Source: Ilumatobacter nonamiensis YM16-303 (GTDB lineage: Bacteria; Actinomycetota; Acidimicrobiia; Acidimicrobiales; Ilumatobacteraceae). Taken from it: 35,874 bases of DNA. Position numbers and translations under genes: made by a program. The stretch lies in contig NZ_BAOL01000167.1 of the NCBI RefSeq assembly GCF_000350145.1, positions 1 to 35,874 on the forward strand, in the 5' to 3' direction. Every line of letters starts with the position of its first letter. Positions within the stretch are counted from its first letter, which is position 1. The notes under the pieces are model-generated. The model did not search any database. It was not told the origin of the DNA and saw only the letters and a list, made by a program, of their open reading frames with translations. Shown in pieces: positions 1 to 35,874 of this stretch.

Positions 1-76
1 TGGGATTTGAACCCACGGATCCCGGAGGATCAATGCCTTAGCAGGGCATCCCATTCGGCCGCTCTGGCACCTCTCC
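1..76 (-). tRNA. tRNA-Ser(GCU), 3' end cut by window edge
   Basis: Read on the minus strand from 76: acceptor 5' strand GGAGAGG, a D arm, an anticodon stem ATGCC/GGCAT closing the loop CTGCTAA (anticodon GCT), a long class II variable arm as expected for tRNA-Ser, and a T arm GTGGG-TTCAAAT-CCCA. The window begins inside the 3' half of the T stem, so the 3' acceptor strand and CCA lie outside. Confidence 0.93.
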
Positions 77-121
77 TTACGAGCCCGAAGACTCGAAGCG
101 GCGAGTGTACCGGAGGGCACG

Positions 122-145
122 GCATCGCGAACCGGGTGGCGGGTA
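122..145 (+). promoter_or_regulatory. SigB/SigF-like promoter for DUF445 gene
   Basis: GCAT (122-125), 15 bases, GGGTA (141-145). The ATG at 158 follows 12 bases after GGGTA, so the transcript would carry almost no leader. The -35 half is a weak match (only G and T of GTTT); the call rests on agreement with stronger copies elsewhere in the window. Confidence 0.5.
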
Positions 146-157
146 CGTTCACCGGCG

Positions 158-1429
158 ATGACCATCATCGACCAAGCCCCACCACCGGTTGCCCTCGACG
201 ACGACGAACGCGCGCGCCGCCTTCGCCAGATGAAGTTGATCGCCACCTCGCTGTTCCTGTTCGCGGCGGTCGTGTTCGTCGTCGCAAAGATCAAGGAGGA
301 CGACGCGGACTGGATCGGATACGTCCGCGCAGTGGCGGAAGCGGCGATGGTCGGCGCACTCGCCGACTGGTTCGCGGTGACGGCGCTGTTCCGCCATCCG
401 TTGGGATTGCCGATCCCGCACACCGCCATCATCCCGAAGCGCAAGGACGACATCGGACGCAGTCTCGGAGGCTTCGTCGAGTCGAACTTCCTGACCGCCG
501 ACGTGATCGAGACGCGGCTCCGCGACGCCCACGTCGGCCAGCGGCTCGGCGAATGGCTCGCCGATCCGGGACACGCGGAGCGCACCGGTGACGCGATGGC
601 CGACGTCGTGAGGGGCGGCCTGGAGGTGCTCGACGACGAGGAGATCCAGTCGGGCCTCGAGCACGTCGTGCGGACGCGGATCCAGTCGACACAGGTGTCG
701 CCGATGATCGGCCGCGCGATCGAGTTGACCATGGAGGGCGGTCACCATCAACGACTGCTCGACGCAGCGATCGTCGGACTCGACCATTTCCTGCTGGACA
801 ACCGGGCGACCTTCCGGGAGCGGCTCTACCAGGAGTCTCCGTGGTGGGTTCCCGAGGGAATCGACGACCGCGTGTTCGACAAGATCTACGACGTGCTCGG
901 GCGGTTTCTCGCCGACGTGCTCGACTCGCCGCACCACCAGGTCCGCGCGAGCGTGGACGAGCGGGCCACCGACTTCGCACGCCGGCTGCGTGAGGATCCC
1001 GAACTTCACCGCAAGGGTGAGGAGTTGAAGCAGGAACTGCTCGACCATCCGGAGGTGCGCCGATGGATCGACTCGTTGTGGACCGAGACGAAGGCGTCGA
1101 TGCTCGTGGCGATCGACGATCCGGACAGCGAGCTCCGTCGACGCATCGCGTCGAGCACGCAGCGGCTCGGTGAACGACTGGCTGACGAGCCGGAACTCCA
1201 ACGCAAGGTCGACGACTGGATCGCGTCGGCGCTCGGCCACCTGGTCGCCAACTATCGGAACGAGGTCAGCGACCTCATCGAGTCAACGGTCGCGAAATGG
1301 GACGCCGACGCCACCGCCGACAAGCTCGAACTGCAGGTCGGACGCGACCTGCAGTTCATCCGCATCAACGGCACCATCGTCGGTGGGCTGGCCGGCTTCG
1401 TCATCCACGCGATCGGACAGCTGCTCTGA
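158..1429 (+). CDS. DUF445 family membrane protein (YjiN-like)
   Basis: A 423-residue protein of the DUF445 family, whose Escherichia coli member is YjiN; its biochemical function is not established. A hydrophobic segment at about residues 26-44 (LFLFAAVVFVV) is followed by the family hallmark region around residues 65-100, with ADWFAVTALFRHPLG and IIPKRKDDIGRSLGGFVE. The long middle is charged and predicted helical, and a second hydrophobic stretch (GGLAGFVIHAIGQLL) closes the C-terminus, giving a hairpin-like membrane protein anchored at both ends. Length is normal for the family. It stands alone between two serine tRNA genes, with a GGGTA-type box 12 bases before the ATG, so a leaderless stress-induced transcript is plausible. 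No Shine-Dalgarno is evident, in keeping with that. Confidence 0.9.
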   Translation: MTIIDQAPPPVALDDDERARRLRQMKLIATSLFLFAAVVFVVAKIKEDDADWIGYVRAVAEAAMVGALADWFAVTALFRHPLGLPIPHTAIIPKRKDDIGRSLGGFVESNFLTADVIETRLRDAHVGQRLGEWLADPGHAERTGDAMADVVRGGLEVLDDEEIQSGLEHVVRTRIQSTQVSPMIGRAIELTMEGGHHQRLLDAAIVGLDHFLLDNRATFRERLYQESPWWVPEGIDDRVFDKIYDVLGRFLADVLDSPHHQVRASVDERATDFARRLREDPELHRKGEELKQELLDHPEVRRWIDSLWTETKASMLVAIDDPDSELRRRIASSTQRLGERLADEPELQRKVDDWIASALGHLVANYRNEVSDLIESTVAKWDADATADKLELQVGRDLQFIRINGTIVGGLAGFVIHAIGQLL

Positions 1430-1557
1430 CGTGCCGCTCGCCCGTGCTTGGTGTTCTCGTCGCGCATCGACTCGATCCCCGCTCGAAAGCGCGACGGGAA
1501 CGAAGGGCGCGAGAACGACCCGTCCGCTCGTCCCGGCGGAGCGTTAGCGTGGACGAC

Positions 1558-1645
1558 GGAACGGTGGCAGAGCGGACGAATGCACCCGCCTTGAAAGCGG
1601 ACGAGGTTCACGCCTCCGGGGGTTCGAATCCCCCCCGTTCCGCCA
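1558..1645 (+). tRNA. tRNA-Ser(UGA)
   Basis: An 88-base class II tRNA with CCA encoded. Acceptor strands GGAACGG (1558-1564) and CCGTTCC (1635-1641) pair fully, with discriminator G1642 and CCA 1643-1645. The anticodon loop is CTTGAAA (anticodon TGA), and the T loop is TTCGAAT within a C/G-rich stem. A long variable arm (GAGGTTCACGCCTC) is present. The outermost anticodon-stem pair is a C-A mismatch (bases 27/43), which is unusual but should not abolish the fold. Confidence 0.95.
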
Positions 1646-1663
1646 AAGTAAAAGCGCTGTCGG

Positions 1664-1687
1664 GTTTGGCGATCGCCACCCGGGGTA
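1664..1687 (+). promoter_or_regulatory. SigB/SigF-like promoter for NHEJ operon
   Basis: GTTT (1664-1667), exactly 15 bases, GGGTA (1683-1687): a full match to the group-3 sigma factor consensus. The ATG of the small membrane protein is 10 bases downstream (1698). The three genes that follow are closely spaced or overlapping, so this box probably drives all four. Confidence 0.78.
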
Positions 1688-1697
1688 GCACCACACG

Positions 1698-1856
1698 ATG
1701 ACGGCATTCATCGTGATCATCATCCTCCTGCTGCTGCTCGGCGTGCTCGGAGCGGTGATCGAGGGACTGTTGTGGTTGCTTCTGGTCGCCGCACTCGTGG
1801 GCGCCGGGGTCGTTCTGTACGGGTGGTGGAAGTTCCGCTCGTCGCGGACCACCTGA
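1698..1856 (+). CDS. Small two-helix hydrophobic membrane protein, 52 aa
   Basis: A 52-residue protein that is hydrophobic almost throughout. A first segment at residues 3-20 (FIVIIILLLLLGVLGAV) is followed by an acidic turn (IEG), a second segment at about 23-42 (LLWLLLVAALVGAGVVLY), and a basic tail (WWKFRSSRTT). It resembles the short hydrophobic proteins common in actinobacterial genomes, whose role is unknown. The start is supported by the GTTT-N15-GGGTA box ending 10 bases before the ATG, giving a near-leaderless mRNA. It stops 23 bases before the HhH protein and so heads the operon that contains the LigD domains. The basic tail should face the cytoplasm by the positive-inside rule. Confidence 0.75.
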   Translation: MTAFIVIIILLLLLGVLGAVIEGLLWLLLVAALVGAGVVLYGWWKFRSSRTT

Positions 1857-1879
1857 TCCGCAGTGGGGGACACCGGGAC

Positions 1880-2542
1880 ATGACGACGACATCGAATCGG
1901 ACGACGGTCGACGCACTTCTCGATCGGCACGGTCGAACATTCGCTTCGGCGGCGGGAATTCGACTCGCGCGCAACACTCCGGCGCCGCTGTTCCAGACGC
2001 TGTACCTGTCGCTGCTGATCAGCGCGCGCATCTCGACCGACATCGCCATCGCGGCCACCCGAGCACTCCGCGACGCGGGCTGGACGACCCCGGCGAAGCT
2101 GCTCGATTCCACATGGCGGGAACGCACCGACGTGCTGAACGGGTCGGGATACGCCCGCTATGACGAGAGCACCGCGCGCTACCTCGAGAGAACGACCGAC
2201 CTCCTCGTCGATCGCTACGACGGTGACCTCCGCAACCTCCGCGACGAGGCCGACCGGAACCCTGACGCCGAGCATCGGCTGCTCACCGACTTCACCGGGA
2301 TCGGCGATCTCGGCGCGCACGTCTTCCTCCGTGAGGTCCAGATCGTGTGGGACGAGCTCGTTCCCTACGTCGACGACCGAACGCTCGACACCGCTACAGA
2401 GCTCTCCCTGCCCGGAACTCCCGACGGCTTGCGTGGAACGGTTCCCGACACCGAGACGTTTGCCCGACTCGTCGCCGCACTCGTGCGTTGTGGGATGGCG
2501 GGCGACCAGGACGAGATCCGCGAGGTTGCGGAGTCGTCATGA
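1880..2542 (+). CDS. Helix-hairpin-helix endonuclease III-like protein
   Basis: A 220-residue protein of helical composition. The clearest feature is a helix-hairpin-helix-like stretch at about residues 139-158 (LLTDFTGIGDLGAHVFLREV), which has the phi-x-G-phi-G-x-x-T/A-A arrangement of DNA glycosylases and endonuclease III relatives. I do not see a C-terminal iron-sulfur Cys cluster or a clear catalytic Lys next to the hairpin, so enzymatic activity is uncertain; it may only bind DNA. ATG 1880 is chosen because GGGGA lies about 10 bases upstream and a start further upstream would overlap the previous gene. The stop overlaps the next start (ATGA, 2539-2542), so it is translationally coupled to the LigD phosphoesterase, which suggests a role in repair of DNA ends or base lesions. 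Confidence 0.72.
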   Translation: MTTTSNRTTVDALLDRHGRTFASAAGIRLARNTPAPLFQTLYLSLLISARISTDIAIAATRALRDAGWTTPAKLLDSTWRERTDVLNGSGYARYDESTARYLERTTDLLVDRYDGDLRNLRDEADRNPDAEHRLLTDFTGIGDLGAHVFLREVQIVWDELVPYVDDRTLDTATELSLPGTPDGLRGTVPDTETFARLVAALVRCGMAGDQDEIREVAESS

Positions 2543-3150
2543 GCGAACGGCTCGACGAGTATCGGCGCAAGCGTGACTTCGAGCGGACCTCGGAGCCGTC
2601 GGACACCACCGATGTCCCACCCCCGGACGGGCCGCCCCGATTCGTCATCCAGCACCACGACGCCTCGAGTGAGCACTACGACTTCCGACTGGAACACGAC
2701 GGTGTCCTGCTCTCGTGGGCGGTTCCCAAGGGACCGTCGACCGACCCGCGGGACAAGCGACTGGCCGTGCGCACCGAGGACCACCCGCTCGACTACCTCG
2801 ACTTCGAGGGCACGATCCCTGAAGGCGAGTACGGCGGCGGGGCGGTGATCGTGTGGGACATCGGCACGTGGGGGCATGCGACGACCGACAGCGACGGTGC
2901 TCCGAGCAGCGTCGATGCGGCTCTCGACGACGGGCACCTAAGTTTCCGGCTCGACGGCCAGAAGATCCGCGGCGGATACACCCTGCAGTTGTTCCGACCC
3001 GACGACGACCAGTGGTTGCTCATCAAGCATGCGGACGACGATGCGGATGCACGCCGCCGTCCCACCTCCACCGAACCGAAATCGGTCCGCAGCGGTCTCG
3101 ACGTCACCGAGATCGCCGAGGTCATGGCCGACGACCCGGAGGAGCGATGA
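2539..3150 (+). CDS. LigD-type DNA 3'-phosphoesterase domain protein
   Basis: A 203-residue stand-alone version of the LigD N-terminal 3'-phosphoesterase (PE) domain, which trims 3'-phosphate and ribonucleotide ends before bacterial non-homologous end joining. Visible hallmarks are RFVIQHHDASSEHYDFRLE (the metal and active-site His/Asp/Arg region, about residues 34-52), LLSWAVPKGPS, EDHPLDYLDFEG and IPEGEYGGGAVIVWD. In many bacteria this domain is fused to polymerase and ligase in one LigD; here it is separate. It overlaps both neighbours by four bases (ATGA), so stoichiometric translation with the HhH protein and the polymerase is likely. The C-terminal 40 residues are charged and carry no recognisable domain. 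Confidence 0.93.
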   Translation: MSERLDEYRRKRDFERTSEPSDTTDVPPPDGPPRFVIQHHDASSEHYDFRLEHDGVLLSWAVPKGPSTDPRDKRLAVRTEDHPLDYLDFEGTIPEGEYGGGAVIVWDIGTWGHATTDSDGAPSSVDAALDDGHLSFRLDGQKIRGGYTLQLFRPDDDQWLLIKHADDDADARRRPTSTEPKSVRSGLDVTEIAEVMADDPEER

Positions 3151-4064
3151 GCAGCATCGCCGGCAAGTCGATCGAGTTGTCGCATCTCGACAAGGTGTAC
3201 TTCGACGACTCGGCCGCCTCCGGAGGCGGAAGCGGCCCCGTCACGAAGGGCGACGTCGTCGACTACTACGAGCGGGTCGCGGACCGGATGCTGCCGCACG
3301 TCGCCGGACGACCGCTGGTGCTCCAACGATTCCCCGACGGCATCGACGAGTTCGGCTTCTACCAGAAGAACACACCGGACCATGTCCCCGACTGGATCGA
3401 ACGCGTGGAGATGGCGACCGCCGACGGAGGATCGACGCGCTACGCGGTCGTCGACGACGCCGCAGGGCTCGTCTACCTCGCCAACCAGGGAGCGATCGTG
3501 TTCCACACGCTGCTCGCCGACGCGGTCGCACCGTCGCAACCCGTCGAGGTGATCTTCGATCTCGACCCGTCGAGCGACGACATGGGCCCGGTCCGTGCCG
3601 CCGCCCGCGAGCTCCAGACGCTGCTCGACGACCTCGGACTCGCACCTCGAGTCAAATCCTCGGGATCGCGCGGGCTGCACATCGTCGTCGACGTGATCGA
3701 CGAGGGCGACGTCGGCTTCGACCTCACCCGCACGTTCGCCCGCGAGGTGGCCGAGATCGTGAGCGAGCGCGGCCCGTTCACCGTCGAGCACCGCAAGGAC
3801 AAGCGCGAGGGCCGGCTGTTCCTCGACATCCTGCGCAACGGCCCCGCCAGCCACGCCGCTGCCCCGTACACGCTCCGACCGATCCACGGTGCACCGATCG
3901 CCGCGCCGCTGGACTGGGGAGAGGCGCTCGACTCCGGCTTCGACCCGCAGCGGATCACCATCCACAACGTCTTTCGTCGACTGGCGCAGAAGGACGATCC
4001 GTGGGATCACCTTCCGGAGCCGACGGTCACGATTCACGAGGCGCTGGACCGTCTCCGCGAATGA
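3147..4064 (+). CDS. LigD-type polymerase (primase-like) domain protein
   Basis: A 305-residue stand-alone LigD polymerase domain of the archaeo-eukaryotic primase superfamily, which fills gaps and adds (ribo)nucleotides during end joining. Motifs in order: HLDKVYFDD near the N-terminus, VVDYYERVADRMLPH, LVLQRFPDG, FYQKN, the metal-binding IFDLDPS (catalytic Asp pair), KSSGSRGLHIVVD, RKDKREGRLFLDILRN and APYTLRPIHGAPI. Length fits the isolated domain. It is coupled to the phosphoesterase by an ATGA overlap and converges on the ATPase gene with only 11 bases between stops. No ATP-dependent ligase gene is present in this window, so the sealing enzyme must be encoded elsewhere. Ku is about 11 kb away. 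Confidence 0.94.
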   Translation: MSSIAGKSIELSHLDKVYFDDSAASGGGSGPVTKGDVVDYYERVADRMLPHVAGRPLVLQRFPDGIDEFGFYQKNTPDHVPDWIERVEMATADGGSTRYAVVDDAAGLVYLANQGAIVFHTLLADAVAPSQPVEVIFDLDPSSDDMGPVRAAARELQTLLDDLGLAPRVKSSGSRGLHIVVDVIDEGDVGFDLTRTFAREVAEIVSERGPFTVEHRKDKREGRLFLDILRNGPASHAAAPYTLRPIHGAPIAAPLDWGEALDSGFDPQRITIHNVFRRLAQKDDPWDHLPEPTVTIHEALDRLRE

Positions 4065-4075
4065 TCCGCGTGTGA

Positions 4076-6631
4076 TCAGCGCCTGACCAGCCGGAACGAC
4101 TGGATCGCCGCGAGCGGAAGTGCGGCCATGACGGCCACGAGCGCCCAACCCGACGGCGGTGGTGGCGTCATCCCGAGAACACCGGCGAGTGGCGTGAACA
4201 CCGCCAGCGCGGTGAGCAGCGCGACCACCGCCATCCCGACCCACAGCCAGGGGTTGTTCGACGCACCGGTGAATCCGGAGCCCGATGCCCGACGGACGTT
4301 GAACTGGTGCAACGTCTGGGCGCCCGACATCCCGACGAACGCCACGGCACGAGCTTGATCCAGATCGAGATCCAGCCAGCTCCGCGCGACCTCGAAACCG
4401 CCCAGGCCCACTGCGCCGATGAGCAGACCGTGCAGCAGGATCCTGGTGAGGATCGGGCGCGTCACCACCGGTTCGCCCGGCGGTCGTGGGGGACGTTCGA
4501 GCACGTCGTCGCCACCGGGTTCGAGGGCGAGCGCGAACGACGGGACGATGTCGATCACGATGTTGTTCCACAACACCATCAGGGCGGTGAGCGGCGCCGG
4601 GATGTCGAGCAAAATCGCCACGACGATCACGAACACCTCGGCGACGTGCCACGAGAACAGGAACTGGGCGAACTTGCGGATGTTGTCGAACACCCGCCGA
4701 CCCTCCGCGATCGCCCCCTCCAAGGTTCCGATGTCGTCGTCGGTCAACACCACGTCGGCCGCCTGCCGGGCCATGTCGGTTCCGCTGCCCATCGCGATGC
4801 CGATGTCGGCCTGTGCCAGCGACGGAGCGTCGTTCACACCGTCGCCGGTCATGGCGACGACCTCGCCCACCTCCTGCAGCGCGACCACCAGATCGAGCTT
4901 CTGCTCCGGCGTGACGCGTGCGAACACATCGGTGGACTCCGCCGATTCTCCGAGCGTCGACGTACCGGACGACTCGATCTCGGAGCCGGTCAGGGGCGCG
5001 TCGGAGTCGATCCCCAGCCGCCGCGCCACAGCGACTGCGGTGTCGGGGCGATCACCGGTGATCATCTTCACGTCCACTCCCGCCCCCGTCACCACATCGA
5101 CCGCATGGATGGCGGACTCCCGCGGCGGGTCCTGCAATCCGACGAGGCCGAGCAGTTCCAACCGGTCCAAGCTGTCCTCGATCGGAGCGGTCGCACGCGC
5201 CACGGCCAAGACGCGCAGGCCGCGACCGGCGAGTTCGTTCGAGGAGGCGTCGAGGTCACCGATGTCGGACGCCGCCTCGAGCAGACGTTCGGGAGCACCT
5301 TTCACGTACACGACGTCGTGCGACTGCACCGCCATGAACATGCGCTCCGAGGTGAACGGCAGCTCGTGCTGACGTGGATGCTGCTCGCGCAGACGCTGCC
5401 AGTCGATGCCACGCTCGGTCGCGCCGTCGAGCAGCGCGACCTCGGTCGGATCTCCCACCACCGACTCACGATCGGTCGCGTCGGCGTCGTTGCAGATGCA
5501 CAGCGCGATCCAGAACTGATCGTCAGGGAGCGCCGACGAGTCCGAGGTATCGGCCGGCGCCGCCTGATCGCGTCGGACGACCTCGACGACGCGCATCTTG
5601 TTCTCGGTGAGCGTTCCGGTCTTGTCGGTGCACAGCACCGTGGTCGAGCCGAGCGTCTCGACCGCAGCGGGCGTCCGCACGAGCGCGTTGCGCTCCGCCA
5701 TCCGCCGCATCCCGATCGCGAGGGTGAGCGTCGCGACGGCCGGGAGACCTTCCGGCACCACGGCGATCCCCAGGGCGATCGCAACCTCCGTGGTCTCGCG
5801 CAGGTCGTCTCCACGCACGAACCCCAGCAACACCAGACCAACCGTGCCGACCGCGATCACGCCGATCAGTCGGCTCGCCAACCTGTTCAACGCAGACTGG
5901 ACCGGCGGCTCGTGTTGCTCCGCCGATCGCGTCAGCTCCGCGACGCGTCCGATCTCGGTCCCGTCACCGGTGGCGACGACCACACCGCGTCCGCGTCCGG
6001 CGACCACCATCGTCGACGTGAACGCCATGCAGGTTCGCTGCGCCAACGGGGTGTCGACATCGACCTCCGTGGTGTCCTTCATCACCGGTTCGCTCTCGCC
6101 CGTGAGCGACGACTCGTCGATGCGGAGGTCCTCGGCTTCGAGCAGGCGCAGGTCGGCCGCGACACGATCGCCCTCGTCGAGGATCACGATGTCGCCGGGA
6201 ACGAGATCGGTGGCGTCGATCTCCCGCCGCTCACGCTCGCGCAGGACCTCCGCGGTCGGCTCGAGGAGTTCGGACAGTGCCTCCATCGATCGTTGTGCGC
6301 GCAGCCGCGTGAGGAAACCGACCACGATGTTCACGGCGAGCGCGACGAGCACCGCTCCTGCTTCCACCCACTCCCCGATCCCCGCACCGGCAACGGCGGC
6401 GAGGACCAGGACGAGCGAGACCGAGGTGAAGGTCTCGTGCGCGAGCAGTGCGAGCGGCCCGTCGGCCTGTTCGTCGGTCAGCGTGTTCGCACCGTGACGT
6501 TCGCGTCGCCGTCCGGCGTCGTCGCGTCCGAGCCCACTCGCGCCGTCGACCTCGAACCGGTCGAGAGCCGCGTCGATCGACAGGATCGACGGGTCGGGGC
6601 CGCGCTCGGCCCGGTCCGAGTTCTCGGCCAC
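4076..6631 (-). CDS. P-type (P2-like) cation-transporting ATPase
   Basis: An 851-residue P-type ATPase. It has an N-terminal cation-ATPase domain and the actuator motif LTGES (residues 176-180). The M4 motif VVPEGLPA (PEGL about 293-296) and the phosphorylation site DKTGTLT (Asp336) follow. Further on come KGAPE in the nucleotide-binding domain, the hinge motif TGDGVNDAPS, and a C-terminal cluster of hydrophobic segments. The M4 PEGL motif and lack of an N-terminal heavy-metal domain point to the P2 class (Ca2+, Na+/K+ or Mn2+ type). The usual M6 Ca2+ motif is replaced by NNIVIDIVPSFALALEP, so the ion is uncertain. It lies 11 bases downstream of wrbA on the same strand and has no promoter of its own that I can see, so it is probably the last gene of a DUF3140-wrbA-ATPase operon. 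Confidence 0.92.
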   Translation of the reverse strand: MAENSDRAERGPDPSILSIDAALDRFEVDGASGLGRDDAGRRRERHGANTLTDEQADGPLALLAHETFTSVSLVLVLAAVAGAGIGEWVEAGAVLVALAVNIVVGFLTRLRAQRSMEALSELLEPTAEVLRERERREIDATDLVPGDIVILDEGDRVAADLRLLEAEDLRIDESSLTGESEPVMKDTTEVDVDTPLAQRTCMAFTSTMVVAGRGRGVVVATGDGTEIGRVAELTRSAEQHEPPVQSALNRLASRLIGVIAVGTVGLVLLGFVRGDDLRETTEVAIALGIAVVPEGLPAVATLTLAIGMRRMAERNALVRTPAAVETLGSTTVLCTDKTGTLTENKMRVVEVVRRDQAAPADTSDSSALPDDQFWIALCICNDADATDRESVVGDPTEVALLDGATERGIDWQRLREQHPRQHELPFTSERMFMAVQSHDVVYVKGAPERLLEAASDIGDLDASSNELAGRGLRVLAVARATAPIEDSLDRLELLGLVGLQDPPRESAIHAVDVVTGAGVDVKMITGDRPDTAVAVARRLGIDSDAPLTGSEIESSGTSTLGESAESTDVFARVTPEQKLDLVVALQEVGEVVAMTGDGVNDAPSLAQADIGIAMGSGTDMARQAADVVLTDDDIGTLEGAIAEGRRVFDNIRKFAQFLFSWHVAEVFVIVVAILLDIPAPLTALMVLWNNIVIDIVPSFALALEPGGDDVLERPPRPPGEPVVTRPILTRILLHGLLIGAVGLGGFEVARSWLDLDLDQARAVAFVGMSGAQTLHQFNVRRASGSGFTGASNNPWLWVGMAVVALLTALAVFTPLAGVLGMTPPPPSGWALVAVMAALPLAAIQSFRLVRR

Positions 6632-6642
6632 GTCGCTGCGCG

Positions 6643-7245
6643 TCAGCCGGCCAGCTTCGCGGTGATGTCGACGAATCGGCGTCCGTAGCCGCGAGCGATC
6701 TGACGCTCGTCGTCGGACAGCTCCGTTTTGGATCCGTCACTCGGCGTGAGGTGGGTCGGGCCGTACGGTCCGCCGCCGGTACGAGTCGAACCGATCTCGT
6801 CGAGGGTGTAGCCGAGCGGCACGATCACCATGGCGTGATGCATCGCGAACGTCGACATCGTGAGGATCGTCGACTCGTGGCCGCCGTGAACGGTGGATGC
6901 GCCCGTGAAGAAGCCGGCCGGTGTACCGGCGAGTGCACCGCTCTGCCACAGGGGCCCCGTCTGGTCGAGGAATTGCGAGAGCTGCGCGGCGCGGTTCCCG
7001 AATCGGGTCGGTGAACCGAAGATCACGCCGTCGAAGTCGGCGAGTTCCTCCACGTCGGCGAGCGGGACGTCGGACTGTGCGTCGGCCGCGGCACGCGCGT
7101 TCTCGTCCATCGCGTCGTCGGGCATCAACTCCTCGACGCGGCGGAGACTGGCCTCACCGTTCGCTCCGGTGATGCCTTCCGCGATCTCGCGCGCCAGCGC
7201 ATGAGTCGACCCGTAGGTGGAGTAGTAGATGATGCCGATGTTCAT
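6643..7245 (-). CDS. wrbA: NAD(P)H:quinone oxidoreductase, WrbA type
   Basis: A 200-residue flavodoxin-fold protein of the WrbA family, which uses FMN to reduce quinones by two electrons and avoids semiquinone radicals; family members are typical general-stress proteins. Hallmarks are the N-terminal FMN phosphate loop IIYYSTYGSTHALA, FGSPTRFGNRAAQLSQFLDQ, FTGASTVHGGHESTI, HHAMVIVPLGY and the family-specific GGGPYGPTHL. Length matches WrbA (about 200). GAAAGGACTCTCC precedes the ATG, giving a good ribosome binding site. It sits 42 bases after the DUF3140 gene and 11 before the ATPase, so all three are probably co-transcribed from the box upstream of DUF3140. Confidence 0.94.
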   Translation of the reverse strand: MNIGIIYYSTYGSTHALAREIAEGITGANGEASLRRVEELMPDDAMDENARAAADAQSDVPLADVEELADFDGVIFGSPTRFGNRAAQLSQFLDQTGPLWQSGALAGTPAGFFTGASTVHGGHESTILTMSTFAMHHAMVIVPLGYTLDEIGSTRTGGGPYGPTHLTPSDGSKTELSDDERQIARGYGRRFVDITAKLAG

Positions 7246-7287
7246 GGAGAGTCCTTTCGGTTGGTCGTAGCGGGAGGGTTGCCAGAG

Positions 7288-7614
7288 TCAGGTCTTGGTC
7301 GGGTCGTGGCCCCAGTTCATGAGTGAGTAGCGCCATCTGGTCTCGGCGATGTCGCCGTCGGGTCGCTGTGCGAGGTGGCGATGCACGTAGCCGACGACCT
7401 TCTGCATGTGGTCGTGGTCGTCGTCGGTCAATTCGTCGACGTTCGTGCGCTTGATCTCGACGATGCGTCGGCCGGACGCGTGACCCGTGCTCTCGGACTC
7501 GTCGCTGTCACCGACGGATTTCGACTCGTCGGTGGCCAGCCACTCCTCGAGTTCGGCAGGCTCCATGTTGACGGCGTCGCGAAACGCCGTACGGATCTCG
7601 ACCTGATCGTCCAT
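7288..7614 (-). CDS. DUF3140 family protein
   Basis: A 108-residue protein of family DUF3140. The hallmarks are AVNMEPAELEEWLATDESKS near the N-terminus, then GRRIVEIKRTNVDELTDDD, HMQKVVGYVHRHLAQRP and a C-terminal W-R-YSLMNWGHDP. The function is not established; family members often sit in stress-gene neighbourhoods. Two in-frame ATGs lie upstream (7632, 7626), but the GGGTA box occupies 7626-7630, on top of both. The ATG at 7614 is 11 bases beyond the box, the spacing shared by other leaderless genes here, and gives the usual family N-terminus (MDDQVEIRTAF). I therefore start at 7614. It heads the minus-strand operon with wrbA and the ATPase. Confidence 0.88.
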   Translation of the reverse strand: MDDQVEIRTAFRDAVNMEPAELEEWLATDESKSVGDSDESESTGHASGRRIVEIKRTNVDELTDDDHDHMQKVVGYVHRHLAQRPDGDIAETRWRYSLMNWGHDPTKT

Positions 7615-7625
7615 ACCGGACGCCA

Positions 7626-7650
7626 TACCCATTCACCCCGGCAGCGACAC
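7626..7650 (-). promoter_or_regulatory. SigB/SigF-like promoter for DUF3140-wrbA-ATPase
   Basis: On the minus strand: GTGT (7650-7647), 16 bases, GGGTA (7630-7626), then 11 bases to ATG 7614. One mismatch from GTTT in the -35 half. Confidence 0.6.
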
Positions 7651-7736
7651 GTCGAGGGCCAGTCACCCCAACGGGCGGGGTCGACGGCGCGCATCGCGTC
7701 GACCTCATGCACGTCGGGGAAACTGACGAGATCCCG

Positions 7737-7790
7737 CCGTTTGCGCTGTACTTCTGGCTGAACCTGCAACCAGAAGTACAACACAAACGG
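7737..7790. repeat. 21-bp inverted repeat with 12-base loop
   Basis: The arms at 7737-7757 and 7770-7790 flank a loop at 7758-7769. Nineteen of 21 positions are complementary. At the two exceptions the plus-strand RNA would have C-A mismatches, whereas the minus-strand RNA would have G-U wobbles, so the minus-strand transcript would form an unbroken 21-bp stem. It lies upstream of both divergent promoters (7626-7650 minus and 7831-7855 plus), so neither adjacent mRNA should contain it. There is no U-tract for a terminator, and the sequence is less GC-rich than its surroundings. I saw no second copy in the window. Confidence 0.85.
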
Positions 7791-7794
7791 GAGT

Positions 7795-7813
7795 GTCCCG
7801 CTCCGTCCCGCTC
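7795..7813. repeat. Two direct 9-bp repeats spaced one helical turn
   Basis: GTCCCGCTC occurs at 7795-7803 and 7805-7813, a 10-base period, 17 bases before the -35 box of the alcohol dehydrogenase promoter. The phasing is what a DNA-binding dimer or activator would use, but no regulator is identified. Confidence 0.4.
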
Positions 7814-7830
7814 TGCCCGACACGGAGAAC

Positions 7831-7855
7831 GAATCCATGTGCCCGCGGCGGGGTA
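7831..7855 (+). promoter_or_regulatory. SigB/SigF-like promoter for alcohol dehydrogenase operon
   Basis: GAAT (7831-7834), 16 bases, GGGTA (7851-7855). The ADH ATG is 45 bases downstream with GAGGAGA about 7 bases before it, so this is the leadered geometry. Confidence 0.62.
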
Positions 7856-7900
7856 CCGCTCAGTCGACAGCATGGAGAACTGCCCCCGAGGAGACCAACG

Positions 7901-9082
7901 ATGAAGGCCGTCACCTGGCACGGACGACGAGACATCCGCGTGGACACCGTGGACGACCCACGGATCGAACACCCCACCGACGCGGTCATCCGGGTCACCA
8001 CCACCGGATTGTGCGGATCGGACCTCCATCTGTACGAGGTGCTCACGATGTTCATGGAGCCCGGCGACATCCTCGGCCATGAACCGATGGGGATCGTCGA
8101 GGCGGTCGGCGCAGACGTGATGAACCTGAGTGTGGGCGATCGGGTGGTCGTACCGTTCAACATCTCGTGCGGACATTGCTTCATGTGCGAACGCGACCTC
8201 TACGCGCAGTGCGAGACGACGCAGGTCGTCGAACAGGACAAGGGCGCAGCCCTGTTCGGCTACACCAAACTGTACGGACAGGTACCGGGCGCACAGGCGG
8301 AGTACCTCCGTGTTCCTCACGCCGACTTCGGTCCGATCAGGATCGACTCGGACGTCGCCGATGAACGACTCGTCTACCTGTCCGACGTCGTGCCGACCGC
8401 ATGGCAGGGTGTCGAGTTCGCCGACGTCGCGCCGGGCGACACCCTCGCCGTTCTCGGCCTCGGGCCGATCGGACAGATGGCATCACGCATCGCGCGGCAT
8501 CGGAACATTCGGGTCATCGCGGTCGATCCGGTGCCTGAGCGCCGAGAGATGGCCGAACGCAACGGCATCGAGACGATCGACACCGACTCTCTCGACAACG
8601 TCGTCGGCGAGCTCCGCGATCGAACCGAGGGACGGGGTCCGGCCGGCGTGGTCGACGCGGTCGGAATGGAAGCTCACGGTGCCCCGGCCACCGCGCTTGC
8701 TCAGCGTGCGGTCGGACTTCTCCCCGACTCGCTGGCCGATCGGTTGACACGACGCGCCGGAATCGACCGACTCGCCGCGCTGACCACCGCCATCGAGGCC
8801 GTCCGACGCGGCGGGACCGTGTCGATCTCCGGCGTGTACGGCGGCGCGCTCGATCCGCTGCCGATGATGACGATGTTCGACAAGGGGATCACCCTCCGAA
8901 TGGGCCAGGCGCACGTCAAGCGCTGGATCGACGACGCACTCCCGCTCGTGATCGACGACGACGATCCGTTGGGTACCGGAGACCTCGCCACCCACGTCGT
9001 CGGTCTCGAGCAGGCGCCGGACATGTACGAAGCGTTCCAACGCAAGGACGACGGTGCCATCAAGGTGCTCTTCCAGCCATGA
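7901..9082 (+). CDS. Zinc-dependent alcohol dehydrogenase (MDR family)
   Basis: A 393-residue medium-chain dehydrogenase/reductase. The catalytic-zinc region GLCGSDLHLYE and GHEPMGIVEAVG are clear. The structural-zinc loop CGHCFMCERDLYAQC has the four-Cys spacing, and the NAD-binding Rossmann motif is VLGLGPIGQMASRIA. The extended length and overall pattern match the glutathione-independent formaldehyde/threonine dehydrogenase-like subgroup; the substrate cannot be told from sequence. The start at 7901 has GAGGAGA upstream. Its stop overlaps the ATG of the epimerase gene (ATGA, 9079-9082), so the two are translationally coupled. A GAAT-N16-GGGTA box upstream suggests stress-sigma control. Long gene with normal codon use and no sign of decay. 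Confidence 0.93.
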   Translation: MKAVTWHGRRDIRVDTVDDPRIEHPTDAVIRVTTTGLCGSDLHLYEVLTMFMEPGDILGHEPMGIVEAVGADVMNLSVGDRVVVPFNISCGHCFMCERDLYAQCETTQVVEQDKGAALFGYTKLYGQVPGAQAEYLRVPHADFGPIRIDSDVADERLVYLSDVVPTAWQGVEFADVAPGDTLAVLGLGPIGQMASRIARHRNIRVIAVDPVPERREMAERNGIETIDTDSLDNVVGELRDRTEGRGPAGVVDAVGMEAHGAPATALAQRAVGLLPDSLADRLTRRAGIDRLAALTTAIEAVRRGGTVSISGVYGGALDPLPMMTMFDKGITLRMGQAHVKRWIDDALPLVIDDDDPLGTGDLATHVVGLEQAPDMYEAFQRKDDGAIKVLFQP

Positions 9083-10116
9083 GAGTGGTCGTGGTCGGCG
9101 GAACGGGCAACGTCGGCAGCCGCGTGATCCCGGCGCTCGCACGAGAGCACGCCATCGATGAAATCGTCGGGGTGTCTCGCCGGAAGCCTGACGTGGACAT
9201 GGAGAAGGTGACCTGGTTCGAGGTCGACCTCGCGACATCGTCACTGGAGTCGACCATCGAGGGCGCAGACGTGGTCATCGATCTTGCCTGGAAGATCCAA
9301 CCGTCTCGCGACGAATCCGCGCTCCGCCGCACCAACCTGGACGGAACGGCCCGACTCCTCGACGCCGTCAGGCACTGCCGGATCCCGTCATTCGTCTACG
9401 CCTCGTCGGTCGGCACCTACGCACCGGACCACGAAGGGCGCGCATCGTCGGACCCCGTGTGCCGCGACGAGAGCTGGTCGACCTCGGGGATCACGACGTC
9501 GGTGTACTCACGTCAGAAGGCCCGGGTCGAACGTCTGCTGGACGATGTCGAGCGATCTCACCCGCAGCTGCGGATCGTGCGGCTGCGCACGGCGCTCGTC
9601 TTCCAGGAGCACGCAGCGTCGGAGATCTCGCGCTACTTCCTCGGCCCGTTGCTCCCCACCAGGCTGCTCGGCCGTCGCCGCCTCCCTGTCGTTCCGGGTG
9701 GCGACCATCTCCGGCTGCAAGCCGTTCACGCTGCCGACGCCGCCGACGCATACGTCGCTGCGGCTCTCTCCGACGTGCACGGGGCGTACAACATCGCGGC
9801 CGAGGACATCGTGAGTTCCGCCGACCTCGCGGACGTGTTCGAGGCACGCCGACTCACGGTGCCACCTCGAGTGTTGCGTGTCGGAGCCGCCGTGTCGTAC
9901 TCGCTGCGGCTCCAACCGACCTCACCCGGCTGGGTCGACCTGGCGCTGCAGGTCCCGATGATGGACACCGCCGCCGCTCGCCGCGACCTCGGATGGTCAC
10001 CGTCGCACTCGGCGATCGACAGCCTCGGCGAGTTGCTCGACGGGTTCGCGATCGGCGCCGGAACCAACACGCCGCCACTCACGCCCGAACGAACCATGCT
10101 CCCGTTCCCACCATGA
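9079..10116 (+). CDS. NAD-dependent epimerase/dehydratase family protein
   Basis: A 345-residue extended short-chain dehydrogenase. The N-terminal Rossmann motif is VVVGGTGNVGSRV (GxxGxxG). The catalytic Ser/Thr region is FVYASSVGTYAP, and the Tyr-x-x-x-Lys pair appears in VYSRQKARVE. The middle (LRIVRLRTALVFQ) and PGGDHLRLQAVHAADAADAY match the NDP-sugar epimerase pattern in which the domain contacts substrate. The substrate is unknown. It overlaps the upstream alcohol dehydrogenase by four bases and must be in the same operon. The last 20 residues are Pro/Thr-rich and unconserved-looking. Confidence 0.9.
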   Translation: MRVVVVGGTGNVGSRVIPALAREHAIDEIVGVSRRKPDVDMEKVTWFEVDLATSSLESTIEGADVVIDLAWKIQPSRDESALRRTNLDGTARLLDAVRHCRIPSFVYASSVGTYAPDHEGRASSDPVCRDESWSTSGITTSVYSRQKARVERLLDDVERSHPQLRIVRLRTALVFQEHAASEISRYFLGPLLPTRLLGRRRLPVVPGGDHLRLQAVHAADAADAYVAAALSDVHGAYNIAAEDIVSSADLADVFEARRLTVPPRVLRVGAAVSYSLRLQPTSPGWVDLALQVPMMDTAAARRDLGWSPSHSAIDSLGELLDGFAIGAGTNTPPLTPERTMLPFPP

Positions 10117-10168
10117 CCCGACGGGCTCACCCTCGAGCGAGATCGGGCATCCCGGCGCTGCTCGACGC

Positions 10169-10194
10169 GTTTGGCCCCCAGTGACCGGGGGAAT
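10169..10194 (+). promoter_or_regulatory. SigB/SigF-like promoter for F420 oxidoreductase
   Basis: GTTT (10169-10172), 16 bases, GGGAAT (10189-10194), a variant still within the SigB -10 consensus GGGWAW. The ATG at 10204 follows 10 bases after GGGAA, the leaderless spacing. Confidence 0.55.
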
Positions 10195-10203
10195 GGTGCC
10201 GCC

Positions 10204-11184
10204 ATGAACGATTCCGTCGACTCCAGGACCGGCTCTCCGCTCTACGGTTTGACCCTGTCGAGTGAGGAACACCCGCCCGGCAAACTCGTCGAGATCGCGC
10301 GTGCGGCCGAGGACGCGGGCTTCGACTTCGTGTCGATCTCCGATCACTTCCATCCGTGGATCGGAGAACAGGGCCACAGCCCGTTCGTGTGGTCGGTGCT
10401 CGGGGCGATCTCCGAAGCGACCGATCACATCGAGGTCGGCGTCGGCGTGACCTGCCCGATCATGCGGATCCATCCTGCCGTTCTCGCCCAAGCAGTGGCC
10501 ACCACTGCATGCTTGCTCGAAGGTCGGTTCACGTGGGGCGTCGGTTCGGGCGAGGCGTTGAACGAACACATCCTCGGTGATCGCTGGCCACCGGCGCCCG
10601 TGCGGATCGAGATGCTCGCCGAGTCGATCGACGTGATCCGCAAACTGCTGAGCGGTGACAGCATCACCCACTACGGCAAGCACTTCACCGTCGAGGACGC
10701 CCGCATCTTCGACGTTCCCGATCAGATGCCGCCCATCGTGGTGTCGGCGTTCGGGGAACGGGCAGCGGAACTCGCTGCCGAGGTCGGTGACGGTCTGTGG
10801 ACCACCGGAACGGGCGACCTCATCGACGAGTTCCGTGCGAACGGGGGCTCCGGTCCTGTGTGGTCACAGTTGTCACTGTGCTGGGACCGCGACCGCGACA
10901 CCGCGGTGGAGCGCGCCCACCGGGTCTGGCCGAACACGACGGTGCCTGGACAGTTGAGCCAGGACCTTCGCACGGTCGGCCACTTCGAACAGGCGGTCGA
11001 ACCCGTGACGCGCGAGCAGATTGCCGACCAGGTTCTCTGCGGACCCGACCTCGGCCCGCTCGTCGAGAGCGCCCGTACGGCGCTCGACGCCGGTGTGAGT
11101 CATCTCTACTTCCATCAGATCGGAGACCCACTCGACGGCTTCATCGACGCATGGTTCGACGAGGTTCGTCCCGAGCTGCCTTGA
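10204..11184 (+). CDS. F420-dependent LLM-class oxidoreductase, G6PDH-like
   Basis: A 326-residue TIM-barrel protein of the luciferase-like (LLM) superfamily, in the subgroup of F420-dependent glucose-6-phosphate dehydrogenase (Fgd) relatives. Diagnostic stretches are FDFVSISDHFHPWIGEQGHS (catalytic His region), PFVWSVLGAISEATDHIEVG, VTCPIMRIHPAVLAQA, GRFTWGVGSGEALNEHI and PIVVSAFGERAAELAAEVGD. It would oxidise a substrate by hydride transfer to deazaflavin F420, but whether that is glucose-6-phosphate is not decided by sequence. The ATG at 10204 is preferred over an upstream TTG (10171), which lies inside the promoter element. Presence of an F420 enzyme supports an actinobacterial host. Confidence 0.9.
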   Translation: MNDSVDSRTGSPLYGLTLSSEEHPPGKLVEIARAAEDAGFDFVSISDHFHPWIGEQGHSPFVWSVLGAISEATDHIEVGVGVTCPIMRIHPAVLAQAVATTACLLEGRFTWGVGSGEALNEHILGDRWPPAPVRIEMLAESIDVIRKLLSGDSITHYGKHFTVEDARIFDVPDQMPPIVVSAFGERAAELAAEVGDGLWTTGTGDLIDEFRANGGSGPVWSQLSLCWDRDRDTAVERAHRVWPNTTVPGQLSQDLRTVGHFEQAVEPVTREQIADQVLCGPDLGPLVESARTALDAGVSHLYFHQIGDPLDGFIDAWFDEVRPELP

Positions 11185-11237
11185 GTCTCCAGGGCGGTTC
11201 GACCCGCTCGGGCGCCCATGGATCGGCCGCCGGGTGC

Positions 11238-11486
11238 TCATCGATCGCTGCTCGGTTCGTCCTCCCCGACGAACTGCACCATGGCATCAACTTCACCGAG
11301 GAAGCGCGCTCGCTGCGCCGGCGAGAGTCCCCGCAGCCGTCCGAGATCGAGTGTCATCGGCGCGTCGCGAGTGACGTCGCGAACGATGTCGATCAATGCT
11401 TGGACCACGTCGTCGTCTCCGGCCTCGCCGGACACGATCGTGACGACTCGACCATCTCGGTTCTCGGTTCGCACGCTCAACCCCAC
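11238..11486 (-). CDS. Small STAS-like protein, 82 aa
   Basis: An 82-residue protein with a beta-beta-alpha-beta-alpha rhythm: SVRTENRDGRVVTIVSG, an amphipathic helix (DDVVQALIDIVRDVTRD), a strand PMTLDLGRLRGLSP, and a helix AQRARFLGEVDAMVQFVG. This layout, with the strand leading into a Ser-containing turn, resembles STAS (anti-anti-sigma) domains, but the usual D-S-S-G phosphorylation motif is not intact, so the assignment is tentative. The GTG start at 11486 is chosen because a GAAT-N16-GGGTA box ends 11 bases before it; an upstream GTG (11504) falls within the box. It converges with the F420 oxidoreductase gene. If it is STAS-like it could take part in partner-switching control of a stress sigma factor, but that is inference. 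Confidence 0.6.
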   Translation of the reverse strand: MGLSVRTENRDGRVVTIVSGEAGDDDVVQALIDIVRDVTRDAPMTLDLGRLRGLSPAQRARFLGEVDAMVQFVGEDEPSSDR

Positions 11487-11497
11487 TGCGGCGTCTT

Positions 11498-11522
11498 TAC
11501 CCACCTGCTGCGGCCCTCATTC
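11498..11522 (-). promoter_or_regulatory. SigB/SigF-like promoter for STAS-like gene
   Basis: On the minus strand: GAAT (11522-11519), 16 bases, GGGTA (11502-11498), then 11 bases to GTG 11486. Confidence 0.68.
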
Positions 11523-11547
11523 TCGAACAGGTCGATTCGAGGTCGGC

Positions 11548-11772
11548 TCAGCGTTCGGGGGGTCGATGGTCACCGCCGAGCGCATCGGGATCCATCGTGG
11601 TTGCATCGGGTCCCGCCGGGCGGTCGGCGCCGTCGTAGAAACGCTCCGACCGAGTGTCGGTGACGTGTTCTTCGTGTTGCGAGGTCGTCTCGGGGTGTTG
11701 TCGATTCGCAAAGAACCAGCCGATGGCGGCGGTGGCCGCAAGCACTCCGAACACGATCGCGACGGTGGTCAT
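11548..11772 (-). CDS. Small membrane-anchored protein, 74 aa
   Basis: A 74-residue protein with one N-terminal hydrophobic segment (residues 2-20, TTVAIVFGVLAATAAIGWFF) followed by a hydrophilic tail rich in His, Glu, Asp and Pro. It is not recognised as a known family. The N-terminal segment could be a signal anchor. The ATG is supported by a GATT-N16-GGGTA box ending 11 bases upstream, the common leaderless geometry here. It lies 61 bases downstream of the STAS-like start on the same strand's far side, with its own box, so it is probably a separate unit reading toward that gene. Confidence 0.6.
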   Translation of the reverse strand: MTTVAIVFGVLAATAAIGWFFANRQHPETTSQHEEHVTDTRSERFYDGADRPAGPDATTMDPDALGGDHRPPER

Positions 11773-11783
11773 GGGCAGACGTG

Positions 11784-11808
11784 TACCCGAGCAGCGGTTC
11801 GACCAATC
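11784..11808 (-). promoter_or_regulatory. SigB/SigF-like promoter for 74-aa membrane protein
   Basis: On the minus strand: GATT (11808-11805), 16 bases, GGGTA (11788-11784), then 11 bases to ATG 11772. Confidence 0.58.
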
Positions 11809-11900
11809 CCGTTCGCAACGTGGAGTGCGACCCCACTCGAATCGAACCCGGCTGTTCGGGGACCTTCCTCCATCGCTGAGACGACTCTCGAAGGACCGGG

Positions 11901-11981
11901 ATGACCGGTCGAACACCCCACTACACGGCTCTCTTTCCCATCGTCGTCATCATCGCGGTGCTGCCGATCGCCATGGCGTGA
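11901..11981 (+). CDS. Possible 26-aa hydrophobic peptide
   Basis: A 26-codon ORF with AAGGA about 7 bases before its ATG and a hydrophobic half (FPIVVIIAVLPIAMA) that could span a membrane. No promoter motif is seen upstream. It occupies most of the gap before the catalase stop. Too short to judge by composition, so it is listed only as a candidate. Confidence 0.22.
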   Translation: MTGRTPHYTALFPIVVIIAVLPIAMA

Positions 11982-12000
11982 CGCCGACGGTGCGAGAATC

Positions 12001-14073
12001 TCACGTGGCGTCGACATGCTGCTGGCGGTCCCAGAAACGAACGGATCGACAGCCCTCGATGAAGCCGGTCGCAGCGCTCCCGGTATTCAGCTCGTGGTAC
12101 CCGTCGTCGAAGTCGGAAACGCCGGCCGCCTCGAACAGTGCGGTCGCCTCCGGCGTGTACGCCACGAATTTGCAGTGCGCGTGGGCGTCGGACACGAAAT
12201 CCTTGGCCGTCGCATCGCCGGCGAGTCGCTCGGCCTGGTCGGCGGTGACAACAACGGCGACTGCGTCGAAGAGGACCGACGGACCGCCGTCGATCTTCTC
12301 CGCGATCTCGAGGACGTTTCCTGCGCTGTCTTCGACGCCGTGCTTCTTCGGAGCGACGAACGCGAGCGTCACTCCTTCCGTGGTCGCCGCGTCACCGAGG
12401 GCTTCCAGTACATCGGCGTCGGAACCCGGAGCGACCAGCACACCGATGCGGCGCCCGGCGAAGGACGTCAGTGGCGCGGCGAGGATCGACAGCGCGGGCG
12501 ATGGTTCGAGGTCGGTCCGCGTCGGCCTGGCCGCATCGGATGCCTCGGGGAGGTCGAGACCCAGACCGTCGGCCACTTCACGCGCGAGCTCTTCGGAAAC
12601 GTTGCGGAGGCCACCGATCATTCGTGTCTGGATGGCCATCGTGTCGACCTTCGAGAGCTCGAACACGAACGCATCGGCGAGGTGGGTCTGTTCCACCTCG
12701 GTCTGGCTGTCGAAGAACTGTCGAGCCTGGCTGTAGTGGTCGGCGAACGACTCCGGGCGGACACGACGTTTGTCGCCGGATTCGGCTGCGGGGAACGATC
12801 GGTATCCAGCCACGGGGTCCTCGCGCGGGCCGCCGTCGTCGCCCCAGGAGTTGGGTTCGTAGTTCGCTCGACCGAATTCGGGCACCTGCGTGGCCATGTG
12901 ACCGTCCTGCTGGAAGTGCACGACGGGACACCGAGGAGCGTTGACGGGGATGTGCGTGAAGTTGGGAGATCCGAGCCGCTTCAACTGCGTGTCGAGATAC
13001 GAGAAGTTTCTTCCCTGCAGTAGCGGATCGTTGGTGAAATCGATTCCGGGGACGACGTTCGCCGTGCAGAAGGCCACCTGCTCGGTTTCGGCGAAGAAGT
13101 TGTCCACGTTCTGGTTGAGCGTCATCGTTCCGACGATCCTCACCGGCACGTGTTCCTCGGGGATCAGTTTCGTCGAGTCGAGAACGTCGAAATCGAAGGA
13201 ATCGGCGAAGTCGTCGTCGAAGAGTTGCACTCCCAGTTCCCACTGCGGATGGTCACCCGATTCGATCGCGTTCCAGAGGTCGCGTCGGTGGAAGTCGGGG
13301 TCGGCACCGTTGATCTTGACCGCCTCGTTCCACATCACCGACTGGAGTCCGGCAACCGGCTTCCAGTGGAACTTCACGTACGTCGACTCGTCGCGTTCGT
13401 TGACGAAACGGAACGTGTGCACCCCGAACCCCTCCATGAAACGGAACGACCGCGGGATGGCACGATCCGACATGATCCACATCAGCATGTGCGTGGATTC
13501 GGGCATCAACGACACGAAGTCCCAGAAGTTGTCGTGTGCCGTCTGCGCCTGGGGGAAACCGGTGTGCGGTTCGGGTTTCGCGGCATGGACCAGATCCGGG
13601 AACTTCATCGCATCCTGGATGAAGAACACCGGGATGTTGTTGGCGACCAAGTCCCAGTTGCCCTCATCGGTGTAGAACTTCGTCGCGAAGCCGCGCACGT
13701 CGCGGGCGAGGTCGAACGACCCTTTGTTCCCAGCGACCGTGGAGAACCGTACGAAGACCTCGGTGGTCTTGCCGGCCTCGCCGAACACGCCAGCTCTCGT
13801 CACGTCGAACATCGAGTCCGAGCATTCGAAAACGCCTTTCGCGCCGTACCCACGGGCGTGGACGACTCGTTCGGGAATCCGCTCGTGATCGAAGTGGAAG
13901 ATCTTCTCGCGCATCACGAAGTCTTCGAGCAGCTGCGGTCCCCGCTCGCCGTCCGTCAACGTGTTCTGGTCGTCGGCGACGATGACACCCTGCTGAGTCG
14001 TGAGCGCAGCGCCGGTACCGGCGTCGGCGACTGTCTGATGGGTCTCGCTCGGCTGTGTTGAATCGGTGGTCAT
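12001..14073 (-). CDS. katE: Large-subunit catalase (KatE/HPII type)
   Basis: A 690-residue clade 2 haem catalase that dismutates hydrogen peroxide in the cytoplasm. The catalytic His is in [12 protein letters not shown] (His72) and the catalytic Asn in [16 protein letters not shown] (Asn145). The proximal haem Tyr lies in [11 protein letters not shown], about residue 358. The final 150 residues ([20 protein letters not shown] and [15 protein letters not shown]) form the flavodoxin/DJ-1-like C-terminal domain that defines the large-subunit class. ATG 14073 is chosen because GAGGAG lies 8 bases upstream; an in-frame start at 14103 overlaps the promoter region. A GAAT-N15-GGGTA box gives a 33-base leader. 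KatE-type catalases are classic stationary-phase/general-stress genes, in line with this promoter. Confidence 0.97.
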
Positions 14074-14106
14074 CAAAGCTCCTCGTCGGGTAGAGATCCG
14101 CACCGG

Positions 14107-14130
14107 TACCCGGATCTCGGGTTGTCATTC
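14107..14130 (-). promoter_or_regulatory. SigB/SigF-like promoter for katE
   Basis: On the minus strand: GAAT (14130-14127), 15 bases, GGGTA (14111-14107). The catalase ATG is 33 bases further with a Shine-Dalgarno GAGGAG. Confidence 0.65.
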
Positions 14131-14245
14131 GTCGGTCCGGCAAGTCCCTCAGAATCTCTGTGGTCGGACCGGGCTACTGCCCTGGGCGCCGGGAGGCAGA
14201 TCGGCCCGGTCGAGCGGTCGCCCCCCGATGTCGCACAGTGACGAG

Positions 14246-14270
14246 GTATGAGCCCGACGATTGTTGGGTA
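14246..14270 (+). promoter_or_regulatory. SigB/SigF-like promoter upstream of DUF6629 gene
   Basis: GTAT (14246-14249), 16 bases, GGGTA (14266-14270). An ATG at 14282 follows 11 bases later, whereas the DUF6629 ATG is 93 bases away. The region 14131-14245 holds nothing I can recognise. Confidence 0.55.
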
Positions 14271-14281
14271 TTTGCCTTGGC

Positions 14282-14380
14282 ATGGCCGCCTCCGTCGAGC
14301 CCTGCCGTCGTCCGCGCCGGCCACTCAACGTCGTGGCCATCCGGGTCACGCCTGGCGGCGACGATGTGCCTGTCTCCTGA
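14282..14380 (+). CDS. Possible leaderless leader ORF, 32 aa
   Basis: A 32-codon ORF whose ATG lies 11 bases after the GGGTA box at 14266-14270, the spacing of the leaderless genes in this window. It ends in NVVAIRVTPGGDDVPVS and its stop (14378-14380) lies 15 bases inside the DUF6629 gene in another frame. DUF6629 has no clear ribosome binding site of its own, so coupled translation through this ORF is plausible. The peptide is unrecognised. Support is positional only. Confidence 0.38.
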   Translation: MAASVEPCRRPRRPLNVVAIRVTPGGDDVPVS

Positions 14381-15035
14381 GGCCGACCTGATCGGCGGAG
14401 TGGTGATCAGCGCGATCGGGATCGACGTGCTGTTCCACGTCAGCGACCGGCGCGAGGTGCTCGGTCTCGCGACATTGCCGTTGCTGTTCGGCGCCCACCA
14501 ACTCGTCGAGACCTTCGTGTGGTGGGGCCTGCAAGGTCACGTTCCCGGCGCGATCGGAGACGTGGCCATGTGGGCGTATCTACTCTTCGCATTCGTCGTG
14601 CTCCCCGTGTACGTTCCGCTCGCCGTCCGCGCGATCGAGCCGCCCGGCCCCCGACGACGCGTGATCGACGGCTTGACCGCTCTCGGAGCGGTCGTCTCGA
14701 CCGTGCTGCTCGTGGCGATGTTGCGCGGACCGGTCGCCGCCGAGCTCCGTCCCTACCACCTGAGCTACAGCACCGCCCTCCCGGCCGGCGGGATCATCGT
14801 GGGCGCGTACGTCACCGCGACGTGTGGCTCGTTCCTCTTCTCCGGAAACAGATACCTGGTCATGTTCGGAGTCGTGAACATCGTGGCGGTGGCGTCGGTG
14901 GCGGCGCTGGTCGTCAGCGGATTCGCGTCGCTCTGGTGTGCCTGGGCCGCCGTCATGAGCGCCGCCTTCGCCCTCTACCTCCGACGGAGCGAACGCGGCC
15001 TCTCCGTCTCGAAGACCGCGACAGTCAGCAGCTGA
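14364..15035 (+). CDS. DUF6629 family integral membrane protein
   Basis: A 223-residue polytopic membrane protein of the DUF6629 family, with about seven hydrophobic segments. The family N-terminus MCLSPEADLIGG fixes the start at 14364. It is followed by LPLLFGAHQLVETFVWWGL, a conserved-looking loop with His and Glu in the membrane, then segments YLLFAFVVLPVYVPLAV, ALGAVVSTVLLVAML, GGIIVGAYVTATCGSFLF, and VNIVAVASVAALVV. The C-terminus is basic. The function is unknown. The upstream 290 bases contain the divergent catalase promoter, its own GGGTA box and a possible leader ORF that overlaps its start. It converges with Ku. Confidence 0.85.
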   Translation: MCLSPEADLIGGVVISAIGIDVLFHVSDRREVLGLATLPLLFGAHQLVETFVWWGLQGHVPGAIGDVAMWAYLLFAFVVLPVYVPLAVRAIEPPGPRRRVIDGLTALGAVVSTVLLVAMLRGPVAAELRPYHLSYSTALPAGGIIVGAYVTATCGSFLFSGNRYLVMFGVVNIVAVASVAALVVSGFASLWCAWAAVMSAAFALYLRRSERGLSVSKTATVSS

Positions 15036-15065
15036 CATCCTTCCCACCCCGCGGGTGTTCCCGGC

Positions 15066-15091
15066 CGCGCCTCAGCCGGTCAGGAGGCGCG
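15066..15091. terminator. Hairpin between convergent DUF6629 and Ku genes
   Basis: CGCGCCTC (15066-15073) and GAGGCGCG (15084-15091) form an 8-bp GC stem around a 10-base loop, at the convergent 3' ends and overlapping the last codons of Ku. There is no T-tract, so it would act as a weak or factor-assisted bidirectional terminator. Confidence 0.4.
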
Positions 15092-16021
15092 TTCGATCGC
15101 AGCGACGAGTTCGTCCTTCGTCATCGTCGACCGTCCCGGGATGTCGTGCGCCTGGGCACGTTCGTACAGTTCGTTGCGGGTGAGGTCGGCCAAAGGATCA
15201 CCGGCCCCCGCCCTCGACGAACCCGTCCGCTCGCCACGAACACGTTCGACACTCGCCTCGAGCGCAGCCATCAGGTCGATCACGTCCGCAGAATCAGCGT
15301 CGCGGTCGTCGTCGACCACCATCTCGTCGCCCTCCGCCTTTCGTTCGATCAGCTCGACCACCTGCTGTCGATAGGTGTCGTCGTATGCCTCGGGATCCCA
15401 GTCGCTGGTCAGCGAATCGACCAACTGCGCGGCAGTGGCCAGTTCCCGGTCGTCGGGTTCGAGATCGTCGTCGAGCAGCTTGATCTCGTCGATCCCCTGC
15501 GGATCCCGGATCTCATCGGAGAAGAACATCGTCTGCAGCAACAGGATCCCCGATGCGGACCGAATCGCCGCGAGGTACTGCTTGGTGCGCATCACGAAGC
15601 GGGCGATCGCCACTCGATTCGCATCCTGCATCGCCGCTCGCAACAGTTCGTACGATTTCGCTGCGCCCTCGTCAGCGGGAGCGATGTAGTACGACTTCTG
15701 GAAGAAGATCGGATCGACATCGTCGAGCGCCACGAAGTCCTCGATCTCGATGCGCTCCTTCTGCCCGGGGTCGACGGCGTCCAACTCGTCGGGCTCGACG
15801 ATGACGTGGCGGCCGTCGCCGAGGTCGTATCCCTTCACGATGTCGTCGTAGGCGACTTCCTCCCCGCTGTCCGCGGCGACGCGCTTGCGTTCGATCCGCT
15901 CGCCGGTGCCCGCCTCGAGTTGATGGAAGTGAACCGTCTTCGACTCGGTCGCCGTGAACAACTTGACCGGGATGCTCACCAGCCCGAAGCTGATCGCACC
16001 CGACCAGATCGGCCGCGGCAT
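15080..16021 (-). CDS. ku: Ku, DNA end-binding protein of NHEJ
   Basis: A 313-residue bacterial Ku homodimer subunit, which threads onto double-strand DNA ends and recruits LigD. The N-terminus MPRPIWSGAISFGLVSIPVKL is the family signature (residues 1-20), followed by HFHQLE, KGYDLGDGRHVIVEPDELD, DPIFFQKSYYIAP, ARFVMRTKQYLAAIR and LLLQTMFFSDEIR. After the core, residues from about 270 hold a SAP/Rho-N-like tail (LTRNELYERAQAHDIPGRS, then MTKDELVAAIE) that probably binds DNA. Its tail is strikingly like that of the PfkB protein at 27262. No GGGTA box is found; a TACGAT hexamer and a 13-codon ORF precede it. The LigD partner domains are encoded at 2539-4064. Confidence 0.96.
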   Translation of the reverse strand: MPRPIWSGAISFGLVSIPVKLFTATESKTVHFHQLEAGTGERIERKRVAADSGEEVAYDDIVKGYDLGDGRHVIVEPDELDAVDPGQKERIEIEDFVALDDVDPIFFQKSYYIAPADEGAAKSYELLRAAMQDANRVAIARFVMRTKQYLAAIRSASGILLLQTMFFSDEIRDPQGIDEIKLLDDDLEPDDRELATAAQLVDSLTSDWDPEAYDDTYRQQVVELIERKAEGDEMVVDDDRDADSADVIDLMAALEASVERVRGERTGSSRAGAGDPLADLTRNELYERAQAHDIPGRSTMTKDELVAAIERAS

Positions 16022-16024
16022 CGC

Positions 16025-16066
16025 TCAGTGCTCCCCGCCTCGAGGCACCGGACCGGACTCGCTCAT
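16025..16066 (-). CDS. Possible 13-codon leader ORF before ku
   Basis: Reading MSESGPVPRGGEH, this ORF stops three bases before the Ku ATG. A TACGAT hexamer (16078-16073) ends six bases before its ATG, as expected for a leaderless transcript from the housekeeping sigma factor. The GGGGAG that could serve Ku as ribosome binding site lies within its last codons, so translation of the leader could gate Ku synthesis. No convincing -35 is seen. Confidence 0.3.
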   Translation of the reverse strand: MSESGPVPRGGEH

Positions 16067-16149
16067 GGCGCAATCGTAGAACCTGCCGCGGTTGCGTCCT
16101 CATCGGCCTCAGGCCACTGCGCCCGGCTGATCTACAGTCGCTGTTCCGT

Positions 16150-17709
16150 ATGGATGCCGCGCCGAATGTCTTGTTCATCATCACCGATCAGCAACGCGCT
16201 GATCACCTCGGCTACGCCGGCAACCCGATCGTTCGGACGCCGAACCTCGACGCGCTCGCCGGGCGGAGCACCAACTTCACGAATGCCTACGTGAACAACC
16301 CGATCTGCATGCCGAACCGGTCCACGATCCTCACCGGTCGGATGCCGAGCATCCACGGCGCGATCTTCAACGACCGGTCGCTCGAGTGGGGAGCGAACAC
16401 GTTCGTCCGCACGCTCCGGTCTGCCGGGTATCGCACCGGCCTGATCGGCAAGTCACACCTGCAACTCGGAATGGGCATCGAGAACATTCCGCCGGTCACG
16501 CGGGAGACAGCTGTCCGTGACGGGTTCGAACCCGGCGACTACGCCCACGAGGATCACCGCCGATACGTCGCCGGCCCGGTCGACGACCCCGACGACTTCT
16601 ACGGCTTCGACACGGTCGCCTTCAGCCTCGACCACGGAGCACGCGTGTCGGGCCACCACTTGCAATGGGCTCTGGATCGTGGCGGAGACCTGGAGAACCT
16701 GTACGTCCCGTACTCACCCGAGGCGCCGGCGTTGCAGCGATCGGAACACTGGTGGCAGATCTACGAGCCGCCGTATCCGTCGGAGCTGCACTCGACCGAG
16801 TTCGTCACGCAACGCACGATCGAGTTCATCGAGTCCGCCCACGCCGACGGTGGGCCGTGGATGGCCTACGCCTCCTTCCCGGATCCGCACCATCCGATCA
16901 CGCCGCCCGGCGAGTGGTTCGGCCGACACGACCCGGCCGACATGCCCGAGCCCCGCGCGTTCGACGACCCCCTCGACGGCGCACCGCCGCACATCCGTGC
17001 CACACGCGCCCGGCTGGAGTCCCTGATGTGGCCGCTTCCCTTCGGCGCATCGAGCCCGACCCTGGCTCAGGAATGCATGGCCGGCACCTACGGCATGATC
17101 GAGTTCATCGACGATGGGATCGGGCGGATCCTCGACGCGGTCGATCGCCTCGGCGCCACGGGCGACACGATCGTCGTGTTCACCACCGACCATGGTGACA
17201 TGATGGGTGAGCACGGCCTGATGGTGAAGGGCAACCTCCACTATCAGGGGACCGTTCGTGCGCCGCTGCTGATCGCCCGGCCCGGCTCCGAGGGTGCGAC
17301 CAGCGAGTCGCTCGCGGCGTCGATCGACATCTCCGAGACGATCCTGGAGCTCTGCGGACTCGACCAGTTCATCGGGATGCAGGGCCATTCGCTCGTGCCG
17401 ATCCTCGACGATCCCGCTGTATCGGTGCGTGACGCCGTGCTGATCGAGGACGACATGCCGAGCCCGTTCGATCAGGTTCTCGGGGTTCCCGAGAAGATGC
17501 GCACGCTCGTCACCGCCGATGGTCGCTACACCCGCGACTCGAACGGATTCGAGGAGCTCTACGTGTTCGGTGACGACCCCGACGAAGTCGAGAATCGAGC
17601 GCCACACGACGAACCGCGCCGCTCGGAAATGCTCGGTCGACTGGTCGACCAGATGATGTCGGTCGGCGAGACCGGCCGCGGGATTCCCGCACCGCAGGCG
17701 CCAGGCTGA
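16150..17709 (+). CDS. Sulfatase (Cys-type, alkaline phosphatase superfamily)
   Basis: A 519-residue arylsulfatase/choline-sulfatase-like hydrolase. The metal-binding start is NVLFIITDQQRADHLGY. The active-site motif is CMPNRSTILTGR with Cys53 in C-x-P-x-R, the residue converted to formylglycine by a maturase that is not in this window. Later metal ligands appear in VVFTTDHGDMMGEHGLMVKG. There is no signal peptide at the N-terminus, so it is probably cytoplasmic, acting on imported sulfate esters. It lacks the GGGTA box of its neighbours; instead TACAGT (16133-16138) ends 11 bases before the ATG, compatible with a leaderless housekeeping promoter. The PAS-AraC regulator follows 50 bases downstream and may control it. 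Confidence 0.92.
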   Translation: MDAAPNVLFIITDQQRADHLGYAGNPIVRTPNLDALAGRSTNFTNAYVNNPICMPNRSTILTGRMPSIHGAIFNDRSLEWGANTFVRTLRSAGYRTGLIGKSHLQLGMGIENIPPVTRETAVRDGFEPGDYAHEDHRRYVAGPVDDPDDFYGFDTVAFSLDHGARVSGHHLQWALDRGGDLENLYVPYSPEAPALQRSEHWWQIYEPPYPSELHSTEFVTQRTIEFIESAHADGGPWMAYASFPDPHHPITPPGEWFGRHDPADMPEPRAFDDPLDGAPPHIRATRARLESLMWPLPFGASSPTLAQECMAGTYGMIEFIDDGIGRILDAVDRLGATGDTIVVFTTDHGDMMGEHGLMVKGNLHYQGTVRAPLLIARPGSEGATSESLAASIDISETILELCGLDQFIGMQGHSLVPILDDPAVSVRDAVLIEDDMPSPFDQVLGVPEKMRTLVTADGRYTRDSNGFEELYVFGDDPDEVENRAPHDEPRRSEMLGRLVDQMMSVGETGRGIPAPQAPG

Positions 17710-17759
17710 CCCTCCGCCGAACCGGCCGAGAGTTGGGGGCAGGCGCCGGACGGGCGAGC

Positions 17760-18485
17760 ATGGACTTCGTGGACAACTCGTTGCGCGCCGTGTCGGAGGT
17801 CTTGGCGACGACTCCGCACGTCATGTTCTGCGTGAAGGACCTCGACGGCGTCTACCTCGCGTCGAACCGAACCTTCGCGGAGCGCGCCGGCGGCACGTCG
17901 CCCGGCGACGTGATCGGACGTACCGCCCACGCTCTGTTCCCGAGGGAGCTCGCCGACAGCTACGCAGCGCAGGACGCCGAGATCCTCCGGACCGGCAAGC
18001 AGTTGTCCAACGAGTTGGAGTTCATCACCCGTCCGGACGCGTCGATCGGTTGGTACCTCACCTCGAAGTCGCGCGTCTGCGACGACGATGGAGCGCCGAC
18101 CGGGATCGTGAGCATCTCGGTGGATCTGCGAACCCCCGCCGATGCGGCGGCTCCACACGCGGCATTGGCGCGCGCCGTCGAGTTCGCACGCGAGAACATC
18201 GGGCGCACGACGACCGTCGCGGAAATGGCCGATGTCGCCGACATGTCGACACGTCAGCTCGAGCGGTCGATGAGCCGCGTGCTCGGCCTCAGCCCGAAAC
18301 AGCTCGTACTCCGGCTCCGACTCGAAGCGGCGTTGCACCAGCTCGAAGCGTCCGACGATTCGATCATCGACATCGCCCTCCGGTGTGGCTACTACGACCA
18401 GAGCGATTTCACGCGCCACTTCACGCGCGTCGTCGGCATGTCACCCGGAGCGTTCCGACGCTCGCCTGACCCATTCGGTGCCTGA
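17760..18485 (+). CDS. PAS-domain AraC-family transcriptional regulator
   Basis: A 241-residue regulator. Residues about 8-125 form a PAS sensor (VMFCVKDLDGVYLASNRTFAE, then DVIGRTAHALFP, EFITRPDASIGWYLTSKS and GIVSISVDLRTP). Residues about 140-236 form an AraC-type double helix-turn-helix (TTVAEMADVADMSTRQLERS and DIALRCGYYDQSDFTRHFTR, then GMSPGAFRR). The ligand is unknown; PAS-AraC proteins of this kind respond to small molecules or redox state. The ATG at 17760 is preferred to a TTG at 17733. It directly follows the sulfatase gene on the same strand, so regulation of sulfate-ester use is a reasonable inference. Confidence 0.92.
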   Translation: MDFVDNSLRAVSEVLATTPHVMFCVKDLDGVYLASNRTFAERAGGTSPGDVIGRTAHALFPRELADSYAAQDAEILRTGKQLSNELEFITRPDASIGWYLTSKSRVCDDDGAPTGIVSISVDLRTPADAAAPHAALARAVEFARENIGRTTTVAEMADVADMSTRQLERSMSRVLGLSPKQLVLRLRLEAALHQLEASDDSIIDIALRCGYYDQSDFTRHFTRVVGMSPGAFRRSPDPFGA

Positions 18486-18500
18486 CACCCGATGGCACAG

Positions 18501-18522
18501 CTTCCCTTGACCGGTCAGGAAG
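18501..18522. terminator. Inverted repeat between convergent genes
   Basis: CTTCC (18501-18505) and TGACC (18508-18512) mirror GGTCA (18513-18517) and GGAAG (18518-18522), with two unpaired bases on the left arm. It sits at the convergent ends of the AraC-type and CYTH-like genes and may act as a bidirectional transcription end. No T-tract is seen. The central TGACCGGTCA is also a perfect palindrome, so a protein-binding site is an alternative. Confidence 0.38.
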
Positions 18523-19141
18523 GTTGGCGGCGCGTGGCTCGGGCTGCGGCGAGATGCATCGGTCGGTTCTCACCGTCGAGGCCGAAGGTGTCGACGGCTT
18601 CCTGAACGACCGACTCGTCAGCCGCTTCGACGGCGACCGACCGAATCGTCCGGTCGGGAAACGTGACATCGACGACCTCGATCTGAGCATCACCGAAATC
18701 GTACTTGCGGCGCTGCTTGATCGCCGGAACGTCGCAGGCACCGGACTTCTCGAGAATCTGTCGGAGTTGCGCTTCCGTCACCGTGGTGTCGTCGATGCTC
18801 GGTGAGGGGAGCCCGAGCTCATCACACAGTCGTTCGACCGCGTGGGCCTCGACCGGAAGTTCGGCCGACCACGCAGGGCTCCACCGTTCGAGCGCATCGA
18901 CTCGCTCCACGAGATGTTTCACCTCGATCATCGACTCGCGCAGCTTGGCATTCACCTCTGCATTGGGACCGACGAGGTAGACATCGTGCTTCTCGCCGGG
19001 CGGGCCGCCGGATGGAAGCCGTTCGATTCGCTCCACAACAGCCGCCGGAGGATCCCACACACGGAACTCGACACGCGCCGCGTCCTCACCAGAAACGGGT
19101 GAAAACCCGTGAGTTCGCAGTCGAGTCGCGTCCGTCGCCAT
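18515..19141 (-). CDS. CYTH-like hypothetical protein
   Basis: A 208-residue protein I cannot name with certainty. It has features of the CYTH/triphosphate-tunnel fold: an early VEFRVWD strand with alternating charged residues, HDVYLVG followed by AKLRESMIEVKHLVE (Lys-Arg then Glu-x-Lys), and a late strand pair RRKYDFGDAQIEVVDVTFP and TIRSVAVEAAD. These alternate acidic and basic residues as in inorganic-phosphate tunnel proteins, but the exact E-x-E-x-K motif is not intact. The ATG 19141 is chosen because a GAAT-N16-GGGTA box ends 10 bases upstream; an alternative start at 19174 falls within that box. A perfect ACGGGT-GAAA-ACCCGT hairpin lies in its early codons. Confidence 0.6.
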   Translation of the reverse strand: MATDATRLRTHGFSPVSGEDAARVEFRVWDPPAAVVERIERLPSGGPPGEKHDVYLVGPNAEVNAKLRESMIEVKHLVERVDALERWSPAWSAELPVEAHAVERLCDELGLPSPSIDDTTVTEAQLRQILEKSGACDVPAIKQRRKYDFGDAQIEVVDVTFPDRTIRSVAVEAADESVVQEAVDTFGLDGENRPMHLAAARATRRQPS

Positions 19142-19151
19142 GTGGCGGGCA

Positions 19152-19176
19152 TACCCAGCCCGTACGGAAACCATTC
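19152..19176 (-). promoter_or_regulatory. SigB/SigF-like promoter for CYTH-like gene
   Basis: On the minus strand: GAAT (19176-19173), 16 bases, GGGTA (19156-19152), then 10 bases to ATG 19141. It stands back to back with the promoter of the molybdenum hydroxylase operon. Confidence 0.65.
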
Positions 19177-19226
19177 CCACCCGGTATCGGTCGGCGACCC
19201 GATCGGTGCCGACGACGCGGATGTCG

Positions 19227-19251
19227 GAATGAATCGTCGCCGTCCTGGGTA
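19227..19251 (+). promoter_or_regulatory. SigB/SigF-like promoter for Mo-hydroxylase operon
   Basis: GAAT (19227-19230), 16 bases, GGGTA (19247-19251), then 11 bases to ATG 19263. Confidence 0.67.
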
Positions 19252-19262
19252 GTGCGGACTCC

Positions 19263-19751
19263 ATGTCTGACGATGCCACGGACCGCCGCTCGCGGATCGC
19301 TGTCGAAGTGAATGGTCGTACGCGCCACGCGGACGTCGACGCCGGCGCGACCCTGCTCCACACCATCCGCGACGAGTTCGATCTCACCGGTGCCAAACCC
19401 GTCTGCGAGGTCGGAACCTGCGGAGCATGCACGGTGCTCCTCGACGACGTCGCCGTCTATTCGTGCCTCGTGCTCGGGGCCGAATGTGAGGGACGTCGGG
19501 TCGACACCGTCGAAGGATTGGCCGACGGATCCGAGCTCTCACCCCTGCAGACCTCGTTCGCCCAGTGCGACGCCCTCCAATGCGGCTACTGCACCCCGGG
19601 GCAGCTGATGAGCCTCGAGGGGCTGCGGCGCAACAATCCGGATCCGAGCGACGACGAGATCGAATCCGCCGTGCAGGGAAACCTGTGCCGCTGCGGCGCC
19701 TATCGCCACATTCTCGAGGCGGCCCACCGAGCGTTCGGGGACGAACGATGA
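19263..19751 (+). CDS. Mo-hydroxylase small subunit, 2x[2Fe-2S]
   Basis: A 162-residue iron-sulfur subunit of the xanthine oxidase family, which passes electrons from the molybdenum centre to FAD. The plant-type cluster ligands are Cys48, Cys53, Cys56 and Cys68 (CEVGTCGACTVLLD). The second, helical cluster uses Cys107, Cys110, Cys142 and Cys144 (QCGYCTPGQLM and NLCRCGAY). In the related E. coli PaoA the protein carries a Tat signal; here the N-terminus (MSDDATDRRSRIAVEVNG) has none, so the enzyme should be cytoplasmic. It is expressed from a GAAT-N16-GGGTA box 11 bases upstream and overlaps the large subunit gene by four bases. Confidence 0.95.
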   Translation: MSDDATDRRSRIAVEVNGRTRHADVDAGATLLHTIRDEFDLTGAKPVCEVGTCGACTVLLDDVAVYSCLVLGAECEGRRVDTVEGLADGSELSPLQTSFAQCDALQCGYCTPGQLMSLEGLRRNNPDPSDDEIESAVQGNLCRCGAYRHILEAAHRAFGDER

Positions 19752-22033
19752 GAGCGTCCGACCTCGACGACTGGACGACCGGCACGGCCCTCGACCTCGT
19801 GGGATCGTCGGTCGATCGCGTCGACGCCGTCGACAAGGTGACCGGGCGAGCGCGATACACCGCCGACGTCCAGCTTCCCGGTCAACTGACCGGAGTGATC
19901 GTCCGCAGTCCGATCCCGCATGGGCGCGTGGTATCGATCGACACGGCTTCCGCTCTCGGTGTCGAAGGCGTCGTCGATGTGTTGACCGCGGACGACATCG
20001 ACGAGATCTCCTGGTACGAGGACGACGCTCCTCTACTTCCTGGAATCGTGCGATACGTCGGCGACGAGGTCGCCCTCGTCGTCGCCGAAACGAGGAGCGA
20101 TGCCGAGCGTGGTGTCGGCGCACTGTCGGTCGAGTACGAACCGATGGAGTTCCTCACCCATCCCGACGATGTCGAACGACCGGGCGCCCCCGAGCTCCTC
20201 GGCAACGAGTCTGCCGACGAGGTCGAAGAGGACGGTCGCGGCGATGTCGACGAAGCGTTCGACGACGCCCACATCGTCGTGGAGGGAACGTTCCGGACCC
20301 CGGTCGCCATTCACAACTCGCTCGAACCTCACGGCGCCGTCGCCGACTGGGTGGGCGACTCGATCACGCTGTACACGTCCACGCAAGGTGTCAACGACGT
20401 CCGTGAGCAGATGGGCGAACGACTCGGCCTGAATCACAACCAGGTTCGGGTCGTCTCGGAGTTCGTGGGTGGAGGTTTCGGCGCCAAACAGGTGGCTTGG
20501 AAGCCCACGATGCTCGCCGCGCTCGCGTCGAAACGCACCGGACGTCCCGTGTGGGTGATGAACGACCGGAGCGGAGAGAACGTGGCAGCCGGGAAACGCA
20601 ACGGAACCGAGCACACCGTGCGGATCGCCGCCGACCCCGACGGTCGATTGCTGGCGATCGACGCCGACGTGCGCGCCGACCGGGGCGCCTACGCGGTGAA
20701 GGGCGAAGCGAGCGCGGTCAGCGGGCCGTACCTCCACCTCTACCAGTGCGCCCGCGTCCGCACGCGGGTCCGGAGGGTGCGGACCAACACCGGTCCCGCT
20801 GTCGCGTTCCGCGCTCCGGGCTACGTCGAGTCGACGTTCGTCCTCGAATCGCTGATGGACGAGCTCGCGGGCGAGCTGGACATCGACCCCATCGAACTGC
20901 GCAGGCGGAACCACTCGAGCAGGAACCAGCAGGAAGATCTCGAGTGGTCGCAGCCCGAGGGACTGCTGCGTTCCTACGAGCGGGTCGCCGAAGTCGCTCG
21001 GTGGGACGAAACCGACGACCGCGACGAGACTGACGGCGAAGACGAGCACGATGGCCTCCTCCACGGCCGCGGATTCGCGGCTCACGACTGGCTCGCTGCA
21101 TCGGCGATGCCACCCGGACACGCCGGCGTCGAGTTCAACTTCGACGGATCCGTGCACGTGTCCACGTCAGCGCAGGACATCGGCACCGGTACCCGCACCG
21201 TGCTGGCGCAGGTCGTCGCGGACGAACTCGGCGTCGACATCTCATCGGTCCGTCTCTCGCTCGGCGACACGTCGACCGGCCCACCCGCGCCGACCAGCGC
21301 CGGCAGCACGACGGTCCCCACGATGGCTCCCGCCGTGCGCGCCGCTGCGGCGGCAGCGGTCGACGACCTCTTGGACGCGGCGGCCGAACACCACGGGGTC
21401 GAGCGCAGTTCACTCAGCTTCGACGGCACCCATGTCAAGTCCAGTGCCGCCGCGTTCGAGGACCAGCCGCTCGGCGATCTCCTGTCCGACCTCTCCCCTC
21501 GCGTGGTCCACGGTTGGGGCGGGCGCGAGACGATCGCGGAGGACGTCAGCCCACGCGCACAGGGGTCCGCGGTTGCCGAGGTCTCGGTCGACCCGCTCAC
21601 CGGTGAGGTCCGGGTGACGTCGATCACCGTTGCTCCCGACTGTGGGCGCATCCTCAACCGGCGGCTCGCCGACAGCCAGGTGATCGGTGGCGTGACCCAG
21701 GGCATCGGGTTCGCCCTCACCGAGGAGCAGGTCGTCGACCATCGGCTCGGCGTGGTGGTCAACCCGGACCTGAACGAGTATCTGCTGCCCACGGTGTCCG
21801 ACACCTGCACGATCCGTCACGCGGCGCTCGACATCCCCGACCTGCGCGCGAACCCGCTGGGAACGAAGGGGATCGGAGAGCTGCCGCTGATCGCCGTGCC
21901 CGCTGCGATCGCCAACGCCGTTCGAGATGCGACCGGGATCCGACTCCACGAACTACCGATCACACGACGACGACTGCTCGAGGCAATCGCCTCGAGCGAA
22001 GCGCTCGATCACGAGTCAGGAGATCACCGATGA
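19748..22033 (+). CDS. Mo-hydroxylase large subunit (molybdopterin-binding)
   Basis: A 761-residue catalytic subunit of the xanthine dehydrogenase/aldehyde oxidase family, holding the molybdenum cofactor. The N-terminal domain reads DKVTGRARYTADVQLPG. Cofactor-contact regions follow: STQGVNDVREQMGERLG, EFVGGGFGAKQ, AFRAPGYVESTFVLES and a QDIGTGTRTVLAQ segment. The active-site Glu is in GTKGIGELPL (Glu711). The substrate is not set by sequence; similarity of the whole operon to PaoABC suggests aldehydes. The start at 19748 gives a four-base overlap with the small subunit, and the stop overlaps the FAD subunit by four bases, so the three are translated together. Confidence 0.95.
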   Translation: MRASDLDDWTTGTALDLVGSSVDRVDAVDKVTGRARYTADVQLPGQLTGVIVRSPIPHGRVVSIDTASALGVEGVVDVLTADDIDEISWYEDDAPLLPGIVRYVGDEVALVVAETRSDAERGVGALSVEYEPMEFLTHPDDVERPGAPELLGNESADEVEEDGRGDVDEAFDDAHIVVEGTFRTPVAIHNSLEPHGAVADWVGDSITLYTSTQGVNDVREQMGERLGLNHNQVRVVSEFVGGGFGAKQVAWKPTMLAALASKRTGRPVWVMNDRSGENVAAGKRNGTEHTVRIAADPDGRLLAIDADVRADRGAYAVKGEASAVSGPYLHLYQCARVRTRVRRVRTNTGPAVAFRAPGYVESTFVLESLMDELAGELDIDPIELRRRNHSSRNQQEDLEWSQPEGLLRSYERVAEVARWDETDDRDETDGEDEHDGLLHGRGFAAHDWLAASAMPPGHAGVEFNFDGSVHVSTSAQDIGTGTRTVLAQVVADELGVDISSVRLSLGDTSTGPPAPTSAGSTTVPTMAPAVRAAAAAAVDDLLDAAAEHHGVERSSLSFDGTHVKSSAAAFEDQPLGDLLSDLSPRVVHGWGGRETIAEDVSPRAQGSAVAEVSVDPLTGEVRVTSITVAPDCGRILNRRLADSQVIGGVTQGIGFALTEEQVVDHRLGVVVNPDLNEYLLPTVSDTCTIRHAALDIPDLRANPLGTKGIGELPLIAVPAAIANAVRDATGIRLHELPITRRRLLEAIASSEALDHESGDHR

Positions 22034-23010
22034 CCCTCTCCCCCGTCACCAGTGGATACACGCGATGGGATCAGTCCGACCGCCGGCTCGTCTCGAGCGA
22101 TGAGACCGAATGGTTTGCCGGCGGCACCGATCTCATCCCGCTCGCCAGGTCCGGCGTGCTCGACCTCGACAGTGTGGTCGACATCAAGTCCAGCCATCTC
22201 GAACGAACCGTGCAACGGATCGACGACCGATGGCGGATCGGTGCGCTCGCGACGCTCTCCGACCTCGCCGAGCACGAGGAACTGACCGCGACGGTCCCCG
22301 CGATCGCCCAGGCCGTCTCCCAGAGTGCCACCCTGCAGATCCGTCACCGCGCGACCGTGGCGGGCAACCTCCTGCAACGTCCGCGCTGTTCGTACTTCCG
22401 GGATCCGTCGATCAGTTGTTGGATGAAGGGCGGGTCCGACTGCCCGGCACGTGATGGCCGCAACGAGCACCACGCACTCATCGACGAGCCGTGCGTCGCC
22501 ACGCAGCCCTCGGACCTGGCGTCGGTGCTCGTGGCGCTCGACGCCGACGTGAACATCGACGGCCATGACGGCAGCGAACGCACCGTCCCTGTCGCCGAAC
22601 TCCTTCAGCGGCCGGTCGCCGACCGGCGGAGCTTGCACACTCTCGAATCAGGCGACGTGATCACATCGCTCGAATTCACCGATCCGGGAACCTCACGAAG
22701 CACCTACCTCAAGGCGATGAACCGCGCAGTCTGGCAGTTCGCCCTCGTCGGGGTCGCGGCGATCGTCGACATCGATGATCGGCACACGGTGGTCTCGGCG
22801 AGCCTCGTCGCATCCGGCGTCGACTCGGTCCCGCGTCGCCTCACCACGAGTTCCGAGACGTTGACCGGCCGAGAACTCACGGCCAGTTCGATCGCGTCGG
22901 CGGCCGATGCGGCAGCTGACGGATTGACCGAACTCTCGGAGAACGGCTACAAGACCGCGCTCCTCCGCGGCCTGGTGCAACGTTCACTCGAGCCGATGCG
23001 CGGCGGCTGA
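22030..23010 (+). CDS. Mo-hydroxylase FAD subunit with extra [4Fe-4S] Cys set
   Basis: A 326-residue FAD-binding medium subunit (FAD_binding_5 and CO-dehydrogenase flavoprotein C-terminal domains). FAD contacts are seen in WFAGGTDLIPLAR and RHRATVAGNLLQ. An insertion with Cys120, Cys130, Cys138 and Cys155 (RPRCSYFRDPSISC, GGSDCPA, NEHHAL, PCVATQPSD) matches the [4Fe-4S]-binding loop described for E. coli PaoB (YagS), which is not present in ordinary xanthine dehydrogenases. This makes the operon PaoABC-like. The gene order here is small-large-medium, whereas E. coli is small-medium-large. No maturation chaperone (PaoD/XdhC) lies next to it. It converges with the DUF326 gene with five bases between. 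Confidence 0.94.
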   Translation: MTLSPVTSGYTRWDQSDRRLVSSDETEWFAGGTDLIPLARSGVLDLDSVVDIKSSHLERTVQRIDDRWRIGALATLSDLAEHEELTATVPAIAQAVSQSATLQIRHRATVAGNLLQRPRCSYFRDPSISCWMKGGSDCPARDGRNEHHALIDEPCVATQPSDLASVLVALDADVNIDGHDGSERTVPVAELLQRPVADRRSLHTLESGDVITSLEFTDPGTSRSTYLKAMNRAVWQFALVGVAAIVDIDDRHTVVSASLVASGVDSVPRRLTTSSETLTGRELTASSIASAADAAADGLTELSENGYKTALLRGLVQRSLEPMRGG

Positions 23011-23015
23011 GCGAG

Positions 23016-23408
23016 TCAGCTCTGCGCGGCGGCGATGAGCTGCTGGCAGGCCTTCTCGCATTCACGGCACGCCTCGGCGCACTGCTGGCAGCAGAGGTCG
23101 TCGTGCTGGCTGCACTCGTCGGCGCACTGTGCGCAGAGCGCCGCGCACGCAAGCACCACCTTCTGCCAAGCGTCGCCGCGTGGCGCGGGTCGCGCGAGCA
23201 TCTTCGCCGTCACGGTGCACAGGTCGGCGCAATCGGTGCAGGTCCGGATACAGGTGACCATCGCGTTGGCGTCTCGGCCGAGGTCGGAGTCTGCGCACGC
23301 AGAGCATGCGAGTGCACATTCCATCGCGGCCTGGGCGGCGCGGTTGAGTTCGGCGAGGTCGAACGTGGTCTTGTCGGGATGGTCGGCGAGGATGTCAGCG
23401 AGGCCCAT
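23016..23408 (-). CDS. Cys-rich four-helix-bundle DUF326 protein, likely Cu-binding
   Basis: A 130-residue DUF326 family protein, unusually rich in cysteine (about 20) with few other reactive residues. Repeated patterns such as ALACSACADSDL, CIRTCTDCADLC, CAALCAQCADECSQ and CCQQCAEACRECEKACQQ point to a four-helix bundle whose core is lined with Cys, as described for copper-storage proteins of the Csp type. It has no signal peptide, so it resembles the cytoplasmic form. The ATG 23408 is preceded by AAAGGAT, and a GTTT-N15-GGGTA box sits 62 bases upstream. In a stress island it would buffer copper or other thiophilic metal and perhaps thiol oxidants; the metal is inferred. Confidence 0.9.
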   Translation of the reverse strand: MGLADILADHPDKTTFDLAELNRAAQAAMECALACSACADSDLGRDANAMVTCIRTCTDCADLCTVTAKMLARPAPRGDAWQKVVLACAALCAQCADECSQHDDLCCQQCAEACRECEKACQQLIAAAQS

Positions 23409-23470
23409 GATGGGATCCTTTCGGTCGTCGTTCGTTCGGGACGGTTGCGTCTGCAGCCGCGGTCGGGACC

Positions 23471-23494
23471 TACCCGATTCCTCGGCGCACAAAC
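23471..23494 (-). promoter_or_regulatory. SigB/SigF-like promoter for DUF326 gene
   Basis: On the minus strand: GTTT (23494-23491), exactly 15 bases, GGGTA (23475-23471). The leader to ATG 23408 is 62 bases. Confidence 0.75.
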
Positions 23495-23594
23495 CGTGGG
23501 GACGGCCTGAACGCGCTTGGTCGGTCGGGGTTCGCGCAGCCGACCCTGCCCCGGCCGGTGCCTGCGCGCACAACGTCGCCGCCGGTGTCCGATC

Positions 23595-23620
23595 GAATGA
23601 ATCCCCCTCAGGGCCGGGTA
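23595..23620 (+). promoter_or_regulatory. SigB/SigF-like promoter for GT4 gene
   Basis: GAAT (23595-23598), 17 bases, GGGTA (23616-23620), then a 44-base leader to ATG 23665. Spacing is one longer than most. Confidence 0.52.
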
Positions 23621-23664
23621 CTCGAGGAGCGAACTTCATTTCCGAGACAACCGAGAGGCAGCCG

Positions 23665-24753
23665 ATGAAGATCGCCATGATCGCACCCCTGTACGAGACC
23701 GTTCCGCCGTCGGGGTACGGCGGAACCGAGCGCGTCATCGCCGCGCTGAGCAACGAGCTCGTCGCCCGCGGCCACGACGTCACCCTGTTCGCTGCGGCCG
23801 GATCCGAATCGGCGGCGCGGCTCGAGCCGATGGTCCCGGCAGCACTCCGAAGTTCCATGCATCGCACCGCGCTGATCGAGATCGCCCCACACCTGCACCT
23901 CCAGATGCTCGCCGAAGTGTTCCGGCGGGCCCACGAATTCGACATCGTGCACTCCCATTGCGATCTGTGGACGTTGCCGTTCGTGCGCACCACGAACACC
24001 CCGACGGTCATCACTCTGCACGGACGACTCGACCTCGACACGGTGCAGCGCGTCTACCCGCTGTATCCCGAGACGCCTCTCGTGTCGATCAGCAACTCGC
24101 AGCGAGCACCGCTCGATCACTTTCCACTCCGATGGATGAGCACCTGCTACAACGGCCTCGACCTGGACGCGTACTTCGATGCGCCGACACGACGCGGTGA
24201 CTACCTGGCGTTCGTCGGCCGGCTGACACCGGAGAAGCGCCCCGACTGGGCGATCGAGGTCGCTGAACGAAGCGGGCTTCCACTCCGCGTCGCAGCGAAG
24301 ATCGACCCCCTCGACGCCGAATACTTCCACGATGTCATCGAGCCGCTCTTCGCGTCTCACCACGTCGACTTCGTCGGCGAGATCGGAGAAGCGGACAAGC
24401 CCGAGTTCTACGCCGGGGCGCGAGCGCTGCTCTTCCCGATCGACTGGCCCGAGCCATTCGGACTCGTCATGATCGAGGCACTCGCTGCGGGCACACCGGT
24501 GATCGCACTCGACCGTGGATCGGTCCCGGAGGTCGTGATCGATCGGAGATCGGGAGCGATCTGCGCATCGGTCGACGAGATGGTCGAGGCGGTCGGATGG
24601 ATCGATCAGCTGGGCGCAGACGCCTGTCGCGACCAGGCCGGTCGGTTCACCTCCGAAGCAATGGCGGATCAGTACATCGCGGTGTATCGGCGGGTGATCG
24701 ATTCGGCGCGACGTCAGCTCGTCGGCAGTGATTCGTCGAGGAGTGACCGGTGA
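23665..24753 (+). CDS. Glycosyltransferase family 4 protein
   Basis: A 362-residue GT-B glycosyltransferase (GT4). The N-terminal domain shows MIAPLYETVPPSGYGGTERV, with the acceptor-loop GGTER, and LVARGHDVTLFAAAGS. The C-terminal nucleotide-sugar domain shows FVGRLTPEKRPDWAIEVA and the GT4 E-x7-E motif in EPFGLVMIEALAAGTPVIA. The sugar and acceptor cannot be told. The start follows GAGAGGCAG by 5 bases. Its 3' end overlaps the 3' end of a small zinc-ribbon gene on the opposite strand by 40 bases. The next plus-strand gene is a glycogen-debranching protein, so a role in storage or protective glycan is possible. Confidence 0.92.
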   Translation: MKIAMIAPLYETVPPSGYGGTERVIAALSNELVARGHDVTLFAAAGSESAARLEPMVPAALRSSMHRTALIEIAPHLHLQMLAEVFRRAHEFDIVHSHCDLWTLPFVRTTNTPTVITLHGRLDLDTVQRVYPLYPETPLVSISNSQRAPLDHFPLRWMSTCYNGLDLDAYFDAPTRRGDYLAFVGRLTPEKRPDWAIEVAERSGLPLRVAAKIDPLDAEYFHDVIEPLFASHHVDFVGEIGEADKPEFYAGARALLFPIDWPEPFGLVMIEALAAGTPVIALDRGSVPEVVIDRRSGAICASVDEMVEAVGWIDQLGADACRDQAGRFTSEAMADQYIAVYRRVIDSARRQLVGSDSSRSDR

Positions 24754-24926
24754 TCGGGCTCCGACTCGGATGGCGCCGAGGCGCCGTCGCGGACCGGATG
24801 CTCCACGATGAACCCTCCGCACCGCTCGACGGCGGACCCACACGACCGACATCGCCACCGCGCTCCGGTCACCGGCTCGAGTACCCCGGCGCACGTCGGG
24901 CAGTGCGCATCGAAAATCGTGGACAT
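24714..24926 (-). CDS. Small zinc-ribbon protein, 70 aa
   Basis: A 70-residue protein whose first half is a zinc ribbon: FDAHCPTCAG at residues 5-14 and WRCRSCGSAVERCGGF at about 24-39, with Cys-x-x-Cys pairs in the usual arrangement. The second half is acidic and Ser-rich (EPDHRSLLDESLPTS) and probably disordered. A strong GGGGAAGAGG precedes the ATG, and a GGAT-N16-GGGTA box is 33 bases upstream. It overlaps the end of the GT4 gene by 40 bases in antisense, so one of the two tails constrains the other. Family unnamed. Confidence 0.6.
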   Translation of the reverse strand: MSTIFDAHCPTCAGVLEPVTGARWRCRSCGSAVERCGGFIVEHPVRDGASAPSESEPDHRSLLDESLPTS

Positions 24927-24959
24927 CCTCTTCCCCTTCTCCGTCGTTCGATGTCCCTG

Positions 24960-24984
24960 TACCCCACATCCGCCCGGTCGATCC
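24960..24984 (-). promoter_or_regulatory. SigB/SigF-like promoter for zinc-ribbon gene
   Basis: On the minus strand: GGAT (24984-24981), 16 bases, GGGTA (24964-24960). The leader is 33 bases. Confidence 0.52.
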
Positions 24985-25044
24985 GCCATCTCGGTCCGAC
25001 CCGAAACCGACCTCCGCTCGCCGGAATTCTCGATACTGGTGAAC

Positions 25045-27207
25045 ATGGACTCCCCGTTCAACACCGAACGACGACGTGGTGACGATCCGGGTCGAACCGG
25101 ACCCTCCCACGCGATCACCGACCACCTCATCACGATGGTCAACGGCCGGACCTTCACCGTTGCCACCGACCACGGCGAGCTCGTCGGTGCCGCCACCGGC
25201 ACCATCTTCGAAGACCTCCGGCTGCTCTCGCACCTGACGATCCGAATCGCGCCGGGCGGAGAGCGAGAACGACTCGCCATCCACACTCCGACCCCGTTCC
25301 ACACCGTTGTCGTCACCCGCCCGACGAGTGGAGGCGAACACGAACTCTTCGTCCATCGGCAATGGATCGGGCGGGGCGTCCGACACGACATCGAGGTGCA
25401 CAACACTCACTCGAGCGACGTCATCAGCCGGTCCGTCACCATCGCGGTCGATACCGACTTCGCCCATCTGTTCGACGTGAAGAGCGCCGCCGACGGCTCG
25501 CCTGTACCAGGCGCTCAGTCGATACTGACGTGGTCCGGAGATGCCGGTGAACTCCACCATTCCGATGACTCGGCCAAGCGAGTGGCGATCCATGCAACAT
25601 CGGCCCCCGACGTCATCGACGTCGAGCACAAGAAACTCACGTGGGACGTCACCGTGCCGCCGCGGGCATCGACCACGCTGTCGTTGACGTTCGAGCCCGT
25701 GTGGGATCACGCCGCGGCCGGACTGCTCTATCCCCTCGGCACGCGCCCACCCGACGCCAGTCCGGCTCACCGACTCAGCAACTGGGAGCGCGACGCGCCG
25801 CATCTGATCACCGACGACACGCGGCTCGCGGTCGCGTTCGACCGCTGCCTGGCCGACCTCGCCTCGCTCCGAATCTTCGACCCTGCCCATCCGAACGATG
25901 TCGTCGTCGCCGCGGGAGCGCCGTGGTTCATGACGCTGTTCGGCCGCGACTCGCTGATCACGTCCTACATGGTTCTTCCGTGGCTGCCCGAACTCGCACT
26001 CGGCGTGCTCCACGCACTCGCGGACCTCCAAGGGACGGAGGTCCGTCCGGAGTCGGAGGAGGAGCCGGGCAAGATCATCCACGAACTTCGTCGGCACAGC
26101 GGACACCAGGCGTTCGCGGACCGGGATCGCTACTACGGCACGGTCGACGCCACCCCCCTGTTCGTCATGGTCGCCGAGGAGGCTCACCGGTGGGGTCACC
26201 TCGCGCACGACGAACTGCGGAGACTGTGGCCGTCGATCCGGTCGGCACTCGGATGGATCACGGGACGCCTCGAGTCCGATCCCCATGGCCTTCTCTCGTA
26301 CCGTCGCAGCACGCCCTCCGGCCTCGCCAACCAGGGATGGAAGGACTCGTGGGATGGCGTCAACTTCGCCGACGGGAGCCTTCCCGACGGTCCGATCGCG
26401 CTCGTCGAAGCACAGGGGTACGCCTACGCAGCGTTGCGTGCCGGCGCGCACCTCGCGACTCAGATCGCCGAACCCGGACTCGACGCCACCGATCTCGTCA
26501 CGCAGGCGGCAACACTGCAGGAACGGTTCGAGGACGCGTTCTGGATGCCCGAAGCGGACAGCTACGCAGTCGGGGTCACATCGGATCGCAGGCGTATCGA
26601 CAGCGTCACGACCAATCCTGGACACGCCATCTGGTCCGGGATCTGTGACGTTGATCGCGCCGATCGCTACCTGGATCGCATCATCGACGACGACCTGTGG
26701 ACCGGCTGGGGACTGCGCACCCTGTCGCCCACGGGACGTGCGTACAACCCCCTCAGCTATCACAACGGATCCGTCTGGCCGCACGACACCGCGATCGTGA
26801 CGGCGGGCGCACAACGCCTTGGCCGCTCCGACGTCGTCGAGCAGCTCATCGACGGCGCACTCGACTGCGCCGAACGATTCGACGGCCGACCACCGGAACT
26901 GTTCGCCGGGGTCGATCGATCACTGCTCGACACGCCGGTGTCATACCCGGCCAGTTGCTCGCCGCAGGCCTGGTCGTCGGCATCCATCCTCCTGCACATT
27001 CGATCTGCGCTCGGTCTCCGCCCGCCAGAACCGCTCGGCACCACACCTCGCGCCGATGCCTCCGTTGCTCAGCGACGAACCGTCGACTCGATGAGCGGGC
27101 TCCGCGTCGGAGAGATTCGATACCGCCTCGACAGCGATCCGACCACCGGAAGGGTGACGATCGCTCGCGAGGCAGATGATCGGCCACCGCGGCCGTTTGG
27201 ACGCTGA
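25045..27207 (+). CDS. Glycogen debranching / amylo-1,6-glucosidase family protein
   Basis: A 720-residue protein with an N-terminal beta-sandwich of the bacterial debranching-enzyme type (residues about 20-250; HLITMVNGRTFTVATDHGE, FEDLRLLSHLTIR, ELFVHRQWIGRGVRHDIEV). It is followed by an (alpha/alpha)6 GH catalytic domain (residues about 280-690). Conserved stretches are AAGAPWFMTLFGRDSLITSY, GKIIHELRRHSGH, YYGTVDATPLFVM, GWKDSWDGVNFADG, and GWGLRTLSPTGRAYNPLSYH with NGSVWPHDTAI. This is the amylo-alpha-1,6-glucosidase (AGL-C-like) family, often linked to glycogen or trehalose metabolism; the substrate is inferred. The ATG 25045 gives the usual family N-terminus. No GGGTA box is seen upstream, so it may be a separate unit or read through from the GT4 promoter. 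Confidence 0.9.
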   Translation: MDSPFNTERRRGDDPGRTGPSHAITDHLITMVNGRTFTVATDHGELVGAATGTIFEDLRLLSHLTIRIAPGGERERLAIHTPTPFHTVVVTRPTSGGEHELFVHRQWIGRGVRHDIEVHNTHSSDVISRSVTIAVDTDFAHLFDVKSAADGSPVPGAQSILTWSGDAGELHHSDDSAKRVAIHATSAPDVIDVEHKKLTWDVTVPPRASTTLSLTFEPVWDHAAAGLLYPLGTRPPDASPAHRLSNWERDAPHLITDDTRLAVAFDRCLADLASLRIFDPAHPNDVVVAAGAPWFMTLFGRDSLITSYMVLPWLPELALGVLHALADLQGTEVRPESEEEPGKIIHELRRHSGHQAFADRDRYYGTVDATPLFVMVAEEAHRWGHLAHDELRRLWPSIRSALGWITGRLESDPHGLLSYRRSTPSGLANQGWKDSWDGVNFADGSLPDGPIALVEAQGYAYAALRAGAHLATQIAEPGLDATDLVTQAATLQERFEDAFWMPEADSYAVGVTSDRRRIDSVTTNPGHAIWSGICDVDRADRYLDRIIDDDLWTGWGLRTLSPTGRAYNPLSYHNGSVWPHDTAIVTAGAQRLGRSDVVEQLIDGALDCAERFDGRPPELFAGVDRSLLDTPVSYPASCSPQAWSSASILLHIRSALGLRPPEPLGTTPRADASVAQRRTVDSMSGLRVGEIRYRLDSDPTTGRVTIAREADDRPPRPFGR

Positions 27208-27218
27208 CGGTTCGGGTA
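27195..27218 (+). promoter_or_regulatory. SigB/SigF-like promoter for PfkB-SAP gene
   Basis: GTTT (27195-27198), exactly 15 bases, GGGTA (27214-27218). The -35 half overlaps the last codons of the debranching gene. The leader to ATG 27262 is 43 bases with AAGG in front. Confidence 0.76.
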
Positions 27219-27261
27219 CTCGCACGGGACTCCGGCTCGATCCGACAAGGTGGTTCTCGTG

Positions 27262-28422
27262 ATGAACTCACGCCGACAACACGACGACGAAGCCAGCGAC
27301 GTCGCCGACCTCGAACGCGTCACGAGCGACGACGGCGACGTCGCCGTCGCAGTGTTCGCTCCGGCACTCCTCCTGACGATCGAGATCCATCGCAACTCCG
27401 ATGACCGCACCGACGTCCATCTCCACGCGGGCGGACAGGGATATTGGGTGTCGAGGATGATCCAGGCCCTGGGCGTGCGCGCCATCCCGTGCGGCGCGGT
27501 CGGAGGCGAACCGGGCGAGGCACTTCGAGCGATCATCGCCGCCGACGGGCTGGAGGCCCGGCTGACCCCGATGTCCACACCGAACGCCGTGATCATCGAC
27601 GATCGCCGGGACGGCGAACCCCGTTCCCTCGCGAGGACCGACATCCAGAGCCTCGGCCGCCACGACGTCGACGAGCTCTACAGCTCGATCGTCGGGGCCG
27701 CGATGCGGGCCGGCGTGTGCGTCCTGACCGGAACGCAACTCGCACCCATGTTCGACACCGACACGTTTCGCCGATTGGTCACGGATCTGAAGCACAACGA
27801 CATCACCGTCGTCGCCGACCTGTGCGGCGAGCCCCTGCGAGCAGCGCTGGCCGGAGGGGTCGACGTCTTGAAGCTCAGCCACGAGGAGTTCATCGCGGAC
27901 GGATGGGCATCGTCGAGCGGGGTGGACGCCATCACCTCGGGCATCGAGCGTCTCCGGGGTGCCGGGGCCGCCGCCGTCGTCGTCTCGCGATCCGACCGCT
28001 CGACGGTCGTGGGTTTCGAGGACGAACTGGTCGAGGTGAAGGCCCCGTCGCTCGAGGTCCTCGACGGGCGCGGAGGTGGTGACTCCATGACCGCCGCGCT
28101 CGCCGTCGCGGCCGCACACGGAATGGCCTTCACGGCCGGACTCCGCCTGGCCGCCGCCGCGGGTGCGCTCAACGTGTCCCGGCACGGGCTCGGTACGGGC
28201 CGGCGCGATTCGATCGAGGAGATCGCCGAGCACGTCGAGATCCGTCCCGTCAAGCGACGAGGAGCATCGAGCCCGGCCCCGCTCGGCGACCGCGCGAACC
28301 TGCTCGACGAGACGAAGCAGGAGCTCTACGAGCGGGCTCGGGAACTCGAGATCCCGCAACGATCGAAGATGACGCGCGACGAGCTGATCAGCGCCATCGA
28401 CGACGCGATCATCGGTCGGTGA
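27262..28422 (+). CDS. PfkB-family sugar kinase with C-terminal SAP/Rho-N-like domain
   Basis: A 386-residue protein. Residues about 28-330 are a ribokinase-fold (PfkB) kinase of the 1-phosphofructokinase/LacC type: HLHAGGQGYWVSRMIQALG (substrate site), FRRLVTDLKHNDITVVADLC, DVLKLSHEEF and the anion-hole/catalytic motif DGRGGGDSMTAAL (Asp274). The usual G-A-G-D is G-G-G-D. A linker is followed at about 345-386 by a small domain (ETKQELYERARELEIPQRS, then MTRDELISAID) matching the SAP/Rho-N tail of Ku at 15080. Such tails bind nucleic acid in other proteins, so a sugar kinase with this tail is unusual. GTG starts at 27250 and 27259 are in frame alternatives. Confidence 0.88.
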   Translation: MNSRRQHDDEASDVADLERVTSDDGDVAVAVFAPALLLTIEIHRNSDDRTDVHLHAGGQGYWVSRMIQALGVRAIPCGAVGGEPGEALRAIIAADGLEARLTPMSTPNAVIIDDRRDGEPRSLARTDIQSLGRHDVDELYSSIVGAAMRAGVCVLTGTQLAPMFDTDTFRRLVTDLKHNDITVVADLCGEPLRAALAGGVDVLKLSHEEFIADGWASSSGVDAITSGIERLRGAGAAAVVVSRSDRSTVVGFEDELVEVKAPSLEVLDGRGGGDSMTAALAVAAAHGMAFTAGLRLAAAAGALNVSRHGLGTGRRDSIEEIAEHVEIRPVKRRGASSPAPLGDRANLLDETKQELYERARELEIPQRSKMTRDELISAIDDAIIGR

Positions 28423-28499
28423 GCCGTTCGGGGGGTCGCGGAGTTGTTCGTCGTTCACCTCGTCGTCGGCGGCGATGTCCGAGCCGGCCCGACGTTCGA

Positions 28500-29582
28500 T
28501 CATTCGTCGTCGCGGGCGAGTTCCGGGTTGCGGAACTCGTCGATGACGTTGATGACGACCGACACGACGGGAACGGCGAGCAACGCGCCCACGATCCCGA
28601 ACAGGGCGGTACCCGCCGCGATGCTCAGCAGGATCACCAGCGGATGCAGTTGCAGGCTCTTGCCGTAGATGAACGGCGCGAGCAGATCGTTGTCGAGCTG
28701 CTGCACGACGAGGGCCACGACGGCAACGATCGCTGCGGCGGTCGGACCCGCTGTGACCAGCGTGACCATCACCGCGATCAGGCCCGACACGATCGCACCG
28801 GCGATGGGGACGAACGCGCCGAGCATCGTCACCACCACGACCGCGGCGACGAGGTCGCCGCCGGCGAGCCACACCGCCGCACCGATGATGATCGCCTCCA
28901 CCACCCCGAGCAGGGCGACACCGCGGAGGTAGCCGCCGAGCGTGGACCAAGCCCGCCGTCCGAGCGCGTGCAGTTCGGCTCGACGGTCCTCACGCACCGT
29001 CCGCAGTCCGAGTCGGACGATCGTTCGATCATCCTTCAAGAAGAAGAACGTCACGATCAGGGCGAGCAGGAGTCCGGCGACGAACTCGACGGCCAGAACC
29101 GCCGACGACGCGATCGTCCCGCCCGACGACTGGACGACGTCCGAGAGTCGAGAACCCGCCTGCTCGCGCAGTTCGGCAAGTCGCTCCCGGTCGATGTCGA
29201 ACGGGCTGTCCTCGACGAGCCAGTTCTGGACGTCGTCGATTCCGGACGACACCGTCGATCCGAGATCCTCGAACTCGGAGGCGATGCTCGCCCCGACCGC
29301 TCCGACGAGAAGCGCCACGGTGGCGATGAACAGGAGCATCGTCGCCCCCGCGGCGAGAGCGCGCGGCAGACCTCTGCTCACCATCCAGTCGGTCGGGACG
29401 GACAGCGCGCGGGTCAAGAGCAGCGCGACGACGACCGGGATCACGACGACCAGCAGTTGTCCCAGCAACCAGACGAGAGCGAAGACTGCAGCCGCGATGA
29501 TCAAGATCCGCCAGGAGTAGGCCGCCGCCCGGTCGACGCGCCGATCGACCGTTGGTGCGGTCACTGCGCGTTCCGACGACAT
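28500..29582 (-). CDS. AI-2E family transporter (PF01594)
   Basis: A 360-residue polytopic membrane protein of the AI-2E/PerM family, whose members export small molecules or exchange ions (e.g. TqsA for autoinducer-2, others for Na+). About eight hydrophobic segments are visible (ILIIAAAVFALVWLLGQLLV and LVVVIPVVVALLLT first; AALAGAT-type segments follow). The soluble part between the second and third pairs has the family's helical DVVQSSGG region, and LGAFVPIAGAIVSGLIAVMV is the conserved late motif. An upstream ATG (29600) lies on the GGGTA box, so the start is set at 29582, 11 bases past it. The tail (NPELARDDE) overlaps a downstream ATGA that I do not treat as a gene. Confidence 0.9.
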   Translation of the reverse strand: MSSERAVTAPTVDRRVDRAAAYSWRILIIAAAVFALVWLLGQLLVVVIPVVVALLLTRALSVPTDWMVSRGLPRALAAGATMLLFIATVALLVGAVGASIASEFEDLGSTVSSGIDDVQNWLVEDSPFDIDRERLAELREQAGSRLSDVVQSSGGTIASSAVLAVEFVAGLLLALIVTFFFLKDDRTIVRLGLRTVREDRRAELHALGRRAWSTLGGYLRGVALLGVVEAIIIGAAVWLAGGDLVAAVVVVTMLGAFVPIAGAIVSGLIAVMVTLVTAGPTAAAIVAVVALVVQQLDNDLLAPFIYGKSLQLHPLVILLSIAAGTALFGIVGALLAVPVVSVVINVIDEFRNPELARDDE

Positions 29583-29593
29583 GGCATCCGAGG

Positions 29594-29617
29594 TACCCAT
29601 CGCCCCGCCGCTGAAAC
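29594..29617 (-). promoter_or_regulatory. SigB/SigF-like promoter for AI-2E transporter
   Basis: On the minus strand: GTTT (29617-29614), exactly 15 bases, GGGTA (29598-29594), then 11 bases to ATG 29582. Confidence 0.76.
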
Positions 29618-29636
29618 CGTGCCGATCGTGATCGAC

Positions 29637-29660
29637 GGATGAATCGCCGGAGGATGGGTA
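29637..29660 (+). promoter_or_regulatory. SigB/SigF-like promoter for DUF2231-Rieske gene
   Basis: GGAT (29637-29640), 15 bases, GGGTA (29656-29660). A 39-base leader with CAGGAG precedes ATG 29700. It is back to back with the AI-2E promoter. Confidence 0.52.
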
Positions 29661-29699
29661 ATCCCTCGTCGCGCAACTCGCCGACGTCAGGAGCCTCAC

Positions 29700-30593
29700 A
29701 TGAACCCGTTGCACCGCCTCACGACCCGGATCGAAGCTGCGGATCGCTTGGACGCGGTCGCAGCGAAGATTCGCGACATCGCGTCGCCGCTCGGGCGGCC
29801 GTCGTCACTCCGGGACAAACTCACCGGCCGATGGTTGGGGCACAGCGTTCATCCGATGCTCGTGGCCGCACCGATCGGCGCGTGGATCGGCGCGGCAGCT
29901 CTCGATGTCACCGGGGCGTCGGGGACCGCCGCGCGCCGTCTCATCGGTGTCGGCACCCTCGCGGCGATTCCCACGGCCGCGACAGGCGCCGCGGACTGGT
30001 TCGACACGTCCGGCGCCGAACAGCGGGTCGGACTCGCCCACGCCGCGCTCAACGACGTTGCGGTCACCCTTTTCGCCGCGTCGTGGTGGTCGCGCCGCCA
30101 CGGACGATCGGTGCGGGCGATCGCGCTGTCCGGGGCGGGGCTCGCGGCGGTCGGAGTCGCCGGATACCTCGGTGGCCATCTCGCATACGTGCGCGGGGTC
30201 GCCGTGAACACCACAGCGTTCCAGTCGGGCCCGGAGGGCTGGACTCGGCTGATCGAACGAGACGAACTGACGACGGGCGTTCCGGTCGGCGCGACTCTCG
30301 ATGGACTGGAGTTCGTCGTCGTCGATCGAACCGATCGTGTGGACGTGCTCGAGGACCGTTGTACCCATCGGGGCGCTCCGCTGTCCGACGGTGTCGTCAC
30401 CGGCGACTGCATCGAGTGTCCGTGGCACGGCAGTCGCTTCGACACCGCGACCGGAATGGTCGAGGCCGGCCCCGCCTCAGTGCCCCAGCCTGTGTACCGG
30501 ACGCGGGTCGTCGACGGGTGGGTCGAGATCCGCCGCACCGAGGTCGGAGGACTCCGCCGCAACCCGATCGGCGCGGCCCACGACACCGGGTGA
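29700..30593 (+). CDS. DUF2231 membrane domain fused to Rieske [2Fe-2S] domain
   Basis: A 297-residue fusion. Residues about 40-170 are a four-helix membrane domain of DUF2231 type (GHSVHPMLVAAPIGAWIGAA, RLIGVGTLAAIPTAATGAAD, ALNDVAVTLFAASWWSR, IALSGAGLAAVGVAGYLGG). Residues about 190-285 are a Rieske domain with both cluster motifs, CTHRGAPLSDG and CECPWHGSRFD type (CIECPWHGSRFD), so Cys-x-His and Cys-x-x-His are complete. The Rieske part would face the cytoplasm or periplasm and accept electrons; the partner is unknown. The two halves are known separately, and the fusion is found in some actinobacteria. The start has CAGGAG at -8. It converges with topoisomerase IB with five bases between. 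Confidence 0.9.
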   Translation: MNPLHRLTTRIEAADRLDAVAAKIRDIASPLGRPSSLRDKLTGRWLGHSVHPMLVAAPIGAWIGAAALDVTGASGTAARRLIGVGTLAAIPTAATGAADWFDTSGAEQRVGLAHAALNDVAVTLFAASWWSRRHGRSVRAIALSGAGLAAVGVAGYLGGHLAYVRGVAVNTTAFQSGPEGWTRLIERDELTTGVPVGATLDGLEFVVVDRTDRVDVLEDRCTHRGAPLSDGVVTGDCIECPWHGSRFDTATGMVEAGPASVPQPVYRTRVVDGWVEIRRTEVGGLRRNPIGAAHDTG

Positions 30594-30598
30594 CCGCG

Positions 30599-31633
30599 TC
30601 ACGGGCGATCCCGTGATCCCTCGAGACCGTCCGCCAACAGCTTGGCCAGTGCGCTCTCGGAACGGTCGAGCCACTTCGAGCGACGCGATGCGCCCCACGC
30701 ATCGTCGATCGTGTCCTGGTCGGCCTCCAGGACAGCGGGGTGGATGTAGGAGCTTCGGGCAACGGCGCGCGTGTTGCCCAGTTGCTTGGCCGCTTCGTCG
30801 ATCGCGTCGAGGTCTCGTGCGCCCTCAGCTCGCGACTCGACGACGACGCTCGATGCACCCCATGTCCGGAAGTCCTTCGCGGTGAACGCCGAACCGGCGT
30901 GCTCGACGATGAAGTCGTTCACGTCGGAAGCGGTTGCCCGTCGACGCTCGCCGTTCGGCCCATCGTCGAACCAGAACAGTTCATCGTCGGCGTCTGCCGC
31001 GAGTTCGGTCAGCACCTCGACGAGATCCTCGTCCTCGATCAGGATGGTCCGCTCCTGCCCGCTCTTCGCGCGGTAGTCGAGGGTCATCACGTCGTCGTCG
31101 ATGACGTGTTCGACGGTGAGCGTCGTGGCGCCGTAGTGGCCGTTCGCTGCCGAACCATCGTTCCCCACGCGCAGCAGGCACCGGTCGATGAGCGCCACGG
31201 CCGCCGCGATCGCATGGTTTCGGCTCCCCACCGGTTCGGCCAAGGCCTGTTGCGTCGCCTTGCGGATCACGACGATCGCACGCGCGAAATAGCTCAGTCG
31301 GGCGAACTTGCGATCATCGCAGTACGCACGAAAGTCGTCGTGATAGCGGTACTGCTTCCGGCCGGCATCGTCGATCCCCGAAGCCTGCAGGTATCCGGAC
31401 GGGTCCGGTGAAATCCACACGTCGGTCCACGCAGGCGGAACGGCAAGTGCCTCGATGCGTTCGCGTTCCGCGTCGCCGACCGGTTCGCCGAACGCGTCGT
31501 GGTAGCTGAAGCCGGTCCCCCGGCGTCGACGTCCGATCCCCGGCTCGTCGTCGCCGACGTGTACCAGACCCGCCTCGGGCGCAAGAACGGCCGGATCGCT
31601 CTCGAGCAGTTCGGGCGGAACGCGCACGACCAT
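30599..31633 (-). CDS. DNA topoisomerase IB (poxvirus-type)
   Basis: A 344-residue type IB topoisomerase, which relaxes supercoils by transient 3'-phosphotyrosine attachment and needs no ATP or metal. The N-terminal domain has IEALAVPPAWTDVWISPDP and GRKQYRYHDDFRAYCD. Catalytic residues are visible: Arg in LLRVGND, Lys in YRAKSGQ, the second Arg in AKDFRTWGAS and Tyr296 in ARSSYIHPAVL. Length is typical of bacterial homologues. A start 20 codons upstream is open, but the GATT-N15-GGGTA box lies at 31643-31666 within it, and ATG 31633 is nine bases past the box. Its role in supercoil control fits a stress regulon, though that is inference. Confidence 0.94.
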   Translation of the reverse strand: MVVRVPPELLESDPAVLAPEAGLVHVGDDEPGIGRRRRGTGFSYHDAFGEPVGDAERERIEALAVPPAWTDVWISPDPSGYLQASGIDDAGRKQYRYHDDFRAYCDDRKFARLSYFARAIVVIRKATQQALAEPVGSRNHAIAAAVALIDRCLLRVGNDGSAANGHYGATTLTVEHVIDDDVMTLDYRAKSGQERTILIEDEDLVEVLTELAADADDELFWFDDGPNGERRRATASDVNDFIVEHAGSAFTAKDFRTWGASSVVVESRAEGARDLDAIDEAAKQLGNTRAVARSSYIHPAVLEADQDTIDDAWGASRRSKWLDRSESALAKLLADGLEGSRDRP

Positions 31634-31642
31634 GCTGATGTG

Positions 31643-31666
31643 TACCCCTTCACAGCGTGTCCAATC
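31643..31666 (-). promoter_or_regulatory. SigB/SigF-like promoter for topoisomerase IB
   Basis: On the minus strand: GATT (31666-31663), 15 bases, GGGTA (31647-31643), then 9 bases to ATG 31633. Confidence 0.62.
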
Positions 31667-31698
31667 CACCTGTGCAGCGCCGTGCCCGCGCACTCGAC

Positions 31699-31723
31699 GT
31701 TCGCCGCAGAGCGGAGCCGGGTA
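31699..31723 (+). promoter_or_regulatory. Possible SigB/SigF-like promoter for LMF-like gene
   Basis: GTTC (31699-31702), 16 bases, GGGTA (31719-31723), then 10 bases to ATG 31734. The -35 half departs from G-N-N-T, so this is the weakest of the series; the start spacing supports it. Confidence 0.42.
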
Positions 31724-31733
31724 GAACCGGAGG

Positions 31734-33158
31734 ATGAAGTGGATGTCGACCGGCGACTATGACGTCGCCCGGCTCGTGCTCCAGCGTGGAGTGGCGCTCG
31801 CCTATCTCCTCGCCTTCATCAACATGCGCAACCAGTTCCGACCGCTCCTGGGTGAACACGGGCTGATGCCGGTCCCGACGTTCCTCGAACGGGTCGACTT
31901 CGCACGCGCGCCGAGCCTGTTCCAGTGGCGGTACTCCGATCCGATGGCCTCGGGTGTCGCGTGGGCAGGCGTCGTGCTCGCGGCGCTCGCGTTGTTCGGA
32001 GGTTTCGACCTCGTCCCGGTCTGGCTGGCGCTCGTCGGCTGGATCGTGCTGTGGGTGCTGTACCTGTCGGTCGTCAACGTCGGCCAGACGTTCTACGGGT
32101 TCGGTTGGGAGTCGCTGCTGTTGGAAGCCGGGCTGTGCGTCGCGTTCCTCGGCAACGCGCAGGTCGCCACCCCCGTCGCCACCCTGTTCGTGTTGCGCTG
32201 GTTGCTGTTCCGGGTCGAGTTCGGTGCGGGGATGATCAAGATGCGCGGCGATCCGTGCTGGCGTGACCTCACGTGTCTCGACTACCACCACGAGACCCAG
32301 CCGATGCCGAGCCCCACGTCGCGTTTCTTTCATCTCCTCCCGACGTCGTTCCATCGGATCGAGACCGGTTCGAACCACGTCGCCCAACTCGCCGCGCCGT
32401 GGCTGCTGTTCCTTCCACAACCGGTCGCCGGGATCGGCGCGTCGATGATCATCCTCACGCAGGCGTACCTGATGCTGTCGGGCAACTACGCGTGGCTGAA
32501 CTTCGTCACCTTGATCCTCGGCTTCGCCGCGATTCCCGATACGTGGTTCGACGCCGTGGGCATCACGGTCGGCTCCCAGCCCACGACCACGACATGGTTC
32601 GAGTGGCTCGTCGTCGCGTTCACCGTCGGAATCGTCCTGCTCAGTCGGAAGCCACTGCTCAACCTGTTCAGCCGCAACCAGCGGATGAACTTCTCGTACA
32701 ACCGGTATCACCTGGTGAACTCGTACGGCGCTTTCGGCAGCGTCACACGCCACCGGCGTGAGGTCGTCGTCGAGGGTTCGATCGACGGTGAGTCCTGGCA
32801 CGCGTACGAGTTCCGGGCCAAGCCCACCGACCCCGATCGTCGCCCGGGACAATTCGCGCCGTACCACCTCCGACTCGATTGGATGATGTGGTTCCTCGCG
32901 CTGTCGCCGCGCTACGGGACCGGCTGGTTCGACCGCTTCGTCGACCGGCTGCTCGACGCGGACGCGGCCACGCTCGCGCTGCTGGCGAATGATCCGTTCG
33001 ACGGGCGAGCACCGATGATGATCCGGGCACGCATCGTCGACTATCGCTTCGCGACACGCGACGAACGTCGTGAGACGGGGCATGTCTGGATGACCGGACG
33101 ATCACGGGACCTGCTCGGACCGGTCACGCAGGATCGCGGGACGCAGCGCGGTGGCTGA
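31734..33158 (+). CDS. Lipase maturation factor family membrane protein
   Basis: A 474-residue membrane protein of the lipase maturation factor (LMF1-like) family. In animals LMF1 acts in the ER on lipase folding; bacterial members have no settled role. Family stretches are YLLAFINMRNQFRPLLGEHG, GFGWESLLLEAGLCVAFLG, LFRVEFGAGMIKMRGDPCWR, LTCLDYHHETQPMPSP and a C-terminal soluble part with SYNRYHLVNSYGAFGSVTRH, WHAYEFRAKP and PYHLRLDWMMWFLAL. About six to eight hydrophobic segments lie in between. The near-leaderless start agrees with other genes here; an ATG at 31743 is an alternative. It lies back to back with topoisomerase IB, 100 bases apart. Confidence 0.9.
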   Translation: MKWMSTGDYDVARLVLQRGVALAYLLAFINMRNQFRPLLGEHGLMPVPTFLERVDFARAPSLFQWRYSDPMASGVAWAGVVLAALALFGGFDLVPVWLALVGWIVLWVLYLSVVNVGQTFYGFGWESLLLEAGLCVAFLGNAQVATPVATLFVLRWLLFRVEFGAGMIKMRGDPCWRDLTCLDYHHETQPMPSPTSRFFHLLPTSFHRIETGSNHVAQLAAPWLLFLPQPVAGIGASMIILTQAYLMLSGNYAWLNFVTLILGFAAIPDTWFDAVGITVGSQPTTTTWFEWLVVAFTVGIVLLSRKPLLNLFSRNQRMNFSYNRYHLVNSYGAFGSVTRHRREVVVEGSIDGESWHAYEFRAKPTDPDRRPGQFAPYHLRLDWMMWFLALSPRYGTGWFDRFVDRLLDADAATLALLANDPFDGRAPMMIRARIVDYRFATRDERRETGHVWMTGRSRDLLGPVTQDRGTQRGG

Positions 33159-33167
33159 ACTCGCAAT

Positions 33168-33273
33168 CAGGTACCGACGTCGACCTCGGGCACTTCCAGA
33201 TCGAGACGTCCGTCGTTGTCATCGTCGGACACGACGAGGAACGCCCCGGCGGCCACTTGCGGTCGGCGTCCAT
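33168..33273 (-). pseudogene. Possible leaderless mini-gene with a frameshift
   Basis: An orphan GAAT-N16-GGGTA box on the minus strand (33307-33283) ends nine bases before ATG 33273, the leaderless geometry. From that ATG the frame reads MDADRKWPPG and then continues as an uninviting Ser/Thr/Cys-rich string to a stop at 33124, overlapping the LMF-like gene in antisense. One extra base in the run of four Gs (33247-33244) would switch to a frame reading AFLVVSDDDNDGRLDLEVPE and stopping at 33168, neatly nine bases from the LMF stop. Either the gene has decayed, the assembly lacks a base, or this is chance. The rest of the gap 33159-33375 is otherwise unassigned. Confidence 0.3.
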
Positions 33274-33282
33274 ACCGGGGAG

Positions 33283-33307
33283 TACCCCGACGGGCGCCGC
33301 TTCATTC
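33283..33307 (-). promoter_or_regulatory. Orphan SigB/SigF-like promoter
   Basis: On the minus strand: GAAT (33307-33304), 16 bases, GGGTA (33287-33283). It faces no established gene, only the mini-ORF whose ATG is nine bases further (33273). Confidence 0.5.
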
Positions 33308-33375
33308 GGACGTGCCACGACCGTCGCACGCTCGGGCGAAGCGTGCTCGGTGAAGATCTCGGGTACCGACGCCTC

Positions 33376-33401
33376 GAATGACCAACGGTGATCTCGGGGT
33401 A
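33376..33401 (+). promoter_or_regulatory. SigB/SigF-like promoter for second GT4 gene
   Basis: GAAT (33376-33379), 17 bases, GGGTA (33397-33401), then 10 bases to GTG 33412. A further GGGTA at 33361 has only a GCGT 16 bases before it and is less convincing. Confidence 0.55.
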
Positions 33402-33411
33402 CGAGCGTCCC

Positions 33412-34530
33412 GTGCTCGCTCCCTCACTTCGCATCGCAGTCCTCGGTCCCGCGCGCTTCGGCATCGGTGAGCCGTTCGCGGGTGGGCTCGAAGCGCACAC
33501 CGTCACCACCGCCCGTGCGCTGATCGGCGGCGGACATGACGTCACCGTGTTCGCCGGTCCGTCCACCGCGACGACCCCGTCGGATCTCGACGTCGTCCCC
33601 ATCGTCGACGATCTCGGGGATTTCAGCACGTGCACCCGCCTGGACACGACCGTGTCCGCCCGTGTGCGCGCGGCGATGGAGTACGGCTACGAACGCGTCC
33701 TCCGCTTCATCGATGCCGACGGCGCGTATGACGTCGTGCACAACAACTCCCTCCATCACGCCCCGGTCGACCTCGACGGCGAGACGCGCACGCCCGTCGT
33801 CCACGTACTGCACTGTCCACCGTTCGACGAACTCATGGACGCCCACCAGAGGCGGGCGACTCGGCTTCCAGATCCGACCGAGAATGTCATCGCGGTGTCG
33901 TCGTCGCTCGCTCGGCAGTGGGACGGTGTCGCCGGTCGCACCGTGTGGAACGGGATCGACACGCAGGTCTGGAGGCCCGCCGTCGATGTTTCCCCCCGCG
34001 ACGAGAGGTGTATCTGGGCCGGGCGGATCGTGTCCGAGAAGGCTCCGCACCTCGCCATCGATGCAGCCCGCCGGACGGGACGTCCGATCGTCCTCGCCGG
34101 CCCGATCCAGGAGCCGCGCTACTTCGACGACGAGATCGTGCCGCGGCTGGCACCGGACGCGGTGTACCTCGGTCATCTCGACAACGCCGCACTCGTCTCG
34201 CTCTTCTCGACGTCGCGCGTGGGCGTGGTCACACCTTGCTGGGAAGAACCCTTCGGGCTGGTGGTCGCCGAAATGCTGGCGTGCGGAATGCCGGTCGCTG
34301 CGTTCGCGCGCGGTGCGCTCCCCGACATCGTCGTCTCCAGCGTCGGCGCCCTGAGCCGTCCGGACGACATCGACGATCTGGCGGACTGCATCGAGCGGGC
34401 CAGTGGACTGTCCTCGTCGGAATGCCGTGCCCATGCCGTCACGCATCTCTCGACGGATCGCATGGCGCGCGCGTACGAGCGGTGCTATCGACATGCCATC
34501 GACGACGTGCCACAGGCGCTCGCGATGTGA
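33412..34530 (+). CDS. Glycosyltransferase family 4 protein (second copy)
   Basis: A 372-residue GT-B glycosyltransferase distinct from the one at 23665. N-terminal LRIAVLGPARFGIGEPFAGG and LEAHTVTTARALIGGGHDVT form the acceptor domain; DVVHNNSLHHAPV and VVHVLHCPPFDELMD follow. The nucleotide-sugar domain shows CIWAGRIVSEKAPHLAIDAA and the E-x7-E motif in EEPFGLVVAEMLACGMPVAA. The GTG at 33412 is preferred over GTG 33388 because the GGGTA box lies between them and ends 10 bases before it; it also puts the first strand near the N-terminus as usual. It converges with the GT2 gene with 12 bases between, suggesting a small glycan cluster. Confidence 0.9.
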   Translation: MLAPSLRIAVLGPARFGIGEPFAGGLEAHTVTTARALIGGGHDVTVFAGPSTATTPSDLDVVPIVDDLGDFSTCTRLDTTVSARVRAAMEYGYERVLRFIDADGAYDVVHNNSLHHAPVDLDGETRTPVVHVLHCPPFDELMDAHQRRATRLPDPTENVIAVSSSLARQWDGVAGRTVWNGIDTQVWRPAVDVSPRDERCIWAGRIVSEKAPHLAIDAARRTGRPIVLAGPIQEPRYFDDEIVPRLAPDAVYLGHLDNAALVSLFSTSRVGVVTPCWEEPFGLVVAEMLACGMPVAAFARGALPDIVVSSVGALSRPDDIDDLADCIERASGLSSSECRAHAVTHLSTDRMARAYERCYRHAIDDVPQALAM

Positions 34531-34542
34531 AACGGCGGGTGG

Positions 34543-35367
34543 TCAGCGCACCGTCGGAGAGCCCACGACGATGCGAACACTCCCAGGGTGCCAGTCGATC
34601 AGGCCGAGGTCGCGGAACGCCGACAGCCACCCCCGCATCGGCCAGTGGCCCCACTTCTCGTGGAAGATCGTGGCGTTGGCCACGATCTCCTCGAGGTGAT
34701 CGACCGGAGGCGACCCCACGGGATGATGCTGGTGGAAGGCGAGCGCTTCTCCGTCGGCCCAGAGCCGAATGCCGTGTTCGGCCAGCGTGTGGGCGAAGTC
34801 GGTGTCCTCGCCTCCGTAGCCCCGGTACCGCTCGTCGAATCCGCCGACCTCGTCCCAGTCCTGGCGCCGGATCGCAAACGACAGCGACCAGAAGAGATCG
34901 GGCGTCGACAGCGTCTCCATCGGCTGCGCCGGTCGAGGACGACCGTCGTGGAAATGACCGACCCGTGTCAGCGAGTCGACCGACCAATCATCGATGTCCG
35001 TCTCGGGCGGCAGGTAGCCGACGGGGCCCGACCACACACCGCCGTACCGCGTGACCCGGTGGACATAGGTGGGGACCAGACGCGGCGAGGGCAAACAGTC
35101 GACATCGAGAAAGATGATCACGTCGGCATCGACGCTGCGCGCGCCGAGGTTCCGAGCCGCGGCGATGGGCAACGGGTCGTCGTCGGCCACGACGTGGCGA
35201 ACCACGACCTCCGGACCGTCGTCGACGCGATCGCCACCCATGTCGACGATGACGTGGGCGGCTCCCCGTGCATTCCGCTGCACCCATTCGCGTTGCCGCG
35301 TGAGATGCGCGCGTCGGTGACGGGCGACGGTCACGATCGCGACGGGCAGGGGTGTGGTTGGCCGCAT
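34543..35367 (-). CDS. GT2-type glycosyltransferase with galactosyltransferase-like C-terminus
   Basis: A 274-residue GT-A glycosyltransferase. The N-terminal nucleotide-binding strand is LPVAIVTVARHRRAHL, the metal-binding D-x-D is in VIIFLDVDCLPSP, and the C-terminal segment is SLSFAIRRQDWDEVGGFDE with YGGEDTDFAHTLAEHGIRL and ALAFHQHHP, the pattern of the Glyco_transf_7C domain. There is no membrane segment. The start at 35367 has GAGAAG upstream and gives the usual N-terminus; codons further upstream are open but cross the promoter at 35436-35459. The sugar is unknown. Together with the adjacent GT4 it may build an envelope or storage glycan. Confidence 0.9.
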   Translation of the reverse strand: MRPTTPLPVAIVTVARHRRAHLTRQREWVQRNARGAAHVIVDMGGDRVDDGPEVVVRHVVADDDPLPIAAARNLGARSVDADVIIFLDVDCLPSPRLVPTYVHRVTRYGGVWSGPVGYLPPETDIDDWSVDSLTRVGHFHDGRPRPAQPMETLSTPDLFWSLSFAIRRQDWDEVGGFDERYRGYGGEDTDFAHTLAEHGIRLWADGEALAFHQHHPVGSPPVDHLEEIVANATIFHEKWGHWPMRGWLSAFRDLGLIDWHPGSVRIVVGSPTVR

Positions 35368-35435
35368 GTGCTTCTCGGTGTCGATCCGCGCGCAGGTCGC
35401 CAGGTGTCCGACGCGCGTGATGGATCTCGTTTTCC

Positions 35436-35459
35436 TACCCAGGGATGGATGTTCCATTC
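35436..35459 (-). promoter_or_regulatory. SigB/SigF-like promoter for GT2 gene
   Basis: On the minus strand: GAAT (35459-35456), 15 bases, GGGTA (35440-35436). The leader to ATG 35367 is 68 bases. Confidence 0.62.
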
Positions 35460-35485
35460 GTCCGACCGGAAGATGTCGCCGACGC

Positions 35486-35510
35486 GAATCGCTCACACCC
35501 ATCGCGGGTA
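35486..35510 (+). promoter_or_regulatory. SigB/SigF-like promoter for 89-aa acidic protein
   Basis: GAAT (35486-35489), 16 bases, GGGTA (35506-35510). The leader to ATG 35543 is 32 bases and includes GAGGAG. Confidence 0.66.
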
Positions 35511-35542
35511 CCTGCCCGCTCCACGATTCTGAGGAGTACGAC

Positions 35543-35812
35543 ATGACCGAGAACGATCCAACGGCTGACGACAAGAGTGCCGCCGATCCACAGTCGCCCG
35601 AACGAGGGACCGACAGTCGCGTCGAGGACTGGCACGGCCAGTCGGTTCAACGCGACACCGAACTGGCGGACGAGCTCGTGGACGACCCCGACGTGGACGA
35701 CCCGGCAGCGGAGTTCGAACGACGTTCCGACGGCGAGGCCACGCAGGCTGCCCGCCACGGCCGGCACATCGATCCGGAACAGGGAGAGTCCGCCTACCAG
35801 GAGGGCTCGTGA
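35543..35812 (+). CDS. Small acidic, probably disordered protein, 89 aa
   Basis: An 89-residue hydrophilic protein rich in Asp, Glu, Arg and Gln with almost no hydrophobic core (MTENDPTADDKSAADPQSPE at the start, DELVDDPDVDDPAAEF in the middle). It is likely intrinsically disordered, as many small stress-induced proteins are. No family is recognised. The start is secure: GAGGAG sits 8 bases before the ATG and a GAAT-N16-GGGTA box lies upstream. The final 62 bases of the window after its stop show nothing I can assign. Confidence 0.72.
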   Translation: MTENDPTADDKSAADPQSPERGTDSRVEDWHGQSVQRDTELADELVDDPDVDDPAAEFERRSDGEATQAARHGRHIDPEQGESAYQEGS

Positions 35813-35874
35813 GGGGTCCGGAGACGGGCAGGACCCGATAGCCGGAACCGGCATCCGATGCCGCCCATCGGCTA

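Follow-up and report, generated by a model that had tools for sequence, protein, structure and literature searches.

Background

Clustered stress regulons under sigma-factor control are already known from Mycobacterium smegmatis and Pseudomonas aeruginosa, and the locus described here is a very dense example from a little-studied lineage. In M. smegmatis, whose SigF consensus is given as GTTT-N14-19-GGGTA, the regulon includes the cluster MSMEG_1766-1804, at least 27 of whose 39 locus numbers appear in Table 1 of the source (PMC4694148). Like our locus, that cluster holds a type I topoisomerase, and it also contains RsbW and sigF itself; the regulon members named there outside the cluster include xanthine/aldehyde-dehydrogenase, catalase, family-2 glycosyltransferase, epimerase and glucan enzymes, as here (PMC4694148). 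A related mycobacterial SigF consensus is GGWWT-N16-17-GGGTAY (PMC7693655). In P. aeruginosa, the stationary-phase region PA2134-PA2190 is a contiguous 60.69 kb with one expression profile, and 32 of its 57 genes are described as regulated by quorum sensing and/or RpoS (PMC1525188). Its katE, probable ATP-dependent DNA ligase, glycogen enzymes and zinc alcohol dehydrogenases recall the locus below, although the organism belongs to another phylum and the regulators named there, RpoS and quorum sensing, differ (PMC1525188). SigB-family promoters of Streptomyces coelicolor share with our sites a GNNT -35 element, in the osmotic-stress group, and a -10 element in which GGG and a fifth-position A are almost invariant; the relevant part of that account, unlike ours, treats single promoters common to nine SigB homologues and does not describe clustering (PMC8346170). 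Judged by their titles, none of the papers listed by a literature search treats a general stress regulon in the Ilumatobacter lineage.

The window analysed here is a whole contig of 35,874 nt (NZ_BAOL01000167.1) from Ilumatobacter nonamiensis YM16-303. Set beside the M. smegmatis cluster as tabulated (PMC4694148), it differs in that its sigma genes lie on other contigs, that it has Ku, LigD parts, KatE and an LMF1 protein, that its commonest -35 element is GAAT, and that short spacing to the start codon is commoner (11/24 sites, against 14 of 88 site positions at 8-11 nt in part of that table).

Results

A series of SigB/SigF-type sites

An exact scan of the window recovered 24 distinct GGGTA strings with GNNT 15-17 nt upstream. 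Two lie within genes, both on the minus strand: 12102 in katE (GTTT at N14, GCGT at N16) and 26948 in the debranching-enzyme gene (GCCT at N17); neither had been listed in the original prediction. The remaining 22, together with one GTTT-N16-GGGAAT at 10169, make up the 23 gene-edge sites that had been claimed. Five carry GTTT, as stated (1664, 10169, 23471, 27195, 29594), while GAAT occurs ten times rather than nine (7831, 11498, 14107, 19152, 19227, 23595, 33283, 33376, 35436, 35486). None of the GGGTA strings said to lie inside genes free of the motif (8971, 16426, 23713, 26416 and 28610 minus) has GNNT 15-17 nt upstream. That every site lies within 70 nt of a start was too strong: it holds for 20 of the 24 GNNT sites and fails, for example, for GGGTA 14266, 93 nt from the DUF6629 start. 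The count of 20 refers to same-strand starts in our own gene list, several of them picked knowing the site, and is therefore flattering; the null expectation is 0.034 per site. Individual loose sites, such as 33341, may be chance hits.

Genes behind the sites

At the left end, GCAT-N15-GGGTA (122..145, +) stands 12 nt before ATG 158 of a DUF445 gene (158-1429, 4.1e-115), and GTTT-N15-GGGTA (1664..1687, +) 10 nt before ATG 1698 of a small membrane-type protein (1698-1856), downstream of which lie LigD-PE (2539-3150) and LigD-Pol (3147-4064). A DUF3140, FMN reductase and P-type cation ATPase run follows GTGT-N16-GGGTA (7626..7650, -; 11 nt before ATG 7614), and zinc alcohol dehydrogenase and epimerase genes follow GAAT-N16-GGGTA (7831..7855, +; 45 nt before ATG 7901, with AGGAG). 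The GGGAAT variant (10169..10194, +) places ATG 10204 of a TIGR03557 F420-type LLM oxidoreductase at leaderless distance. Two small proteins are preceded at 11 nt by GAAT-N16-GGGTA (11498..11522, -; GTG 11486) and GATT-N16-GGGTA (11784..11808, -; ATG 11772). The long catalase KatE (12001-14073) has GAAT-N15-GGGTA (14107..14130, -) 33 nt before ATG 14073, with AGGAG, and the DUF6629 gene has GTAT-N16-GGGTA (14246..14270, +) ahead of ATG 14364.

Further along, GAAT-N16-GGGTA (19152..19176, -) lies 10 nt before ATG 19141 of ORF 18515-19141, which matches no Pfam family, and a second such site (19227..19251, +) 11 nt before ATG 19263, where three-subunit xanthine/aldehyde-dehydrogenase-type genes begin and run to 23010. 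A short protein with a weak DUF326 match (ATG 23408) is preceded at 62 nt by GTTT-N15-GGGTA (23471..23494, -), a glycosyltransferase (ATG 23665) at 44 nt by GAAT-N17-GGGTA (23595..23620, +), and a PfkB-type kinase (ATG 27262) at 43 nt by GTTT-N15-GGGTA (27195..27218, +). The site GGAT-N16-GGGTA (24960..24984, -; GGGTA 24964) precedes the zinc-ribbon-like ORF 24714-24926 (-) by 33 nt (ATG 24926) if the debranching enzyme begins at 25039/25045; its reading as an in-gene false positive was dropped once this short ORF was found.

An AI-2E family transporter (ATG 29582) follows GTTT-N15-GGGTA (29594..29617, -) at 11 nt, a DUF2231-Rieske protein (ATG 29700, with AGGAG) follows GGAT-N15-GGGTA (29637..29660, +) at 39 nt, and DNA topoisomerase IB (TopIB; ATG 31633) follows GATT-N15-GGGTA (31643..31666, -) at 9 nt. 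GAAT-N16-GGGTA (33283..33307, -) lies 9 nt before ATG 33273 of a 49-codon ORF with weak coding signal. A glycosyltransferase at GTG 33412 has paired GCGT-N16-GGGTA and GAAT-N17-GGGTA sites (33341..33401, +) at 46 and 10 nt, a family-2-type glycosyltransferase (ATG 35367) has GAAT-N15-GGGTA (35436..35459, -) at 68 nt, and a small protein (ATG 35543, with AGGAG) has GAAT-N16-GGGTA (35486..35510, +) at 32 nt; this last protein shares 65% identity with one that adjoins sites close to the C318 contig end.

Most gene groups thus begin with a site, which bears out the larger part of the proposal that the motif precedes nearly every unit; the exceptions are Ku (15080..16021, -), within the island and with no such site upstream, the sulfatase and PAS-AraC regulator pair (16150..18485, +), also without one, probably the debranching enzyme, given its revised start, and the LMF1 gene, whose GGGTA is preceded by a GTTC form only. 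Stress-protection genes in the window comprise KatE, Ku, LigD-PE, LigD-Pol and TopIB, and CsbD and ferritin genes elsewhere in the genome also carry sites.

Enrichment, spacing and phasing

The original prediction asked for motif density to be compared with shuffled sequence and with other stretches, and the window proved far richer than either. Across 300 shuffles of the window the mean was 2.0 GNNT and 0.27 GWWT sites (observed, 24 and 17), and ten control stretches of 20 kb each from this genome (200 kb), drawn from nine contigs already showing a match in earlier scans rather than at random, held 18 and 3. Of 65 occurrences of the strict form GWWT-N15-17-GGGTA across the 4.28-Mb genome, 17 fall on this 35.9-kb contig, which makes up 0.84% of the DNA (binomial P ~6e-21). 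Spacing is sharp: GWWT precedes GGGTA 7, 8 and 2 times at 15, 16 and 17 nt, and never more than twice at each of the remaining spacings between 8 and 26. None of the 17 strict sites in the window is deep inside a called gene, versus 14 of the 48 elsewhere. Position relative to the start codon is also phased, with ATG 9-12 nt past GGGTA at 11 of the 24 GNNT sites in the window and at 10 of 17 on C217, the C318 end and C163, compared with 4 of the 18 control sites.

These counts bear on whether short GGGTA strings and a loose GNNT were simply paired favourably by eye. The looseness of GNNT, seen in the 18 control sites, and the strict sites deep within genes elsewhere lend that view something, but the shuffle, control, spacing and phasing counts, with 17 of 65 strict sites on one contig, refute it for the series as a whole, and we give it practically no credence. 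It is likewise most improbable that the sites bind some other regulator and are SigB-like by resemblance: a sigma factor leaves a two-part motif, spaced by 15-17 nt and set at a constant distance from the start codon, whereas operators need no phasing to ATG. For promoters of the SigB/SigF type, the 9-12 nt spacing at 11 sites fits what is expected of leaderless messages, defined by a transcription start at most 5 nt from the start codon (PMC6448022).

A horizontally acquired island that carried its promoters along would also account for physical clustering. The window begins beside a tRNA-Ser, by eye, and has a second inside; among nine same-genus genomes, several incomplete, KatE and SigB2 were found in just one (G007) and TopIB in just two (G007 and G001). 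However, no integrase or transposase is among the Pfam matches of the window, and its GC content (66.6%) and tetranucleotide profile fall within the range of the ten control stretches. We set this explanation aside as unsupported and regard it as unlikely. Joining contigs by their ends was also attempted: a C217-C163 join through a common 27-base end was rejected, as both ends read by eye like acyl-CoA-dehydrogenase-type coding sequence, and no common end 18-mer joined C233 to C217 or C318 among ten contig ends, a set without the left end of C318.

Two candidate sigma factors

The consensus had been assigned to the SigB/SigF type; letters and spacing match, and the genome encodes factors of this family with RsbW-, SpoIIE- and STAS-type partners. 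There are two, each with partner-switching genes: SigB1 on contig C163 and the divergent SigB2 on C217. SigB1 scores 244.1 bits, above the TIGR02980 (SigB/SigF/SigG subfamily) cut-off of 234.35; SigB2, at 167.5 bits, falls below it, although TIGR02980 still gives its best E-value among the families listed. A HATPase_c_2 protein (RsbW kinase type) adjoins SigB1, the one partner type identified there; the SigB2 operon has all three, SpoIIE, HATPase_c_2 and STAS proteins. Upstream of the SigB1 operon no site was found, and the SigB2 operon has its own GAAT-N16-GGGTA, 42 nt before the phosphatase ATG. Both SigB2 copies in the alignment carry SQPQVHRRL/I as their region-4.2 helix, where the nine other aligned factors, SigB1 included, have SQMHVSRLL or a near match. 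A SigB2 orthologue was found in one of 29 relatives (G007, 75%; all other matches at most 47%). In that single-contig genome of the same genus it lies 2.6 kb from the TopIB orthologue, and a relative (58% identical) of the window's small protein at ATG 11772 is near its operon.

SigB2 is slightly preferred as the factor for the island because its own operon carries a site and its G007 orthologue adjoins relatives of two island genes. A serious competitor, to which we grant somewhat less than an even chance, is that the promoters are mainly those of the canonical SigB1 while SigB2 has a small group of targets to itself. SigB1 has the family-typical helix and passes the cut-off; GTTT sites on C163, standing 10 nt from the ATG of a ferritin gene and upstream of an ECF sigma gene, match those of the window; and SigB1 orthologues (70% in G007, 64% in G001) occur where GTTT sites exceed the reversed pattern (13 vs 1 and 16 vs 1, respectively). 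Against it stand the ten GAAT sites among the 23 of the window, the GAAT site of the SigB2 operon and the SigB2/TopIB neighbourhood in G007. GAAT partly fits the published GGWWT, and so does not decide between the two factors.

In the preferred assignment to SigB2, a more specific reading, which we hold as tentative and rather doubtful, makes SigB2 a lineage-specific paralogue that kept GGGTA recognition and moved its -35 preference to GAATG(A/G), the island being its private, mostly leaderless regulon. The genome holds 13 copies of GAATG-N14-16-GGGTA (reversed pattern, 0), of which eight are in the window, all of these with A or G following, and two near the C318 end; G007 has four, three of them in stretches chosen for site clusters. 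This preference is suggestive only, because genomes without SigB2 hold 0-14 such sites; nor is GAAT a marker of SigB2, since those genomes hold 0-37 GAAT-type sites. The reversed-pattern control for GAAT was accordingly dropped as evidence, reversed letters also seeming rare in these GC-rich genomes.

Orthologous loci in relatives

Among 80 loci holding relatives of the island LLM oxidoreductase, 30 show GNNT-N15-17-GGGTA in the 230 nt upstream (summed expectation 1.6); all 80 were kept, including L226, which begins 237 nt from a contig end. These matches are mostly loose: 6 of 30 are GWWT and 6 of 30 have ATG at 9-12 nt. They include two of ten haloarchaeal loci, and we know of no SigB/F-type sigma factor to be expected in haloarchaea; four Streptomyces loci with a divergent SigB-type gene directly upstream have no site. 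For KatE, a site lies within 300 nt upstream in five of eight loci (nine matches, a 31% partial match left out), two of the five being the genome's own and some sites weak or far; of Rieske matches, only the four near-full-length ones were taken. Promoter footprints across TopIB and Ku orthologues were mostly absent. TopIB has a GNNT site within 260 nt in one of 12 loci, the window's own, with codon 1 of distant copies placed only roughly; the G007 copy has one ~280 nt upstream, before a short ORF. Ku has one in two of 19 loci, neither in the window (21 loci from 29 rows, less two truncated). In G016, PfkB, LLM, TopIB and Ku share an 8-kb stretch with two SigB and an RsbW-like protein; seven GNNT sites lie in the surrounding 20 kb, and strict GWWT is absent from this cluster.

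Discussion

Very probably the window represents a tightly packed, physically clustered portion of the general-stress regulon, its 23 sites being SigB/SigF-type promoters. The clustered regulon originally proposed is upheld by 17 of 65 strict sites at gene starts, phased to start codons, before stress-like genes. No other contig is as rich in sites, but the regulon extends beyond the window, because 48 of the 65 strict sites are elsewhere. We infer transcription from the sites, the acting sigma factor and the signal from motif, excess, spacing, position, phasing and the sigma and partner genes. In the mechanism we propose, stress would lead a SpoIIE-type phosphatase to dephosphorylate a STAS antagonist, which would then bind the RsbW-type kinase and free the sigma factor. 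The SigB/SigF-type holoenzyme would fire some 20 transcription units simultaneously, yielding catalase, end-joining ligase parts, topoisomerase IB, polysaccharide-handling enzymes and oxidoreductases, with about half of the messages predicted to be leaderless, beginning at or a few bases from the start codon. Since most gene groups begin with the same kind of stress-sigma switch, often right at the start codon, joint activation of DNA repair, catalase and sugar-polymer genes is probable.

For this lineage, the analysis gives a promoter-level, genome-wide prediction of the general stress regulon with two candidate sigma factors. With the 9-12-nt spacing fixed, whether stress messages are translated leaderless can be tested directly. 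One type of switch brings together oxidative defence, DNA end-joining, topoisomerase IB and sugar-polymer genes, as in M. smegmatis, and the same grouping recurs in Pseudomonas under other regulators, so that why stress regulons cluster becomes a testable question.

Density and spacing of promoter-like sites

An exact scan of the window, a complete contig of 35,874 bp in a 4.28-Mb genome of 399 contigs, located 24 occurrences of GGGTA with GNNT 15-17 nt upstream (GNNT sites). The original prediction had counted 23 stress-sigma promoter sites and read them as a clustered general-stress regulon; its count is recovered by removing the in-gene sites at 12102 and 26948 and adding one GTTT-N16-GGGAAT. 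Across 300 dinucleotide shuffles the mean was 2.0 GNNT sites, against 24, and 0.27 sites of the strict form (GWWT-N15-17-GGGTA), against 17. Control stretches from this genome, ten of 20 kb each, yielded 18 GNNT and 3 GWWT sites in their 200 kb; these were not random, coming from nine contigs with a prior search match, and if anything inflate the control. The window is richer in sites than chance would give.

Genome-wide, 17 of the 65 strict sites fall in the window, the reversed pattern occurs 10 times, and GTTT-N14-18-GGGTA occurs 30 times, five of them in the window. Within the window the spacing between GWWT and GGGTA is sharp (seven, eight and two sites at 15, 16 and 17 nt), with at most two at any other spacing from 8 to 26 nt. 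None of the 17 strict sites in the window lies deep inside a called gene, versus 14/48 elsewhere in the genome.

Position relative to gene starts

Using curated starts, 20 of the 24 sites have a start on the same strand no more than 70 nt beyond their end (null 0.034 per site), a flattering figure in that some starts were placed with the site already known. Independently of curated starts, an ATG follows GGGTA by 9-12 nt at 11/24 window sites (P about 1e-9, given how often ATG occurs in the window), at 10/17 sites pooled from the contigs carrying the two SigB/F-type sigma factors (SigB1, C163; SigB2, C217) and the end of contig C318, and at 4/18 control sites. Transcription typically starts 6-8 nt after GGGTA in the SigB/SigF promoter class; if it does so here, a GGGTA some 10 nt ahead of the start codon would give a leaderless message, and the window sites with this spacing would match such predicted messages. 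Most of the remaining edge sites are separated from the start codon by a 32-68-nt leader, which in several cases contains AGGAG or GAGG.

With unit heads defined by a 60-nt rule, 19/23 in the gene list carry a GNNT-GGGTA site. The debranching-enzyme gene, called at 24808-27207, probably starts instead at 25039 or 25045, and a zinc-ribbon-like ORF of 70 codons (CPTC...CRSC; 24714-24926, minus strand) has its own site at 24960-24984; with both changes the count becomes 20/25. The GGGAAT form before the TIGR03557 F420-type oxidoreductase gene (LLM) is additional, and PfkB has its own site despite not being a unit head under this rule.

Gene content of the window

Pfam matches include the DNA-repair and stress genes LigD (phosphoesterase and polymerase parts), Ku, topoisomerase IB (TopIB) and a long catalase (KatE), which is HPII-like but below that model's cut-off. 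Also present, besides LLM, are a zinc ADH, an epimerase, an FMN reductase, a three-subunit molybdopterin dehydrogenase, a sulfatase and DUF2231-Rieske. Three glycosyltransferases, the debranching-enzyme-like protein, PfkB, DUF445, a P-type cation ATPase, DUF3140, DUF6629, a PAS-AraC regulator, an AI-2E transporter and LMF1 complete the set. The second catalase-like gene of the genome (C191, L250) has GTTT-N15-GGGTA directly upstream of its aligned start. A tRNA-Ser gene (anticodon tga) occupies 1558-1645, and the end of a second, on the minus strand, was recognized by eye at 1-90, though absent from the ARAGORN output; no integrase was seen.

Sigma factors and their operons

SigB1 scores 244.1 bits to TIGR02980, above the cut-off, and is adjoined by a HATPase_c_2 protein, followed by a ferritin gene whose ATG comes 10 nt after a GTTT-N15-GGGTA site. 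SigB2 scores 164 bits (167.5 in a second search), under the cut-off, and its region-4.2 helix (SQPQVHRRL) is unlike that of the other aligned factors. Its operon encodes, in order, a SpoIIE phosphatase, a protein without family match, SigB2, a HATPase_c_2 protein and a STAS protein, with GAAT-N16-GGGTA 42 nt upstream of the phosphatase ATG; this partner-switching module, with its own promoter-like site, spans L050:14733-17753 on C217.

Of 29 relatives searched (several with incomplete genomes), a SigB2 orthologue (75%) was found only in G007, a single-contig genome of the same genus (4,830,181 bases), other matches reaching at most 47%. There, 2.6 kb separates SigB2 from the TopIB orthologue (78%); a gene related to that for the small protein at 11548-11772 of the window is about 5 kb from SigB2, and further sites occur around them.

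Related clusters and loci

The end of C318 (L051:7800-12300) holds five strict sites in its last 5 kb, one before a PAP2 protein, and a site-preceded small protein 65% identical to that at 35543-35812 of the window; it perhaps continues the island. In G016, of the same family, PfkB, two SigB, an RsbW-like protein, LLM, TopIB and Ku fall within 8 kb (L143:2600-10400; G016:C72, 52-61 kb). The surrounding 20 kb contains seven GNNT sites, three with an ATG at 10-11 nt, and no strict site. DUF2231-Rieske, LLM and TopIB are adjacent in another relative, G023, where 20 kb contain six GNNT sites, of which one is strict.

Scanning named genomes with an LLM alignment gave at least 80 loci; among the 80 matches listed, 30 have GNNT-N15-17-GGGTA within 230 nt upstream (summed expectation 1.6). 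Six of these 30 are strict and six have an ATG at 9-12 nt; two are haloarchaeal, from ten haloarchaeal loci, and the rest of the 30 include Streptomyces, Mycobacterium, Actinomadura and a Rubrobacter record. Given the loose forms and the haloarchaeal cases, a few are surely chance. Four Streptomyces LLM loci with a divergent SigB-type gene directly upstream all lack a site. Further counts also weigh against the regulon reading: a site precedes 1/12 loci for TopIB, 2/19 for Ku, 5/8 for KatE, several weak, and 2/4 for DUF2231-Rieske, the last two each counting the window's own.

Comparison with known systems

The mycobacterial SigF consensus is GGWWT-N16-17-GGGTAY (PMC7693655). Genes listed as less expressed when sigF is mutated in M. 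smegmatis include a cluster, MSMEG_1766-1804, with a type I topoisomerase, and 14/88 of the SigF sites listed lie 8-11 nt from the start codon (PMC4694148). A 60.69-kb region of Pseudomonas aeruginosa, PA2134-PA2190, has also been described (PMC1525188). Both the clustering of sigma-stress regulons and the short spacing thus have precedents. What distinguishes the window from such clusters is the density of its sites, its GAAT-rich -35 set and the grouping of Ku, LigD, KatE and TopIB, to which this genome adds a divergent second SigB.
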